DNA of 64,000 nucleotides from Pararhodobacter aggregans. Lineage in GTDB: Bacteria > Pseudomonadota > Alphaproteobacteria > Rhodobacterales > Rhodobacteraceae. The position numbers were made by a program, and so were the translations under genes. Below are positions 1-64,000 of the stretch, in pieces (the first letter of the stretch is position 1; each line of letters starts with the position of its first letter). Below the pieces are notes generated by a model, which was not told where the DNA came from, did not search any database, and saw only the letters and a list, made by a program, of their open reading frames with translations. The stretch spans positions 1 through 64,000 of the forward strand of contig NZ_QDDR01000001.1 of NCBI RefSeq assembly GCF_003075525.1, written 5' to 3'.

Positions 1-129
1 CCGGGCGACAACCTGAAGTTCGAAGTCTCGCTGATCGCGCCGATCGCCATGGAAGAGAAGCTCCGCTTCGCCATCCGTGAAGGCGGCCGCACCGTCGGCG
101 CCGGCGTCGTCTCCAAGATCCTGAAGTAA
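1..129 (+). CDS. tuf: Elongation factor Tu, C-terminal end (partial)
   Basis: The last 42 codons of EF-Tu, the GTPase that delivers aminoacyl-tRNA to the ribosome; the 5' part lies outside the window. The visible residues are the domain III ending, including [19 protein letters not shown] and the invariant tail [15 protein letters not shown] before TAA. A 55-bp gap separates it from rpsJ, the usual str-S10 junction in proteobacteria. I see no terminator in that gap, so read-through into the S10 operon is likely. Confidence 0.97.
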
Positions 130-184
130 GCAACGCGGTGGGGTGGGGCCTCCCGGCCCCGCCTCCAACCCCGAGGGAAAAACG

Positions 185-493
185 ATGCAAGGTCAAACCA
201 TCCGCATCCGGCTCAAGGCCTTCGATTACCGCGTGCTCGACGCTTCGACCGCGGAAATCGTCAATACGGCCAAGCGCACGGGCGCCCAGGTCCGCGGGCC
301 GATCCCGCTGCCCAACAAGATCGAGAAGTTCACGGTTCTGCGTGGTCCGCACATCGACAAGAAGTCGCGCGACCAGTGGGAAATCCGCACGCACAAGCGT
401 CTTCTCGACATCGTCGATCCGACCCCGCAGACCGTGGACGCGCTGATGAAGCTCGACCTCGCTGCCGGCGTCGACGTCGAAATCAAGGTTTAA
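185..493 (+). CDS. rpsJ: 30S ribosomal protein S10
   Basis: S10 of the 30S head, also the NusE transcription antitermination factor. The 102-residue product has the family's usual length and begins [16 protein letters not shown]. This ATG was chosen over an in-frame one 42 bp upstream because a GAGGG ribosome-binding sequence lies just before it and because S10 proteins begin at this point. It opens the S10 operon immediately after tuf; rplC follows after 12 bp. Confidence 0.97.
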
Positions 494-505
494 GGAGCCG
501 ACACG

Positions 506-1234
506 ATGCGCTCTGGAGTCATCGCAAAGAAGCTGGGCATGACCCGGCTGTTCCTGGAGGACGGGAAACAGGTTCCCGTGACCGTCCTTCAACTCGACGC
601 CCTGCAGGTTGTCGCGCAGCGCACGGCTGACACCGACGGTTACACCGCGGTCCAGCTGGGTGCCGGCACGGCCAAGGCCAAGCGCGTCTCGTCGCCCATG
701 CGCGGCCATTTCGCGAAAGCGAATGTGGCGCCCAAGCGCAAGGTCGCCGAGTTCCGCGTCTCGCCCGAGAACCTGATCGACGTCGGCGCCGAGATCTCGG
801 CCGAGCATTATGTTGCCGGTCAGTTCGTCGACATCGCCGGTACCTCGATCGGTAAAGGCTTCGCGGGCGTCATGAAGCGCCACAACTTCGGCGGTCTGCG
901 CGCCTCGCACGGGGTCTCGATCTCGCACCGGTCGCACGGTTCGACGGGCCAGTGCCAGGACCCCGGCAAGGTGTTCAAGGGCAAGAAGATGGCCGGTCAC
1001 CTGGGCGCGGTCCGCGTGACCACCCAGAACCTGCAGATCGTCCGCACCGACGCCGACCGTGGCCTGATCATGGTCAAGGGCGCGGTTCCCGGGTCGAAAG
1101 GCGGCTGGGTCACCATCAAGGACGCGGTGAAGAAAGCCGCCCACGCTGACGCGCCCCGTCCGGCCGGCCTGAAAGCCGCCGCGGCGACCGCTTCGGCCGA
1201 GGCTGCGCCTGCCGCTGAAGGAGCTGACGAATGA
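506..1234 (+). CDS. rplC: 50S ribosomal protein L3
   Basis: L3, an early-assembly protein near the peptidyl transferase centre. The 242 residues start [16 protein letters not shown] and carry the family signature around [20 protein letters not shown]. Bacterial L3 is usually about 210 residues; the excess is a low-complexity Ala/Glu-rich tail from about residue 215, common in GC-rich alphaproteobacteria. The stop overlaps the rplD start by 4 bp (ATGA), which implies translational coupling. Confidence 0.97.
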
Positions 1235-1851
1235 AACTCGACGTGATCAAGCTCGACGCCGGCAAAGCCGGGGAAGTCGATCTGAACGACGCGATCTTCG
1301 GGCTCGAGCCGCGTGCGGACCTGCTGCACCGTGTGGTCCGCTGGCAGCGCGCCAAGGCGCAGGCCGGCACCCACGCGACGCTGGGCAAGTCGGACGTGTC
1401 CTACTCGACCAAGAAGATCTATCGCCAGAAAGGCACCGGCGGCGCCCGCCACGGTTCCAAGAAGGCCCCGATCTTCCGCAAGGGTGGTGTCTACAAGGGC
1501 CCGACCCCGCGGTCGCACGCCTTCGACCTGCCCAAGAAGGTCCGCGCCCTCGGCCTGAAGCACGCGCTTTCGGCCAAGGCGGCTGCCGGCAAGCTGGTGA
1601 TCCTGGATGCGGCCGATCTGGCCGAAGCCAAGACCGCGATGCTGGCCAAGGCGGTGAACGACCTGGGCTGGAAAAAGGTCCTGATCATCGACGGCGCCTC
1701 GGTCAACGAGAACTTCGCCGCCGCCGCCCGCAACCTCGACGGCGTGGACATCCTGCCCTCGATGGGCGCCAACGTCTACGACATCCTCAAGCGTGAGACC
1801 CTGGTCATCACCAAAGCGGGTGTCGAAGCTCTGGAGGCTCGACTCGCATGA
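1231..1851 (+). CDS. rplD: 50S ribosomal protein L4
   Basis: L4, a 23S rRNA-binding protein lining the exit tunnel. The 206-residue product has the conserved loop [19 protein letters not shown] (about residues 69-87). It overlaps rplC and rplW by 4 bp each. In E. coli L4 is the autoregulator of the S10 operon; whether that holds here cannot be read from this stretch because the operon leader is replaced by tuf read-through. Confidence 0.97.
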
Positions 1852-2144
1852 GCGCGAAACCCGAACACTACGACGTGATCCGCAAGCCGATCATCACCGA
1901 GAAAGCGACCATGGCCTCGGAAGCCAACGCGGTCGTTTTCGAAGTGGCGATCGACTCGACCAAGCCGCAGATCAAGGAAGCCGTCGAGGCCCTGTTCGGC
2001 GTCAAGGTCAAGGCGGTGAACACCACCGTGACCAAGGGCAAGGTCAAGCGGTTCCGGGGCATCCTCGGCACCCGCAAGGACGTCAAGAAAGCGTATGTCA
2101 CCCTCGAGGAAGGCAACGCCATCGACGTGACGACCGGCCTGTGA
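1848..2144 (+). CDS. rplW: 50S ribosomal protein L23
   Basis: L23, which sits at the exit of the peptide tunnel and docks trigger factor and SRP. 98 residues, with [18 protein letters not shown] near the start and [17 protein letters not shown] in the second half. It starts at a 4-bp overlap with rplD. Unusually it is followed not by rplB but by two hairpins and a DUF2200 gene, so the first four genes may end as a transcription unit here. Confidence 0.96.
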
Positions 2145-2152
2145 CCGGCCAA

Positions 2153-2171
2153 GGTGGGCAGATTGCCCACC
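2153..2171. repeat. Short palindrome followed by CCTACGG
   Basis: GGTGGGCA-GAT-TGCCCACC, a perfect 8-bp inverted repeat directly after rplW, followed by CTACGG. A second palindrome with a different stem but the same ACCCTACGG trailer lies after rplP (5509-5528). Such interspersed palindromes recur in Rhodobacteraceae; the role (mRNA 3'-end stability or terminator) is inference. Confidence 0.55.
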
Positions 2172-2181
2172 CTACGGAACG

Positions 2182-2212
2182 AAGGGCCCCCGTGCGATGC
2201 GCGGGGGCCTTT
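2182..2212 (+). terminator. Intrinsic terminator after rplW
   Basis: GGCCCCCG pairs perfectly with CGGGGGCC (2185-2192 with 2202-2209), and the stem extends through a wobble pair and two A-T pairs (AAG with TTT). The loop is 9 nt. The T-run is short (CCTTTGCC), so termination may be partial. It separates rpsJ-rplCDW from the DUF2200 gene and rplB. Confidence 0.6.
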
Positions 2213-2262
2213 GCCTTGCCCTGAGGCGCAGGCTTCGGCATTCTGTGGGGCGGAGGGCGCCG

Positions 2263-2613
2263 ATGGACACTCACCGCATCTACAAGACCAGCGTGGCGAG
2301 CGTCTATCGCCACTATGTCGCCAAGGTCGAGCGGAAGGGCCGCAGCCGCGAGGAGCTGGACGCGGTGATCCGCTGGCTGACCGGGCATGACCAGGCGGGC
2401 GTCGAGGCCGTGCTGGAGCAAGGCACCGATTTCGAGACCTTCTTCGCCGAGGCGCCCGCGATGAACCCGGCGCGCGCGGCGATCACCGGGACCATCTGCG
2501 GCGTGAAGATCCAGGAGCTGGCACCCGGCACGATGCGTGAGATCCGCATGCTGGACAAGCTGGTGGACGAGCTGGCCAAAGGCCGGCCGATGGCGAAGAT
2601 CCTGCGCGGCTGA
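2263..2613 (+). CDS. DUF2200 family protein inside the S10 cluster
   Basis: A 116-residue protein of the DUF2200 family, whose function is unknown. It begins [18 protein letters not shown] and has the family blocks [24 protein letters not shown] and [19 protein letters not shown]. This ATG was preferred to one 66 bp upstream because it matches the family start and has a GGAGGGC sequence just before it. The gene stands between rplW and rplB, which are normally adjacent, so it is an insertion in a highly conserved operon. No membrane segment or signal peptide is visible. Confidence 0.85.
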
Positions 2614-2649
2614 GGCGGGGCCCGGGCCCTCGCGTTTCCCGCCCCGGCC

Positions 2650-2677
2650 CTTGCAAAAAAGCACTGCGGGCTATGGA
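2650..2677 (+). promoter_or_regulatory. Possible promoter for rplB
   Basis: TTGCAA at 2651-2656 and TATGGA at 2672-2677, separated by 15 bp, lie in the 235-bp gap before rplB. The spacing is short, so this is tentative. A separate promoter here would explain how rplB and later genes are expressed after the terminator at 2182-2212. Confidence 0.3.
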
Positions 2678-2714
2678 CGCGGGGTCGGAAATCGCGTAAC
2701 CCCCGCGCATCGCC

Positions 2715-2755
2715 CAGCCCCGGATTCGTCCGGGGCTGCCGATTTATGGAATCGG
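2715..2755 (+). other. Two consecutive hairpins in the rplB leader
   Basis: CAGCCCCGGA-TTCG-TCCGGGGCTG is a perfect 10-bp stem with a four-base TTCG loop (2715-2738). It is followed at once by CCGATT-TATGG-AATCGG (2739-2755). No T-run follows either stem. Their place in the presumed 5' leader of rplB suggests a structured regulatory leader, but no known ribosomal-protein leader motif was recognised. Confidence 0.5.
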
Positions 2756-2848
2756 GGTCGCCCGCGGCCCCTTTGCTACGGCCACCTTCGGGGGGCTTCA
2801 CACAGACAGGCGGGGCAACCCGCCGCAAAGCAACGGAAGACAGAAAGC

Positions 2849-3688
2849 ATGGCACTCAAGTCGTATAAACCGACGACGCCTGGCCAGCGTGGGCTGGTTC
2901 TGATCGACCGTTCGGAGCTTTGGAAAGGACGTCCCGTCAAGTCCCTCACCGAGGGCCTGACGAAATCGGGCGGCCGGAACAACACCGGACGGATCACGGC
3001 ATTCCACAAGGGCGGCGGCGCCAAGCGTCTCTACCGCATCGTGGACTTCAAGCGTCGCAAGTTCGACGTCGCCGCGACGGTCGAGCGCATCGAATATGAC
3101 CCCAACCGCACCGCGTTCATCGCGCTGATCCGCTACGCCGATGGCGAAGTGGCCTATATCCTGGCCCCGCAGCGTCTGGCGGTCGGCGACAGCGTCATCT
3201 CGGGCGCCAAGACCGACGTGAAGCCCGGTAACGCGATGCCCTTCTCGGGCATGCCGCTCGGTACCATCGTCCACAACGTCGAACTGAAGCCCGGCAAGGG
3301 CGGCCAGATCGCGCGCGCCGCGGGCACCTATGCCCAGTTCGTCGGCCGTGACGGTGGCTATGCCCAGCTGCGCCTCTCGTCGGGCGAACTGCGCATGGTG
3401 CGTCAGGAATGCATGGCCACCATCGGTGCCGTGTCGAACGCCGACCACTCGAACCAGAACCTCGGCAAGGCCGGGCGTCGTCGTCACATGGGCATCAAGC
3501 CGACCGTTCGCGGTGTTGCGATGAACCCGATCGACCACCCGCACGGCGGTGGTGAGGGCCGGACCTCGGGCGGCCGCACGCCGGTCACCCCGTGGGGTAA
3601 GGACACCAAGGGTACCCGTACCCGCTCGAACAAGGCGACGGACAAATACATCATCCGTTCGCGCCACGCCAAGAAGAAGGGCCGCTAA
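2849..3688 (+). CDS. rplB: 50S ribosomal protein L2
   Basis: L2, required for subunit association and peptidyl transferase activity. 279 residues starting [15 protein letters not shown], with [18 protein letters not shown] near residue 45 and the hallmark [19 protein letters not shown], which contains the functionally critical histidine. An in-frame extension far upstream exists but has no L2 character. The gene is separated from rplW by a terminator, the DUF2200 gene and a structured 235-bp gap, so it probably starts a second transcription unit with rpsS, rplV, rpsC and rplP. Confidence 0.97.
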
Positions 3689-3691
3689 CAC

Positions 3692-3970
3692 ATGGCACGT
3701 TCTCTCTGGAAGGGTCCCTTCGTCGATGCCTATCTGCTGAAGAAAGCGGAAAAGGCGCGCGAGTCGGGGCGTAACGACGTGATCAAGATCTGGTCGCGCC
3801 GCTCGACCATCCTGCCGCAATTCGTGGGCCTGACCTTCGGCGTCTACAACGGCAAGAAGCATGTCCCGGTCAACGTGACCGAGGAAATGATCGGCCAGAA
3901 ATTCGGTGAATACTCGCCGACCCGTACCTATTACGGGCATGCGGCCGACAAGAAAGCGAAGAGGAAGTAA
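3692..3970 (+). CDS. rpsS: 30S ribosomal protein S19
   Basis: S19 of the 30S head, near the A-site tRNA. 92 residues beginning [18 protein letters not shown], with [18 protein letters not shown] and the C-terminal [12 protein letters not shown]. It follows rplB after 3 bp and precedes rplV by 3 bp, the standard S10-operon order. Confidence 0.97.
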
Positions 3971-3973
3971 GCC

Positions 3974-4354
3974 ATGGGTGCGGAAAAGAACCCCCGCCGC
4001 GTGGCGGACAACGAGGCGATGGCGAAGCTCACCATGCTGCGCACCTCGCCCCAGAAACTGAACCTCGTCGCCGGCCTGATCCGCGGCAAGAAGGTCGAGA
4101 AGGCTCTGGCCGACCTCACCTTCTCGAAGAAGCGTATCGCCGTCGACGTGAAGAAGTGCCTCCAGTCGGCCATCGCCAACGCCGAGAACAACCATGGTCT
4201 GGACGTCGACAACCTGATCGTCGCCGAGGCCTGGGTGGGCAAGAACCTGGTCATGAAACGCGGTCGTCCGCGGGCTCGCGGCCGTTTCGGCAAGATCATG
4301 AAGCCGTTTTCGGAAATCACCATCAAGGTGCGTGAGCGCGAGGAGCAAGCGTAA
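3974..4354 (+). CDS. rplV: 50S ribosomal protein L22
   Basis: L22, whose beta hairpin lines the exit tunnel. 126 residues with [20 protein letters not shown] and the tunnel-loop region [17 protein letters not shown]. The stop overlaps the rpsC start by one base (TAATG). Confidence 0.96.
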
Positions 4355-5082
4355 TGGGACAGAAGGTCAACCCGATCGGGATGCGCCTGCAGGTCAACCG
4401 CACCTGGGACAGCCGCTGGTACGCCGAGGGCAAGAACTACGGCAACCTGCTGCTTGAAGATCTGCGCATGCGCGATTTCATCAAGGAAGAGTGCAAGGCT
4501 GCCGGCGTCAGCCGTGTGGTGATCGAGCGTCCGCACAAGAAGTGCCGCGTCACGATCCACACCGCGCGTCCGGGCGTGATCATCGGCAAGAAAGGCGCGG
4601 ACATCGAAGGTCTGCGCAAGAAACTGTCGAACTTCACGGATTCGGAACTGCACCTCAACATCGTCGAGGTCCGCAAGCCCGAGCTGGACGCCCAGCTGGT
4701 GGCCGAATCGATCGCCCAGCAGCTCGAGCGTCGCGTCTCGTTCCGTCGCGCGATGAAGCGCTCGGTGCAGAACGCCATGCGCATCGGTGCCCTCGGCATC
4801 CGCGTGAACATCGCCGGCCGCCTCGGCGGCGCCGAGATCGCCCGGACCGAATGGTACCGCGAGGGTCGCGTGCCGCTGCACACGCTGCGCGCCGACATCG
4901 ATTATGCGCTGGCCGAGGCCATGACCCCCTACGGGATCATCGGCATCAAGGTCTGGATCTACAAGGGCGACATCATGGAGCACGACCCGCAGGCGCGCGA
5001 TCGCCGGCAGGCCGAGCTGCAGGAAGGCCCCAGCAGCGCGCCGCGTCGTGATCGTCGCGACGATCGCCGCGATCGCGCCTGA
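4354..5082 (+). CDS. rpsC: 30S ribosomal protein S3
   Basis: S3, part of the mRNA entry channel and helicase of the 30S subunit. 242 residues starting [20 protein letters not shown], with a KH-type RNA-binding motif [20 protein letters not shown] around residues 70-90. The C-terminal tail is rich in Arg/Asp ([12 protein letters not shown]). Coupled to rplV by a 1-bp overlap. Confidence 0.97.
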
Positions 5083-5094
5083 GGAGAGTAAGTC

Positions 5095-5508
5095 ATGCTG
5101 CAACCTAAACGGACCAAGTTCCGCAAACAGCACAAGGGCCGCATCCATGGCGAAGCCAAGGGCGGTTCGGACCTGAACTTCGGCTCGTTCGGCCTGAAGG
5201 CGGCCGAGCCCGAGCGGATCACAGCCCGCCAGATCGAAGCCGCCCGCCGGGCCATGACGCGTCACATGAAGCGTCAGGGCCGGGTCTGGATCCGCATTTT
5301 CCCGGATGTGCCGATCTCGGCTAAGCCGACCGAAGTGCGGATGGGTAAAGGCAAAGGGTCGGTCGACCGCTGGGCCTGCAAGGTCAAGCCGGGCCGGATC
5401 ATGTTCGAACTGGACGGCGTCGGTGACGAAGTCGCCCGCGAGGCCCTGCGCCTTGCCGCGATGAAGCTGCCGATCAAGACCCGCGTCGTCGTTCGCGAAG
5501 ACTGGTAA
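5095..5508 (+). CDS. rplP: 50S ribosomal protein L16
   Basis: L16, near the A-site tRNA elbow. 137 residues starting [16 protein letters not shown], with [19 protein letters not shown] and [13 protein letters not shown]. This is the last ribosomal gene of the window: rpmC (L29) and rpsQ (S17), normally next, are absent, and a strong terminator begins 39 bp after the stop. Confidence 0.97.
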
Positions 5509-5528
5509 GGTGCGTGCGAGCACGCACC
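5509..5528. repeat. Short palindrome followed by CCTACGG
   Basis: GGTGCGTG-CGAG-CACGCACC immediately after the rplP stop codon, followed by CTACGG. It is arranged like the palindrome after rplW (2153-2171): same position just after a stop, same ACCCTACGG trailer, different stem. Confidence 0.55.
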
Positions 5529-5547
5529 CTACGGTGTAGAGACAACG

Positions 5548-5578
5548 AAACCCCCGCCGATCACTCGGTGGGGGTTTT
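5548..5578 (+). terminator. Intrinsic terminator of the truncated S10 operon
   Basis: ACCCCCGCCGA pairs with TCGGTGGGGGT (one G-T wobble) around a TCAC loop, flanked by AAA and TTTT. The tail makes it a classical Rho-independent terminator. The flanking A-tract means it could also act on the opposite strand for the convergent oxygenase gene that ends at 5611. Confidence 0.85.
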
Positions 5579-5610
5579 GCATTTCACGGGTGTCGCCGTG
5601 CGAGCGCCCC

Positions 5611-6270
5611 TCACTCCCACCGATAGTTGAAACTGACCGAGATCCGCTCGTCCTCGGCCATGTTCATCGGCACCTCGTGCCTCAGCCAGCTTTCCCACAG
5701 CAGCACGTCGCCGACCTCGGGCTTCACATAGACGAAGGTCTGCAAGTCGCGCCGGGCGGTCTTCTTGCGCGGGGGCGCGGCCATCATCCGGGCCGAACGC
5801 GGGTCTTCCAGTTTCAGCGCCGAGGTGCCCTCGGGCATCTGCACATAGGTGGTCCCCGAGATCACCGAATGCGGATGCAGATGCGAGCTGTGCATGCCGC
5901 CTTCGGGCAGGATGTTGATCCAGATGTCTTCCAGCACCAGCTTGCGGTCGTCGAGATCGAAATCCAGATCCTCGGCGAAGGCGGCGACGTGTTTGTCCAG
6001 CGCCTTGACCATCTCGGCGAAGATCGGGAAGCGCCAGGGCAGGTCGGTCAGCGAGGCGTAGGAGGTATAGCCGGGATAGCCCTCGGCCTCGCACCATTCC
6101 TGGCCGGCCTCGTCATCCTCGGCGATGGAATAGCATGAGGCCACGAGTTCATCGTGATCGACCGTCGGCCGATAGGCCGAGAGCGGCGCGCGGTAGAGGC
6201 GGGTGACGAAAAGCGATTCGATGCTCGCCTTGTCGGAGGCTTTGGGGTCGGAGGCTTTGGGCTTGGCCAT
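5611..6270 (-). CDS. Putative 2-oxoglutarate/Fe(II) oxygenase (TIGR02466-like)
   Basis: A 219-residue protein resembling the TIGR02466 group of the 2OG-Fe(II) oxygenase superfamily; the substrate is unknown. Visible features: a His-rich strand HSSHLHPHSVISGTTYV (residues 127-143) holding the candidate metal ligands, and LLWESWLRHEVPMN (190-203) followed by RISVSFNYRW at the end, which supply the distal His198 and the Arg209 expected to bind 2-oxoglutarate. The start at MAKPKASDPK was chosen because AGGA lies upstream and the longer in-frame extension is unlike the family. It is convergent with rplP. Confidence 0.75.
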   Translation of the reverse strand: MAKPKASDPKASDKASIESLFVTRLYRAPLSAYRPTVDHDELVASCYSIAEDDEAGQEWCEAEGYPGYTSYASLTDLPWRFPIFAEMVKALDKHVAAFAEDLDFDLDDRKLVLEDIWINILPEGGMHSSHLHPHSVISGTTYVQMPEGTSALKLEDPRSARMMAAPPRKKTARRDLQTFVYVKPEVGDVLLWESWLRHEVPMNMAEDERISVSFNYRWE

Positions 6271-6384
6271 GCGTGGTGTCCTGGGCTGGGCGCGGTCAGG
6301 GGCCCGCGCGTCTGATCCCCGGATTACACGCAAGTGGCGGTCGCCTGCAAATTCCGTGATGGCGCGGGCCCCGCGCTTCGCCGA

Positions 6385-7341
6385 TCAATAGCGGATCGCC
6401 GACAGTTGTTCGGGGTCGATGACCAGGTTGCGGACCCCATGGGCGTGGTCTTCCTCGAAGATATTGTGCCCCAGCCAGGCGTCCAGCGACCGGATCGACA
6501 CCCTGAGGACCCGTGGTCGCACGCTCCAGGTCACCTGATAGGGCGAGCCGGTCTCGTTATAGGCGGGCCCGGTGGTGGAGCCGGTATAGAGCACGGGTTC
6601 CCCCAGGGTCATCGGCAGGTTCGGCGCCTGGGCATAGCCGCGCTGCGTCGCCACCTGCGTCAGTTCCAGGAAATTCGCGGCGCTGTCGTCGTTGACCAGC
6701 ACCATGACCACCGCCTCGACCCGCAGTTCCGGGTTGCCGGTGGCGGGATCGAGGCAGGCGCCCAGCGTCGGCCCGGGACGCACCTGCGCCGTGGTATAGA
6801 CGAAATGAACCTCGATCGTGTCGCCCGGCACCAGCGCGCCGTGGTCGGTGGCGCCGACCGGATGGGCATAGGGGGCAAGTTCCGCCGCGCTGAGGTCGCC
6901 GGTATAGAGGTAGCCGGACCCGTTCCCCGCCCCGTCGCCGTTCCCGGCATAGGCGGTGAATTCGCCGCCCCGGTGTTCGGCGCCTTCATGCAGGTGGATG
7001 TTGCACAGGTTCATCCGCATCGGATCGGGGGCGAGGCCGAAGACCCTGAGATTGGCGCCGATCGGCATGTCGATGTCGCGGGGCGATTGCGGGCCGAAGC
7101 CCTGGCTGCGAAAGGCCGCGGTCAGCGCCGCGCGCTGCGCGTCGATCACGGCATCCTCGACCACATGGACTTCATGCTCGGCTGCATGCGCCTCGGCCAC
7201 GGCAGGGGCAGCGCCATGCGCGGCCTCCTGTGTGGCGACCGGCGCGGAGAGCTCATGCGCGGGGGCGCCATGGGCCGCATCCTCGGCCAGGGCCGGAACG
7301 GGGAGAAAGGCAAGCAGGGACAGGGCAAAGAGGCGGACCAT
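6385..7341 (-). CDS. Putative periplasmic delta-class carbonic anhydrase
   Basis: A 318-residue exported protein. Residues 1-19 are a signal peptide (MVRLFALSLLAFLPVPALA), followed by an Ala/His-rich linker to about residue 60. The block NLCNIHLHEGAEHRGGEF (111-128) contains His116, His118 and His123 and matches what I recall of the diatom-type delta carbonic anhydrase family found in marine alphaproteobacteria. The expected reaction is reversible CO2 hydration in the periplasm using a metal ion. The gene is transcribed alone, away from the oxygenase and peroxiredoxin starts. Family assignment is from motif memory, not a search. Confidence 0.65.
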   Translation of the reverse strand: MVRLFALSLLAFLPVPALAEDAAHGAPAHELSAPVATQEAAHGAAPAVAEAHAAEHEVHVVEDAVIDAQRAALTAAFRSQGFGPQSPRDIDMPIGANLRVFGLAPDPMRMNLCNIHLHEGAEHRGGEFTAYAGNGDGAGNGSGYLYTGDLSAAELAPYAHPVGATDHGALVPGDTIEVHFVYTTAQVRPGPTLGACLDPATGNPELRVEAVVMVLVNDDSAANFLELTQVATQRGYAQAPNLPMTLGEPVLYTGSTTGPAYNETGSPYQVTWSVRPRVLRVSIRSLDAWLGHNIFEEDHAHGVRNLVIDPEQLSAIRY

Positions 7342-7480
7342 AAGGCAACTCCGGGTCAGGATCGGCCCGAAAAGCCTGCCGCCAAAGAGTTACCGCCGCG
7401 TCGACGCCCCGGGCCCCGGGGCCGGAAAAACGCCTGCATTTTTCAGGAAGTCGCCGCCGACGCCCGCCCCGGAAGAAGGC

Positions 7481-7500
7481 CGGGGCACCGAAGCGCCCCG
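7481..7500 (-). terminator. Hairpin after the peroxiredoxin gene
   Basis: Read on the minus strand, CGGGGCGC-TTCG-GTGCCCCG forms an 8-bp stem with one wobble pair and a TTCG loop, 11 bp after the peroxiredoxin stop codon. It is followed by pyrimidine-rich CCTTCTTCC rather than a T-run, so termination strength is uncertain. Confidence 0.5.
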
Positions 7501-7510
7501 ACCAAGCGAC

Positions 7511-7996
7511 TCACAGCGCCTCGACCATCGCCTCGCCGCCGGAAATCTCGCAGCCCTTGCCGGTCTCGGGGTGATAGACCTTCACCACGCCGTCCTCGAC
7601 CATCATGGCATAGCGCTTGGAGCGGCCTTTCAGCCCCACCGGCGGCGCGTCGAACAGAAGACCCAGCTTCTCGGTCAGTTCGCCCATGCCGTCGGACAGC
7701 ATGGTGATCCCGGCCTTGGCCGCGCCGGTATCCTCGCCCCAGCTTTTCATCACGAAAGCGTCGTTGACCGAGAGGCAGACGACCTCGTCCACGCCTTTCG
7801 CTTTCAGCGCGTCCATGGTGCGGATGAAGGAGGGCACATGGGCGGAATGGCAGGTCGGCGTATAGGCGCCGGGCACGGCGAAGATGACGACCTTGCGGCC
7901 TTTGGTCAGGTCGCTGACCGAGACCGCCTCGGGGCCTTCGGCGCCGATCTTGCTGAGCGTGGCCTCGGGCAGCGTGTCGCCAACGGAAATGGTCAT
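7511..7996 (-). CDS. Peroxiredoxin (Prx5/AhpC-TSA type)
   Basis: A 161-residue thiol peroxidase reducing H2O2 and alkyl hydroperoxides. The peroxidatic cysteine is Cys49 in VPGAYTPTCHSAHVPSF, the Prx5-type active site, preceded by the thioredoxin-fold strand KVVIFAVPG. Further cysteines (VVCLSVND and GKGCEISGG) could resolve or be glutathionylated. The start MTISVGDTLPEATL has a GAGGAG sequence upstream; longer in-frame readings are Pro-rich and non-coding. It is divergent from the ferredoxin reductase across 101 bp. Confidence 0.9.
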   Translation of the reverse strand: MTISVGDTLPEATLSKIGAEGPEAVSVSDLTKGRKVVIFAVPGAYTPTCHSAHVPSFIRTMDALKAKGVDEVVCLSVNDAFVMKSWGEDTGAAKAGITMLSDGMGELTEKLGLLFDAPPVGLKGRSKRYAMMVEDGVVKVYHPETGKGCEISGGEAMVEAL

Positions 7997-8097
7997 GTAG
8001 GGCGTCTCCTCACTGGGTTTGCGCGAATGGCTGGGATATATCTCCCCCGGGCGCAGCATCCAGTGCGCGTGAGGCGAAGGCAAGCAGGGAGACAGGC

Positions 8098-9297
8098 ATG
8101 GCGGGAATCGTGGTGATCGGGGCGGGGCAGGCGGGATCGTCGCTGGTGGCAAAGCTGAGGGGGCTGGGCTACGCGGGCGAGATCACGCTGATCGGGGACG
8201 AGCCGGTGCCGCCCTACCAGCGCCCGCCGCTGTCGAAGAAATACCTGCTGGGCGAAATGGATATCGAACGCCTGTTCCTCAGGACCGAGGCGTTTTATGC
8301 CGAACACGACATCACCCTGAAGCTGGGCGCGCCGGTCACGGCCATCGACCGGGCGGCGAAGACGGTGACGGTGGGGGACGAGGTCATCGCCTATGAGCAG
8401 CTGGCGCTGACCACGGGCTCGGATCCCCGGATGCTGCCCGCGGCCATCGGCGGGGCGCTCGGCGGCGTCTATGGCGTCCGGCGGCTGTCCGACATCGACG
8501 CGATGGCGCATGAATTCGCGCCGGGCAGGCGGCTTCTGGTGGTCGGCGGCGGCTATATCGGGCTGGAGGCCGCGGCGGTCGCGGCGCTGAAGGGCCTCAA
8601 GGTCACGTTGATCGAGGCCGCGCCGCGCATCCTCGGCCGGGTCGCCGCGCCCGAGACGGCGGATTTCATGCGCGCCCTGCACCAGCGCCACGGGGTGGAG
8701 ATCCGCGAGGGGCTGGGGCTGGTCCGCCTGACCGGCGAGGGCCATGTGACCGGCGCCGATCTGGCCGATGGCAGCCATATCCCGGTGGATTTCGCCATCG
8801 TCGGCATCGGCATCACCCCCGGCCAGGATCTGGCCGAGGCCGCGGGTCTGGTGATCGAGAACGGCATCCGCACCGATGAGGAGGGGCGCACCTCGGACCC
8901 GTCGATCTGGGCGGCGGGCGATTGCGCCAGCTTCGTCTATCGCGGCGCCCGGATCCGGCTGGAGAGCGTGCAGAACGCCATCGACCAGGCCGAGGCGGTG
9001 GCGGCCAACATGCTGGGCGCGGGCAAGACCTATGTGCCGATGCCGTGGTTCTGGTCGGATCAATACGACCTGAAACTGCAAATCGCGGGGCTGAACACCG
9101 GCTATGACCGGGTGGTGGTGCGCGAGGCGGGGGCGGCGCGCAGCCATTGGTATTACCGGGGCGAGACCTTCCTCGCGGTCGATGCGATGAACGACCCGCG
9201 CGGCTACATGGTCGGCAAGCGGCTGCTGGAAGCGGGCAAATCCCCCGATCCCGCCGCCGTGGCCGATCCCGCGACCGAGTTGAAGACGCTCCTCTGA
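8098..9297 (+). CDS. FAD-dependent ferredoxin reductase family protein
   Basis: A 399-residue NAD(P)H:ferredoxin oxidoreductase of the putidaredoxin/rhodocoxin reductase class. An N-terminal FAD-binding GxGxxG (VVIGAGQAGSSLV, from residue 4), the flavin-contacting PPYQRPPLSKKYL, a second nucleotide-binding motif VVGGGYIGLEAA (about 150-161) and WAAGDCASF near 275 define the fold, and a C-terminal reductase domain follows. A class I ferredoxin and monooxygenase would be expected partners, but neither is adjacent. Its stop overlaps rsmD by 1 bp (TGATG). Confidence 0.88.
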   Translation: MAGIVVIGAGQAGSSLVAKLRGLGYAGEITLIGDEPVPPYQRPPLSKKYLLGEMDIERLFLRTEAFYAEHDITLKLGAPVTAIDRAAKTVTVGDEVIAYEQLALTTGSDPRMLPAAIGGALGGVYGVRRLSDIDAMAHEFAPGRRLLVVGGGYIGLEAAAVAALKGLKVTLIEAAPRILGRVAAPETADFMRALHQRHGVEIREGLGLVRLTGEGHVTGADLADGSHIPVDFAIVGIGITPGQDLAEAAGLVIENGIRTDEEGRTSDPSIWAAGDCASFVYRGARIRLESVQNAIDQAEAVAANMLGAGKTYVPMPWFWSDQYDLKLQIAGLNTGYDRVVVREAGAARSHWYYRGETFLAVDAMNDPRGYMVGKRLLEAGKSPDPAAVADPATELKTLL

Positions 9298-9857
9298 TGC
9301 GGATCGTCGGCGGCTCTGCGCGGGGGCTCCAGCTGGCCGAGGTGGGCGCGGGCGATCCCGTCGCCCATCTGCGCCCGACCTCGGACCGGGTGCGCGAGGC
9401 GCTCTTCAACATGCTGGGGCAGGGGAAATGGGGCGATCTGGTGCAGGGCCAGCGGGTCCTCGACCTCTTTGCCGGCACCGGCGCGCTGGGGTTGGAGGCG
9501 CTGTCGCGCGGCGCCCTGCAGGTCACGCTGGTCGATGACGGCGCGACCGCCCGGGCGCTCATTCGCACCAATATCGAGAAGATGCGCGCCATGGGCACGA
9601 CGCGGCTCTACCGGCGGGACGCGACCGACCTCGGGCCCAACCGGGGCCCGGGCTTCGGGCTGGTGTTCCTCGACCCGCCCTATGGCAAGGGGCTGGGCGA
9701 AAAGGCGCTGGCCTCGGCGCGCGAGGGTGGCTGGCTCGCCCCGGGTGCGACGCTGGTCTGGGAGGAAAACGCCCCCCAGCCCGCGCCCGAGGGTTTCACC
9801 CTTCTCGACCAGCGCCGCTATGGCGAGACCTGGATCACCATCCTGCAAGCGCCCTGA
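9297..9857 (+). CDS. rsmD: 16S rRNA (guanine966-N2)-methyltransferase
   Basis: An SAM-dependent methyltransferase acting on G966 of 16S rRNA in assembled 30S subunits. 186 residues, beginning MRIVGGSARG as usual for RsmD. SAM-binding motif I is DLFAGTGALGLEALSRGA (57-74), and the catalytic motif is DPPY (126-129). The start is fixed by a TGATG overlap with the ferredoxin reductase gene, so translation is coupled. Confidence 0.93.
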   Translation: MRIVGGSARGLQLAEVGAGDPVAHLRPTSDRVREALFNMLGQGKWGDLVQGQRVLDLFAGTGALGLEALSRGALQVTLVDDGATARALIRTNIEKMRAMGTTRLYRRDATDLGPNRGPGFGLVFLDPPYGKGLGEKALASAREGGWLAPGATLVWEENAPQPAPEGFTLLDQRRYGETWITILQAP

Positions 9858-9902
9858 GCCCCTGCCAGCCCCATCATCTTGTGTGAAATACGCACGGGGT
9901 TT

Positions 9903-9955
9903 CCCAAGGGGGGTGTACCCCCCTTGGGCGGGGGGCTCGGGGGGCTGGCCCCCCG
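9903..9955. repeat. GC-hairpin module of the palindromic element (no core)
   Basis: CCCAAGGGGGG-TGTA-CCCCCCTTGGG (9903-9928) followed by CGGGGGGC-TG-GCCCCCCG (9938-9955). This is the outer module of the larger elements at 14.7, 18.8, 34.2 and 60.9 kb, including the preceding GGGTTTCC, but without the ATATTTG core. It lies 45 bp after rsmD and probably terminates that transcript before dapC. Confidence 0.7.
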
Positions 9956-10083
9956 ACCTTTCCCCGCGCAACCCAAAAACCACAAGCGCCCGGAATCCCC
10001 ACCCTTTTTCTGGACCTGCGCGCGCGGCCGGGTTATCCTTCGGGCAAAACGGGGCGATACGATCCCGTCGAGCAGAGGCATTC

Positions 10084-11262
10084 ATGGATTTTCCCCAGCG
10101 GTTCTCGAACCTGCCGGCTTACGCATTTCCGCGTCTGCGCGCGCTTCTCGACCCCCTTCCGGCGGGCGGCGAGCCCATCGCCATGACCATCGGCGAGCCG
10201 AAGCACGCCATGCCCGCCTTTGTGGGCGAGGTGCTGGCGGCCCATCTGCAGGGCTTCAACCGCTATCCGGCCAATGACGGGACCGAGCCGCTGCTGACCG
10301 CGATCTCGGCCTGGCTGAAACGCCGCTATGGCGTGACCATCGCCAACGACCGCCTCATCACTGCCAATGGCACGCGCGAGGCGCTGTTCAACGCGGCCGT
10401 TGCCCTGTCGCCCGAGACGAAGAACGGCGCCAAGCCGGTGATCCTGACGCCGAACCCGTTCTATCAGGTCTATGCCATCGCCGCGCTCAGCGTCGCGGCA
10501 GAACCCGTCTATGTCCCGGCCACCGCCGCGACCGGGCATCTGCCCGATTACACCGCGCTGCCGCCCGCGCTGCTCGACCGGGTGACGATCGCCTATCTCT
10601 GCTCGCCCGCCAATCCGCAGGGCGCGGTGGCCAGCGCGGACTATTGGGCCGAGCTGCTGGCGCTGGCGGAAAAGCACGATTTCCGCATCTTCGCCGATGA
10701 ATGCTACGCCGAGATCTACCGCGACACGCCGCCGCCCGGCATCCTTGAGGTCGCGGCGCGGATCGGCGCCGATCCCGAGCGGGTCGTGTCGTTCCATTCG
10801 CTCTCGAAACGTTCGAACCTGCCCGGCCTGCGCTCGGGCTTCGTCGCTGCGGGGCCGCAGTCGATGAGGGCGATCCGCCAGCTGCGCGCCTATGCCGGCG
10901 CGCCGCTGCCCGATCCCCTGCAGGCCGTCGCCGCCGCCGTCTGGAATGACGAGGCGCATGTCGCCGAGAGCCGCGCGCTCTATCAGCAGAAATACCGCAT
11001 CGCCGACGAGATCTTCGGCGGGCTCAATGCCTATATGCCCCCCGAAGCGGGGTTCTTCCTGTGGTTGCCGGTCGCCGATGGCGAACAGGCGGCCGTGAAA
11101 CTGTGGCAGGAGACCGGCGTGCGTGTGCTGCCGGGCGCCTACCTCTCGCGCGAGGTCGGGGGCGAAAACCCCGGCGCCGGCTATATCCGCGTGGCGCTGG
11201 TCGCCCCGGAGGATGAGACCCGGCGCGGACTGACCCTGCTGCGCAACTGCCTTTATGCGTGA
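10084..11262 (+). CDS. dapC: PLP-dependent aminotransferase, succinyldiaminopimelate type
   Basis: A 392-residue fold-type I class I/II aminotransferase. [20 protein letters not shown] (61-80) and [14 protein letters not shown] resemble DapC, which converts N-succinyl-2-amino-6-ketopimelate in lysine/peptidoglycan synthesis. The PLP-stacking region is FADECYAE (Asp205), and the Schiff-base lysine is Lys242 in [18 protein letters not shown]. Substrate is inferred from motif resemblance; another aminotransferase specificity cannot be excluded. It overlaps a possible early ftsK start, so the two genes form a pair. Confidence 0.75.
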
Positions 11263-11269
11263 GGATCCG

Positions 11270-14200
11270 ATGGCCAGCTTCCCCACCCCGCACCAACGCG
11301 ACCCGCTGATCGACCACCGGCTGCAGGCGATGCTCAGCCAGCGCGGCAAGGAATTGCTGGGCCTGGGCCTGATCGGCCTGGGGCTGGTCCTGGCGCTGAT
11401 CCTCGGCTCCTACAGCCCCGAGGATCCGACCTGGATGGCCGCGACCGACGCGCCGGTGCACAACGCGCTCGGCCGGATCGGCGCCGCCATCGCCGCGCCC
11501 CTTTACACGATCATCGGCAAGGGTGCCTGGGGCATCGCGCTGGCCTTCTGCGTCTGGGGCACGCGGCTCGTGATCCATCAGGGCGAGGATCTGGTGCTGG
11601 GCCGGTCGTTCTTTGCCCCCGTGGCCTTTGCGCTGGGGGCGGTCTGGCTCGCCTCGCTGGTGCCGGGCTCGGGCTGGGTGCTGAGCTTCGGCATGGGCGG
11701 CATGTTCGGCGACACCGTGCTGGCGGCGCTGATGACGGCGCTGCCGATGACCACGTTCGTCGCCAATCTGGTGACGCTGATGACCTTCGCCGGGACGCTG
11801 GCGCTCTATCTCTATGTCCTCGGCTCCTCGGTGCCCGAGCTGATCCGCATCGGCCGCTTCCTGATGTCGGGGCTGATCCTGACCTATATGGGCGCCCTGT
11901 CGCTGATGGGCTTTTCCGTGCGCGGCATGGGCGGGTTGGCCCTGCGCGGTCACGAGCATTGGCAGACCCGGCGCGAGACCCGCGCGCAGGCCCGTGCCGC
12001 CGCCGACCATGCGCTGGCCCAGCACCAGCCCTGGGCCGATCCGGCCGGGGGCGACTGGGACCAGCAGGGCTGGGATCATCAGCCCGCCGCCGCGCATCCC
12101 GGCTACCGCCCGCTCCATGCCGATCCCCGCGCCGCTCAGGCCCCGCGTGCGCCCTATGGCCATGCCGTCGAACCGCCGGTCAGCGCTCGCCGCGGCCATC
12201 CGGCGCCGCAACCGGAATGGGAGCCCGACCCCTGGGCCGATCCCTACGACGCGCCCGCCGCAGCGCCCTATCACGCGCCGCAGCAGGCGCCCCGACAGGG
12301 CCAGTCCTGGCACCGCCCGGCGGCCGAGGCGCCGCAGCGCGCCCCCGCGCCGCAGATGGCGTCCCATCACGCGGCCGCCCCGCACGGCAGCGCGCGCCCG
12401 GCCCCGCTCCACGCGGCTGCCCAGGCCCGTGCCCCCATGCCGCAGCCCGCGCCCTATCGCGCCCCGGAAGCGGCCGAGCCCGCGAAGCCGGGTGTGCTGG
12501 GCCGCGTTGCCGCGCTGACGCGCCGGCCCGAGCCCGAGCCCGATGTCTGGTCGATGCCCGATGCCGAGCTGATCGAGACGCAGGCGCCGCACTACGACAC
12601 CCGGGCGCCCAGCCCCGAGGGGCTGCGTGCCCGGATCGCCGAACTCATGACCTCGCGCAGCCGCGCCAAGCCGGTGCTGCGCTTCGACCCCGAGGAATAC
12701 CCGAGCCGCGCCAAGCCGCAGCCGGCCCATGCCGAGCCGCCGCTGACCGCGCGCCGCGAACCGGCCCTCGCCGCCGCGCCCGCCGTGGCCCCGGTCGAAC
12801 CCCCGGCGCAGGGTTTCTCGTTCAGCCACGCCTTCGGCTACCAGCCCGCGCCCGCGGTCTACCCGGGCGCCACGCTGCCGGTGACCCCGCTGCCGGGCGC
12901 CGCGCCCGCGCGGGGCGGGCCGCTGCGCCGCGATCCCGAACCGCTGATCGAGGACGACGACGAGGACGAGGACAACGACATCTCGCGCTTCGACGCGCCG
13001 CCGCCCCGGGCCTCGGCCTTCGCCGACCCGCGCCCCGCCGCTCCGGCCGCCGCCGGGCGCCGCGCCGCGCCCGTGGCTCCCTCGCGTCAGGCCCGGGCCG
13101 AGGCGCAGCCGCGCCTGCCGTTCGAGCCGCCGTCCGACGGGTTCGAACTGCCGCCGCTGTCGCTGCTGGCCGATCCCCGCAGCGTCCACCGCGCCCAGGT
13201 GCCGCAGAGCGCGCTCGACATGAACGCCCGGATGCTGGAAAGCGTGCTCGACGATTACGGCGTCCGGGGCGAGATCGTCAGCGCCCACGCCGGGCCGGTG
13301 GTCACGCTTTACGAACTGGAACCGGCCCCGGGCCTCAAGGCCAGCCGGGTGATCGGCCTGTCGGACGATATCGCCCGCTCGATGTCGGCGCTGTCCGCGC
13401 GCGTCTCGACCGTGCCGGGGCGCACGGTGATCGGGGTCGAACTGCCCAACGCCGACCGCCAGACCGTGGTCCTGCGCGAGATCCTCGCCACCCGCGATTT
13501 CGGCGACAGCCAGATGCGCCTGCCGCTGGCGCTGGGTGTGGATATCGCCGGCCATCCGGTGGTCGCCAACCTCGCCAAGATGCCCCACCTGCTGATCGCC
13601 GGGACCACCGGCTCGGGCAAGTCGGTGGCGATCAACACCATGATCCTGTCCTTGCTCTACAAGCTGACACCGGCCGAATGCCGGCTGATCATGATCGACC
13701 CCAAGATGCTGGAACTCAGCGTCTACGACGGCATCCCGCATCTGCTGTCCCCGGTCGTCACCGACCCCAAGAAGGCCGTGGTGGCGCTGAAATGGGTGGT
13801 GGGCGAGATGGAGGAACGCTACCGCAAGATGTCGAAGATGGGCGTGCGCAACATCGAAGGCTACAACGGCCGCGTGCGCGAGGCTCAGGCCAAGGGCGAG
13901 ATGTTCAAGCGCACCGTGCAGACGGGCTTCGACGACGAGACCGGCGATCCGGTGTTCGAGACCGAGGAATTCGCCCCGGAACTCTTGCCCTTCATCGTGG
14001 TGATCGTCGACGAGATGGCCGACCTGATGATGGTCGCGGGGAAAGAGATCGAAGCCTGCATCCAGCGCCTGGCGCAGATGGCCCGGGCCTCGGGGATCCA
14101 CCTGATCATGGCCACGCAGCGCCCCTCGGTCGATGTCATCACCGGCACGATCAAGGCCAACTTCCCGACCCGGATCTCGTTCCAGGTCACCTCGAAGATC

Positions 14201-14653
14201 GACAGCCGGACGATCCTGGGCGAGCAGGGCGCCGAGCAGCTCCTGGGCTCGGGTGACATGCTCTACATGGCGGGCGGCTCCAAGATCACCCGCGTGCACG
14301 GCCCCTTCGTCTCGGACAGCGAGGTCGAAGAGGTGGTGATGCATCTGAAAAGCTACGGCCCCGCGGATTACGTCTCGGGCGTGCTGGAAGGGCCGGAAGG
14401 CGAGCGCGAGGCGGATATCGACGCGGTGCTGGGCCTCGGCGGCGGCGAATCGGGCGGCGACGACGCGCTTTACGACCAGGCAGTGGCGATCGTGGCGCGC
14501 GACCGCAAATGCTCGACCTCCTACATCCAGCGCAAACTGGGCATCGGCTACAACAAGGCCGCGCGTCTGGTGGAGCAGATGGAGCAGGAGGGCGTGGTCT
14601 CGACCGCCAACCATGTCGGCAAGCGCGAGATCCTGGTGCCGGAAAGCCACTGA
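11270..14653 (+). CDS. ftsK: DNA translocase FtsK
   Basis: A septum-anchored DNA pump that clears the chromosome terminus and activates Xer recombination. 1127 residues. About five hydrophobic segments lie within residues 30-215. A very long Pro/Ala/His-rich linker runs from about 220 to 630. The RecA-like motor follows with Walker A GTTGSGKS (778-785) and Walker [12 protein letters not shown] (about 910-920), and a C-terminal winged-helix gamma domain ([20 protein letters not shown]). The ATG at 11270 is preferred to one at 11255 because GAGG lies at correct spacing upstream. The linker makes the protein longer than many alphaproteobacterial FtsK. Confidence 0.95.
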
Positions 14654-14950
14654 GGGGCCGTGTGGAAGCGGGGGGCAGCCCCCAGAGAACGCAAAAGGCG
14701 GGGGGCCAGCCCCCCGCGCCCCCCGCTCAAGGGGGTTTTCCACCCCCTTGAGAAACCCCCGAGGATATTTGAAGCGCAAAGAAGGCGGCTTAACGCCCTC
14801 TTAATCTTCATCTTTGTTCTTCAAATATCCTCGGGGGGTGAATGCCCGCAGGGCAGAGGGGGGCAGACTGCCCCCCTTCTTCGGCGCGGCAACGCCGCGC
14901 CGCTGGTCGCCCGAGGCGCCCGCGGCAGCGGGTAACGAGGGCGAAACCCC
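14654..14950. repeat. Composite palindromic 3'-end element, copy A
   Basis: The whole ftsK-rnd convergent gap. From left to right it holds a G-rich module with GCCAGCCCCCC, a stem CTCAAGGGGG...CCCCCTTGAG (14726-14752), the inverted-repeat core (14756-14837), a GGGGGGCAG-ACTGCCCCCC hairpin, CGGCGCGG-CAA-CGCCGCGCCG, and a module that read from rnd starts at its TGA (TGAGGGGTTTCGCCCTCG). The same order, inverted, occurs at 34.0-34.4 kb. Confidence 0.85.
14756..14837. repeat. 82-bp inverted-repeat core, copy A
   Basis: It begins CCCCCGAGGATATTTGAAG and ends CTTCAAATATCCTCGGGGG, with AAAGAAGGCGGCTTAACGCC in the middle. The ends are perfect inverted repeats of about 19 bp. The sequence is nearly the reverse complement of copy B (18869-18950). 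Confidence 0.9.
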
Positions 14951-16108
14951 TCAGATCTCGATGACGCGGACCTGCTGGCCCTTGGCCGCCAGCGCCAGTT
15001 CGCCGTTGCAGAGCCGCAGCGCATCCGCGCCGAAGATCTCGTGCCGCCAGCCCTTGAGGCAGGCCACATCCCGCTTGCCCGCGGCGATCTGGTCCAGGTC
15101 CGAGGTCGGCGCGATCAGCCGCTGCGCCACGCCTGCGGAATCGGCCTTGGCCTTGAGCAGCACCCTGAGCAGATCCGCCAGCGCCGGGTTGACCTGCAGC
15201 GGTTCGTCCTCGGTCGCGGCGCGCGGCCAGTCCTTGGGCCCGAGCGTGAGCGCCTGTTGCACCGCTTCGAGGATCCCGTCGGCGATCTCGCCCCGCCGCG
15301 CCTCGCGCAGCAGAAGCCGCGAGCGGCCCAGCGCCTCGATCGAATCCGGTTTGGTCGAGGCCAGTTCCAGCAGCGCGTCGTCCTTGTAGACCCGCGAGCG
15401 CGGCACGTTGCGGGTCTGGGCGTAATCCTCGCGGAACCGCGCCAGTTCCTTGACCAGCGCCATGAACTTGCCCGATTGCCCGCGGGTGCGGATCTTCTGC
15501 CAGGCGTCCTCGGGATGGGTGACATAGGTCTCGGGCGAGGTCAGCACGCCCATCTCCTCGGCCACCCAGGCGGCGCGGCCGCTTTTCTCGATGTCTTTCT
15601 TCAGGTGTTCGTAGATCTGGCGCAGGTGGGTCACATCATCCAGCGCGTAGCGCAGCTGCGCCTCGCTCAGCGGGCGCTGCGACCAGTCGGTGAAGCGCGA
15701 GGTCTTGTCGAGCGGCGCCTTGGCGATCTTCTTGACCAGCGTCTCGTAGCCGACCTGTTCGCCGAAGCCACAGACCATGGCGGCGATCTGGGTGTCAAAC
15801 AGCGGCTCGGGGATCACCCCGCCGTCGATGAAGAAGATCTCCAGATCCTGCCGCGCGGCGTGGAAGACCTTCACCACATCGGTGTTGCGCATCAGGTCCA
15901 GCAGCGGATCGAGCGACAGCCCCTCGGCCAGCGGGTCGATGACATAGGCACGCTCGGGGCCCTTGCCGGGCAGCGCCATCTGCACGAGGCAGAGCTTGGC
16001 GTAATAGGTCCGCTCGCGCAGGAACTCGGTATCGAGGGTGACGTAGGGCTCGCCCGCAGCCTCGGCGCAGAGTGCGGCAAGGGCTTCGGTGGTGGTGATG
16101 ATGTTCAT
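14951..16108 (-). CDS. rnd: Ribonuclease D
   Basis: A 3'-to-5' exonuclease of the DEDD family that trims tRNA precursors. 385 residues. The first catalytic acidic pair is in VTLDTEFLRERTYY (Asp26, Glu28), the second motif region is MRNTDVVKVFHAARQDLE, and the third is RYALDDVTHLRQIYEHL. A C-terminal HRDC-like region follows from about residue 205. It is transcribed toward ftsK and ends in composite repeat copy A. The downstream module begins at its own stop codon. Confidence 0.93.
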   Translation of the reverse strand: MNIITTTEALAALCAEAAGEPYVTLDTEFLRERTYYAKLCLVQMALPGKGPERAYVIDPLAEGLSLDPLLDLMRNTDVVKVFHAARQDLEIFFIDGGVIPEPLFDTQIAAMVCGFGEQVGYETLVKKIAKAPLDKTSRFTDWSQRPLSEAQLRYALDDVTHLRQIYEHLKKDIEKSGRAAWVAEEMGVLTSPETYVTHPEDAWQKIRTRGQSGKFMALVKELARFREDYAQTRNVPRSRVYKDDALLELASTKPDSIEALGRSRLLLREARRGEIADGILEAVQQALTLGPKDWPRAATEDEPLQVNPALADLLRVLLKAKADSAGVAQRLIAPTSDLDQIAAGKRDVACLKGWRHEIFGADALRLCNGELALAAKGQQVRVIEI

Positions 16109-16201
16109 TCGGCCTCGCAGGCGCGGGGTCGTCCCGCTGGTTCAACGGTTCTACGGGGCGTCGGGAGGAATGGAAAGGGAACGCCGCGCGGCCCCCTTCC
16201 C

Positions 16202-16651
16202 TCAGTCACGCAACTGCAACACTGCCTCGCCGCGCGTCGGACCCTGCCGCCCTTCGCCGCTGAGCCGGAAGTGCAGGGTCTCGCCCGCGCGCCGGATCTC
16301 GAAGAGCCCCTCGGCACCGTCGCCGAGGCGCAGGATTTCGCCCTGGATCCGGCCCTCGATTTCCTCCGGCAGGTCGTCATCGCCCCGGTTTTCGCCCCGG
16401 ATCAGCCCGCCGTCGGCCTCGCGCAGCAGATAGGCGAAGCTGCGCCCGCCCTGCTGGGTTGCGCAGCGGCCCTGAAAGACATGGCCGGAAAGCCGCGTGC
16501 CCTCCAGCCGGATACGGCAGCGGAAGCGTTGCGCGGGTTCACCCGGCAGGGCCAGCGTGCCCTCGCCCTGCCATTCGCCCTCGAAGGGCGCGAAGGTCTG
16601 CGCCATGGCGGGGGAGGCGAGGCTGAGGGCGATCAGGGCGGCGCGGATCAT
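16202..16651 (-). CDS. Small exported protein coupled to the MMPL transporter
   Basis: 149 residues of unknown function. Residues 1-19 form a signal peptide ending SPAMAQ, and the mature part begins TFAPFEGEWQGEGTL and is predicted beta-rich (alternating short hydrophobic strands), somewhat lipocalin-like. Two cysteines (RFRCRIRL and GRCATQQ) could pair in the periplasm. The ATG was chosen because it overlaps the stop of the upstream MMPL gene as ATGA; the longer start lies inside that gene. Coupling suggests a periplasmic partner of the exporter. Confidence 0.7.
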   Translation of the reverse strand: MIRAALIALSLASPAMAQTFAPFEGEWQGEGTLALPGEPAQRFRCRIRLEGTRLSGHVFQGRCATQQGGRSFAYLLREADGGLIRGENRGDDDLPEEIEGRIQGEILRLGDGAEGLFEIRRAGETLHFRLSGEGRQGPTRGEAVLQLRD

Positions 16652-18753
16652 TGCAGGCTCCATCGGATAAGGCCGGGCAACAGGTAGAGATCGGCGGCCA
16701 GCGCCAGCGCCACGGCCAGCGCGATCAGCCCGCCGAAAACCGCGAGCCCGGGCAGGGCCGAGGCCAGCGTCACCGCCAGCCCGGCAAAGAGGATCGTCGT
16801 GGTGGCGGCCATCGGCGGCCCGGCCTCGACCAGCGCGCGGTCGACGCGGCGGGCGGTGCTGCCCCGGGCCAGCCGCAACCGGTTCAGCAGATGCAGCGTG
16901 TCGTCCACGGCGATGCCGAAGGCCACGGTGAGGGCGATCATGTTCATGATGGTCAGTTCGCGACCCCAGAGCACCAGCCAGGCCTCGACGCCCAGGATCG
17001 GGATCAGGTTCACCACCAGCGCCAGCAGCCCCAGCCTGAGCGAGCGGTGGACCAGCGCCACCAGCAGGGTGATGGCGAGGATCGTCGAATAGAGACCCCA
17101 GCGCAGGCTTTCGACGATCCGCGGCCCCTCGGTCAACAGGGCGTATCCCGGGCCGACGATCTGCGTCACCCCGGCAAGACCGGCCTCGGCAAGGCGGGCC
17201 TCCAGCGCGGCCAGCGCCTGATCGGCGCGCACGTCGGCGGCGGCAATGGGCAGCTGTACCGGCAGGGCATGGGCGCCGCCATCGCGTGAGGCCATGCGCG
17301 CCAGCATCGCCTCGCCAGCCGCGCCCCGGGCGAAGGCGTCGCTGCCATAGAGCACGCGGGCGGCGGCGCGGATCCTGTCCCGCGGCGCGGCCGGGTCATC
17401 CTCGACCACCACCAGCATGCGGTCGGCGCCCAGCCCCTCGGCGTCCATGATGGCCAGCGCCTCGGTCACCGGGGCGCCGCGCGGCAGGTAATCGGCATAG
17501 CGGAACCCCAGGTCCGAGCGGCTCTGCAGCGCCCAGAGCCCGGCCAGCACCAGCGCCGCCAGCAGCGCGACCAGCCGCCCGTGGCGCGCCAGCGCCCGCG
17601 CCCCGGGCACAAGGCCGCGGAAAAGCCGCGGCGCCCGGGTTCCGGCCCGTGGCCGGTCCAGAAGCCGCATCAGCACCGGCGTCATCAGCAGGACCGAGGC
17701 GAGGCACAGCGCCATGCCCAACCCGCCCGCCCAGGCCATCCGGTTCAGCGAGGGGGAATCGGGCAGGGCGAGCGAGGCGAAGGCAAGGATCGTGGTGAAG
17801 GAGGTGAGGGCGGCCGCGGGCGCGGTCTCGGCCAGGGCCCGGGCCAGCGCCGGGCGCCGCGCCATGCCGCGGCGCAGGGCGTGGATCGCGGCATGATAGA
17901 CATGCACGGAATCCGAGAAGGCCAGCACGATCAGCACCACCGGCAGGGATCCCATCAACGGGTCGATGGGCGTGCCGCTGGCGCCGAGCACGCCGAAGAA
18001 CCACACCAGCCCGGTGATCGGCGGCAGGGCGATCACCGCCACCGCCCGGGCCGAGCGGAACAGGATCGCGGTGAAGGCGAGGCAGATCAGCGTCGCCAGC
18101 GGCACCAGCAGGCCCAGGTCATGGATCAGCTCGCGGGCAATGGCGCGCTGCACGGCGAGGAGGCCGACGATCTCGGTCTCGAGGGCGGGGGTGGTGGCCG
18201 CGGCCTCCGCCAGACGCGCGGCGAAGGCATCGCCGCCCTGACCGCGCTCGGGCGCCACGACGATCAGCGTGGCGGTGAGGCCCTCGTTGACCAGCTGCGC
18301 GGCCAGCGGGCTCTCCCGCCGGATCGTGGCGAGGCGCTCGGCGGGCGGCAGATCCGCCAGTTCCGGCCCCGAAAGCCAGGCGCCCTCGCGCCCCGGGGCC
18401 GGCAGGCCGGGCAGCGAGATCACCTGCTGCACGCCCTCGACGAAGTGCAGGTCGAGGACCAGATCGTCGAGCGCGGCAAGCCCCGCCTCACTGGCCAGAT
18501 CGGGGGCGCGGACCAGAAGCACCTCCTCGGCGGTGAGGGGGCCGAACCGCGCGCTGTAGCGGTCGATGGCGCGCGCGCCCTCCGTGCCGGTGCCGATCAG
18601 CCCCGAGAGGTCGACCGCCACCCGGATCTGCGTCGCCTGCCAGAGCGCGAGCAGGGTGACGAGGACCAGCGCCAGCCCGGGCCAGAGCGGACGGGCCAGC
18701 AGCCGGGCGAAGGCCCGCACCAGCAGGGAAGCGGAGGGCGCGGGCTGTTGCAT
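16648..18753 (-). CDS. MMPL/RND-family transporter
   Basis: A 701-residue inner-membrane protein of the RND superfamily (hydrophobe/lipid exporter type). The duplicated layout is visible: one membrane segment near residue 25, a periplasmic loop to about 200, a block of five helices, another single helix near 390, a second loop, and a final block of five. GVEAWLVLWGRELTIMNMIALTVAFGIAVDDTLH carries the proton-relay Asp pair typical of MMPL proteins. An ATG was chosen over an upstream TTG. The substrate is unknown. It is coupled by 4 bp to the exported 149-residue protein. Confidence 0.85.
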   Translation of the reverse strand: MQQPAPSASLLVRAFARLLARPLWPGLALVLVTLLALWQATQIRVAVDLSGLIGTGTEGARAIDRYSARFGPLTAEEVLLVRAPDLASEAGLAALDDLVLDLHFVEGVQQVISLPGLPAPGREGAWLSGPELADLPPAERLATIRRESPLAAQLVNEGLTATLIVVAPERGQGGDAFAARLAEAAATTPALETEIVGLLAVQRAIARELIHDLGLLVPLATLICLAFTAILFRSARAVAVIALPPITGLVWFFGVLGASGTPIDPLMGSLPVVLIVLAFSDSVHVYHAAIHALRRGMARRPALARALAETAPAAALTSFTTILAFASLALPDSPSLNRMAWAGGLGMALCLASVLLMTPVLMRLLDRPRAGTRAPRLFRGLVPGARALARHGRLVALLAALVLAGLWALQSRSDLGFRYADYLPRGAPVTEALAIMDAEGLGADRMLVVVEDDPAAPRDRIRAAARVLYGSDAFARGAAGEAMLARMASRDGGAHALPVQLPIAAADVRADQALAALEARLAEAGLAGVTQIVGPGYALLTEGPRIVESLRWGLYSTILAITLLVALVHRSLRLGLLALVVNLIPILGVEAWLVLWGRELTIMNMIALTVAFGIAVDDTLHLLNRLRLARGSTARRVDRALVEAGPPMAATTTILFAGLAVTLASALPGLAVFGGLIALAVALALAADLYLLPGLIRWSLQ

Positions 18754-18805
18754 GAGCGGCAAGCTAGCACAGGGCGGCCGGGGAGCAAGCGCGAGGGCGG
18801 GCGAC

Positions 18806-19070
18806 AGGTGGCGGGGGCCAGCCCCCCGCGCCCCCCGCCAAAGGGGGCCCTCGGGCCCCCTTTGGAAACCCCCGAGGATATTTGGAGAACAAAGATGAAG
18901 GTTGAGAGGGCGTTAAGCCGCCTTCTTTGCGCTCCAAATATCCTCGGGGGTGAGGGCCGCCCGGACGAGGCGCCGGTGGCGCGTCGTCAGGCCCGAACGC
19001 CCGGAGCGCAAGCGTAGGGCCGGACCAGGCCGTCAGGCCAAGAGGGGGGCAGACGGCCCCCCTTCTTCCC
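18806..19070. repeat. Composite palindromic 3'-end element, copy B
   Basis: It fills the gap between the MMPL start and the SDR stop. It carries GGGGGCCAGCCCCCC, a 13-bp stem CCAAAGGGGGCCC-TC-GGGCCCCCTTTGG (18838-18865), the core (18869-18950), an unrelated-looking stretch of about 90 bp, and GGGGGGCAG-ACGGCCCCCCTTCTTCCC next to the SDR stop codon. Here it is not at a convergent junction, but it still follows a gene's 3' end (the SDR). Confidence 0.8.
18869..18950. repeat. 82-bp inverted-repeat core, copy B
   Basis: It begins CCCCCGAGGATATTTGGAG and ends CTCCAAATATCCTCGGGGG, with GAGGGCGTTAAGCCGCCTTC between. It is in opposite orientation to copies A, C and D, judged by the asymmetric centre. 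Confidence 0.9.
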
Positions 19071-19853
19071 TTACAGCGACCATTTCGGCGTGAAGGGCAG
19101 TTGCGCGGACAGCGCGCCGTCCACGGCCAGAACCTGCCCGTTCACATAGCTCGCAGCCTCCGAGGCGAGGAAAGCCACGGCCTCGGCGATCTCCTCGGCG
19201 CGGCCGCCGCGGCGCAGCGGGTTCAGCTGGCCGATGCGGTCTTCCTTGCCCCGGGCGCGGGCGTCGTCGAAGAGCGCGGCGGTCATCGGCGTGTCGATGA
19301 GGCCGGGCGCCACGCCGTTCACCCGGATCCCGGTGCCGCTCAGGGCCATGGCGGTGGTCTGCACCAGATTGGCCACCCCGGCCTTGGAGGCCGAATAGGG
19401 GATCGGCCCGGCCCCGGCCCTGAGCCCCGCGACCGAGGCGGTGCAGACGATGGCCCCGCCGCGCTGCATATGCGGCAAGGCAGTGCGGATGGCGATCCAG
19501 GGGCCCAGCAGGTTGATGCGCAGCACCTCCATGAAATCGGCGCTCGGCGTGTCGAGCCGGGGCAGCAGCCCGCCCGTCACCCCGGCATTGGCGAAGAGCA
19601 CATCGATCCCGCCGAAGCCCGAGACCGCATGGCCGACGATCGCCTCGACCCCGGCATCGGTGGCGCAATCGGTGACCAGCGCGCTGGCCTCGGTGCCTTC
19701 GGCCCGGGCCAGGGCGGCGGTTTCCTCGACCCCTTCCTGCACATCGGCCAGTACCAGCCGCGCGCCGCGCCGGGCGAGCAGCAGGGCCGTGGCGCGGCCG
19801 ATGCCACCGGCGGCGCCGGTGATGATCGCGGTCTTGCCGGTGAAATCGCTCAT
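19071..19853 (-). CDS. SDR-family oxidoreductase
   Basis: A 260-residue classical short-chain dehydrogenase. Cofactor motif TGAAGGIG (12-19), NAG at 89-91, and catalytic Ser140, Tyr153 and Lys157 (PYSASK). VNGVAPGLIDTP and the C-terminal SYVNGQVLAVDGAL complete the fold. Asp37 after the second strand (LVLADVQE) suggests NAD+ preference. The start MSDFTGKTAI was chosen for its match to the family and its GAGATGA context. It lies downstream of the acyl-CoA dehydrogenase on the same strand (63 bp apart), so a role in acyl-CoA or hydroxyacid oxidation is plausible. Confidence 0.85.
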   Translation of the reverse strand: MSDFTGKTAIITGAAGGIGRATALLLARRGARLVLADVQEGVEETAALARAEGTEASALVTDCATDAGVEAIVGHAVSGFGGIDVLFANAGVTGGLLPRLDTPSADFMEVLRINLLGPWIAIRTALPHMQRGGAIVCTASVAGLRAGAGPIPYSASKAGVANLVQTTAMALSGTGIRVNGVAPGLIDTPMTAALFDDARARGKEDRIGQLNPLRRGGRAEEIAEAVAFLASEAASYVNGQVLAVDGALSAQLPFTPKWSL

Positions 19854-19916
19854 CTCATCCCTCCCTCGATGCCGGGGGTCGCCCCCCCGCATAATGTGCC
19901 GCGCGTTGCCGGGCCT

Positions 19917-21188
19917 TCAACCGCCCAGCGCCGGGTTGCGGCCGCGGTTGGTGACCTGGGGCGCCCAGCCGGGGTGGTTCAGCCCGCGGCGCTTCTTGAT
20001 CTCCATCCGCGCCAGCTGGTCGCGGTGCACCTCGTCCGGGCCGTCGGCCAGCCGCAGGGTCCTGAGCCCGGCATAGGCCAGCGCCGTGCCGAAATCATTG
20101 CCTGTGCCGCCGCCGCCGCAGGCCTGGATCGCCCAATCGGCGATCTGGCAGGCCATGGTCGGCGCCGCGATCTTGATCATGGCGATCTCGGCGCGGGCCT
20201 CCTTGTTGCCCACCGTGTCCATCTTGTGCGCCGCATGCAGCGTCAGCAACCGGCATTGGTCGATCATCAGCCGCGCCTCTGCGATGCGTTCGCGGGTCAC
20301 GCCCTGTTCGGCCACCGGCTTGCCGAAGGCCACGCGCTGCAGCGTGCGGTCGATCATGATCTCCAGCAGGCGCTCGGCCATGCCGATGGTGCGCATGCAA
20401 TGGTGGATCCGCCCCGGCCCCAACCGCCCCTGCGCGATCTCGAAGCCGCGGCCCTCGCCCAGGAGCAGGTTCGAGGCCGGCACGCGGACATCCTGAAACA
20501 GCACTTCCGAGGCCCGGTCCGGCACGCCGTAATAGCCGAAGACCGGCAGCGAGCGGGTCACGGTGATGCCGGGCGTGTCCATCGGCACCAGGATCATCGA
20601 CTGCTGCTTGTGGCGGTCGGGATTGCCCGGATCGGTCTTGCCCATGAAGATGCAGATCTTGGTCTTGGGGTTCGAGGCCCCGGTCGTGTACCATTTATGC
20701 GCGTTGATGACGTAGTTGTCGCCCTCGCGCCGGATCTCGGCCTGGATGTTGGTGGCATCGGACGAGGCGACGGCGGGCTCGGTCATGGCGAAACAGGACC
20801 GGATCTCACCGTTGAGCAGCGGTTTCAGCCAGCGCTCCTTGTGCTCGGCGCTGCCATACCGCTCGATCACCTCCATGTTGCCGGTATCGGGGGCGTTGCA
20901 GTTGAACACCTCGGGCGCGAGGAAGCTGCGGCCCATGATCTCGCACAGATAGCCGTATTCGACATTCGACAGGCCCGCGCCCTTGTCGCTATCGGGCAGG
21001 AACAGGTTCCACAGCCCCGCCTCGCGCGCCTTGGGCTTCAGCCGGTCGAACATCGGGTAGATGGCGAAGGGGCCCAGCTCCTCGGCCTCGCGGAAGAACT
21101 CGGCTTCGTTGGGATAGATATGCTCGTCCATGAAGGCCTTGAGCCGGGCCTCGTAATCCAGGACGCGGGGCGACTTGTCGGGTACCAT
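19917..21188 (-). CDS. Acyl-CoA dehydrogenase (ACAD10/11-like)
   Basis: A 423-residue FAD-dependent acyl-CoA dehydrogenase. [17 protein letters not shown] is the flavin/substrate signature, followed by [19 protein letters not shown], and the C-terminal region [18 protein letters not shown] binds FAD. Sequences of this type ([18 protein letters not shown] at the start) accompany an aminoglycoside-phosphotransferase-like partner, as here across a divergent promoter, the bacterial counterpart of ACAD10/11, which handle 4-hydroxyacyl-CoAs in mammals. The substrate here is inferred only by analogy. Confidence 0.88.
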
Positions 21189-21239
21189 GGGATCCTCCTG
21201 TGCTGGCGGCAGCCTAGAGAAACCCACAGCGTCTGGCAA

Positions 21240-21254
21240 GATCGTCTGACGATC
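21240..21254. promoter_or_regulatory. Candidate GntR/FCD operator
   Basis: GATCGT-CTG-ACGATC, a perfect inverted repeat that contains TCGTCTGACGA and so fits the FadR-subfamily pattern TnGTnnnACnA. It lies midway between the divergent acyl-CoA dehydrogenase (52 bp) and phosphotransferase (56 bp) starts, and a GntR/FCD regulator is the last gene of the rightward operon. Confidence 0.65.
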
Positions 21255-21309
21255 CGGCTTGACGATGGCCCGCATCGCCGCCATCCTCGGGCAAACGCGG
21301 GAGGGGATC

Positions 21310-22311
21310 ATGGCCGAAGCGGAACTCGATGCCTGGATGCAGGCGCATGTCGCGGGCTATCGCGGCCCGCTGACCCTGACCCGGCTGAAGGGCGGGCAGT
21401 CGAACCCGACCTGGCGGGTCGAGGCGGCCTCGGGGCGCTATGTCCTCCGGCAGAAGCCGGTCGGCAAGGTGCTGCCCTCGGCGCATCAGGTCGACCGCGA
21501 ATACACGGTGATGAAGGCGCTGGGCGAGACGGATGTGCCGGTGCCGCGCATGCTGGGCTTTTGCGACGACGAGAGCGTCATGGGCTCCATGTTCTTCGTC
21601 ATGGAGCATCTGGAGGGCCGCACCCTCTGGGACCCCCGCCTGCCCGGGATGACGCCGACCGAGCGCGCCGCGATCTTCGAGGCGATGAACGACGCCATCG
21701 CCAGGATCTCGCTGGTCGACCCGCTGGCCGTGGGGCTTGGGGATTACGGGCGGCAGGGCGGCTATCTGGAGCGCCAGGTCTCGCGCTGGACCAGGCAATA
21801 CCGCGCCTCCGAAACCCACCGGATCGAGGCCATGGACCGGTTGATCGACTGGCTGCCGCAGACCATGCCGACCCGCCCCGAGGAGGTGCGCATCGCCCAT
21901 GGCGACTTCCGCCTCGACAATCTGATGTTCCACCCGACCGAGCCGCGGGTGCTGGGGGTGCTGGATTGGGAACTCTCCACCCTGGGCGACCCCTACGCCG
22001 ATTTCGCCTATAACGTCATGGTCTGGCGCATCGCGCCGGGGATCTTCCGCGGCCTCGGCGGGGTCGATCTGACCGGCACCGGCATCCCGACGGAAGACGA
22101 GTATATCAACCTCTGGTGCCGGAAGACCGGGCGCGAAAGGCCTGCGGACTTCGACTTTTACGTCATTCTCAGCCTGTTCCGCATCGCCGCCATCGTCCAG
22201 GGCATCGCCAAGCGCGCCCAGGACGGCACGGCGAATGATCCGCAGGCGGCCGAGATGGGCAAGGTCGCGGGCCCGCTGGCCGAGGTCGCCTGGTCCATGG
22301 TGAGGCGATGA
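21310..22311 (+). CDS. APH-fold phosphotransferase family protein (ACAD10-N-terminal-like)
   Basis: A 333-residue kinase-like protein. Catalytic loop HGDFRLDN (197-204) and metal-binding DWE (219-221) are intact, and a nucleotide-binding lysine probably lies in YVLRQKPVG. The family is fused to or paired with acyl-CoA dehydrogenases and is thought to phosphorylate hydroxyacyl-CoAs before elimination. The start MAEAELDAW follows GAGGGG. The next gene, gntR, overlaps by 4 bp. Confidence 0.85.
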
Positions 22312-22943
22312 GCGAACCCTCGGGGCCGGAGGCGCTGGTCCGCGACGTGCTGCAGGGCCTGGCCGAGGGGCGCTTCGTGCCGGGGCAGCGGCTGGTCGAG
22401 CCGGATCTGATGGCGCGATACAGCCTAGGCCGCTCCACGGTGCGCGAGGGGCTGGGGCGGCTTGCCGCCGCCGGGATCGTGGCGCAGACGCCGCATCGCG
22501 GGGCGCAGATCCGCCTGCTGACCCGCCGCGCCGCCCTCGATGTGCTGCGGGTGACCGAGCAGCTTCTCGGCCTCGCCGCCCGGCAGGCGGCCGAAGCGGT
22601 GGCGGCGGGCGCCCCGGCCGCGCCGCTGGTCGAGGCCGCCGGGGAATACGACGCCGCCGATGCGACCGAACGCCCCCGGGCCCGCGCCCGCTATTACCGG
22701 GCGCTGACCCAGCTTGCCGGCAATGCCGAGATCGAGCGCCTGCTGCCGCTGCTGCAGGTCCATCTGATCCGCGCCCAGCTGCGGCTTTCGCGTCCGCCGG
22801 AGGGCGGGACAAGGGCGGCGCTGGTCCGCGCCGTCTCGGCGGGCGATCCGGTGGCCGCCGAGGCCGCCGCGCGGCGCCATATCGCCGCCCTGATCGCCCT
22901 GCTTCCCGCCGTGCCCGACAGCGCCTTCGGGCCCCAGTCTTAA
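22308..22943 (+). CDS. GntR-family (FCD) transcriptional regulator
   Basis: A 211-residue regulator. The N-terminal winged helix (about residues 8-68) contains LVEPDLMARYSLGRSTVREGLGRL read in pieces as the recognition unit, and the remaining all-helical part is an FCD-type effector domain, more Ala-rich than usual. It is translated with a 4-bp overlap from the phosphotransferase gene. With the palindrome at 21240-21254 it probably autoregulates this operon and the divergent acyl-CoA dehydrogenase, responding to an organic-acid or acyl ligand. Confidence 0.85.
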   Translation: MSEPSGPEALVRDVLQGLAEGRFVPGQRLVEPDLMARYSLGRSTVREGLGRLAAAGIVAQTPHRGAQIRLLTRRAALDVLRVTEQLLGLAARQAAEAVAAGAPAAPLVEAAGEYDAADATERPRARARYYRALTQLAGNAEIERLLPLLQVHLIRAQLRLSRPPEGGTRAALVRAVSAGDPVAAEAAARRHIAALIALLPAVPDSAFGPQS

Positions 22944-23041
22944 CCTTTCCGAAACCCGCCTTCTTTGCGCGGCAAATATCCTCCAGGGGGGCCGGGGGGA
23001 TGGAAAATCCCCCCGGGGCCGCCACCGGGCGCGCGCTTTGT
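22944..23041. repeat. Half-core palindromic element, copy F
   Basis: CGCCTTCTTTGCGCGGCAAATATCCTCCAGGGGG (read in pieces, 22957-22990) is one arm of the core, followed by a GGGGGGATGGAAAATCCCCCC hairpin. It fills the convergent junction between gntR and the FAD oxidoreductase gene. Confidence 0.75.
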
Positions 23042-24415
23042 TCAGCCGCGTCCCGTCAGCCGGTTGCCCAGCGCCGCCAGCCGCGAGGGGCCACCGCCCG
23101 CGGCCTCGGCCCGGTCGGCCAGCCCATAGAGCCGGTACATCGCCCGCACCCCCAGCCAGCGCAGCGGCTCGGGCTCCCAGGCGCGGGGCCGGCGGTTGAC
23201 CCAGGGCAGGGCGGTCAACTCCGTCTGCCGCCCCAGCGCCAGATCGGCCAGCGTCCGGCCCGCCAGGTTCGAGGTGGAGACCCCGGTGCCCACATACCCC
23301 CCCGCCCAGCCGATCCCGTCCGCGCCCAGCCCCACGGTCGCGCACCAGTCGCGCGGCACGCCCAGCACGCCGCACCAGGCGTGGTCGATGCGGGCGCCCC
23401 GGGCGGCGGGGAAATGGCGGTGCAGGATGGCGGTCAGGCGGCGCACGGTTTCCGCATCGGGCGTCCCGTCGCGGTCCAGCCGCGCGCCGAACTTGTAGGG
23501 CACACCCCGGGCGCCCACCGTGATCCGCCCCTCGCGCGTGCGCTGGCAATAGCAATAGGTATGGTCGAAATCGCCCAGGATCTCGTGCCCTTCCCAGCCG
23601 ATCTGCGCCCAGACCTCGGGCGGGAGCGGCTCGGTCACGATCTGCGCCGAATTCATCGGCAGCCATTCGCGCCTCAGCCCCGGCAGCGTCGCCGTGAACC
23701 CCTCGGTGCAGCGCAGGATCACCGGCGCGCGCAGGCGCCCGCGCTTGGTGGTCAGCAGTCCGGGCGCGATGCCGGTGACTTCGGTCTCCTCATGGATCAC
23801 CGCGCCCGCGCGCTCCACCGCCTCGGCCAGACCCCGCACCAGCTTGGCCGGCTGGATCCGGGCGGTGCCGGTCACCACCATGGCGCCCCGCGCGCCGGGG
23901 ATGCGGATGCGGGCGCGGGTCTCGTCCGCGCCGATGGCGAAGACGCGGTCCTCCTCGCCCCAGGACACGCGATGCGCGGTCTCGGCCAAGAGCCGCTGGT
24001 GCTGGGCGTCGTTGGTCGCCACCATCAGCTCGTCGCCGCGGCGGATATCGGCGTCGATGCCCTGCGCCTCGGCCACCGCGATCACCTCGTCCACCGTGCC
24101 CGACATGGCGCGGACGAGGGCGCGCACCGCCTCGGGGCTCGAGGTATCGGCATAGCGCTGGTGGTTCCACGAGAACCCGCCCGAGAGCCAGCCGCCGTTC
24201 CGGCCCGAGGCGCCGTAGCCCGCGAAGTGCTTCTCGACCAGCGTGACGCGCAGCCCGGGGTCCAGCTGCCTGAGATACCACGCGGCCCAGAGCCCGGTAT
24301 AGCCCGCGCCGATGATCGCCACATCCGCGTCGCTGTCGCCGGGCAGGGGCGCGCGGCGGGTCCGGGGCAGGCCGATATCGGCGTACCAGAAGCTGAGCGC
24401 GCCGAGCCGGGTCAT
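23042..24415 (-). CDS. FAD-dependent oxidoreductase (DAO family)
   Basis: A 457-residue D-amino-acid-oxidase-fold protein similar in layout to gamma-glutamylputrescine oxidase and glycine/sarcosine oxidases. Dinucleotide motif AIIGAGYTGLWAAWYL (about 34-49), then GYGASGRNGGWLSGG, which in this family precedes the substrate pocket, and a C-terminal GWAGGYVGTGVSTSNLAGR that closes the FAD site. The start was chosen at an ATGA overlap with the upstream racemase gene. The likely substrate is an amine or amino acid; it is not determinable further. Confidence 0.82.
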   Translation of the reverse strand: MTRLGALSFWYADIGLPRTRRAPLPGDSDADVAIIGAGYTGLWAAWYLRQLDPGLRVTLVEKHFAGYGASGRNGGWLSGGFSWNHQRYADTSSPEAVRALVRAMSGTVDEVIAVAEAQGIDADIRRGDELMVATNDAQHQRLLAETAHRVSWGEEDRVFAIGADETRARIRIPGARGAMVVTGTARIQPAKLVRGLAEAVERAGAVIHEETEVTGIAPGLLTTKRGRLRAPVILRCTEGFTATLPGLRREWLPMNSAQIVTEPLPPEVWAQIGWEGHEILGDFDHTYCYCQRTREGRITVGARGVPYKFGARLDRDGTPDAETVRRLTAILHRHFPAARGARIDHAWCGVLGVPRDWCATVGLGADGIGWAGGYVGTGVSTSNLAGRTLADLALGRQTELTALPWVNRRPRAWEPEPLRWLGVRAMYRLYGLADRAEAAGGGPSRLAALGNRLTGRG

Positions 24416-25497
24416 GCGAGGCCCAGCGCCGCCAGGATCTCGGCCCGGTGCTGGTCGCGCCGCGGGGCCTCGGCCGGTTCCAGCGCCCGCCCGTCGAAGC
24501 GCGGCGCCGGGCGCGGTTGCAGCATGCCGCCCGCCTGCGACCAGGTGCCCCGCGCCTGCAGATGCGGATCGCGGGCGGCTTCCTCGGGCGTCAGCACCGG
24601 GGCGACGCAGGCATCCGATCCCGCAAAGAGCCGGGTCCAATGGTCGCGCCCCTCGCTGGCGAAGAGGGTTGTCAGACGTTCGGTGGCTTTCGGCCAGCTT
24701 TTCCGGTCGTTCTGGCGCGCGAAATCCGGATCATCGGACAGGGACAAAAGCGACAGAAACTGGGCGTAGAACTTCGGTTCAAGGCATTGGACCGAGACAA
24801 ATCCGCCATCCGCGCAACGGTAGCTGCGCGACCAATGCGGCCCGTCCAGCAGCGATTGCCCCCGCGTGGCGCGGAACATGCCGCCCGATTGCATCAGCAT
24901 CAGCAGCGTCATCATATGCGCCGAACCGTCGACGATGGCCGCATCGACCACGGTTCCCTGCCCGCTGCGTCCGGCGCGGATCAGCCCGGCCAGCATCCCG
25001 GCCACCAGATACATGGCCCCCCCGCCGATGTCACCGACCAGCGTCGGCGGCGTGACCGGCGGCTCGCCGGGCAGCGAGCCGTACCAGAGCGCGCCCGACA
25101 GCGCGATGTAATTGAGGTCGTGGCCGGCCTCCAGCGCCCGGGGTCCGGCCTGCCCCCAGCCGGTCATCCGCCCATAGACCAGCCGCGGGTTCAGCGCCTG
25201 CGCCTCGGCGGGGCCAAGCCCCAGACGTTCCATCACGCCCGGCCGGAACCCTTCGATCAGCCCGTCGGCCGAGGCGATCAGCGCCTCCAGCACCGGGCGG
25301 TCCTCGGGCGATTTCAGGTCCAGCGCGATGGTCTTCTTGCCGCGGTCGAGGAGGTTCGCCTCCGGCAGGCCGGGCAGCGGCGGGCCGTCCGGGCGCTGCA
25401 CGCAGATCACCTCGGCGCCCAGATCCGCCAGCGTCATGGCGGCGAAGGGGCCGGGGCCCAGCCCCTCGATCTCGATGATGCGCAGGCCTTCAAGCAT
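24412..25497 (-). CDS. Alpha-methylacyl-CoA racemase (CaiB/BaiF family)
   Basis: A 361-residue family III CoA-transferase-fold protein. The residues His126 (in LEAGHDLNY), Asp156 (in LVGDIGG) and Glu240 sit almost exactly where the catalytic His126, Asp156 and Glu241 of mycobacterial 2-methylacyl-CoA racemase lie. That supports racemisation of 2-methylacyl-CoA esters rather than CoA transfer. The gene is coupled upstream to GDPD (8-bp overlap) and downstream to the FAD oxidoreductase (ATGA). The acyl substrate is unknown. Confidence 0.82.
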   Translation of the reverse strand: MLEGLRIIEIEGLGPGPFAAMTLADLGAEVICVQRPDGPPLPGLPEANLLDRGKKTIALDLKSPEDRPVLEALIASADGLIEGFRPGVMERLGLGPAEAQALNPRLVYGRMTGWGQAGPRALEAGHDLNYIALSGALWYGSLPGEPPVTPPTLVGDIGGGAMYLVAGMLAGLIRAGRSGQGTVVDAAIVDGSAHMMTLLMLMQSGGMFRATRGQSLLDGPHWSRSYRCADGGFVSVQCLEPKFYAQFLSLLSLSDDPDFARQNDRKSWPKATERLTTLFASEGRDHWTRLFAGSDACVAPVLTPEEAARDPHLQARGTWSQAGGMLQPRPAPRFDGRALEPAEAPRRDQHRAEILAALGLA

Positions 25498-26251
25498 GGT
25501 CTCTCCATTCCCCCCGGTCGATCAGGATCTGTTTCAGCAGGCTGGGCCGGTCGGTCATCAGGCCGTCGACGCCCATATCCAGAAGCGCCTGCATGTCGTC
25601 GGCCTCGTTCACCGTCCAGACCTGCACGCGGATGCCGTGGCGATGGGCGGCGCGCAGGAAACGTGGTGTCACAACCTCGATGCCGCGGAACCGCCGGGGG
25701 ACCTGCACCATCGGGAAGCCCCCGCGTGGCAGCGGCAGGCCCCAGCCTGTCAGCCAGAGCCCCAGCGCCCCCCTGAGCGAGGGCGACCAGCAGAGATCCT
25801 GCCCCAGCAGCGCCCTGAGCCGCGCCGTGCGGGCGCCCGCGAAACTGCCGGTGCCGATCCGGGGCAGGGCGCGCATGCGGGTCACCAGGGCTGCCAGCGG
25901 CTCGACCACCGCATCGCATTTGCTTTCGATATTGACGTGAAGCTCGGGAAATTCCTCGAGGAGGTCGGCCAGCAGCGGGATCGGCGCGCCGGAATGGGTG
26001 CGGATCCGCGCCAGATCGCGCCGGGTCAGGGCGGCGATGGGCCGCGGATCGCCGGTCAGCCGCTTCAGCGTCGGATCGTGGTGGATGACGACCGCCCCAT
26101 CGGCGGTCAGATGCACATCCGTCTCGATATGCCGATAGCCCAGCGCCACGGCATGGGCGAAGGCCGGCATTGTATTCTCGTCGTTTTCCAACGAGCCGCC
26201 GCGGTGGGCGATGGCCACCGGGCCGGGATGATCGAGCCAGCCGTGGGTCAT
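25490..26251 (-). CDS. Glycerophosphodiester phosphodiesterase
   Basis: A 253-residue TIM-barrel enzyme that hydrolyses glycerophosphodiesters to glycerol 3-phosphate and an alcohol. Catalytic HRGGSLENDENT (His16, Arg17), metal-binding Glu43 and Asp45 in HIETDVHLTADG, and His58 in VIHHDPTLKRLTG are all present, and VWTVNEADDMQALLDMGVDG is the usual C-terminal block. There is no signal peptide, so it is cytoplasmic. The start overlaps the GT87 gene stop as ATGA; the stop overlaps the racemase start by 8 bp. Confidence 0.9.
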   Translation of the reverse strand: MTHGWLDHPGPVAIAHRGGSLENDENTMPAFAHAVALGYRHIETDVHLTADGAVVIHHDPTLKRLTGDPRPIAALTRRDLARIRTHSGAPIPLLADLLEEFPELHVNIESKCDAVVEPLAALVTRMRALPRIGTGSFAGARTARLRALLGQDLCWSPSLRGALGLWLTGWGLPLPRGGFPMVQVPRRFRGIEVVTPRFLRAAHRHGIRVQVWTVNEADDMQALLDMGVDGLMTDRPSLLKQILIDRGEWRDHA

Positions 26252-27438
26252 GCCGGGGCCGGTCGCGAGAGGATGCGGCCGATCAGCGCCAAGAGCAGCA
26301 GATAGGCGGCGGCGCCGAACGAGAGTGTGGCGCGCGCCGCGGCGCTTCCGTCTTCCCAGCTCAGCCCCGCCATGCCGAGCGCGTGGGCCATTCCCCACCC
26401 GCCTGCGACCCAGAACAACGCCAGAATGAGGATGTCTTCCGTCGCCGAGCAGCGCGCCGCCAGATCGCGGGCGATCAGGGCGAAGCCGACCCCGAGGATC
26501 GCCATGTCGTAATCATAGACATAGGGGCTGACAGGAATGGAGGCGAAACAGGCCACAGCCAGCGAGTGTCTGAGGGGCCAGTGCCTCAGGACCGCCAGCG
26601 TCACCGCGCCGCAGGCCAGAAGCGCGGTGGCGATCTGACCGGCCATGGCCAGTCCCGCCGAGGCCCCCAGCGAGCGAAACAGCGCATAGGACGAGGTCAT
26701 GCGGAAGAACGGATAGAAATCGGCGCTCAGGGCCTGTTGAGCCGTCTCGACCGCGAGCCGGAAGGCGGGCCAGATGCCGGGGCCCAGCAGCAGGGTGGCC
26801 AGGGCGGAACTTGCCAGGACCACGCCGGTTGCGATCCCCACGACCGGCCAGCGACGCGACAGCGCAGCGTGCACGCCGAGGCCGATGCCCAGATGCGGTT
26901 TGATGACAAGAAGTCCCAGTGGCCAGCCCGCCCCCGCGCGTCCTTGCAGGGACAGGAGCACGAAACCCGCCATCAGCGCCGCGATCAGGAAGGAATTCTG
27001 GCCGACGGCGATTGTCACGCAGACCGGGGGCAGGATGCTCAACAGCACCTTCGGCAGCTGCGGCCCCGATAGCCGGGCCAGAAGCCACAGATAGGCGGCC
27101 AGCGTCAGGCCGACGAACAGCGCATAGGCGAGACCGCGCGGCACAAGCTGCAAGAGCACGACAACGAGGTCGAATTGCGGCGGGTAGGTCCAGGGCATGA
27201 ACCCGTCACGGTCGATCAGCCCCTCCTGAAGGCTCCGCATGACCACCGGATCATAGGCCTGCGCCGCACGGCCTTCGGCGACCAACTGCCCCGCAAGGTA
27301 GAAGGCGTCGAAATCGACCAGCGCGCCGTCGGCGCCCGGCGCCGGCCGCAGCTGCGCGAAATGCCAGATCATCCCCGCCAGCAGCGCCGCGACCAATGCC
27401 ACGAAGACCAGCCGGGTGATTGTTTCATTGCTTCGCAT
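26248..27438 (-). CDS. GT87-family membrane glycosyltransferase
   Basis: A 396-residue polytopic membrane protein with about ten hydrophobic helices, resembling the GT87/DUF2029 mannosyltransferases that use polyprenyl-phosphate sugars. The first loop contains VDFDAFYLAGQLVAEG, whose Asp/Glu residues resemble the family's catalytic loop, followed by PWTYPPQFDLVVVLL. It heads a four-gene operon with GDPD, alpha-methylacyl-CoA racemase and the FAD oxidoreductase, each coupled by overlapping codons. Donor and acceptor are unknown. Confidence 0.75.
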   Translation of the reverse strand: MRSNETITRLVFVALVAALLAGMIWHFAQLRPAPGADGALVDFDAFYLAGQLVAEGRAAQAYDPVVMRSLQEGLIDRDGFMPWTYPPQFDLVVVLLQLVPRGLAYALFVGLTLAAYLWLLARLSGPQLPKVLLSILPPVCVTIAVGQNSFLIAALMAGFVLLSLQGRAGAGWPLGLLVIKPHLGIGLGVHAALSRRWPVVGIATGVVLASSALATLLLGPGIWPAFRLAVETAQQALSADFYPFFRMTSSYALFRSLGASAGLAMAGQIATALLACGAVTLAVLRHWPLRHSLAVACFASIPVSPYVYDYDMAILGVGFALIARDLAARCSATEDILILALFWVAGGWGMAHALGMAGLSWEDGSAAARATLSFGAAAYLLLLALIGRILSRPAPA

Positions 27439-27498
27439 GGTCTGTCGTCTTCCGTTCTGCCGCGGGCGGATGCGGGAGGGGCCTTCCGTCCTGCCGCC

Positions 27499-28650
27499 TC
27501 AGTCGCGGTGGCCCTGCGTCAGCGCGGCGTCGAGATCGTCGTAAAGGTCGCCCGCATCCTCGATCCCGGTCGACAGCCGCAGCAGATCGACCGGGCAGGG
27601 CGAGCCCGCACCCTCGATCGAGGCGCGATGCTCGATCAGGCTTTCGACCCCGCCCAGCGAGGTGGCGCGTTTCCACAGGCCGGTATGGGCGGCGGTGCCG
27701 ATGGCGGCCTTCTCGCCGCCGGTCACCTGCACCGACATCATGTAGCCGAACCCGCCCGTCATCTGCCGCGCGGCGATGTCGTGGCCCGGGTGCTGGGGCA
27801 GCCCGGGATAGAGGACGCGCGCCACCCGCGGATGGGCCGAAAGCCGCTGCGCCAGCGCCAGCGCCGAGGCCGCCTGCCGCTCGGCCCGCAGGTGCAGCGT
27901 GCGCAGGCCGCGCATCAGCAGATAGGCCTCGAACGGGCCGAGGATACTGCCCTGCGATTTGCGGATCAGGCGGATGCGGGCGGTGAATTCGTCTTCGGTG
28001 CGGGCGGCGATCACCCCGGCCAGCACGTCGGAATGGCCGTTCAGGATCTTGGTCGCCGAATGCATGACGATATCGGCGCCCAGCGTCAGCGGCTGGGTGT
28101 GGACCGGCGAGGCGCAGGTGGAATCGACCGCCAGACGCGCCCCCGCGGCATGGGCCAGCGTCGCCGCGGCCTCGATATCGGTGATTGTCCAGAGCGGGTT
28201 CGAGGGCGTCTCGATCCAGACCAGCTTGGTGCGGCCGGGCCGGATCGCGGTCTTCAGGGCCAGAAGATCGTCGGTCTCGACGAAATCCACGGCGATGCCC
28301 CAGCGCTTGGCCTCGGTCAGCAACCAGGCGCGCAGGGCCCAGTACATGACCTTGGAGGCCACGACATGATCGCCCGGGTCCAGCGCCTGAAACACCGCCG
28401 TCGCCGCGGCCATGCCCGAGCCGAACAGCATCGCCCCCGCCTCGGCCGCCTCCAGCATGGCGAGCACGGCCTCGGCCTCGTGGATCGTGGCGTTGTCGGG
28501 TCGGCCATAGACGAAGCCGGTGGAATAGCCGTTGTCGGGATCGCGGATATAGGTGGTCGACAGGTGGATCGGCGGCACCACGCCCCGGGTCACCGGGTCG
28601 ATCTTGCCCATGGCCTGCACGGCGAGCGAACGGGGGGTCCAGTTGGGCAT
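27499..28650 (-). CDS. Trans-sulfuration enzyme family protein (cystathionine lyase type)
   Basis: A 383-residue PLP enzyme of the Cys/Met metabolism family (cystathionine beta/gamma-lyase, homocysteine-forming). The phosphate-binding FGSGMAAATAVFQAL, Asp-containing VDSTCASP and Schiff-base lysine in MHSATKILNGHSDV are visible. The exact reaction is undetermined: the motif VFQALDPGDHVVASKVMYWALR differs from classical MetC/MetB. It stands 60 bp upstream of the GT87 operon on the same strand and may share its transcript. Confidence 0.82.
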   Translation of the reverse strand: MPNWTPRSLAVQAMGKIDPVTRGVVPPIHLSTTYIRDPDNGYSTGFVYGRPDNATIHEAEAVLAMLEAAEAGAMLFGSGMAAATAVFQALDPGDHVVASKVMYWALRAWLLTEAKRWGIAVDFVETDDLLALKTAIRPGRTKLVWIETPSNPLWTITDIEAAATLAHAAGARLAVDSTCASPVHTQPLTLGADIVMHSATKILNGHSDVLAGVIAARTEDEFTARIRLIRKSQGSILGPFEAYLLMRGLRTLHLRAERQAASALALAQRLSAHPRVARVLYPGLPQHPGHDIAARQMTGGFGYMMSVQVTGGEKAAIGTAAHTGLWKRATSLGGVESLIEHRASIEGAGSPCPVDLLRLSTGIEDAGDLYDDLDAALTQGHRD

Positions 28651-28837
28651 GGCGGGGCTCCGGGGCGATGGGATTCCCTGAAACGGCTAGCGGCTGCGCG
28701 GCGTTGCTGCAAGGGGGCGCGGATCAGCGGTGCCGGGCGCGACACGGGCCAATTCGCAAAGGAAGAGCGAAAATTACCGGTTGACCGAATCCCGCCCGTC
28801 CTGTCCCATCCCCGAGTTCTTTAATGAGGAGATGAAT

Positions 28838-29314
28838 ATGCCGGAAATTTCGAGATTTCTGTCGCGCGTGGTTCTGGGGTGTCTTGTTCCCTTTGCCGCC
28901 GGAACCACCGCCCAGGCACAATCGCATTATCAGGGCGGGCACACCATTTCAGAGATGAGCCCGACCTGCGGCGATTATGGCTGGGGCCCAGTTGAAGGGG
29001 GCCTGTCGAGATTTCGTCCGGCTGGGGTTGGTTCCAATTCGACGGATTGGCATCAGGTCAGCTTTCATCAGCGGACCTATGCCTGGCACCTGCGCATTCC
29101 GGCCACGGCGCAGGCCGGGGAATGGGTGAATGCCCGGTTTTTCGCCATCGGCAGCCGGCACAATGACCTATCCGCGATCTGGGTCCAACTGATTGATCCG
29201 CCTGCGGGAATCCTGTGGGGCAATGAAATCATGCTGCGGATGAACCTGCTGAATTTCGAAGGGATCGCAAACTGCAATATCACCGTCAACGCGGTCTATC
29301 GCGCGACGCCCTAA
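28838..29314 (+). CDS. Small exported two-cysteine protein (paralogue 1)
   Basis: A 158-residue secreted protein of unknown function. A signal peptide (about residues 1-28, ending TAQAQS) precedes a beta-rich mature domain with exactly two cysteines, one near its start (SEMSPTCGDYGW) and one near its end (GIANCNITVNAVY), well placed for a disulfide. ATG 28838 was chosen because GAGGAG lies at ideal distance; an ATG 6 bp earlier sits on the ribosome site. The DNA is visibly less GC-rich than its neighbours. The next gene has the same architecture. Confidence 0.7.
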   Translation: MPEISRFLSRVVLGCLVPFAAGTTAQAQSHYQGGHTISEMSPTCGDYGWGPVEGGLSRFRPAGVGSNSTDWHQVSFHQRTYAWHLRIPATAQAGEWVNARFFAIGSRHNDLSAIWVQLIDPPAGILWGNEIMLRMNLLNFEGIANCNITVNAVYRATP

Positions 29315-29365
29315 CGCACCGGCGCGCCGATCATTCGAGTTTCCCTTGTAACAGGATCAAGACCC

Positions 29366-29992
29366 ATGCTGAAATTCAATTTCCTTGTGCCGGCGCTGGC
29401 ATTCGCCCTGACGGGCGCTGGCGGAACCCGGGCACTGGCCGATGTCTTTGTCGGTGGCGGCTTCCGCAGCGACATGACCCATAATTGCGACCCGTCAGAC
29501 CCGGAAATTTCCACTTATGTCGCCGCGGTGGGCCTTGGCTATCGGCCGGGCCAGAGCAACGACAATACCTCGACCCTGACCGTGATTTTCCTCGACGGTA
29601 CGCAACAGATCGTCGTCTTTCAGGATGTCGAGGAATCCCGTTTCCGCTATCCGGCATATGGCACTTGGACGGGTGTGCTGAGCAGCTACAACAATATCCC
29701 CCGTCCCCGGCTGCGCGCCGTGCATCTGCGGGTGATCGAGCCCTCGGGCGGTTCGGATATCGGCACGGCCGACCAGATTTTCGTCCGTTTTCAGGTCAGC
29801 AATTACTGGCGCACCCGGGGCTGCACCGCCACGTTCACCGGCACGCTGACCAATGCGACGACCGCGGCCTATACCACGGGCGACACTGGCCTGGACCGCC
29901 CGAGCGGCCCCCCGCCCGAGGCGGACGCGCCGGACTTTGTCGTCGACGGGGGACGCGATTTCGAGGGATTCGGCGCCGGGCCCGACAGGTGA
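29366..29992 (+). CDS. Small exported two-cysteine protein (paralogue 2)
   Basis: A 208-residue secreted protein of unknown function. A signal peptide ending GTRALAD is followed by GGGFRSDMTHNCDPSDP, matching GGHTISEMSPTCGDYG of the preceding protein. VHLRVIEPSGG...IFVRFQVSNYWRTRGCTATFTG parallels VQLIDPPAG...IMLRMNLLNFEGIANCNITVN. Two cysteines occupy equivalent places. A Pro/Asp-rich tail of about 35 residues (RPSGPPPEADAPDFVVDGG) is unique to it. The genes are 51 bp apart and probably co-transcribed. Confidence 0.7.
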   Translation: MLKFNFLVPALAFALTGAGGTRALADVFVGGGFRSDMTHNCDPSDPEISTYVAAVGLGYRPGQSNDNTSTLTVIFLDGTQQIVVFQDVEESRFRYPAYGTWTGVLSSYNNIPRPRLRAVHLRVIEPSGGSDIGTADQIFVRFQVSNYWRTRGCTATFTGTLTNATTAAYTTGDTGLDRPSGPPPEADAPDFVVDGGRDFEGFGAGPDR

Positions 29993-30001
29993 CACCCATG
30001 G

Positions 30002-30030
30002 GCCGGGCGGTGCTGATACGGCCGCCCGGT
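30002..30030. terminator. Shared hairpin between convergent genes
   Basis: CCGGGCGG (30003-30010) pairs with CCGCCCGG (30022-30029) around an 11-nt loop in the 43-bp gap between the second exported protein and the Lrp gene. It is symmetrical, so it could serve both strands, though no T-run is present. Confidence 0.45.
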
Positions 30031-30035
30031 CGCCC

Positions 30036-30536
30036 TCAGGCCTCGCGGCGGTAGCGGTCTTCGAGCACGTCGAAGGGCACGCCGGGCTCGTCCTTGGCGC
30101 AGCGGATGACCAGCGAGGTCTTGACCGAGGCCACATTGTCGGCGGCCAGCAGGTCCTCGGTCAGGAAGGACTGGAAGGTCGACAGATCCGGCGCCACGCA
30201 TTTCAGGATGAAATCGATCTCGCCGTTCAGCATGTGGCATTCGCGGACCAGCGACCAGGCCCGGCAGCGGTCCTCGAAAGCCCGCAGATCGGCCTCGTTC
30301 TGCCGGTGCAGGCGGACCATGGCGAAGACCTGGACCTCGAACCCCAGTTCCCGGACATCGACGCGGGCGTGATAGCCTTGGATATAGCCCGCCTCCTCCA
30401 GCGTCCGCACCCGGCGCAGGCAGGGCGGCGCCGAGATCCCGACCCGCTTGGCCAGTTCGACATTGGTCATGCGCCCGTCGGCCTGCAATTCGGCCAAAAT
30501 CATGCGGTCGATGGGATCGAGTTTCGCGCCGGGCAT
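30036..30536 (-). CDS. Lrp/AsnC-family transcriptional regulator
   Basis: A 166-residue feast/famine regulator. The N-terminal helix-turn-helix (PIDRMILAELQADGRMTN... VELAKRVGISAPPCLRRV) covers about residues 7-55, and the C-terminal RAM-type ligand domain follows. The start MPGAKLDPIDR fits the family; a longer upstream reading does not. It is divergent from trxB across 301 bp that contain a palindrome suitable for self-regulation (30588-30606). Confidence 0.9.
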   Translation of the reverse strand: MPGAKLDPIDRMILAELQADGRMTNVELAKRVGISAPPCLRRVRTLEEAGYIQGYHARVDVRELGFEVQVFAMVRLHRQNEADLRAFEDRCRAWSLVRECHMLNGEIDFILKCVAPDLSTFQSFLTEDLLAADNVASVKTSLVIRCAKDEPGVPFDVLEDRYRREA

Positions 30537-30587
30537 TGCGGCAGGTCTCCGTGTCGGTTTGCGCTTATGTAGGCACACTCGCCCTCA

Positions 30588-30606
30588 TGCGCAATATTCT
30601 TTCGCA
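30588..30606. promoter_or_regulatory. Candidate Lrp-type operator
   Basis: TGCG-CAATATTCTTT-CGCA, an imperfect palindrome with an A/T-rich centre, 51 bp upstream of the Lrp start codon. Many alphaproteobacterial Lrp-family proteins bind such TGCG...CGCA sites near their own gene. The AT-rich centre stands out from the GC-rich surroundings. Confidence 0.5.
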
Positions 30607-30837
30607 AACCGGCAAGATCGCTGCCGTAGCGACAGCGAAGCGGCGCCGGGAAGGGGTCGCCGCATTGGCCGGGAGCGGCCCGCGACCCCACCGCCAGCCG
30701 CCGCGGCGACCCCCTGCGCCCGCGCCGTCAGACCCTGGAAGACGGCCGCCGACACCTGCCTACGGTGCCGCACCCCCTTTTCGCGACGCCTCGGGTCTAT
30801 ATGTAAGGCGCAACGCAGGTCAGCCCGAGGAAGAATC

Positions 30838-31779
30838 ATGTCCGACACCAAGCACACCCGCCTTCTGATCATCGGCTCGGGTCCGGCGGGCTATACCGCG
30901 GCGGTCTATGCCTCGCGCGCCATGCTGGAGCCGGTGCTGGTGCAGGGCATCCAGCCGGGCGGGCAGCTGACCATCACCACCGATGTCGAGAACTGGCCGG
31001 GCGATGCCTCGGTCATAGGGCCGGACCTGATGGGCCGGATGGAGAACCACGCGCGCGAGATGGGGACCGAGATCATCTCGGACATCATCCTGTCGCTGGA
31101 TCTGTCCAAACGCCCCTTCACCGCCAAGGGCGACAGCGGCACCACCTATACCGCCGATGCCGTGGTGCTGGCCACCGGCGCGCAGGCCAAATGGCTGGGG
31201 CTGGAGAGCGAGCAGAAATTCCAGGGCTTCGGCGTCTCGGCCTGCGCGACCTGCGACGGGTTCTTCTATCGCGGCAAGGAGATCGTCGTGGTCGGCGGCG
31301 GCAACACGGCGGTGGAAGAGGCGCTGTTCCTGACCAATTTCGCCTCGAAGGTCACGCTGGTCCATCGCCGCGACAGCCTGCGCGCCGAGAAGATCATGCA
31401 GGAGCGGCTGTTCAAGCACCCGAAGATCGAGGTCATCTGGGACAGCGAGATCGTCGAGATCGAGGGTACCGAGATGCCGCTGGGCGTGACCGGCGCCAAG
31501 ATCCGCAACGTGAAGACCGGTGACGAGCGGGTGATCCCCTGCGAGGGCTTCTTCGTCGCCATCGGCCATGCCCCGGCCTCGGAACTGGTCAAGGACCAGC
31601 TGAAGCTGCATTCGGGCAATTATGTCTGGGTGGAACCCGGCTCGACCCGCACCTCGATCGAAGGGGTATTCGCCGCGGGCGACCTGACCGACCATACCTA
31701 CCGGCAGGCTGTGACCTCGGCCGGAATGGGCTGCATGGCGGCGCTCGACGCCGAGCATTGGCTGGCGGCGCAGGAATAA
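30838..31779 (+). CDS. trxB: Thioredoxin reductase
   Basis: Reduces thioredoxin with NADPH via FAD and a redox disulfide. 313 residues. FAD motif LIIGSGPAGYTAAVYASR (from residue 10), redox-active Cys136-Ala-Thr-Cys139 in SACATCDGFFYRG, NADPH motif VVVGGGNTAVEEALFL and HRRDSLRAEK, and C-terminal VFAAGDLTDHTYRQAVTSAG. AGGAAG precedes the start. CTATAT about 40 bp upstream of the start may be the -10 element. Its 3' end enters composite repeat copy E. Confidence 0.96.
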   Translation: MSDTKHTRLLIIGSGPAGYTAAVYASRAMLEPVLVQGIQPGGQLTITTDVENWPGDASVIGPDLMGRMENHAREMGTEIISDIILSLDLSKRPFTAKGDSGTTYTADAVVLATGAQAKWLGLESEQKFQGFGVSACATCDGFFYRGKEIVVVGGGNTAVEEALFLTNFASKVTLVHRRDSLRAEKIMQERLFKHPKIEVIWDSEIVEIEGTEMPLGVTGAKIRNVKTGDERVIPCEGFFVAIGHAPASELVKDQLKLHSGNYVWVEPGSTRTSIEGVFAAGDLTDHTYRQAVTSAGMGCMAALDAEHWLAAQE

Positions 31780-31975
31780 GCGAGGGGTTTCGCCCTCGGC
31801 CCCCGCTGTCGCGGGCGCCTCGGGCGACCAGCGGCGCCGCGTCCCGCGGCGCCGCAGAAGGGGGGCGCTGCCCCCCTCTTTGCTGCGCAAATTCACCCCC
31901 CGGGATATTTGCAGAACGAAGAGGGAGGCGGGGTGCGCCCGGGTTCGGGGGCGGATGCTCAGGATCGGCGTGCGG
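31780..31975. repeat. Composite palindromic element with half core, copy E
   Basis: Just after the trxB stop comes GAGGGGTTTCGCCCTCGGCCC, then GCGCCTCGGGCGACC, CGGCGCCGCG...CGCGGCGCCG, GGGGGGCGCTGCCCCCC and a half core CCCCCCGGGATATTTGCAG (31895-31913). The second arm of the core is missing. It fills the convergent trxB-Nudix gap. Confidence 0.8.
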
Positions 31976-32428
31976 TCAGCGGGCGTAGAGTTCGAGCGGA
32001 TCGTAGAGAAGGCCGGACCCGCCGAAGGCCACCTCGGGCAGGCTGTCGGGTTTGAAGCGGAGGGCTTGCAGCTCGTCTCGGGTGACCCAGCGCTGGCGGT
32101 TGACCACGCCTTCGGTGTCGATCCAGACGCCCTTGGGCAGCGCCAGCGCGGTGGCGCGGAAATAGATGTCGACCTGATGGATGCCGCTCTCGGGGTCGTG
32201 GAACTCATTGACCAGACAGGGGTCGCCGACGCGGATGGCGATGCCGGTTTCCTCGTGGATCTCGCGGATCAGATTGTCGGGGAGCGAGGCATGCGGCTCC
32301 ACGCCGCCACCCGGCACGCACCACAGGTCGCTTTCATCGCCGGGCCAGGCATTGACCAGCAGCAGCCGCCCGCCCCGCAGGATCACCGCCCGGACCGACA
32401 GCCGCACCCGGGGCTTCACTCGCGTCAT
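31976..32428 (-). CDS. Nudix hydrolase with a degenerate first Glu
   Basis: 150 residues. The Nudix box runs from Gly41 to Ile63 (GGVEPHASLPDNL, then REIHEETGI with Arg55, Glu56, Glu59 and Glu60). The catalytic part REUxEExGU is intact, but the consensus Glu that should precede it by eight positions is Ala47, so activity may be altered. A hydrolase of nucleoside-diphosphate-linked compounds is expected; the substrate is unknown. The start MTRVKPRVRLSVRAV was chosen as the family start. Divergent from the alpha/beta hydrolase. Confidence 0.85.
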   Translation of the reverse strand: MTRVKPRVRLSVRAVILRGGRLLLVNAWPGDESDLWCVPGGGVEPHASLPDNLIREIHEETGIAIRVGDPCLVNEFHDPESGIHQVDIYFRATALALPKGVWIDTEGVVNRQRWVTRDELQALRFKPDSLPEVAFGGSGLLYDPLELYAR

Positions 32429-32500
32429 TTTGTCTGCCTCCTTCGCTTGCGCGGCATTCTTCCGCTTCTGCATCGGGAAGGCGAGCCCTATACTCGGCCC

Positions 32501-33256
32501 ATGCGCGCCTTAGCCCTGATCGTTTGCCTCATGCCCCTGCCTGCCAAAGCCGAATGCGTGGTCCTGTTGCACGGGCTGGCGCGGTCGGATGCCTCGATGC
32601 TGGTCTTGCAGGAAGTGCTGAGCTTCCACGGCTACCGCGTGGTGAACGAGACCTACCCGTCCGAGGATGCGCCGATCGGCGATCTGGTGCGCTATGTCGC
32701 GCGCTCGGCCGCGCTCTGCGGGCAAGAGCGGATGCATTTCGTCACCCATTCGCTGGGCGGCATCCTGGTCCGCGCCTGGCTGGCGCAGGGCCATCCGCCG
32801 AACCTGGGCCGGGTGGTGATGCTGGCGCCGCCCAATCATGGGTCCGAGATCGTCGATGCGCTGCGCTCGAACGAGGTGGCCCATGATGTCGGCACCTTCT
32901 TCAACGGTCCGGCAATGGCACAGCTGGGCACCGATCCGAATTCGGTGCCGAACACCCTGCCGCCGGTGGATTTCGACCTGGGCGTGATCGCGGGCGACCT
33001 GCCGATCAATCCGATCGGGGCGGCGGTGATCGGCGAGCGTTCGGATGGCACCGTCTCGGTCGCCTCGACCCGGGTCGAGGGGATGCGGGACCATATCACC
33101 ATCCCGGCCTCGCATACGCTGATCATGATGAACCCGATTGCCATGGCCGAGGTGCTGGAATTCCTCCGGAACGGCGTTTTTGACCACGGCATCACCTATG
33201 TCGGCGCCTTGCGCAAACTGGCCCGGCGCTGGCCGGCAATGGAGGCTGAGCCATGA
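32501..33256 (+). CDS. Exported alpha/beta hydrolase (lipase-like)
   Basis: 251 residues. Residues 1-17 (MRALALIVCLMPLPAKA) are a signal peptide. The oxyanion strand VVLLHGLARSD, the nucleophile elbow FVTHSLGGILV (Ser84), an Asp in SDGTVSVAST and His in ITIPASHTLIM give a likely catalytic triad. This pattern fits periplasmic esterase/lipase-like proteins. CTATAC 16 bp before the start may be part of the promoter. It overlaps the next gene by 4 bp (ATGA). Confidence 0.85.
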   Translation: MRALALIVCLMPLPAKAECVVLLHGLARSDASMLVLQEVLSFHGYRVVNETYPSEDAPIGDLVRYVARSAALCGQERMHFVTHSLGGILVRAWLAQGHPPNLGRVVMLAPPNHGSEIVDALRSNEVAHDVGTFFNGPAMAQLGTDPNSVPNTLPPVDFDLGVIAGDLPINPIGAAVIGERSDGTVSVASTRVEGMRDHITIPASHTLIMMNPIAMAEVLEFLRNGVFDHGITYVGALRKLARRWPAMEAEP

Positions 33257-33975
33257 CGATCCGCATTGCCATGTGGTCGGGACCGCGCAACCTGTCGACG
33301 GCGCTGATGTATGCCTTCGCCGCCCGGGGCGATTGCGCGGTGACCGACGAGCCGTTCTACGCCGCCTATCTGGCGATGACCGGGCTTGACCATCCGATGC
33401 GGGAGGCGGTGCTGTCGAGCCAGCCGCAGGAGCCCGAAGCGGTGGCAGAGGCGCTGGCGGGCGAGGTGCCGGAGGGCAAGCCGATCTGGTATCAGAAACA
33501 CATGACCCAGCACATGCTGGAGGGCGTGCCGCGCGACTGGATGGGCGCGTGCCGCCACGCCTTTCTGATCCGTCATCCGGCCCGGGTTGTGGCCTCCTAT
33601 TCCAAGAAGCGCGAGGAGCCGGTGCTGGCGGATCTGGGCTTCGTGCAACAGGCGGAACTCTTCGACCGGGTGGCGCAGGCCGAGGGCGTGGCGCCGCCGG
33701 TGATCGATTCGACCGCGCTCAGGGCGGCGCCCGAGGCGCGGCTCAAGGCGCTGTGCGAGGCGCTGGGCATCGGCTGGACGCCGCGGATGCTGCGCTGGGA
33801 GGCGGGGCCGAAGCCCTATGACGGGATCTGGGCGCCGGTCTGGTATCACGCGGTCCATGCCTCGACCGGGTTCGAGGCGGCCGAGGGGCCCTTGCCCGAG
33901 CTGCCGCCCGCCTATGCCCGGCTGGCCGAGGCGGCGCTGCCCGCCTACGAGGCGCTGGCGGAGCACGCGCTCTAG
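33253..33975 (+). CDS. P-loop sulfotransferase-like protein
   Basis: 240 residues. The N-terminal MTIRIAMWSGPRNLSTALMYAF contains a modified 5'-phosphosulfate-binding loop (SGPRNLST), and RHAFLIRHPARVVASYSKK is the 3'-phosphate-binding strand/helix seen in sulfotransferases. Similar proteins in Rhodobacteraceae are annotated as sulfotransferase-like; the activity is unproven. It is coupled by ATGA to the exported hydrolase and ends in composite repeat copy C. Confidence 0.75.
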   Translation: MTIRIAMWSGPRNLSTALMYAFAARGDCAVTDEPFYAAYLAMTGLDHPMREAVLSSQPQEPEAVAEALAGEVPEGKPIWYQKHMTQHMLEGVPRDWMGACRHAFLIRHPARVVASYSKKREEPVLADLGFVQQAELFDRVAQAEGVAPPVIDSTALRAAPEARLKALCEALGIGWTPRMLRWEAGPKPYDGIWAPVWYHAVHASTGFEAAEGPLPELPPAYARLAEAALPAYEALAEHAL

Positions 33976-34380
33976 GAGGGGTTTCGCCCTCGTTGCCCGC
34001 TGGCGCAGGCGCCTCGGGCGACCAACGGCGCGGCGTGCCGCCGCGCCGAAGAAAGGGGGGCCGTCTGCCCCCCTCTGCCCTGCGGGCATTCACCCCCCGA
34101 GGATATTTGAAGAACGAAGAAGGCGGCTTAACGCCCTCTTAACTTGCATCTTTGTTCTCTAAATATCCTCGGGGGTTTCCAAAGGGGGCCCGAGGGTCCC
34201 CTTTGGCGGGGGGTGAGCGGCGTCTCGGAAACGCGCCAGTGGCGCGTTTCAGCCGCGAACGCCGCGCCCGTGGCGCGGCCGGGAGCCGAGGGGGCTGGCC
34301 CCCCGCTCCTTCCCGGCCCGGCTCAAGCGCCAGAGCATCTCGGCCGGTCGTCCCTCAATATCGTCAGCGCCAAGCAGCCG
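33976..34380. repeat. Composite palindromic 3'-end element, copy C
   Basis: 405 bp with no gene, between convergent genes. Order: GAGGGGTTTCGCCCTCGTTG next to the stop, GCGCCTCGGGCGACC, CGGCGCGGCGTGCCGCCGCG, GGGGGGCCGTCTGCCCCCC, GCCCTGCGGGC, the core (34094-34175), CCAAAGGGGGCCCGAGGGTC with CCCTTTGG, then a stretch with repeated GCGCC/GGCGC blocks and GGGGGCTGGCCCCCC. Copy D at 60.7 kb follows the same order almost base for base. Confidence 0.85.
34094..34175. repeat. 82-bp inverted-repeat core, copy C
   Basis: CCCCCGAGGATATTTGAAG to CTCTAAATATCCTCGGGGG, with AAGGCGGCTTAACGCCCTCTT between. One base in the right arm (CTAAATATCC instead of CAAATATCC) breaks the terminal symmetry. Confidence 0.9.
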
Positions 34381-35847
34381 TTACCAGGCGTTGACCCGGT
34401 CCAGATCCGGCCGCAGCTCGGCGGCGAAGTCGAGCGCCTCGGGACGGGGGCGGGTGACGAGCGAGACGAGGACGAAGAGCCCGAGGCTCAGGCCCCCGAC
34501 GCTCAGCGCCAGCACCGGGTTGAACACGCTGACGCCCTGCACCATCGCCATCCAGACCGCGAGCGCGGCGCCGCCGAGGATCGAGGCCAGCGCCCCGGCC
34601 GCCGTCGCCCGGTGCCAGAAGAAGGCGCCGATGGTGGCGGGCACGGTGACCATCAGCCCGGCGGCCGAGAGGGCGGCGAGCTGGTCGACCACGGTCGCCT
34701 TCTGCACCGCGAAGAGGCTGGCGAACAGGATCACCAGGATCACCACCACCCGGCCGGTCAGGATCTGTGCCCGTGGCGGGGCGTCGGTCATCACGTCGCG
34801 CGCCACCATCGCCGCCAGGGTCAGGGCGATGGAATCGAGGGTCGAGACCGCCGCAGCGAGGATGCCGAGGATCAGCAGCACCGCCACCGGTGCCGGAATC
34901 GCGCCCGAGGTCAGCAGCGCGGGCGTCGCGGTCGCCGTATTCTCGAGCCCCGGGGCCAGTTGCAGCGCGGCAAAGCCCCAGATCACCGCGATCAGCGTGA
35001 AGGCGAGGCCGAAGCCCAGCACCCAGAAGATCATCCGCCGCATCGCCGCCATATCCTTCAGGATGAAGAGCCGCTGGCTGACCTGCGGGTTCGAGATGGC
35101 GAAGAAGAACCAGGGCAGCGACAGCGCGGTGAAGGTGCCGAGGCTCCAGAGCCCCGGGCCGGGGACCGAGAGATGGCTGCCGTGCGTCTCCAGCGTGGCC
35201 TGCGCGAAGGCGCCCCAGCCCCCCAGCGCCGCCACGGCGAAGAGGATGGCCAGCACGGCCGAGCCCATCATCACCACCGCCTGCACCGCATCGGTCCAGG
35301 CGACCGAGCGGATGCCCGCGAAAAGCGTCCAGAGCGCGGCCAGCAGCGCGCCGGTCGCTACCGCCTGGGTCAGCGTGATCTCGCCCCCGGTGACGCCCGA
35401 CAGCAGCAGCCCGATGCCCGCCATCTGCGTCGTGCAATAGGGCATCAGGAACACCAGCGCGACCAGCGCCGCCGCCCGGGCGACCCAGCGCGAGCCATAG
35501 CGCGCGCCCAGCATCTCGGCCGGAGAGATGAAGCCCCAGCGTTTCGCAGCCAGCCAGAAGCGGGGGGCGAAGATCACCAGGAGGCCGAGGCCCGCGAAAT
35601 AGATCAGCTCGAAGCCCAGCGCGCCGATGCCGCCGCGGTAGGTGAGGCCGGTGAGCACCACCAGCATGAAGGCCGAATAGGTGGTGGCCGCATAGGAAAG
35701 GCCTGCCACCATGCCGCCGAAGCGACGGTTGCCGAGGTAATAATCCTCGGCGGTGCCGGTGTTTTCGCGCGTGGCGCGCCAGGCGATGAGCAGGCCGAAA
35801 CCGGCGAAACCGGCGATGGCGCTCCAGATCAGGATGGGGGAAAGCAT
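34381..35847 (-). CDS. Sodium:solute symporter family protein
   Basis: A 488-residue SSS-family permease with about 13 hydrophobic helices, opening MLSPILIWSAIAGFAGFG. TAEDYYLGNRRFGGMVAGLS and the sodium-site helix with SYAATTYSAFMLVVLTGL resemble pantothenate/proline-type carriers, and GFISPAEMLGARYGSRW is the signature loop. The start was fixed by a TGATG overlap with the upstream 62-residue membrane protein and GGAGGG before it. The substrate is unknown. The presumed promoter is at 36125-36153. Confidence 0.88.
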   Translation of the reverse strand: MLSPILIWSAIAGFAGFGLLIAWRATRENTGTAEDYYLGNRRFGGMVAGLSYAATTYSAFMLVVLTGLTYRGGIGALGFELIYFAGLGLLVIFAPRFWLAAKRWGFISPAEMLGARYGSRWVARAAALVALVFLMPYCTTQMAGIGLLLSGVTGGEITLTQAVATGALLAALWTLFAGIRSVAWTDAVQAVVMMGSAVLAILFAVAALGGWGAFAQATLETHGSHLSVPGPGLWSLGTFTALSLPWFFFAISNPQVSQRLFILKDMAAMRRMIFWVLGFGLAFTLIAVIWGFAALQLAPGLENTATATPALLTSGAIPAPVAVLLILGILAAAVSTLDSIALTLAAMVARDVMTDAPPRAQILTGRVVVILVILFASLFAVQKATVVDQLAALSAAGLMVTVPATIGAFFWHRATAAGALASILGGAALAVWMAMVQGVSVFNPVLALSVGGLSLGLFVLVSLVTRPRPEALDFAAELRPDLDRVNAW

Positions 35848-36035
35848 CAGCGGTCCCTCCATCCGGCCGCGCCCAGCGCGATCAACACGATGACGGCCAG
35901 CCCGAAGCCACCCCAGAAGAGCGCGATGCTCCAGCCGATACTGCCCGCCAGCGGCCCGTAGGGGACCGCCGCCCCGAGGAACACCAGCACCGCCAGCGCC
36001 CCCAGCCATGCGGCAAAGCCGCTCCGTCCCGTCAT
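35847..36035 (-). CDS. Small membrane protein, symporter partner
   Basis: 62 residues with two hydrophobic helices (FAAWLGALAVLVFLGAAVPY and IALFWGGFGLAVIVLIALG). Small two-helix proteins like this often precede SSS permeases in bacteria and may be an accessory subunit. AGGGGAGAAG before the ATG and the 1-bp overlap with the symporter show it is translated and coupled. Family assignment is uncertain. Confidence 0.7.
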   Translation of the reverse strand: MTGRSGFAAWLGALAVLVFLGAAVPYGPLAGSIGWSIALFWGGFGLAVIVLIALGAAGWRDR

Positions 36036-36120
36036 GGTCACTTCTCCCCTGTGCCCCTGCGATGAACGGGCGGGTGTAGGAGGATGCCGGGCCCAAGGCA
36101 AGCGAAAACGACCTTGAGCC

Positions 36121-36153
36121 TTGATATATAACGATTTTTGACTATACGGTCAA
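36121..36153. promoter_or_regulatory. Interleaved divergent promoters with a TTGAC palindrome
   Basis: Rightward (hisA): TTGATA 36121-36126, 16-bp spacer, TATACG 36143-36148. Leftward (symporter operon): TTGACC on the minus strand (36148-36153), 17-bp spacer, TATATA (36125-36130). Each -35 touches or lies beside the other promoter's -10, so both cannot be occupied at once. TTGAC-N6-GTCAA (36138-36153) lies on top. The AT-rich island is conspicuous. Confidence 0.6.
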
Positions 36154-36232
36154 GCAACAGCGCGGGGTGAGACGGGGTTTGCATCCGGGCGCGGGCTTGG
36201 GTAAACCCGCGCAGGCAAATTCGGAGTTGGTC

Positions 36233-36955
36233 ATGATCCTCTATCCCGCCATCGACCTGAAAGACGGGCAATGCGTGCGGCTCTACAAGGGCGAGATGGA
36301 GAAGGCGACGGTCTTCAGCGACGATCCGGCGGCGCAGGCGCTGGCCTTTCAGACGCAGGGGGCGGAGTGGATCCACCTTGTCGACCTGAACGGCGCTTTC
36401 GCGGGCAAGCCGGTGAACGCGGCGGCGGTCGAGGGGATCTTGCAAGCGGTTTCAGTGCCTTGCCAGCTGGGCGGCGGCATCCGCGACATGGCGACGATCG
36501 AGGCCTGGCTCGTCAAGGGTCTGGCGCGGGTGATCCTGGGCACCGTCGCGGTCGAGAACCCCGATCTGGTCCGGCAGGCAGCGCGGGCCTTCCCGGGGCA
36601 GGTCGCGGTCGGGATCGACGCCCGCAAGGGGCAGGTCGCGACCAAGGGCTGGGCCGAGGAGACCGACATGAAGGTCACCGAACTGGCGCTTGCCTTCGAG
36701 GACGCCGGGGTCGCCGCGATCATCTATACCGACATCGACCGCGACGGGGCGATGCAGGGGCCGAATGTGGCGGCGACGGCGGAACTCGCCTGGGCGACCT
36801 CGATCCCGGTGATCGCCTCGGGCGGGGTCTCGTCGCTCGCGGATCTCACGGCGCTGAAAGAGACGGGGGCGCCGCTGAACGGGGTGATCTCGGGCCGGGC
36901 GCTCTATGACGGCAAGCTCGATCTGGGCGAGGCGCTGCGGCTGCTGAAAGCCTGA
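36233..36955 (+). CDS. hisA: ProFAR isomerase HisA
   Basis: 1-(5-phosphoribosyl)-5-[(5-phosphoribosylamino)methylideneamino]imidazole-4-carboxamide isomerase, the Amadori step of histidine synthesis. 240 residues, starting [20 protein letters not shown] with catalytic Asp8, [11 protein letters not shown] with the second catalytic Asp, and phosphate-binding GGGIRD and IASGGVSS. It normally sits between hisH and hisF. Here no other his gene is adjacent, and a 10-bp hairpin follows. Confidence 0.95.
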
Positions 36956-36960
36956 GCCTG

Positions 36961-36984
36961 GGCTGTCCCATGCTTGGGACAGCC
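36961..36984 (+). terminator. Hairpin after hisA
   Basis: GGCTGTCCCA-TGCT-TGGGACAGCC, a perfect 10-bp stem 5 bp after the hisA stop codon. No T-run follows. A partial repeat of the left arm (GGGCTGTCCCGGGG) recurs at 37037-37050. Confidence 0.6.
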
Positions 36985-37060
36985 TGCCGGTGTCAGCAAT
37001 TGCAATCGGTTACTGGATTCCGTCAGGGGTTTGGTCGGGCTGTCCCGGGGCCGGGCACCC

Positions 37061-37273
37061 TCAGGCGTCGCGCCGCCTGAGGCTCAGGCGGGCGAGCCGC
37101 GCCCGGAGCGTCGCCTGCCGTTCCCCGCAACCCGTCGCCAGCGGGGCCGCCTGCCGGTCGGCAATCCAGGCAGCCTCGACCTCGCGCCCCGTGAGCGACC
37201 GCTCCCGGCCCCCGGCATCCGTCCAGGGCCCCAGACGCAGGGCGAGAAGGGTTGCGTGGTCATACCAGCTCAT
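37061..37273 (-). CDS. Small hypothetical protein divergent from a WYL regulator
   Basis: A 70-residue Arg/Ala/Leu-rich protein, MSWYDHATLLALRLGPWT..., with no recognised domain, no signal peptide and a basic C-terminus (RLSLRRRDA). A strong AGGAGGT sequence at correct distance from the ATG is the main evidence that it is translated. It lies head-to-head with the WYL regulator, and a 24-bp palindromic operator separates them, so it is the most likely regulatory target. Confidence 0.55.
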   Translation of the reverse strand: MSWYDHATLLALRLGPWTDAGGRERSLTGREVEAAWIADRQAAPLATGCGERQATLRARLARLSLRRRDA

Positions 37274-37314
37274 GCGCGGACCTCCTGTATCGGCCCGGGG
37301 ACAATCGCGGATCG

Positions 37315-37338
37315 CTCCTGACATGGTGTTGTCAGGAG
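37315..37338. promoter_or_regulatory. Candidate operator of the WYL regulator
   Basis: CTCCTGACA-TGGTGT-TGTCAGGAG, a perfect 9-bp inverted repeat with a 6-bp centre in the 108-bp gap between the divergent genes. A TATACT hexamer at 37346-37351 may be the -10 of the regulator, which would place the operator over its -35 region. Confidence 0.65.
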
Positions 37339-37381
37339 GGGGGCCTATACTGGCAGGAGTTCCCTCTACCCCCGGCGCCCC

Positions 37382-38077
37382 ATGAAAAAGTCGAACCGTC
37401 TCTTCGAGACCATCCAGATCTTCCGCGCTGCCCGGGGGCCCTTGCGCGCCGAGGATCTGGCCGCGCGGCTCGAGGTCTCGGTGCGCACGGTCTATCGCGA
37501 CATCGCCGCGCTGCAGGCGATGCGGACGCCGATCCTGGGCGAACCGGGGATCGGCTATGTCCTGCGCCGGGGCTATGACCTGCCGCCCCTCAATTTCGAC
37601 GAGGAAGAGGTCGAGGCGCTGCGCGTGGGTCTTGGCATGCTCAGCCGCTCGGGCGACCGCTCGCTGCGCCGGGCGGCCGCACGGATCTCGGCCAAGATCG
37701 ACGCCTTGCAGGTGCCTGCCGACTGGCTGCAGGTCTCGCCCTGGGGCGCGCCCGAGGACGATCCGGCGCTGGGCTGCGTCTCGATCTCGATGCTGCGGGC
37801 GGCGGTGCGGGACGAACGGGTGCTCAGGATCGACTACGAGGACGGCGAGGGCCAGCGCACCACCCGCACCATCCGGCCCATCGGCATCGTCTACCACATC
37901 AACGCGGTGCTGGTCGCCGCCTGGTGCGAACTCCGCGCCGGCCTGCGCCACTTCCGCACCGACCGCATCCACGCCTGCACCCCCACCGGCGCCACCTTCC
38001 CCGGCCAGGGCGACGTCTTCCGCGCCGTCTGGGCGGAGCAGAACCGTTGGGAGGGGGGCGGAGAGGGGGCCTCGTGA
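37382..38077 (+). CDS. YafY-type HTH/WYL transcriptional regulator
   Basis: 231 residues. An N-terminal HTH_11 domain (RLFETIQIFRAARGPLRAED, LAARLEVSVRTVYRDIAAL) is followed by the YafY linker GEPGIGYVLRRGYDLPPLNF and a WYL-type effector domain with LRIDYEDGEGQRTTRTIRPI. The WYL motif itself is replaced by VAAWCELRAGLRHFRTDRI. WYL domains bind nucleic-acid-like or small ligands and commonly control stress or defence genes. Divergent from the 70-residue gene and upstream of the DUF559 protein. Confidence 0.88.
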   Translation: MKKSNRLFETIQIFRAARGPLRAEDLAARLEVSVRTVYRDIAALQAMRTPILGEPGIGYVLRRGYDLPPLNFDEEEVEALRVGLGMLSRSGDRSLRRAAARISAKIDALQVPADWLQVSPWGAPEDDPALGCVSISMLRAAVRDERVLRIDYEDGEGQRTTRTIRPIGIVYHINAVLVAAWCELRAGLRHFRTDRIHACTPTGATFPGQGDVFRAVWAEQNRWEGGGEGAS

Positions 38078-38383
38078 CCGCAGGCCCGGTTGCAGGAGGT
38101 GGGCCGGGCCCTCAGGGGCCGGGGGTGAAGTGTCCCCTGCGTGGGGCAGGTTATTGGGTTGAGGGATTCCAGGGGGTTAGGTTCGGGTGTTAGGGTTTTG
38201 GTAGGAATGCCCCGTGGGACAACCAGCCGCCCTGCCGTCTTGCACCCCGAGCGGGGAGGACTGCTTGCCCTTCGCGTTCGACCGCAAATGCCGGGTCTCG
38301 TAGGAAGCCAGCCAGCCCCCTCACAAATGCCACAATGGCTGCAATAATCGGAAAGTGTAACCGAGCCCGAGGGGAGCCTCTGC
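38078..38383. other. Gene-free stretch with a G-rich run
   Basis: About 306 bp with no supported gene. It holds GGGCCGGGCCC-type short palindromes and a G/T-rich run (38156-38195) with five G-tracts: GGG-TTGA-GGG-ATTCCA-GGGGG-N8-GGG-TGTTA-GGG. I see no tRNA, terminator or promoter that can be called with confidence. Base composition is less GC-rich towards the DUF559 gene. Confidence 0.5.
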
Positions 38384-39325
38384 TTGTTGTCCATTGCGGT
38401 CATCGGCTTTCAGGCGGCCATCGTCGCGTCTTTGCTTGTCGCGCGGGTTCTGGGGGGCCTGTTCAACAAGCCCGCCCTGCTGGTCGGGGTGGCTCTGGCA
38501 TGGACCGCCTTCACCTTCGCTTTCGTCTTTGCCTCGCCCCTTATCCTCTTGCAGCTCTGCGTCATCTGGGGCGTCACTGCCTGGCTGACGCCCAAATCCG
38601 ACACGACGGTGCGCGGGCCGGCGGCCGCCGCGCGGCCCGATTTCCTCGACGCGCTGACTGAGAATGACGAGGCCTGGCTGACGCATTTTCAGGATCGCTG
38701 CGAATCTCCGGCCGAACTGGCTTTCCTTGACGCCATGGCTTCCGCCTTCAACCTGACACCGAACCGAGGGCGACTGCAGGGAGACGGGCTGTCTTTGCGG
38801 CTACAAGTCCCGGTGTTGTCGTACCGGCTGGACTTTCTGGTCGACGACGATCTGGTGGTCGAAATCGACGGGGCGCTCTGGCATTCCTCGCCCGAAGCGA
38901 AGGCGCGTGATGCGGCCCGCGACAAGGCGCTATCGGCCGAAGGTTATCGGATCCTGCGGGTTCCGGCCAGGATTGCCCTCTACAAACCGGCGGAGGCGGT
39001 GCGGCGTGTCCGACAGGCGCAAGCCGAGTGGCGTGCCCAGACGGGAGAACCTGGCCCAGGGATTCCGGCCCGCCCTGCCGAGGCGGACCCGTGGGCGCAG
39101 ATCACGGACTGGATTCCTTTGCCGGACCATGGCCGGAAAGATCCCGCTGTGACGCTGGCCCCATCGTCAGGCCTTGTGGCGCCGGACCGCGACGACTTCC
39201 TCAAGCGTGTGGCTGAGCAATCGGAAGAGGCGCTCCGGGTCTTGAAGATTGATCTTGATCGGGCCTCCGAACGGCCCAACATCTTTGAGGAGATGATTGA
39301 GGGGCATGAACGGCGCGGAAGGTAA
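38384..39325 (+). CDS. Membrane-anchored DUF559/PD-(D/E)xK nuclease-like protein
   Basis: A 313-residue protein. Two hydrophobic helices (about residues 5-25 and 30-68) precede a DUF559/Vsr-like domain at about 105-215: SPAELAFLDAM (Glu111), VLSYRLDFLVDDDLVVEIDG (Asp150, Glu160, Asp162), LWHSSPEAKARDAARD and GYRILRVPAR. The acidic pattern resembles a PD-(D/E)xK endonuclease. No ATG is available near the start; a TTG with GGGGAG upstream was used. An acidic ~100-residue tail follows. A membrane-tethered nuclease is unusual. Function unknown. Confidence 0.7.
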   Translation: MLSIAVIGFQAAIVASLLVARVLGGLFNKPALLVGVALAWTAFTFAFVFASPLILLQLCVIWGVTAWLTPKSDTTVRGPAAAARPDFLDALTENDEAWLTHFQDRCESPAELAFLDAMASAFNLTPNRGRLQGDGLSLRLQVPVLSYRLDFLVDDDLVVEIDGALWHSSPEAKARDAARDKALSAEGYRILRVPARIALYKPAEAVRRVRQAQAEWRAQTGEPGPGIPARPAEADPWAQITDWIPLPDHGRKDPAVTLAPSSGLVAPDRDDFLKRVAEQSEEALRVLKIDLDRASERPNIFEEMIEGHERRGR

Positions 39326-39534
39326 CGGCCGTTCAATGACCATCAGGCCGGGACGGCCCCCGGGCCATGGGAACCCGGGAACGGGCCTGCGATCTGCTCG
39401 TGAACCCATCGGGTCCCGGAAAGCCCCGCTGGCGGCCTGTCCCCAGAGCGGCGGGCCCTGCGCGACAAAGGTTGCCCGGGATGCGGCGCGCTCCGGGGCA
39501 GAGGCCGGGTCCCTGTTGTGGACCGGCAGCCCCC

Positions 39535-39633
39535 TCACCCCTGAAACACATCCGCCCGGTCCGGGTGTTTCCGGCGCCGGGCGTTGACGAAGGGGCAGAG
39601 GGGGACGATCCTGACGCCCTCGGCGCGGGCGTC
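39535..39633 (-). pseudogene. Duplicated 3' fragment of the GNAT gene
   Basis: 99 bp aligning without gaps to 40639-40737, the last 33 codons of the intact GNAT gene (94 of 99 bases identical by my count). It still reads DARAEGVRIVPLCPFVNA...ADVFQG and a stop, but it has no upstream half. The copies are direct repeats flanking the SDR gene. The rest of the gap 39326-39673 shows no gene I can support. Confidence 0.85.
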
Positions 39634-39673
39634 AAGATCAGGGCGTGACGGGCCGATGACCGGTTCGCGTGCC

Positions 39674-40426
39674 TCAGAGTTTGTTGATCGAGTTTCCGCC
39701 GTCCGCGATCATTGCCGTCCCGGTCACGAAAGACCCATGATCGGACAGAAGGAAGAGAGCGGCCCGCGCGATCTCGGACGGGTCGGCCATGCGCTTCAGC
39801 GCGTGGAAGCCCCGCACGATCTCGTGATAGCCGGCATCCTCTCCTGCCATCGGCGTCAGGGTGCCGCCAGGCAGGAGGGCGTTGACGCGGATGTTCTCGG
39901 GCCCGTGTTCCGCCGCCAGCACCTGGGTCATGCCGATCAGGCCCGCCTTTGCCGCGGCATAGGCGCCCATGCCGGGCAGCCCGATCGTGTGCCCGACAAA
40001 GGAGGAGGTGAAGACAATCGAGCCGCCGCCGCGTTTGCGCATCGCCGGTATCTGATGCTTTGCCGCATAGAATCCGCTGTTGAGATTCACTGACATCACC
40101 TTGTGCCAGTTGCTCTCGTCCATGTCGGGGATCGGCCCGATGTCCCCTGTGGTGCCGGCATTGTTGAAGGCGCCATCAAGACCGCCGAAGCGCTCTTGCG
40201 CGCGTTTCACCAGTGCTTCCGCGTAGCCGTTTTCTTCAACGTCTCCGGCGATGAAATCCGCTTCGCCACCGTCAGCCGAAATCTCGTTGACGATGCGCTC
40301 AAGCAGTTCGGCACGGCGCGCACCGAGGACCAGTCTTGCGCCCTCGGCCGCGAAAATCCTCGCAGCCGAGGCGCCGATGCCGGTGCTTGCGCCGGTAATG
40401 ATGATAGTCTTGCCGTCCAGAAGCAT
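39674..40426 (-). CDS. SDR-family oxidoreductase between direct repeats
   Basis: A 250-residue classical short-chain dehydrogenase starting MLLDGKTIIITGASTGIG (cofactor motif 11-18), with FNNAGTTGD, catalytic Ser in GSIVFTSSFVG, Tyr-Lys in AYAAAKAGL and VNALLPGGTLTPMAG. GARRAELLERI after strand 2 suggests NADP+ use. Substrate unknown. The gene is somewhat less GC-rich than the surroundings and lies exactly between the truncated and intact GNAT copies, consistent with acquisition or rearrangement. Confidence 0.85.
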   Translation of the reverse strand: MLLDGKTIIITGASTGIGASAARIFAAEGARLVLGARRAELLERIVNEISADGGEADFIAGDVEENGYAEALVKRAQERFGGLDGAFNNAGTTGDIGPIPDMDESNWHKVMSVNLNSGFYAAKHQIPAMRKRGGGSIVFTSSFVGHTIGLPGMGAYAAAKAGLIGMTQVLAAEHGPENIRVNALLPGGTLTPMAGEDAGYHEIVRGFHALKRMADPSEIARAALFLLSDHGSFVTGTAMIADGGNSINKL

Positions 40427-40638
40427 GCCAGTCTCCGTCTGATGATGTGACGGGAACTGCTTAAGCAATGGCTGGCCGGTCGCTCGACCCGGTTCATGCG
40501 CAAACGCCCCTCGTTCGAGCGACGGCACCCGCCATTCATTTCTGCTGCGGCGTTCGGGCTCCGGCCGGTCCGTTCGAAGCGCTCCGACCCAAGGTCGGTT
40601 CAGGGCCGCTACCGGCCCCTCAGCGCGTCAAAGTCCGC

Positions 40639-40932
40639 TCACCCCTGAAACACATCCGCCCATTCCGGGTGCTTCCGGCGCTGGGCGTTGACGAAGGGGC
40701 AGAGGGGGACGATCTTGACGCCCTCGGCGCGGGCGTCGGCGACCAGCCGCTGGACCAAGGCAAGGCCCGCGCCAGTGCCCCGGAACGCATCCGGGACGCC
40801 GGTGTGGTCGGCGATGATCAGGGTCGGCGTGGTGATGGAATAGGTCAGCTCGGCCTCCACGCCCTCCTTGCGGATGACGTAGCGGCCCTTCGAACCCGAG
40901 ACCTCGCGCTCGATCACGGGCTCAGCCGACAA
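40639..40932 (-). CDS. GNAT-fold N-acetyltransferase (NATD1/YidJ type)
   Basis: A 97-residue minimal acetyltransferase. ELTYSITTPTLIIADHTGVP gives the beta strands, FRGTGAGLALVQRLVADARA is the acetyl-CoA-binding loop and helix (RGTGAG), and IVPLCPFVNAQRRKHPEW is the conserved C-terminal part with a cysteine. Targets of this family are unknown. The start overlaps the scoB stop by 11 bp, so it belongs to the scoAB operon. Its 3' third is duplicated at 39535-39633. Confidence 0.85.
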   Translation of the reverse strand: MSAEPVIEREVSGSKGRYVIRKEGVEAELTYSITTPTLIIADHTGVPDAFRGTGAGLALVQRLVADARAEGVKIVPLCPFVNAQRRKHPEWADVFQG

Positions 40933-41563
40933 TGGTCGCCTCCGTCGCGGCGCGCAGGTCGGCCTCGGTCACGCCGTCCGCACATTCGACGATCTTCAGC
41001 CCGCCCGGCACCACGTCCAGGACGCCCAGGTTGGTGATGATGCGGTCGACCACGCCCTTGCCGGTCAGGGGCAGGGTGCAGGCCTTCAACACCTTGGAAT
41101 CGCCGTGTTTCGAGGTGTGGTCCATGACCACGATCACCCGGCCCACGCCGGCCACCAGATCCATGGCGCCGCCCATGCCCTTCACCAGCTTGCCGGGCAC
41201 CATCCAGTTCGCGAGGTCACCCTCTTCCGAGACTTCCATCCCGCCGAGGATCGCCGCGGCGATCTTGCCGCCGCGGATCATGGCGAACGAGGTGGCAGAA
41301 TCGAAATAGGCGGTGCGGGGCAGTTCGGTGATGGTCTGCTTGCCGGCGTTGATGAGGTCGGGGTCTTCCTCGCCCTCATAGGGGAAGGGGCCCATGCCGA
41401 GCATGCCGTTTTCCGATTGCAGCGTGATGTCCTTGTCGCCGACGTAATTGGCAACGAGCGTCGGGATGCCGATCCCGAGGTTCACATACATCCCGTCTTC
41501 GAGTTCAAGCGCCGCGCGGGCGGCCATCTGGTTGCGGTCCCAACCTTTGATTTCGCTGGCCAT
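40922..41563 (-). CDS. scoB: 3-oxoacid CoA-transferase subunit B
   Basis: Beta subunit of a succinyl-CoA:3-ketoacid (acetoacetate) CoA-transferase, used in ketone-body/PHB-derived acetoacetate use. 213 residues, with catalytic Glu51 in LQSENGMLGMGPFP and the family blocks MYVNLGIGIPTLVANY and VMDHTSKHGDSKVLK. It lies 3 bp after scoA and overlaps the GNAT gene downstream. Succinyl versus acetyl specificity cannot be read from sequence alone. Confidence 0.93.
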   Translation of the reverse strand: MASEIKGWDRNQMAARAALELEDGMYVNLGIGIPTLVANYVGDKDITLQSENGMLGMGPFPYEGEEDPDLINAGKQTITELPRTAYFDSATSFAMIRGGKIAAAILGGMEVSEEGDLANWMVPGKLVKGMGGAMDLVAGVGRVIVVMDHTSKHGDSKVLKACTLPLTGKGVVDRIITNLGVLDVVPGGLKIVECADGVTEADLRAATEATIVG

Positions 41564-41566
41564 GAC

Positions 41567-42271
41567 TCAAGCCTCCTGACGCTTGCGGGTGGTGCGCTGC
41601 TCGATGCGCTTCTCGTGCTGGCCCTGGATCAGGCGGTGCACATAGATGCCGGGCAGGTGGATGTGGTCGGGGTCGAGCGAACCGGCGGGCACGATCTCCT
41701 CGACCTCGACAACGCAGACCTTGCCGCAAGTGGCGGCAGGCGGGTTGAAGTTGCGCGAGGTCTTGCGGAACACGAGGTTGCCGGTCTCGTCGGCCTTCCA
41801 GGCCTTGACGATCGCCAGATCCATGACCAGCCCGGTTTCCAGGATATAGGTCTGGCCGTTGAAATCCTTGTGTTCCTTGCCCTCGGCGATCACCGTGCCG
41901 ACGCCGGTCTTGGTATAGAACCCGGGGATCCCGGCGCCACCGGCGCGCATCCGTTCGGCCAGCGTGCCCTGGGGATTGAACTCCAGCTCCAGCTCGCCCG
42001 AGAGGTACTGGCGCATGAATTCCGCGTTCTCGCCCACATAGGAGGAGATCATCTTCTTGACCTGCCGGGTCTCCAGCAGCTGGCCGAGGCCGAAGCCGTC
42101 GACACCGGCGTTGTTCGAGGCGACGGTCAGGTCCTTGGTCCCGGCGTCGCGGATCGCCGCGATCAGAAGTTCCGGGATGCCGCACAGGCCGAAACCGCCC
42201 GCCGCAATGGTCATCCCGTCGAACAGGAGGCCGTCCAGGGCCTCGGCGGCCGAGCCGTAGATTTTCTGCAT
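41567..42271 (-). CDS. scoA: 3-oxoacid CoA-transferase subunit A
   Basis: Alpha subunit partner of scoB. 234 residues starting [20 protein letters not shown], with [16 protein letters not shown] (CoA-binding glycine-rich loop), [12 protein letters not shown] and [17 protein letters not shown]. The shorter ATG was chosen because it matches the family start. First gene of the scoA-scoB-GNAT operon, divergent from the PLD lipoprotein gene. Confidence 0.93.
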
Positions 42272-42387
42272 GTTTTCCCCCGTATCAGGCGCAATGGTTG
42301 TGACGCGGCACTGCGGCGAAGTCAATTGTCGCGGGGGCAGCGGGCGGGGTGCCTTGCGGATGCGCGCGGCCGAAGTATGGTGCTGCG

Positions 42388-44253
42388 ATGATTTTCGGGG
42401 TGAGACGCCTGCTATTCGCTGCGATGCTGGCGCTGACGGCCTGTGCCGCAGTGCGGGGCGGGCCTGCGCCCGATCAGGTCCCGCTGGTCGAGCCGGTGCC
42501 GGGCGGGCGCCACGCGATCACCTATCTGACCCTGACCGACGCCGGCCCTGCCGAGGGCCAGACCCGCGCCTATTTCGACGGGCGCGGCGCGGCGCGGGCC
42601 TCGGTCACGTTCCTCGCGCATGGGGCGGGGGCCTATGGCATCAGCGCCACCTGCGACGGCCGGGCACGGGTGCGGCGGGCCGAGGGCGAGCTGTCGGTTC
42701 CGGCCTGGATCCCGGCGGGACAGCCCGTCGCCCTGCGCCTGCAACCGGGCGAGCGGGGCGAGAGCCTGCTGGATCTGGCGCCCGAGGTCCGCGATTGCGC
42801 CCTGTCGATCCGGCCGGGCGGGCGGAGGGGCTGGGTGCTGGATCTGGCGCGCGAGGAAACGGCGTTGCCGCGGATCGCCGCACTGGATGCCCCGGTCGAG
42901 GCCTGCGTGGGCGGCGGCGAGGGGCCGCTGCAACGGGCGATGATGGCGACGGGCAATCTGTCGGCGACCTGCCCGATGCAGGCAGGGCCGATGCAATTCC
43001 TGGCCGATGGCGCCGAGGCCCTGAACGCACGGGTCGAGGCGCTGACCGGCCGCCGCCTGTCCGAGGCGGCGCTGGAGACGGGCGATCCCGACCTGCCGCT
43101 CGATTTCTCGAACGCGCCACAGCTTGACCTCATCTACATCAACTATCTGAACATGAACGCGGATTTCGCGGGTTACCTGACTGCGCGGATGCTGGCCTGG
43201 CACGCGGAGCGGGGCACCATCGTACGGATGATGATCTCGGACGTGATGCTGACGGACACCGACCGGGCGCTGTTCGAGGGGCTGGCCGCGACCTATCCGA
43301 CCATCGAGGTGCAGCCCTATCGCATGCCGATCGAGGCGGCGCGCGGTTTCGAGGGGCAGTTCGCGCATCTGCACCGGGTGACGCATGTGAAGCTCTTCGC
43401 CACCGTCGCGCGCGAGCCCGGGCGCTCCATCGCCCTGATCGGCGGGCGCAACATCCACGAGGGGTATTTCTTCCCCGAGCCGCGCGACCTGTCGGGCTTC
43501 CCCTTCCTGCATCAATACGACCCCGAGGAAATGCGCATCACCGGCGGCTTCACCGCCTATGACGATTTCGAACTGGCCTTCACCGGCGACGCTCAGGTGC
43601 TGCGGATCGTGCGGCAGATGGGGGCGCTGTGGCACCGCGACGCGCAAACCCAGGCGATGCTGCCGCCCGCGCCCGGCGGCGGGCCGGTCGGCGCCCTGCC
43701 CGAGGGCAGCATGCGGCACTTCATCTCGGTCCCCTATGCCGACGGGGCGGCGATGGAGGGTTGGGTCGCGGGCCTCATCGACGCGGCGCAGGACCGGATC
43801 CGCATCGCCTCGCCCTATCTGAACCTGACGCCCGAGATCGAGGCGGCGTTTCAGCGGGCCCGGGCCCGGGGGGTGCGGGTCGATGTGGTGGCGACGGTGC
43901 GGGTGCGCGAGGCGACGGATTTCATGGTCACCGGCTTCAACCGCCGTTTCGGCAATCTGGAAGGCGACTGGCTGAATTTCTACGATTACGATCCCGAGCC
44001 CCGGTTGATGCACACCAAGCTGATCGTCATAGACGACCATCTGGTGGTGGCGGGGTCGGTGAACCTGAACCAGCGCTCGTTCCTGCATGATCTGGAAAAT
44101 GGCGTGGTGGTGCTGGACCGGGGGCTGGCGGCCCGGGCCGACCGGCTGATCCAGTCCTATATCGACCGGGCCGAGCGGGTCTCGCCGGGGCAGGAGATGT
44201 CGGGCTGGATGCGCTTCCTGTCGCGCTTTGGTTTCATCGAGCGGGCTTTCTGA
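42388..44253 (+). CDS. Phospholipase D-family lipoprotein
   Basis: 621 residues, with a lipoprotein signal whose lipobox LTAC places Cys19 at the cleavage site. The N-terminal ~200 residues are not recognised. Two PLD half-sites follow: [11 protein letters not shown] (from His333), which lacks the Asp of HxKx4D, and a complete HTKLIVID (from His542) followed by [25 protein letters not shown] is the usual GGRN segment of the first half. This fits a cardiolipin-synthase-like phospholipase D at the cell envelope; the degenerate first motif makes activity uncertain. Confidence 0.82.
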
Positions 44254-44327
44254 GGGCGGGGCCGCGGATCAGGTAACCGGCGGGGCGCCGGGCCTGTTCC
44301 CCTTTGGCAGAGCAGAGGAGCACCGCC

Positions 44328-45227
44328 ATGCTGCATTTCCCCGCCACCGCCGATCCCGCCAGCCCCGATGTCGCGGCGCTTTACGACAAGGCCACGGGCT
44401 CGTGGCAATATATCGTCTCGGACCCCGGGACGGGGGCGGCGCTGATCGTCGATCCGGTGCTGGATTTCGATCCCGTCGCGGCGGCGACCGGCACCGGCAA
44501 TGCCGAGGCGCTGCTGGCCCATGTCGCGGCGAAGGGGCTGGAGGTGGGGCTGATCGTCGACACCCATCCCCATGCCGACCATCTGAGCGCGGCGCATTGG
44601 CTGGCCGGGCGGCTGGGCGCGCGGATGGCGACCGGGCAGCGGGTGCTGGGGGTGCAGCGGCTCTGGGCCGATTACTACGCCGACGAGGGCCTGACCGATC
44701 AGCCCGGGCATTGGGACCGGCTTTTCGCCGACGAGGACGGTTTCGCGCTGGGCGGGCTGAAGGGGCGGGTGGTGCTGGCGGCGGGGCATACCATGGCCTC
44801 GGTCAGCCTGCAGGTGGGCGACGCTCTCTTTGCCCATGACACGCTGATGATGCCCGACAGCGGCACGGCCCGGGCGGATTTCCCCGGCGGCTCGGCCGAG
44901 GCGCTGTGGCAGACGATCCGCGCCACCCTCGACCTGCCCGGGGAGACGCGGGTCTTCATCGGCCACGACTACGGCAAGGACGGGCGCGAGCCTGCCTGCT
45001 TGGCAACGGTGGCCGAGCATCGGCGGGAGAATATCCACGTCCGCGACGGGGTCTCGCGCGAGAGTTTCCTGCGGCTGAGAACGGAACGGGACGCGACGCT
45101 GCCGCTGCCCGACCGGATGCTGATGGCCTTGCAGGTCAATCTGCGGGGCGGTCGGCTGCCCGAGCCGGACGCCGAGGGACGCCGCGTGCTGCGCGTCCCC
45201 CTCGACCGGTTCGACGCCCGCGGCTGA
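44328..45227 (+). CDS. MBL-fold metallohydrolase (persulfide dioxygenase-like)
   Basis: 299 residues with the metallo-beta-lactamase motif THPHADH (His80, His82, Asp84, His85), VVLAAGHTMASV (third His) and FAHDTLMMPDSGTARADFPGG, which resembles ETHE1/BLH-type sulfur dioxygenases oxidising glutathione persulfide. VFIGHDYGKDGREPA supplies the last metal His. AGAGGAG precedes the start. Its stop codon is only 3 bp from that of the convergent topA. Confidence 0.82.
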   Translation: MLHFPATADPASPDVAALYDKATGSWQYIVSDPGTGAALIVDPVLDFDPVAAATGTGNAEALLAHVAAKGLEVGLIVDTHPHADHLSAAHWLAGRLGARMATGQRVLGVQRLWADYYADEGLTDQPGHWDRLFADEDGFALGGLKGRVVLAAGHTMASVSLQVGDALFAHDTLMMPDSGTARADFPGGSAEALWQTIRATLDLPGETRVFIGHDYGKDGREPACLATVAEHRRENIHVRDGVSRESFLRLRTERDATLPLPDRMLMALQVNLRGGRLPEPDAEGRRVLRVPLDRFDARG

Positions 45228-45230
45228 GGG

Positions 45231-47846
45231 CTATTCCTCGGCCGCGGCCTTCTTGGTGGTTTTCTTCGCTGCGGGCTTCTTCGCCGCCGGTTTCTTGGCG
45301 GCGGGTTTCTTGGCGGGCTTCGCCTCGCCATCCGCCGCCGCGGCCTTCGCCTTCGGCGCGGCCTTCTTCTTGCCCTTGGGCGCTGCGCCGGCCTTGGCGG
45401 CGATCAGCTCCAGCGCCTGTTCCAGCGTCACCTCCGAAGGCTCCACGCCCTTGGGCAGGGTCGCGTTGACCTTTTCCCATTTGACGTACGGCCCGTAGCG
45501 GCCGGGCATCACCTGGATCGGCCCGCCCTCCGGGTGATCGCCCAGCACTTTCAGCGGCTGCGCAGCGGCGCCCCGGCCGGGACCGCGGGCCAGTTTCTGC
45601 GCCAGAACCTCGACCGCGCGGTTCATGCCGATGGTGAAGACCTCATCGACCTCGGGCAGGTTGGCATAGGTCGAGCCATGTTTCACATAGGGGCCGAAGC
45701 GGCCGATCCCGGCCTCGACCGCGACGCCATCCTCGGGGTGCTGGCCGATGAGGCGCGGCAGGTCCAGCAGCGAGACGGCCTTTTCCAGATCCATCTCATC
45801 GGGCGCCCAGCCCTTCGGCAGGCTCGAGCGTGGCGGTTTCGGCTGTTCCGCCGTCACCTCGCCGCGCTGGACATAGGGCCCGAAGCGCCCCGAACGCAGG
45901 CTGATCGCGTCGCCCTTGTCGTGGCCCAGCAGCTTCCCCTCGCCCGACAGCTCGCTGTCGCCTTCATCACCCGACAAGGGCCGGGTGTAGCGGCATTCGG
46001 GATAATTGGTGCAGCCGATGAAGGCCCCGCCCGAGCGCGCGGTCTTCAGGTTCAGCCGCCCCTTGCCGCAGGTCGGGCAGACCCGGGGGTCCGAGCCATC
46101 CTCGCGCGGCGGATAGAGATGCGGCGCCAGAACCTCGTCGATCTTTTCCAGCACCTCGGTGATGCGCAGATCGGCGGTCTCCGCCAGCGCCGCCGAGAAA
46201 TCGCGCCAGAAGCGGGCCAGCACATCCTTGTAATCGCGCGATCCCGCCGAGATGTCGTCGAGCTGTTCCTCCAGATCGGCGGTGAAATCGTATTCCAGAT
46301 ACTTGCCGAAATAGGACGTCAGGAAGATGGTGACCAGCCGCCCCTTGTCCTCGGGGATCAGGCGGTTCTTGTCTTTCTTGACATAGCCGCGCTCCTGGAT
46401 CGTGGTGACGATCGAGGCATAGGTCGAGGGGCGGCCGATGCCCAGTTCTTCCATGCGCTTGACCAGCGTCGCCTCGGTGTAGCGGGGCGGCGGCTGGGTG
46501 AAATGCTGCTCGGGCGTGACCTGCTTCTTGGCGACCGCCTCGCCCTGATTGAGCTGCGGCAGGCGGCCTTCGTCGCCCTCCTCCTCGTCGCGGCCTTCCT
46601 CATAGACCTTGAGGAAGCCGTCAAACAGCACGACCTGGCCGGTCGCGCGCAGCCCGACCTGACCGTCTTTCGAGCCGATCTCGACCGTGGTGCGTTCCAT
46701 CCGGGCCGATTCCATCTGGCAGGCGATGGTGCGCTTCCAGATCAGCTCATAGAGGCGGCGCTGGTCGACCTCGGACAGGCGCAGGCTGTCGGGGTCCGCG
46801 GCCATGTCGGTCGGCCGGATGCATTCATGCGCTTCCTGCGCGTTCTTGGCCTTGTTCTTGTAAAGGCGCGGCGCGGCGGGGACGTATTCCTTGCCATAGC
46901 GCTTTTCGACCTCGGCCCGGGTCTGGGTCACCGCCTCGGGCGCCATGTCGATGCCGTCGGTCCGCATATAGGTGATGTGCCCGGCCTCGTAGAGGCGCTG
47001 CGCCGCGGCCATGGTCTGCTTGGCGCCCATGCCGAACTTGCGGCTGGCCTCCTGCTGCAGGGTCGAGGTCATGAAGGGCGCCGACGGGTTGCGCGAGGCG
47101 GGCTTGGCCTCGACCGATTGCACGCTGAGGTCGCGCTTGGTCACCGCATCGACCGCCAGCTCGGCCGCGGCCTGGGTGGCAAGGTCGAAGCGGTCCAACT
47201 TCTTGCCGCCGAGGCTGACGAGGCGGGCGCTGAACTCGGCCCCGCGCGGGTTCTTCAGATCGGCGGTGACCGACCAGTATTCCCGGGCGCGGAAGGCCTC
47301 GACCTCCATCTCGCGCTCGACGATCAGGCGCAGGCAGACCGATTGCACCCGGCCCGCCGACCGCGCGCCGGGCAGTTTCCGCCACAGCACCGGCGACAGG
47401 TTGAAGCCCACCAGATAATCCAGCGCGCGGCGGGCCAGATAGGCCTCGACCAGCGGTGCATCGACCTGGCGGGGGTGCTTCATCGCCTCCTGGATCGCCG
47501 TCTTGGTGATGGCGTTGAAGGTGACGCGGCTGACATTCTTGTTCTTGAGCTTCTTCTCCAGCGCCTGTTCCAGATGCCAGGAAATCGCCTCGCCCTCGCG
47601 GTCAGGGTCGGTGGCGAGGATCAGCGTGTCGTCGTCCTGCAGCGCGTCGGTGATCGCCTTAATGTGCTTCTTGGAGTCGCTGGCGACTTCCCATTTCATG
47701 GTGAAATCGTGCTCGGGATCGACCGATCCGTCCTTGGCAGGAAGGTCGCGAACATGCCCGAACGAGGCCAGAACCGTGAAGCCGGGACCCAGATACTTGT
47801 TGATGGTCTTGGCCTTGGCCGGGGACTCGACGACGACGACTGCCAT
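45231..47846 (-). CDS. topA: DNA topoisomerase I
   Basis: Type IA topoisomerase that relaxes negative supercoils. 871 residues: Toprim domain with VVVESPAKAKTI (Glu7) and LATDPDREGEAISWH (Asp80-Asp82 region), catalytic Tyr293 in AGHITYMRTDG, one zinc-ribbon CPTCGKGRLN...GCTNYPEC, then at least three FGPYV-type repeats, and a Lys/Ala-rich tail from about 820 with repeated PAAKK units. The dprA gene lies upstream on the same strand, a common pairing. Confidence 0.96.
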   Translation of the reverse strand: MAVVVVESPAKAKTINKYLGPGFTVLASFGHVRDLPAKDGSVDPEHDFTMKWEVASDSKKHIKAITDALQDDDTLILATDPDREGEAISWHLEQALEKKLKNKNVSRVTFNAITKTAIQEAMKHPRQVDAPLVEAYLARRALDYLVGFNLSPVLWRKLPGARSAGRVQSVCLRLIVEREMEVEAFRAREYWSVTADLKNPRGAEFSARLVSLGGKKLDRFDLATQAAAELAVDAVTKRDLSVQSVEAKPASRNPSAPFMTSTLQQEASRKFGMGAKQTMAAAQRLYEAGHITYMRTDGIDMAPEAVTQTRAEVEKRYGKEYVPAAPRLYKNKAKNAQEAHECIRPTDMAADPDSLRLSEVDQRRLYELIWKRTIACQMESARMERTTVEIGSKDGQVGLRATGQVVLFDGFLKVYEEGRDEEEGDEGRLPQLNQGEAVAKKQVTPEQHFTQPPPRYTEATLVKRMEELGIGRPSTYASIVTTIQERGYVKKDKNRLIPEDKGRLVTIFLTSYFGKYLEYDFTADLEEQLDDISAGSRDYKDVLARFWRDFSAALAETADLRITEVLEKIDEVLAPHLYPPREDGSDPRVCPTCGKGRLNLKTARSGGAFIGCTNYPECRYTRPLSGDEGDSELSGEGKLLGHDKGDAISLRSGRFGPYVQRGEVTAEQPKPPRSSLPKGWAPDEMDLEKAVSLLDLPRLIGQHPEDGVAVEAGIGRFGPYVKHGSTYANLPEVDEVFTIGMNRAVEVLAQKLARGPGRGAAAQPLKVLGDHPEGGPIQVMPGRYGPYVKWEKVNATLPKGVEPSEVTLEQALELIAAKAGAAPKGKKKAAPKAKAAAADGEAKPAKKPAAKKPAAKKPAAKKTTKKAAAEE

Positions 47847-48011
47847 GCAAACCTCTGATTGAAAACGCCCTTTTCGGCAAGACGCCAGGGCGAGCGGCCT
47901 GTGCCGCGCCGCATAGATGGGGGCGAACAGGGGTGGATGTCAATCTGGCGGGGGATTCGGCCCCGGCAAGAGGGGCCGCGGCGGGCGGTGGTTTCGACCG
48001 GCAACCGCGGG

Positions 48012-49142
48012 TCAGTTCCGGGCCAGCATGCCGCCCGGCTGGCGCTGGACCCGGCCGTCGAGTTCCAGAAACAGCAGCGCCGGGGCCAGCGCATGGGCCG
48101 GCAGATCGAGGTCGCGCAGCAGCTGATCCTCGGGCAGGGGGCTGGCGCTGAGACGGTCCAGAATCATCCGGTGCAGGGTCAGCGTGTCGGGCGCGGCGCC
48201 GGGCCCCGCGCGTTTCGGCGCCTGCGGAGCGGGGTCGGGCTCCGTCAGGCTCTGTTCCAGCGCCTCGATCACATCCTCGACGCCGCGCACCAGCCGCGCG
48301 CCCTCGCGGATCAGCAGGTTCGCCCCGGCGGCGCGGGCATCCATCGGATGGCCCGGCACCGCCATCACCTCGCGCCCCTGATCCAGCGCGTCGCGGGCGG
48401 TTATCAGGCTGCCCGAGCCTTCGGCGGCCTCGACCACCACGACGGCGCGCGAGAGCCCGGCGATCAGCCGGTTGCGGCGGGGGAAATGGCGGGCCTGGGG
48501 CTGCAGGCCCATGGGTTGTTCGGACAGCAGCATGCCCTGATCGGCGATGCTGGCGCCCAGCATCTCGTTCTCGGCCGGGTAGAGCACGTCGACGCCCCCC
48601 GCCATCACGGCGATGGTGCCGGTCTTCAGCGCCGCGCCATGGGCGGCGGCGTCGATGCCGCGCGCCAGGCCCGAGACGATGGTGAAACCGTGATGGCCCA
48701 GCCCCTCGGCCAGCTTGCGGGCCATGCGGGCGCCGAGGCTGGAGGCGTTGCGCGCGCCGACCAGACCGATGCCGGGCTGGGCGAGGGTGCTGGCACGGCC
48801 GCGCGCCCAGAGCACCGGCGGCGGATCGGAGAGGGCAGCGAGCGCGGCGGGATAATCGGGGGCGCCCAGAAACAGCAGGCGCGCGCCCTTGCGAAGGCCC
48901 GCCTCCAGTTCGCGCAGGGCGAGGTCTTGCGGGCAGGGGGCGTAATCCTCGACCCCGGCGGCGCGGGCGATCCCCGGCAGGGCATCGAGTGCGGCGGCGG
49001 CGCTGCCATGCTCGGCCAGAAGCCGCTGGAACGTGGCCGGGCCGACCCGGCGAGAGCGAATGAGGCGAAGCCACGACAGACGGGCTTCTTCCGTGGTGGG
49101 TGGGGTGAAGGGTGTGGGAGAAGAAAGAATGTTCCCGACCAT
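48012..49142 (-). CDS. dprA: DNA-processing protein DprA
   Basis: Loads RecA on incoming single-stranded DNA during transformation. 376 residues: an N-terminal SAM-like region (ARLSWLRLIRSRRVGPATF), a Rossmann fold with IGLVGARNASSLGARMA, VSGLARGIDAAAHGAAL, and GLSRAVVVVEAAEGSGSLITA, and a C-terminal winged helix (about 310-370). The intergenic 165 bp towards topA holds nothing I recognise. Presence suggests, but does not prove, natural competence. Confidence 0.94.
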   Translation of the reverse strand: MVGNILSSPTPFTPPTTEEARLSWLRLIRSRRVGPATFQRLLAEHGSAAAALDALPGIARAAGVEDYAPCPQDLALRELEAGLRKGARLLFLGAPDYPAALAALSDPPPVLWARGRASTLAQPGIGLVGARNASSLGARMARKLAEGLGHHGFTIVSGLARGIDAAAHGAALKTGTIAVMAGGVDVLYPAENEMLGASIADQGMLLSEQPMGLQPQARHFPRRNRLIAGLSRAVVVVEAAEGSGSLITARDALDQGREVMAVPGHPMDARAAGANLLIREGARLVRGVEDVIEALEQSLTEPDPAPQAPKRAGPGAAPDTLTLHRMILDRLSASPLPEDQLLRDLDLPAHALAPALLFLELDGRVQRQPGGMLARN

Positions 49143-49230
49143 CGCAACCTCGCCTCATTCGACTCGGAGATTGCGGTGTCGAGGTTAACAGGGTGTGAAG
49201 AAAACGCCCCCGCGCCACAAAATTGCCAAG

Positions 49231-49402
49231 AAAAGAACAATCTTTGTTCCCCAAATATCCTCGGGGGATTTTCAAGGGGGCAGACGGCCCCCTTGAAGCG
49301 GGGGGCCCGGGGGGCGGCAGCCCCCCGCCTTCCGAGTCACCTGGGGCGGCAGCCCCCCGCCTTCGCGAATCGTGCGGGGCGCCAACCCCCGCGCTTGCCC
49401 GC
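49231..49402. repeat. Half-core palindromic element with GC hairpins, copy G
   Basis: One core arm ATCTTTGTTCCCCAAATATCCTCGGGGG (read in pieces, to 49267) is followed by a TTCAAGGGGG-N7-CCCCCTTGAA stem (49271-49297), and CGGCAGCCCCCCGCCTT occurs twice (near 49314 and 49342), suggesting a small internal duplication. It lies between dprA and the end of tldD, that is, at the tldD 3' end. Confidence 0.75.
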
Positions 49403-50857
<1,455 letters not shown>

Positions 50858-50888
50858 CGGGCTCCTTTCGCGGCGGTGCAGCATGTCT

Positions 50889-50902
50889 TTGACACAGGTC
50901 AA
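50889..50902. promoter_or_regulatory. Candidate Fnr/FnrL box
   Basis: TTGAC-ACAG-GTCAA, a perfect palindrome with the 4-bp spacing of Fnr-family sites (TTGAT-N4-ATCAA). It lies between divergent tldD and coxB, 32 bp from the tldD start and 184 bp from the coxB start. It could link the aa3 oxidase genes to oxygen tension. Confidence 0.6.
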
Positions 50903-50943
50903 ATGGCGGCAACCTGACGCATTGGTTTGGCTTGTTATGCCGA

Positions 50944-50952
50944 TGCTAATAT
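50944..50952 (+). promoter_or_regulatory. Extended -10 upstream of coxB
   Basis: TGCTAATAT reads as an extended -10 element (TGn then TAATAT). No good -35 lies at 17 bp. A transcript from here would have a leader of about 127 nt before coxB. Confidence 0.4.
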
Positions 50953-51085
50953 GATTTTAGGAGAGAGGGAAACCGCCCCCGATCCGGCTGCGGTGGGTCC
51001 GGGCTGTCCGGGCGCTCGCCGGAGCAGGCCGGGAGGGGTCGGCGGAGTAAGACGGTCGCAGGGCCGCGCAAAACGGGAACATACA

Positions 51086-51985
51086 ATGCATCTTTTCAAG
51101 GACCTCACCCGTCTCGCCGCTGGTTTCGGTGCGCTCGGCGGTCGTGTCGGCGGTGCGGCGCTGGGCCTGGCGGTCGCCGGGCAGGCGCTGGCGCAGGAAG
51201 TGCCCTTCATCGGCCAGCCGCATCCGGGCGGCATCGCCCTGCAACCGGCGCATTCGCCGGTCGCCGCCGCGTCGCACTGGATCGACAACATGCTGATGTA
51301 CATCATCGCGGCGATCACGGTCTTCGTCTGCGTGCTGCTGCTGTGGGTGATCGTCGCCTATAACCGCCGCGCCAACCCGACTCCCTCGCGCTTCACCCAC
51401 AATTCGCCGCTGGAAGTCGCCTGGACCATCCTGCCGATCTTCGTGCTGATCTTCATCGGCTCGTTCACCGTGCCGGCGCTGTTTCGCGACCAGACCATGC
51501 CGCCGGCCGATGTGACCATCAAGATCACCGGCAACCAGTGGAACTGGACCTACGAATACGTCGACCACGGCGTCGAGTTCACCGCCTATCTGCTGCCGCG
51601 CGAAGAGCTGGAAGCGAACGGCTATGACCAGAGCCAGTATCTGCTGGCCGCCGATGAGCAGGTCGTCGTTCCCGTCGGCCGCAACGTCGTGGTGCAGGTC
51701 ACCGGCTCGGACGTGATCCATTCCTGGACCATCCCGGCCTTCGGCGTGAAGCAGGACGCGGTTCCCGGCCGTCTGGCCCAGGCCTGGTTCAACGTCGACA
51801 CCCCCGGCATCTATTTCGGCCAGTGCTCGGAACTCTGCGGGCAGGAACACGCCTATATGCCGATCGTCGTCCGCGCCGTGCCGGAAGCCGAGTATCTGGC
51901 CTGGCTGCAGGAGCGGGGCGCGACCAACCTCGCCGCCGCGCCGGGCTACACCGAAGCCGCCGTTCAGGTGGCCTCGAGCAACTGA
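51086..51985 (+). CDS. coxB: Cytochrome c oxidase subunit II
   Basis: CuA-bearing subunit of the aa3-type oxidase, accepting electrons from cytochrome c. 299 residues: signal peptide to about residue 37 (AGQALA/QEV), two membrane helices (about 70-95 and 115-135), and a periplasmic cupredoxin domain with QWNWTYEY and CuA ligands in SDVIHSW and [13 protein letters not shown] (Cys247, Cys251, His255, Met258). The start was chosen for its signal peptide; the longer reading lacks one. First gene of the cox cluster. Subunit I is not in the window. Confidence 0.96.
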
Positions 51986-52050
51986 TCTGACGACGGGCGC
52001 CGCCTCCGGCCCTGCCGGCCTGCGCGGCGCCCGATTGACTTGAGGAAGCC

Positions 52051-53022
52051 ATGAGCGACATTCGAGCCGAGATTGCGGGCGAGAGCGGCACGGGCGACGC
52101 CGGATTCGGCGATTACGTCGCGCTGCTGAAGCCGCGCGTCATGTCGCTGGTGGTCTTCACCGCGATGGTGGGCCTGATGGTGGCCCCCGTGCATCTGCAC
52201 CCGATCGAGGCGCTGGCCGCCATCATCTTCATCGCGCTGGGGGCAGGGGCCTCGGGCGCGCTGAACATGTGGTGGGACGCCGATATCGACCGGGTGATGC
52301 GCCGCACCGCCAAGCGGCCCGTGCCCTCGGGCGCGGTCGAGGCGGGCGAGGCGCTGGGCCTCGGCCTGTCGCTGTCGGCGCTCTCGGTGGTCATGCTGTG
52401 GCTGGCGACCAATGCGCTGGCCGCGGGGCTTCTGGCCTTCACCATCTTCTTCTACGCCGTGATCTACACGATGTGGCTGAAGCGCTCGACGCCGCAGAAC
52501 ATCGTCATCGGTGGCGCGGCCGGGGCCTTCCCGCCCATGATCGGCTGGGTCGCCGCGACCGGCTCCATCAGCATCGAGGCGGTGCTGATGTTCCTGTTGA
52601 TCTTCATGTGGACGCCGCCGCATTTCTGGGCGCTGGCGCTGTTCATGAACTCGGATTACGAGAAGGCCAAGGTGCCGATGCTGACCGTGACCCACGGGCG
52701 CAAGGCGACGCGGACGCATATCCTGATCTACACCATCCTGCTGGTGCCGGTGGCGCTGGGCACGGCCTTCACCGCGATTGGCGGCCCGGTCTATTTCGCG
52801 CTGGCGCTGGTGCTGAACGCGCTGTTCCTGATCGGTGCCTTCCGCCTCTGGCGCCGCCCGGAAGCCGCGGCCGAGGCCGACAAATACGCGGTCGAGAAGC
52901 GCTTTTTCGCGCTGTCGCTGGCCTATCTCTTCGGCCATTTCGCGGCGATCCTGATCGAGGCCACGCCCTGGGCCGAGCAGCTCGCCACCTGGGCCAACTG
53001 GGGAGCCTTGACATGGGGCTGA
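52051..53022 (+). CDS. ctaB: Protoheme IX farnesyltransferase
   Basis: Converts heme b to heme o, the first step to heme a. 323 residues, nine predicted helices, with the prenyl-diphosphate-binding [19 protein letters not shown] (NxxxDxxxD) and a second Asp-rich loop after [11 protein letters not shown]. It follows coxB by 65 bp and overlaps coxF by 10 bp. Confidence 0.95.
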
Positions 53023-53216
53023 CGCACGAACACGACCTGCACCGCCGCCGCTGGAGCCGGAACCTCGGCGTCCTGCTGACGCTCCTGGCCTTCGTCGCGC
53101 TGGTGTTCGGGCTGACCATCGCCAAGATCGGCGGTGGCGACCAGATGCAGGGCTTCGACCATACCTACCGGGTCGGCATCGACCCCGACACGCGGATCCC
53201 GGAGGCGGGGCAATGA
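53013..53216 (+). CDS. Small membrane protein CoxF-like
   Basis: 67 residues with one transmembrane helix ([21 protein letters not shown]) after a short basic N-terminus, and a periplasmic tail [20 protein letters not shown] small single-helix protein at this place between ctaB and ctaG is common in Rhodobacteraceae and is often named CoxF. It overlaps ctaB by 10 bp and ctaG by 4 bp, so its coding status is well supported. Its molecular role is unknown. Confidence 0.8.
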
Positions 53217-53797
53217 TCCGCTGGTGGCGCAATCTGGACGGTGCGCGGCGCACGCTGACCGGGCTGGTCGGGGTGATCCTGGTCATGGGCGCGCTCGCCT
53301 GGGCGGCGATCCCGCTCTATGACCTGTTCTGCCGGGTCACGGGCTTCGGCGGCACCACCCGGGTGGCGGAAACCGAATCCGACCTGATCCTCGACCAGAC
53401 GATCCAGATCCGCTTCGACGCCAATACCGAGCGTGGCTTCCCCTGGGAATTCCGGCCGCTGGAACGCACCATGCCGCTCAGGATCGGCGAGACGGGGATC
53501 GCCTTCTACGAGGCCTATAACCCGACCGACCATCCGATCGCCGGCACCGCCAGCTACAACGTGACGCCCTATTCGACGGGCAGCTATTTCATCAAGATCG
53601 CCTGTTTCTGCTTCACCATGCAGGTGCTGCAGCCGGGCGAGCGGGTGCAGATGCCGGTCACCTTCTACGTCGATCCGGAGATCGTCAGCGACCCCGATGT
53701 CATTGCGGGCGGGCTGAACACGATCACGCTGAGCTACACCTTCCACCCGACCGAGATCCCCGCCGGAACCCCGGCGGCCGAGGTCGGAACCAACTGA
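53213..53797 (+). CDS. ctaG: Cytochrome c oxidase assembly protein CtaG (Cox11)
   Basis: A copper chaperone delivering Cu to CuB of subunit I. 194 residues, with one N-terminal membrane anchor ([20 protein letters not shown]), [14 protein letters not shown], and the copper-binding [15 protein letters not shown] (CFCF). It is coupled to coxF by ATGA and followed 83 bp later by coxC. Confidence 0.95.
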
Positions 53798-53879
53798 ACC
53801 ATCAGGCGCCTGGGGCTGACGGGCGCAAAGACAGGGACCGCGCAAGCGGCGAGAAACGGGAAAGACTGAGGGAATCCAC

Positions 53880-54683
53880 ATGGCCCACGCAAAGAACCAC
53901 GATTACCACATCCTGCCGCCGTCGATCTGGCCCTTTGTCGCCGCGGTCTCGGCCTTTGTCATGCTGCTGGGCGGAATCCTCTGGATGCATGACATGGGCC
54001 CCTGGATCTTCGCCATCGGCCTGGTCGGTGTGCTTTATGTGATGTACGCCTGGTGGGCGGACGTCATCAAGGAAAGCATGGCGGGCGACCATACCCCGGT
54101 CGTGGCCATCGGCCTGCGCTATGGCTTCATCCTGTTCATCATCTCCGAGGTGATGTTCTTCGCCGCCTGGTTCTGGACCTTCTTCAAGCACCGCATGTAC
54201 CCGATGGGGCCGCAATCGCCGGCCGTCGACGGTCCCTGGCCGCCCGTCGGCATCGAGACCTTCGACCCCTGGCACCTGCCGCTGATGAACACGCTGATCC
54301 TGCTGCTCTCGGGCTGCGCCGCGACCTGGGCCCACCACGCGCTGGTGCACGAGAACAACCGCAAGGACGTGGCCAACGGCCTGATTATCGCCGTCGTGCT
54401 GGGGATCATCTTCACCGGCATGCAGGCCTATGAATACAGCCACGCGGCCTTCGGCTTCGCCGGCAACATCTATGGCGCCTCGTTCTTCATGGCGACCGGC
54501 TTCCACGGGTTCCACGTCATCATCGGCACGATCTTCCTGTTCATCTGCTACCTGCGGGTGCGGGCCGGTCACTTCACGGCCGAGCGTCACATCGGTTTTG
54601 AGGCCGCCGCCTGGTACTGGCACTTCGTCGATGTGGTCTGGCTGTTCCTCTTCGCCGCGATCTACATCTGGGGCCAGGGCTGA
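53880..54683 (+). CDS. coxC: Cytochrome c oxidase subunit III
   Basis: Core subunit III, stabilising proton uptake in the aa3 oxidase. 267 residues with seven hydrophobic helices, starting [19 protein letters not shown], with [30 protein letters not shown] and [17 protein letters not shown], and ending [20 protein letters not shown] hairpin 27 bp after its stop may limit read-through into surf1. Confidence 0.95.
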
Positions 54684-54709
54684 GGCCCATCCCCTTGCTG
54701 AACCGGGAT

Positions 54710-54730
54710 CGGGGGGCTATGTGCCCCCCG
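54710..54730 (+). terminator. Hairpin between coxC and surf1
   Basis: CGGGGGGC-TATGT-GCCCCCCG, an 8-bp stem followed by TCTCTATTC. The weak U-tract suggests partial termination or mRNA 3'-end protection rather than full separation of surf1 from the cox genes. Confidence 0.55.
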
Positions 54731-54783
54731 TCTCTATTCGGCGCCTCTCTCTTCGGGGCATCCCTCATCAGGCGGAGCGAAAC

Positions 54784-55464
54784 GTGAAGGCGCGGTTTAT
54801 CGGGGCGGGGCTGTTCGGAATCGTCGGTGTGGCGATCCTGCTGTCCCTCGGGTTCTGGCAGCTGAAGCGGCTGGAATGGAAGCTGGACCTGATCGCCCAG
54901 GTCGAGGCGCGGATCCATAACGAACCCGTGGCCGTACCGCCCGACGCCAATTCGGCGCGGGACCGCTACCTGCCGGTGACCGTGAACGGGCGCTACACCG
55001 GCGAGGCGGTGGACGTGCTGTCCAGCGACCGCGAGGCGGGGCCGGGGATGCGGGTCATCGCCGTGCTGGAAACGCCCGAGGGCCGCCGCCTGCTGGTCGA
55101 CCGGGGTTTCATCCCCGAGGCCCGCCGCGCCGCGCTGCCGATGCTGGCCGAGGGCGTGACGGTCACCGGCAACCTCGACTGGCCAACCGACAGCGACAGC
55201 TATACCCCCGCGCCCGATCTGGGCCGCAACCTGTATTTCGCCCGCGATCCCCGGCCCATCGCCGAGGCGCTCGACGCCGAGCCGCTGCTGATCGTCGCCC
55301 GCAGCGACAGCGCCGCGGCCTCGCCGTTGATGACCCTGCCGATCAGCGGCGCGGCCTTCCGCAACGACCATCTGGAATACGCGATCACCTGGTTCCTGCT
55401 GGCGGGCGTCTGGGCGATGATGACAATCGCGCTGCTGTGGCGTATCAGGCGGACGAGCCTCTAA
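54784..55464 (+). CDS. surf1: SURF1-family oxidase assembly protein
   Basis: An inner-membrane assembly factor of heme-copper oxidases. 226 residues with the two-helix architecture of SURF1: an N-terminal helix IGAGLFGIVGVAILLSLGFWQLKRLEWK and a C-terminal helix WFLLAGVWAMMTIALLWRI, with a periplasmic domain between. It starts at GTG with GGAG upstream; no ATG is suitably placed. Immediately after the cox cluster. Confidence 0.9.
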   Translation: MKARFIGAGLFGIVGVAILLSLGFWQLKRLEWKLDLIAQVEARIHNEPVAVPPDANSARDRYLPVTVNGRYTGEAVDVLSSDREAGPGMRVIAVLETPEGRRLLVDRGFIPEARRAALPMLAEGVTVTGNLDWPTDSDSYTPAPDLGRNLYFARDPRPIAEALDAEPLLIVARSDSAAASPLMTLPISGAAFRNDHLEYAITWFLLAGVWAMMTIALLWRIRRTSL

Positions 55465-55474
55465 GGATTTCTCG

Positions 55475-56863
55475 ATGCAGTATATCTCGACCCGCGGATC
55501 GGCCCCGGTCCTGACCTTTGAACAGGCGATGTTGACCGGGTTGGCGCGTGACGGCGGGCTTTACGTGCCCGAGTCGGTGCCGGTGATGACCGAGGCCGAG
55601 ATCGCCGCTTTGGCCGGTCTGCCCTATGAGGAGATCGCCTTCCGCGTCATGCGTCCTTTCATCGGCGAGACCTTCACCGATGCCGAATTCAAGGCGCTGA
55701 TCGCCAAGGCCTATGCCGGTTTCGGCCATGCCGCCCGGGCGCCCCTGAAGCAGCTGGGCCCCAACCATTTCCTGCTGGAGCTGTTCCACGGCCCGACGCT
55801 GGCCTTCAAGGATTTCGCCATGCAGCTGATCGGTCAGCTGTTCCAGGCGGCGCTGGGTCGGTCCGGGCAACGGGTGACCATCGTCGGCGCGACCTCGGGC
55901 GATACCGGCTCGGCGGCGATCGAGGCGTTCCGGGGCCTGTCGAACGTCGATGTGTTCATCCTCTACCCGCATGGCCGGGTGTCCGAGGTGCAGCGCCGGC
56001 AGATGACGACGCCTGCCGACGCCAATGTCCATGCGCTGGCTGTCGATGGCGATTTCGACACCTGCCAGGGCCTGCTCAAGGACATGTTCAACGATTTCGC
56101 CTTCCGCGACCGGGTCGGTCTGGCGGGGGTGAACAGCATCAACTGGGCCCGCGTTCTGGCGCAGGTCGTCTATTACTTCAGCGCCGCCGTGTCCTTGGGC
56201 GCGCCGCACCGGGCCGTCGATTTCACCGTGCCCACGGGCAATTTCGGCGACATCTTCGCCGGCTACATCGCCCGCCAGATGGGTCTGCCCATCGGCAAGC
56301 TGGTGATCGCGACGAACCAGAACGACATTCTTCATCGCTGCCTGACGACCGGCGTTTACCAGACTGAAAGCGTTCTGCCCTCCCTATCGCCCAGTATGGA
56401 TATCCAGGTCAGCTCCAATTTCGAACGGGTCCTCTTCGACGCCTATGGCCGCGACGGCGCCGCCGTGGCGCAGCTGATGAACGAACTGAAAGGCGACGGG
56501 GCCTTTACCGTGAGCCAGGGCCCGCTGGAGATGCTGCGCGACACCTTCGCCTCGGGCCGCGTGTCCGAGGAGGAGACGAGCGCCACCATCGCCCGCACGC
56601 TGAAAGCCTCGGCCGAGCTGCTCTGCCCGCATTCGGCGGTCGGCGTGGCGGTGGCCGAGCAGAACCTCGGCGCCAACCCGATGGTGACGCTGGCCACCGC
56701 CCACCCGGCCAAGTTCCCCGCCGCGGTCGAGGGGGCGACCGGCATCCACCCGGCCCTGCCGCCGCGCATGGCCGACCTGTTCGACCGGCCCGAAAGGGTG
56801 ACGCGGATGACGGGCGAGTTGCAGGCCATCGAGGCGCTGATCCTCGAAAGGACGGGCGCCTGA
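55475..56863 (+). CDS. thrC: Threonine synthase
   Basis: Converts O-phosphohomoserine to threonine with PLP. 462 residues starting MQYISTRGSAPVLTFEQAML, with catalytic Lys112 in FHGPTLAFKDFAMQLIGQ and phosphate loop VGATSGDTGSAAIEAF. Its C-terminal stop overlaps the M16 peptidase start by 1 bp. It follows surf1 after 10 bp, a gene order I associate with Rhodobacteraceae. Confidence 0.95.
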   Translation: MQYISTRGSAPVLTFEQAMLTGLARDGGLYVPESVPVMTEAEIAALAGLPYEEIAFRVMRPFIGETFTDAEFKALIAKAYAGFGHAARAPLKQLGPNHFLLELFHGPTLAFKDFAMQLIGQLFQAALGRSGQRVTIVGATSGDTGSAAIEAFRGLSNVDVFILYPHGRVSEVQRRQMTTPADANVHALAVDGDFDTCQGLLKDMFNDFAFRDRVGLAGVNSINWARVLAQVVYYFSAAVSLGAPHRAVDFTVPTGNFGDIFAGYIARQMGLPIGKLVIATNQNDILHRCLTTGVYQTESVLPSLSPSMDIQVSSNFERVLFDAYGRDGAAVAQLMNELKGDGAFTVSQGPLEMLRDTFASGRVSEEETSATIARTLKASAELLCPHSAVGVAVAEQNLGANPMVTLATAHPAKFPAAVEGATGIHPALPPRMADLFDRPERVTRMTGELQAIEALILERTGA

Positions 56864-58122
56864 TGCACCGGATCACCACGCTTTCCAACGGGTTCCGCAT
56901 CGTCTCCGAACCCATGCCCGGCCTCGCCTCGGCGGCGGTCGGCATCTGGGTCATGGCCGGCGCCCGGCATGAACAGGCCGAACAGAACGGCATCGCCCAT
57001 TTCCTCGAACACATGGCGTTCAAGGGGACGGCGCGCCGCACGGCCCTGCAGATCGCCGAGGAGATCGAGGATGTGGGCGGCTATATCAACGCCTATACCT
57101 CGCGCGAGATGACCGCCTATTACGCCCGCGTGCTGGAGGCCGATGTGCCCCTGGCGCTGGACGTGATCGCCGATATCGTGCTGAACCCCGCCTTCGACAA
57201 ACGCGAGATCGAGGTCGAGCGCCATGTCATCCTGCAGGAGATCGGTCAGGCGGCGGACACGCCCGATGACGTGATCTTCGACTGGCTGCAGGAGGCGAGC
57301 TATCCCGACCAGCCGCTGGGCCGTCCGATCCTCGGCCCTGCCGACCGGATTGCCAAATACAACGCCAAGGACCTCAAGCGCTTCGTGCAGGGGCATTACG
57401 GGCCCGGGCAGATGATCCTGGCGGCGGCCGGGGCGGTGCATCACGACGCGTTGGTGAAGATGGCCGAGGAATTCTTCGGCCACCTGCCCGCGCTCGCCAT
57501 GCCGGTGGCCGAACCCGCCCGTTTCCAGTGCAACGAACGGCGCGAGATCAAGGATCTGGAACAGGCGCATTTCGCCCTGGCCATCGAAGGCCCGGCGTTC
57601 CGCGACCCCGACCTCTTCACCGCGCAGATCTTCGCCGGGGCGATGGGCGGCGGCATGTCCTCGCGCCTGTTCCAGAAGCTGCGCGAGGAGCGGGGGCTGT
57701 GCTACACCACCTTCGCGCAGGCCGGGGCGCATGACGATACCGGCTCGATCACCGTCTATGCCGGGACCGGGGCCAGCGACATCAAGGATCTGGCGAACCT
57801 GACCATCGACGAATTCCGCCGCGCGACCGAGGACATGACCGAGGTCGAGATCGCGCGCTCGCGCACCCAGATGAAGGCGGGCCTGCTGATGGGGCTGGAG
57901 AGCCCCTCCAGCCGGGCCGAGCGTCTGGCACGGCTGCTGGCGATCTGGGACCGGGTGCCGGACCTGTCGGAAACGGTGGAGCGGATCGACGCCGTGAACC
58001 TCGACGCGATCAAGGCCTATGCCGAGAAACTCGCCTCGGACGCCCGGATCTCGATGGCGCTGTACGGCCCCGTGGATCGGGCGCCGACGCTGGATGCGCT
58101 GAGGGAAAGGCTGGTGGCGTGA
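56863..58122 (+). CDS. M16 family zinc metallopeptidase
   Basis: A 419-residue pitrilysin/mitochondrial-processing-peptidase-like enzyme. The inverted zinc motif is HFLEH (His46-His50), with the third ligand Glu about 75 residues later in the VERHVILQEIGQ region. A second inactive half follows, with GGGMSSRLFQKLREERGLCY, the conserved C-terminal block. It begins at a TGATG overlap with thrC and ends with the same overlap to the acetyltransferase gene. Likely periplasmic or cytosolic peptide degradation; no signal peptide seen. Confidence 0.92.
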   Translation: MHRITTLSNGFRIVSEPMPGLASAAVGIWVMAGARHEQAEQNGIAHFLEHMAFKGTARRTALQIAEEIEDVGGYINAYTSREMTAYYARVLEADVPLALDVIADIVLNPAFDKREIEVERHVILQEIGQAADTPDDVIFDWLQEASYPDQPLGRPILGPADRIAKYNAKDLKRFVQGHYGPGQMILAAAGAVHHDALVKMAEEFFGHLPALAMPVAEPARFQCNERREIKDLEQAHFALAIEGPAFRDPDLFTAQIFAGAMGGGMSSRLFQKLREERGLCYTTFAQAGAHDDTGSITVYAGTGASDIKDLANLTIDEFRRATEDMTEVEIARSRTQMKAGLLMGLESPSSRAERLARLLAIWDRVPDLSETVERIDAVNLDAIKAYAEKLASDARISMALYGPVDRAPTLDALRERLVA

Positions 58123-58718
58123 TGGCCGGGTTCCTGCTGGCATCGAAGAAAAGATTCCGGCTGGATACCGAACGTCTGCAGTTGCGCCTGCCGGAGCATA
58201 CGGATTTCCGCATGTGGGCGGCGCTGCGCGAATCCTCGGCCAGTTTTCTGGTCCCGTGGGAACCCACCTGGTCCGACGACCACCTGTCGCGCCGCGCCTT
58301 CACCGGCCGCGTGCAATGGGCGGCGCGGGTGCGCCAGCAGGGGACCGGGCTGCCGCTGTTCCTGATCCGGCGCGACGACAGCCAGCTGGTCGGGGCGATC
58401 ACGCTCGACAACATCCGCCGCGGCCCGGCGCAGGCGGGAACGGTCGGCTATTGGATCGGCCAGCCCTTCGCCCGCCATGGCTATATGCGCGAGGCGCTGC
58501 GCGCGCTGGTGCATCACGCCTTCACCGAGCTGGACCTGAGCCGGATCGAAGCCGCCTGCCTGCCGGAAAACGCCGCCTCGCGCGCGGTGCTGGAAAAGAC
58601 CGGCTTCAAATACGAGGGCGTGGCGCAGAGCTATCTGCAGATCAACGGCCGCTGGCGGAACCATGTGCTCTATGCCAACCTGCGGGGCGACCGGCGGGGG
58701 CGGACGGATGTCGGCTGA
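58122..58718 (+). CDS. rimJ: RimJ/RimL-type GNAT acetyltransferase
   Basis: 198 residues. LDTERLQLRLPEHTDFRMW is the GNAT N-terminal part, VGYWIGQPFARHGYMREALRALVHHAF carries the acetyl-CoA-binding loop (RHGYMREA), and EAACLPENAASRAVLEKTGF the C-terminal motif B. Proteins with this layout resemble RimJ, which acetylates ribosomal protein S5 N-termini; the target here is not proven. The start was set at the TGATG overlap with the peptidase rather than a GTG 3 bp earlier. Confidence 0.85.
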   Translation: MAGFLLASKKRFRLDTERLQLRLPEHTDFRMWAALRESSASFLVPWEPTWSDDHLSRRAFTGRVQWAARVRQQGTGLPLFLIRRDDSQLVGAITLDNIRRGPAQAGTVGYWIGQPFARHGYMREALRALVHHAFTELDLSRIEAACLPENAASRAVLEKTGFKYEGVAQSYLQINGRWRNHVLYANLRGDRRGRTDVG

Positions 58719-59250
58719 GCCGCGCATCCTGTTCCTCAGAGGGGTGAACGTCGGCACCAGCCGCAAGCTGCCGATGGCCGATCTGCGGGCCCTGCTGGCG
58801 GGGCTGGGGCTGACCGGCGTCACCACCCATATCCAGAGCGGCAACGCCGTGTTCCGTGACCCCCAGCGGCGGGCGGATCTGGCGGGCCGGGTCTTGGACG
58901 CGATCGGCGCCGCCTTCCCCTTCCGCCCCGAGGCGCTGGTCCTGGACCTGCCCGCGCTGGAGGGCGTGCTGGCCGCCAATCCCTATGCCACGATCGAGGA
59001 TCCCTCGCGGGTCCAGATCGGCTTTCTGGCGGCCGGAGGCGCGGCCGATACCGAAAGGCTGGCCGCGCTGGCGGCGCCGGGCGAGGGCTGGCACCTGACC
59101 GAGGCCGCGCTCTATCTGCATCTGCCGTGGGGCAGCGGCCGCTCGAAACTCGCCGCCGGGGCGGAAAAGGCGGTCAGGACACCGATGACGATGCGCAACC
59201 GGCGCGTGGCCGAGGCCGTGGCGGCGCTGGCGAGGGAGATGACATGCTGA
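58708..59250 (+). CDS. DUF1697 family protein
   Basis: 180 residues beginning with the diagnostic LFLRGVNVGTSRKLPMADLR, then VTTHIQSGNAVF and the C-terminal MTMRNRRVAEAVAALA. Function is unknown in this widespread family. It overlaps the GNAT gene by 11 bp and the next gene by 7 bp, so it is part of the same operon. Confidence 0.88.
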   Translation: MSAEPRILFLRGVNVGTSRKLPMADLRALLAGLGLTGVTTHIQSGNAVFRDPQRRADLAGRVLDAIGAAFPFRPEALVLDLPALEGVLAANPYATIEDPSRVQIGFLAAGGAADTERLAALAAPGEGWHLTEAALYLHLPWGSGRSKLAAGAEKAVRTPMTMRNRRVAEAVAALAREMTC

Positions 59251-60656
59251 ACCCCTGCGACCCCGCTTTCCTTCAGGCGCTGGAGGCGCAGCTGCCTCCG
59301 GGCGTGCTGCGCGCCCCCGAGGACCGCTATCTGACGGAACTCCGCGGCCGCTACCGCGGGCAGGCGGGCGCCGTGGCCTGCCCGGGTTCGGTCGAAGAGG
59401 TGGCGTCAATCCTGAAGGCCGCTCAGGCCGCGCGGGTGGGCGTGGTGCCCTATGCCGGCGGCACCGGGCTGGTCGCGGGGCAGGTGATGCCCGAGGGGCC
59501 GCTGCCGCTGGTCCTGTCGGTCGAGCGGCTGAACCGGATCCGCAGCGTGGAGCCCCTGGGCAATGTGCTGGTGGCCGAGGCGGGCTGCATCCTGACCGAG
59601 GTGCAGGCGGCGGCCGAGGGGGCGGAGCGGCTTTTCCCGATGTCGCTGGGCTCCGAGGGCTCGGCTCGGATCGGCGGGCTGCTGGGGACCAACGCCGGCG
59701 GCACGGGCGTCTTGCGCTACGGCACGATGCGGGAACTGGCGCTGGGGCTCGAGGTGGTGCTGGCCGACGGACGGGTGATCCACGGGCTGAAACGGCTGCG
59801 CAAGAACAACATGGGCTATGACCTCAGGCATCTGATGATCGGGTCCGAGGGCACGCTGGGCGTAATCACGGCAGCCGCCCTCAGGCTCTTCCCCCGGCCG
59901 GCCCGCACCGGCGCCGCGCTGATCGTCGTGCCCTCGCCCGAGGCGGCGCTGAGGCTCCTGGCGCTGGCCCAGGCGCGGCTGGGCGAGGGTGTCTCGGGCT
60001 TCGAGCTGATCGGCGGGCAGGGGCTGCATTTCCTGGCCGAGGCGCTGCCGCAGATCCGCCAACCCTTCGCCGAGCCGCCCGAGTGGCTGGTGCTGGTCGA
60101 TCTGGGGCTGGTGGCGGCGCTTGATCCGGCGGCGGAGCTGGAGGGCCTTTTCGAGGCGGCGGTAGAAGCTGATCTCGCGTCCGATGGCGTCATCGCCGGC
60201 AGCGAGGCGCAGCGCGCCGCCTTCTGGCACCTGCGCGAGGCGATCCCCGAGGCCAACCGCAAGATCGGCGCCGTGGCCTCGCACGATGTGTCGCTACCGC
60301 TGGCGGCGCTGCCCGCCTTCATCGCCGAAGCGGGGGCGGCACTGGCCGATCTGGGCGACCTGCGGGTCAATTGCTTCGGCCATGTCGGCGACGGCAACCT
60401 GCATTACAACATCTTCCCGGCGCCGGGGCGCAAGCGGGCGGAATACGACGGGCTGCGGGACCGGGTGACCCAGACGGTGCACGATCTGGTGCACGGCTTC
60501 GGCGGCTCGGTCAGCGCCGAGCACGGGGTGGGACGGCTGAAGACCGGGGATCTGGAGCGCTACGTCGATCCGGTGGCGGTCTCGGCGATGCGGTCGATCA
60601 AGGCGGCGCTGGACCCGGCGGGGATCCTGAACCCGGGCGCGGTGCTGAAAGGCTGA
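59244..60656 (+). CDS. FAD-linked oxidase (D-2-hydroxyacid dehydrogenase type)
   Basis: 470 residues. A PCMH-type FAD-binding domain (VVPYAGGTGLVAGQVMPEGP, about residues 67-86, and LFPMSLGSEGSARIGGLLG) is followed by a C-terminal cap with NCFGHVGDGNLHYNIFP, whose histidines bind metal in D-2-hydroxyglutarate and D-lactate dehydrogenases, and AEHGVGRLKTGDLERYVDP. It resembles the D-2-hydroxyglutarate dehydrogenase group; the exact substrate is uncertain. It ends at composite repeat copy D, which begins at its TGA. Confidence 0.87.
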   Translation: MLNPCDPAFLQALEAQLPPGVLRAPEDRYLTELRGRYRGQAGAVACPGSVEEVASILKAAQAARVGVVPYAGGTGLVAGQVMPEGPLPLVLSVERLNRIRSVEPLGNVLVAEAGCILTEVQAAAEGAERLFPMSLGSEGSARIGGLLGTNAGGTGVLRYGTMRELALGLEVVLADGRVIHGLKRLRKNNMGYDLRHLMIGSEGTLGVITAAALRLFPRPARTGAALIVVPSPEAALRLLALAQARLGEGVSGFELIGGQGLHFLAEALPQIRQPFAEPPEWLVLVDLGLVAALDPAAELEGLFEAAVEADLASDGVIAGSEAQRAAFWHLREAIPEANRKIGAVASHDVSLPLAALPAFIAEAGAALADLGDLRVNCFGHVGDGNLHYNIFPAPGRKRAEYDGLRDRVTQTVHDLVHGFGGSVSAEHGVGRLKTGDLERYVDPVAVSAMRSIKAALDPAGILNPGAVLKG

Positions 60657-60948
60657 GGGGTTTCGCCCTCGTTGCCCGCTGTCGCGTGCGCCGAGTCCCT
60701 AGAGACGAAATGGGGGCGACCAGCGGCGCGGCGTGCCGCCGCGCCGAAGAAGGGGGGCCGTCTGCCCCCCTCTGCCCTGCGGGCATTCACCCCCCGAGGA
60801 TATTTGAGGAACGAAGATGGGGCTTGATGCCCCCTTAACGCTTATCTTTGTTCTCCAAATATCCTCGGGGGTTTCCAAAGGGGGCCCGAGGGTCCCCTTT
60901 GGCGGGCGGGGGCGGGGGGCTGGCCCCCCGCTTCTTCCCGCGCAGCGC
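60657..60948. repeat. Composite palindromic 3'-end element, copy D
   Basis: 292 bp without a gene. It begins with the stop-adjacent module GGGGTTTCGCCCTCGTTG, continues GCGCGGCGTGCCGCCGCGCC, GGGGGGCCGTCTGCCCCCC and GCCCTGCGGGC, then the core, then CCAAAGGGGGCCCGAGGGTC with CCCTTTGG and GGGGGGCTGGCCCCCC. A short insert GAGTCCCTAGAGACGAAATG separates it from copy C's sequence near 60691. Confidence 0.85.
60791..60871. repeat. 81-bp inverted-repeat core, copy D
   Basis: CCCCCGAGGATATTTGAGG to CTCCAAATATCCTCGGGGG. The centre (GGGGCTTGATGCCCCCTTAA) differs from copies A-C while keeping dyad symmetry, as expected if base-pairing rather than sequence is maintained. Confidence 0.9.
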
Positions 60949-61854
60949 TCAGCCCGGGAAGGTTTCCAGCGGGATGCGCGTGCCGGCGGGCAGCGTCACG
61001 CCCCAGGGCAGCAGGAGCGCAGAGGCGGCGAGGGTTTCGGCCAGCCAGAGCGCCAGCGCCGGGCCGTTATGCGCGTGGTTGACCGGCCCGTCCGGCGCGT
61101 CGAGCACCAGTTTCGAGGGGGCCCAGACGATGGTGCGGCCCTGGCGGATGGCCCAGTCGATCTCGGTCCGGCTTTCCACCACCAGGCAGCGGCGGTCACG
61201 GGCGGCGAGCGCCCAGGCGTTCAGGCCGACGCTCAGCAGGTCGATGCGCTGCTGCACGGCGCGCACGGCGACCTCGGGGCGGGGCAGGTCGGGCAGGCCG
61301 GTGCAGAGGATGATCGGCGCGCCCCGGGCCTCCAGCCGGTCGATCCGGTCCGGGAAATCCGGCGCGGCGATGGCGGCGTTGTCCATGTAGACCACCAGCG
61401 GATGCGTGGCAGTACCCTCGACCTGCAGCGGCGTTGCGGCGCGGGTGCGGGCGATCTCGACCCCCAGCTTGAAGGGGCCGCGGTCGAGTTTCTCGATCCG
61501 GACGAAGGCGCGCATCGCCCTTGGGTGGGTGAGGATGCGTTCGGCGACGCTTTCGGCCAGCGTCTCCAGCAGGTTCAGCCGCCCGGCGGCCAGCGCGTCG
61601 GTGATCGCCTCGGTGATCGTGTCATAGGACATGATGCGGTCGACATCGTCGTCGATCGGTCCCTGGGGCGGGCGCACCTCGACCACGACATTGAACATCA
61701 GCCGTTGCGAATGGCCGCGCTCGGTCTGGAAGGCGCCGATCTCGGCCTCGGCCAGATAATCGCGCAGCGCGATCCGGTCGCGGGGATCGGCCGAGGCGGT
61801 GGCTTCGGCGCGCTCCTCGGGATGGGCGAAGGCGAGATGGATATCGGTGCTCAT
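60949..61854 (-). CDS. folB: Long FolB: dihydroneopterin aldolase with a C-terminal kinase-like domain
   Basis: 301 residues, about 2.5 times an ordinary FolB (about 120). Residues 26-132 are FolB-like: DRIALRDYLAEAEIGAFQTE, SYDTITEAI and LLETLAESVAERIL, cleaving dihydroneopterin in folate synthesis. Residues ~150-301 form a second domain: HPLVVYMDNAAIAAPDFPDR, GRTIVWAPSKLVLDAPDG and HNGPALALWLAETL recall the C-terminal half of amino-acid-kinase-fold proteins. That comparison is from memory and weak. The stop lies beside composite repeat copy D. Confidence 0.8.
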   Translation of the reverse strand: MSTDIHLAFAHPEERAEATASADPRDRIALRDYLAEAEIGAFQTERGHSQRLMFNVVVEVRPPQGPIDDDVDRIMSYDTITEAITDALAAGRLNLLETLAESVAERILTHPRAMRAFVRIEKLDRGPFKLGVEIARTRAATPLQVEGTATHPLVVYMDNAAIAAPDFPDRIDRLEARGAPIILCTGLPDLPRPEVAVRAVQQRIDLLSVGLNAWALAARDRRCLVVESRTEIDWAIRQGRTIVWAPSKLVLDAPDGPVNHAHNGPALALWLAETLAASALLLPWGVTLPAGTRIPLETFPG

Positions 61855-61977
61855 GGTGAGCCTCGCGTCAGGGATGCTGTCCGGGACTTACCCTGCACGG
61901 GGCCGCTTGCCCAGCCCGCAGGCGGCATGCCGGAGCCCGGGGGCGACGCCCGGGGTTTCCGAAAGGCGGCGGGCGGG

Positions 61978-62625
61978 TCAGTTGAGCGTCAGGCGCACCG
62001 GCTCGCGGTAGAACAGATGCGAGCCGAACTGGGCGGTGCGGTGAAAGCTCTGCGCCCAGCGGGGCCGCACGCCGGTGGTGTGGAAATGCGTGGCGCCATC
62101 GGTCAGTTCGCGCGGCGCGCCCGAGAGCATGATCTGGGCGATGGCATTGGCCAGACGGCGGGCCGAGGGTTCGACCATCTCGCGCGAGCGGCCGTTGCAG
62201 GCATAGGAGAACTGGCAGGCGTTCAGATGCTCGGCGTTCTGGTGGACCACGCCGCAGACGCTGTCGGGATAATTCGGCAGGTCGACGCGGTTCAGGATCA
62301 CCTCGGCCACGGCGAACTGGCCATAGACATCCTCGCCGCGGGCCTCGTGATAGATCGCCTCGGCCAGGCATTGCACCGGGGTGTCGTTCGACTGCGGCAT
62401 CTCCATCAGATAGCTGGCGTCGTAGCGCAGGATATCGGCGGGGTTGTCGAAGGGCGTGGTCGCCCGGCTGACCAGCGAGGAGCTGACCCCGCGCATCGCC
62501 TCGCGTTCGGCGCTGAAGGCCAGCGCGAGCGACTGCTCGAGCGGCAGGTCGGCGGCGGCGCTCTGCGCCGCAAGGGTCAGGGCAAGCGCGGTCCCGAAGG
62601 CCGCGAGCCGGTTCACGATTCCCAT
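61978..62625 (-). CDS. Exported cell-wall hydrolase (SleB/Hydrolase_2 family)
   Basis: A 215-residue protein with a signal peptide (about residues 1-25, ending QSAAAD) and a SleB-type peptidoglycan hydrolase domain: QCLAEAIYHEARGEDVYGQF (catalytic Glu in YHEARGE), VAEVILNRV, CGVVHQNAEHLNACQFSYAC and the C-terminal HFHTTGVRPRWA. Acts as lytic transglycosylase in its best-known relatives. Of two ATGs 9 bp apart the inner was chosen because the upstream one has a less suitable ribosome site. Confidence 0.85.
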   Translation of the reverse strand: MGIVNRLAAFGTALALTLAAQSAAADLPLEQSLALAFSAEREAMRGVSSSLVSRATTPFDNPADILRYDASYLMEMPQSNDTPVQCLAEAIYHEARGEDVYGQFAVAEVILNRVDLPNYPDSVCGVVHQNAEHLNACQFSYACNGRSREMVEPSARRLANAIAQIMLSGAPRELTDGATHFHTTGVRPRWAQSFHRTAQFGSHLFYREPVRLTLN

Positions 62626-62928
62626 ACCGTCCATCCTATGTCAGCCGAGGGCAGCACGAAGGCCATGCCAAAGGCGTCCGGTGTGCCGCCAGGATGCGGC
62701 ATCTTCTGTGTCGTTTTATGTCGTTTTCGCGACGAAGGCGGCCCGGTGTCCCCCCCTGGCACGCCGTTCATCTGCCCATCGATTAGCGCAAAACGCGCTC
62801 CAAGTCCACAATATGACTGGGTTTTCCCCGGGTGCCCCCCGGCGGCCGATGCCGCGCCGCCGCATGGCGGGGTCACCCCCGCCCGAGTCGCGGCGAATTT
62901 CCCGCAAGATTCAACGGCTGAACGTCAG
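62626..62928. other. Gene-free 303 bp between sleB-type gene and ppdK
   Basis: No gene is supported. A tandem TGTCGTTTTA/TGTCGTTTTC (62709-62728), running into TCGCGACGA, and a short palindrome AGCGC-AAAAC-GCGCT on the plus strand near 62786-62800 are the only visible structures. A leftward promoter for the cell-wall hydrolase is likely somewhere here, but no convincing -35/-10 pair was found. Confidence 0.5.

Positions 62929-64000
<1,072 letters not shown>

What the first reader, a model, noticed from the sequence alone, without database searches (positions are those of the whole stretch)
14756..60871. A family of 81-82 bp inverted-repeat cores, nearly identical in four places
Cores at 14756-14837, 18869-18950, 34094-34175 and 60791-60871 share ends CCCCCGAGGATATTTG / CAAATATCCTCGGGGG and a length of 82, 82, 82 and 81 bp. 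Copy B is in opposite orientation. In copy D the centre has changed but its dyad symmetry remains, which suggests selection for base-pairing. Half copies occur at about 22957, 31895 and 49240. The pattern is that of a non-coding mobile or spreading palindrome (REP/MITE-like), with no transposase nearby.
Basis: seen in the sequence. Interest (0 to 1): 0.75.

Follow-up and report, generated by a model that had tools for sequence, protein, structure and literature searches.

The report
Shuffling hairpin modules at gene ends
The four palindromes belong to a repeat family of this bacterium that sits mostly where genes end; each is two copies of a smaller unit placed tail to tail, and compared with one related species the places are the same while the sequence has been swapped or flipped in place; the job (probably ending transcripts) is not yet shown.

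Summary
In detail: four 81-82 bp inverted-repeat cores and three half copies, far above chance. The unit is the HALF, about 22-30 nt (GGATATTT-NNR-G[AA/CG]C-RAAGATG, preceded by a GC-rich hairpin). The genome has 271 halves by pattern and 25 exact-armed doublets. Pairing between arms at variable positions is what unrelated arms would give: no sign of selection for base pairing of the core. On 812 kb, halves lie in 28 of 59 convergent, 16 of 219 tandem and 1 of 114 divergent intergenic regions. Against one relative (fourfold-site identity 0.80), 24 of 24 comparable strong sites still carry an element, but its sequence is exchanged in place: hairpin type, word, the NNR bases; in 2 of 8 doublets, copy A included, the centre is inverted. 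A looser form with genome-specific words is in excess in 53 of 120 genera of the family against 1 of 95 genomes across the class. No RAYT-type transposase in this genome. Best reading: a BIME/REPIN-like mosaic of gene 3' ends, homogenised by ectopic exchange, probably a two-way 3'-end element. Termination is inferred.

The parts
14756..14837 (.). Copy A core: two halves tail to tail, between ftsK-like gene (11255-14653 +) and an RNase D-like exonuclease/HRDC gene (14951-16108 -), convergent
   Evidence: centre inverted in G130
14763..14784 (+). Half-site, word GCGC
   Evidence: PWM 38.1 bits
14809..14830 (-). Half-site, word GAAC
   Evidence: PWM 46.1 bits
14726..14752 (+). Hairpin adjoining left half of A
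   Evidence: the 40 nt upstream of the half are identical in G130
14857..14877 (-). Hairpin of right half of A
18869..18950 (.). Copy B core, opposite orientation; tandem region between SDR-like gene (19071-19853 -) and MMPL-like gene (16648-18753 -)
18876..18897 (+). Half-site, word GAAC
18922..18943 (-). Half-site, word GCGC
18838..18865 (+). Hairpin (CCAAAGG type) of B left; a different hairpin type stands here in G130
18964..18988 (-). Hairpin of B right
34094..34175 (.). Copy C core; convergent, between sulfotransferase-like gene (33253-33975 +) and SSF symporter gene (34381-35862 -)
34101..34122 (+). Half-site
34147..34168 (-). Half-site
34052..34076 (+). Hairpin of C left
34179..34206 (-). 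Hairpin of C right
60791..60871 (.). Copy D core; convergent, between FAD-linked oxidase gene (59244-60656 +) and FolB gene (60949-61854 -)
60798..60819 (+). Half-site
60843..60864 (-). Half-site
60751..60771 (+). Hairpin of D left
60875..60902 (-). Hairpin of D right
22960..22981 (-). Single half (GCGC), convergent region; hairpin 22992-23016
31903..31924 (+). Single half, convergent region; hairpin 31859-31877
49239..49260 (-). Single half, tandem region, behind the stop of 49403-50857 (-); hairpin 49271-49297

Best explanation
Shown: the repeat unit is a half module, a GC-rich hairpin followed 1-29 nt later (8-11 nt in 42 of 70) by GGATATTT-NNR-[word]-RAAGATG. Two modules tail to tail make the palindrome. 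Modules sit mostly in intergenic regions that contain at least one gene 3' end, above all convergent ones. Sites are shared with the one close relative tested, but what stands there is exchanged module by module, and the centre between the arms can be inverted. Inferred: selection keeps an element at these 3' ends, while ectopic recombination or gene conversion among the few hundred copies (or template switching at the palindrome) swaps hairpins, words and NNR bases and so keeps a few 'words' per genome. Inferred, most likely job: a two-way 3'-end element that stops or trims transcripts running toward each other. In this reading it works like an enterobacterial BIME, with the hairpins as the structured part.
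For: Half count 271 (133+138), control 0; PWM scan of 812 kb: 71 halves of 20 bits or more, 0 in the reversed sequence. No covariation between arms. Upstream hairpin in 70 of 71 halves versus 10 of 71 shuffled. Regions of 150 bp or more: 24 of 36 convergent, 14 of 90 tandem, 1 of 54 divergent; Fisher convergent against rest 2.7e-15. Site retention 24 of 24 at fourfold identity 0.797. NNR identical at 39 of 78 orthologous positions versus 38.0 +/- 3.4 when orthology is shuffled; in the 10 of 26 half pairs picked for at least 22/25 identical upstream bases (245/250 in all), NNR is 13/30. Centre inverted in 2 of 8 doublets, 29/30 versus 16/30 at copy A. Genome-specific words.
Against: No transcript data; termination is not shown. 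The usual hairpin plus T-run is no clear partner of the element (12 of 28 convergent regions with it, 9 of 31 without). Single halves in tandem settings point with the gene 7 times and against it 5 times (read; decayed doublet 567624 left out; 3 of the 7 overlap a called gene), so there is no strict sense-strand rule. Convergent regions without the element diverge as much as those with it (identity 0.729 against 0.737), so fast change is not proof of exchange by itself. Of the 8 doublets, one (18753) has a centre too changed to orient (22/30 forward, 20/30 inverted, shuffled up to 21). In other genera the 3'-end bias is weaker: of 30 intergenic loose-pattern hits in stretches of six genomes, 11 convergent, 15 tandem, 4 divergent. 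The orthology test rests on one relative, probably a MAG; in the more distant G136, 2 of 26 shared regions are one-sided. Exchange is inferred from patterns.
Confidence: 0.6

Rival explanations
1. Non-autonomous mobile palindrome (REPIN/MITE-like) that transposes as the 82-bp doublet; halves are decayed remnants.
For: 25 doublets, several with shared centres (sub-families seen by eye); inverted pair with 66 bp between the 16-mer starts in copy A, near the 71 bp of SBW25 GI REPINs (passages of PMC3116915); extragenic placement; 2 of 26 regions one-sided against the distant G136.
Against: 24 of 24 strong sites shared with G130; no Y1_Tnp match in G000 or G130; doublets not significantly better conserved than singlets (39.6 vs 37.7 bits, p 0.19); arms do not covary; hairpins and words are replaced at the same site.
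Confidence: 0.16
2. A pure protein-binding or terminator signal whose lineage-specific word co-evolves with a trans-acting factor; no copying between sites.
For: Frame TATTT-NNR-word-RAAGA across the family with different words per genome; 3'-end placement; NN free while flanks are fixed, as in a gapped binding site.
Against: Two or more words coexist in one genome and switch at the same locus between relatives; whole hairpin modules are replaced and centres inverted, which point mutation does not give.
Confidence: 0.19
3. Uptake sequence, promoter pair or CtrA site.
For: Dialects and inverted pairs recall DUS/USS (titles and abstract starts only); TTAA-N7-TTAA in the centre of copies A and C (seen; CtrA consensus recalled).
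Against: 1 of 71 strong halves outside intergenic regions of 60 bp or more, and 1 of 114 divergent regions with a half; uptake signals are expected largely inside genes and promoters in divergent regions (recalled).
Confidence: 0.04

Closest known systems
BIME / REP elements of Escherichia coli
   Same: Extragenic mosaic of small palindromic modules in alternating orientation, high copy number (abstract start of PMC2817692; details recalled); exchange by gene conversion has been proposed for REPs (title of Higgins et al. 1988, seen only in the reference list of PMC12306157).
   Different: I see no sequence likeness to REPs (judged by eye and recall, no search made); the conserved half is not itself palindromic; GTAG/CGTC tags were not searched for; lineage-specific words; no Y1_Tnp match in the genome.
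REPINs (REP doublets with RAYT)
   Same: Inverted doublets with near-constant spacing plus singlets.
   Different: No Y1_Tnp match in G000 or G130; compensatory changes, called common in REPINs (passage of PMC3116915), are absent between the arms here; no empty strong site found against G130.
Intrinsic bidirectional terminators
   Same: GC hairpin(s) between convergent genes.
   Different: Between the hairpin and GGATATTT lie 8-11 nt in 42 of 70 halves, with no T run directly behind the hairpin; a long conserved motif follows.
DNA uptake sequence dialects of Neisseriaceae (titles and abstract starts only)
   Same: Short genome-specific words, inverted pairs.
   Different: Halves here are nearly all outside genes (70 of 71 strong ones in intergenic regions).

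Membership tests
REPIN/RAYT | Cognate RAYT (Y1_Tnp) gene in the genome | tested here: not met
   0 in G000; 2 of 18 genus genomes have a PF01797 match: G129, with no own-form halves, and G128, with 48
REPIN/RAYT | Inverted doublets of near-constant spacing, extragenic | tested here: met
   23 of 24 doublets in 812 kb have half starts 43-47 nt apart, one 138; placement
REPIN/RAYT | Compensatory changes between arms | tested here: not met
REPIN/RAYT | Doublets more conserved than singlets | tested here: inconclusive
   39.6 vs 37.7 bits, p 0.19, 48 and 23 halves
REPIN/RAYT or MITE | Presence/absence polymorphism, empty sites | tested here: inconclusive
   Against G130 24 of 24 strong sites shared, 6 weak or variant hits one-sided; against the distant G136 2 of 26 regions one-sided
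BIME-like mosaic | Composite of several recurring modules in alternating orientation | tested here: met
   Recurring hairpin types and halves in both orientations
BIME-like mosaic | Binding of gyrase, IHF or Pol I (recalled) | not testable with these tools
   needs binding assays
Intrinsic terminator | Stem-loop followed directly by T run | tested here: not met
   hairpin-to-GGATATTT gap 1-29 nt, 8-11 in 42 of 70; T-run hairpins not clearly linked with the element
Intrinsic terminator | RNA 3' ends at the element | not testable with these tools
   no RNA data
Rfam family | Match at gathering score | tested here: not met
   the one match in the window is RF03142 at 2780-2846; the looser E-value mode was not run

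The most novel reading that the evidence does not exclude
The half-sites are dispersed exchange sites of an unrecognised Rhodobacteraceae recombination or processing system without a RAYT: DNA is cut or switched at the NNR triplet, which randomises those bases, swaps hairpin modules, flips the centre between the arms, and keeps a genome-specific 'word' that a co-evolving factor reads.
Probability: 0.13. Interest if true: 0.85.

Novelty: new variant of a known kind. Interest (0 to 1): 0.56.

Why it matters
It gives a countable example of extragenic repeats whose places are kept between two related species while their sequence is rewritten in place, including centre inversion and word switching, in a genome without the usual REP transposase. 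That separates 'where the element is kept' (function) from 'how its letters spread' (exchange) and makes both testable. If the 3'-end job holds, it also marks transcript ends in Rhodobacteraceae, which matters for annotation and engineering.

Tried and rejected
Base-paired core (covariance of arms): rejected. MITE/REPIN with active transposition: weakened by shared sites and missing RAYT, not excluded. Known RNA family: none at the cores at gathering score. Phage or plasmid origin: at E 0.01 copy A has no match in phages and one 31-nt match, 93.8%, in a Pelagovum plasmid. Promoter/CtrA/uptake readings: against placement. Classical T-run terminator: no clear association. A first gene caller trained on the longest ORFs locked onto wrong frames; a rewrite printed nothing because of a module-name clash; one search is the one used. 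Synteny with G120, G121, G129, G122 and G136 gave few shared regions. G117 stretches gave no intergenic hit with the loose pattern, G129 none at all. G123 gave one comparable region with the element, which keeps one half of two. MAFFT on hairpins of different loop length was not structure-consistent, so no pair count was made. Six strings of the motif searched for inside papers gave 13 papers, none on this subject by title or abstract start. In topic searches no listed title or abstract start describes this element (20, 15, 8 and 12 papers listed of 4176, 21, 8 and 26); only an open-licence library is covered. One paper reports a Rhodobacterales motif, HRC-8-4, near the cco operons (passages of PMC8632094); I did not compare it with this element. 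On recheck I corrected the count of hairpins ending within 12 nt (47, not 46), added results that go against the reading, set the empty-site test to inconclusive, and for these reasons lowered the main confidence from 0.62 to 0.60 and raised two rivals by 0.01.
Full report
OBSERVATION. The four cores and the three half copies are in the sequence at the stated places. The 16-base end has 11 matches with up to three mismatches in the window against 0.51 expected. In the genome of 5.08 Mb the exact 16-mer occurs 92 times with none in the reversed control, and exact-armed doublets occur 25 times, also without control matches.

THE UNIT IS THE HALF. Reading each arm inward, the 50 arms of the 25 doublets share GGATATTTG-nn-G[AA or CG]C-[A/G]AAGA-TG, then a weaker GGTTAA (the first nine bases are fixed by the search). 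At positions that vary, the two arms of one doublet match about as often as arms taken from different doublets: 11 observed against 8.6 expected at position 10, 16 against 14.6 at 11, 16 against 15.9 at 13, and fewer Watson-Crick matches than expected at 21-24 (G-T type matches are above expectation at 22 and 23: 2 against 1.3 and 7 against 3.6). So the dyad symmetry comes from two copies of one conserved sequence, not from selection on pairing. The pattern GGATATTTNNNGNRCRAAG occurs 271 times in the genome, control 0. A weight matrix on contig 1 bases 1-812000 gives 71 halves of 20 bits or more and none in the reversed sequence; these form 24 doublets and 23 singles (one listed single, 567624, is by eye a doublet whose second arm is decayed).

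HAIRPINS. 70 of 71 halves have a stem of at least 7 bp within 75 nt upstream, against 10 of 71 shuffled upstream stretches. The stems come in several recurring types (CCAAAGG..CCTTTGG, CTCAAGG..CCTTGAG, TTCAAGG..CCTTGAA, CCGGGGG..CCCCCGG and others), so the pairing is kept with different letters; because I searched for stems, this is not an unbiased covariation test. In 47 halves the best stem ends 1-12 nt before GGATATTT; in 23 it ends 20-29 nt before, often with a smaller inverted repeat between (by eye).

PLACE. With my own gene calls (788 genes, 90.5% coding; not curated), halves lie in 28 of 59 convergent, 16 of 219 tandem and 1 of 114 divergent regions of at least 60 bp; 1 of 71 lies outside these. 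In the looser list of 80 hits of 8 bits or more, 6 overlap a called gene, 3 of them strong halves. For regions of 150 bp or more the figures are 24 of 36, 14 of 90 and 1 of 54. Copy A lies between an ftsK-like gene and an RNase D-like gene, C between a sulfotransferase and a symporter gene, D between an FAD oxidase and folB, all convergent; B lies between two genes on the minus strand.

RELATIVES. In the same genus 11 of 18 genomes (own included) carry the own form, 1 to 270 copies. Of 120 genomes, one per genus of the family, 7 match the own pattern (two of them once only). A looser form, TATTT-N6..9-RAAGA, is in excess over its reversed control at p<1e-4 in 53 of 120, against 1 of 95 sampled across the class (by the cruder rule of threefold excess and at least 15 copies, 58 of 120 and 7 of 95; median ratio 4.0 and 1.24; one of the 95 is of the same family). 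The middle differs by genome: AGCA in G093, CAAC and AACA in G010, ACCC and AAGA in G092, CCAA, AAGC and AAGA in G053, ACGAG and GCCA in G027 (read by eye; only some genomes and the first places are listed, so other words may exist). In other genomes the placement is less strict: of 30 intergenic loose-pattern hits in stretches of G093, G092, G010, G136, G120 and G121, 11 are convergent, 15 tandem, 4 divergent, with 3 more in called genes, and G117 gave only one, in a called gene (the stretches of G093, G092, G010 and G117 were mostly chosen around known matches). Of 58 named stretches with full doublets, 45 are titled Rhodobacteraceae, Gemmobacter, Rhodobacter, Pararhodobacter or Frigidibacter, 11 Proteobacteria bacterium RHODO2, 1 bacterium and 1 Novosphingobium; that the genome handles' family is Rhodobacteraceae is inferred from these.

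WHAT CHANGES BETWEEN RELATIVES. G130 shares 513 reciprocal best hits with contig 1, median protein identity 95.2%, fourfold-site identity 0.797 over 93681 sites. Its contig 1 has the length of a MAG record titled RHODO2, so it is probably that MAG. In 24 syntenic regions G000 has a strong element; all 24 have an element in G130, 19 found by the pattern (3 of these with one half of two) and 5 as a variant dialect (GCGTATTT-nnR-GCAAAGTGA and the like) or a decayed copy. One-sided are weak or variant hits: 395205, 515692, 492858, 539937 in G000 and 211311, 259345 in G130. At the shared sites the contents differ: hairpin type replaced (for example 18753, 492089), word switched, and the NNR triplet as different as if orthology were shuffled (39 of 78 identical over 26 half pairs; shuffled 38.0 +/- 3.4), also in the 10 pairs picked for high upstream identity (13 of 30, against about 24 expected at the fourfold rate). 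The word too is not clearly more alike than under shuffling (83 of 104 against 79.8 +/- 4.0). In 2 of 8 doublets the centre is inverted: at copy A 29/30 inverted against 16/30 forward, and at 591881 98/124 against 72/124; five keep the forward centre and one, 18753, cannot be oriented. Against this stands that convergent regions without the element are as diverged as those with it (0.729 and 0.737), and that in the more distant G136 one region has an element in G136 only and one in G000 only, of 26 shared.

READING. Shared places and unstable letters fit an element kept at gene ends by selection, with contents exchanged among copies. The 3'-end bias and the hairpins suggest transcript ending or protection in both directions, as proposed for REP/BIME elements (recalled); this is inference, and T-run terminators are not clearly linked with it. 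The randomised NNR triplet is the least explained feature: short-tract exchange would give it, and so would cutting and rejoining there; the sample is small.

KNOWN SYSTEMS. REPINs are inverted REP doublets tied to RAYT genes, with compensatory changes (passages of PMC3116915). Here no Y1_Tnp match is found in this genome or in G130, and arms do not covary. The main text of a GTAG/CGTC repeat survey has no Rhodobacter, Paracoccus, Roseobacter or Silicibacter (find in PMC3733652), and that of a recent REP survey has neither Rhodobacter nor Paracoccus (find in PMC12306157); supplements were not seen. Searches in the open library listed no paper whose title or abstract start describes this family; subscription journals are not covered.

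Noticed in passing
window 2780-2846: L2-Alphaproteobacteria ribosomal protein leader (RF03142) just upstream of the 279-aa gene at 2849-3688.
   Followed up: no
G000 contig 1 near 395205, 515692, 538426 (outside the window): A rarer second form of the motif, GCGTATTT-nnR-GCAGAATGA, 6 copies in 812 kb with control 0; at several sites the relative G130 has this kind of form where G000 has the main one.
   Followed up: partly
G000 contig 1 591881-592204: Doublet with an unusually long centre of 122 bp that is inverted in G130.
   Followed up: partly
G000 contig 1 173405 and 492089: The motif's AAAGATG runs into the called start codon of the next gene.
   Followed up: no
window about 14890-14950 and other gene ends: A further recurring stretch right at stop codons, of the type GGGGTTTCGCCCTCGTT..CTCGGGCGACC, seen by eye at several sites.
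   Followed up: no
G129 contig 35 63425-63682: Y1_Tnp matches in a same-genus genome that lacks the own-form halves.
   Followed up: no
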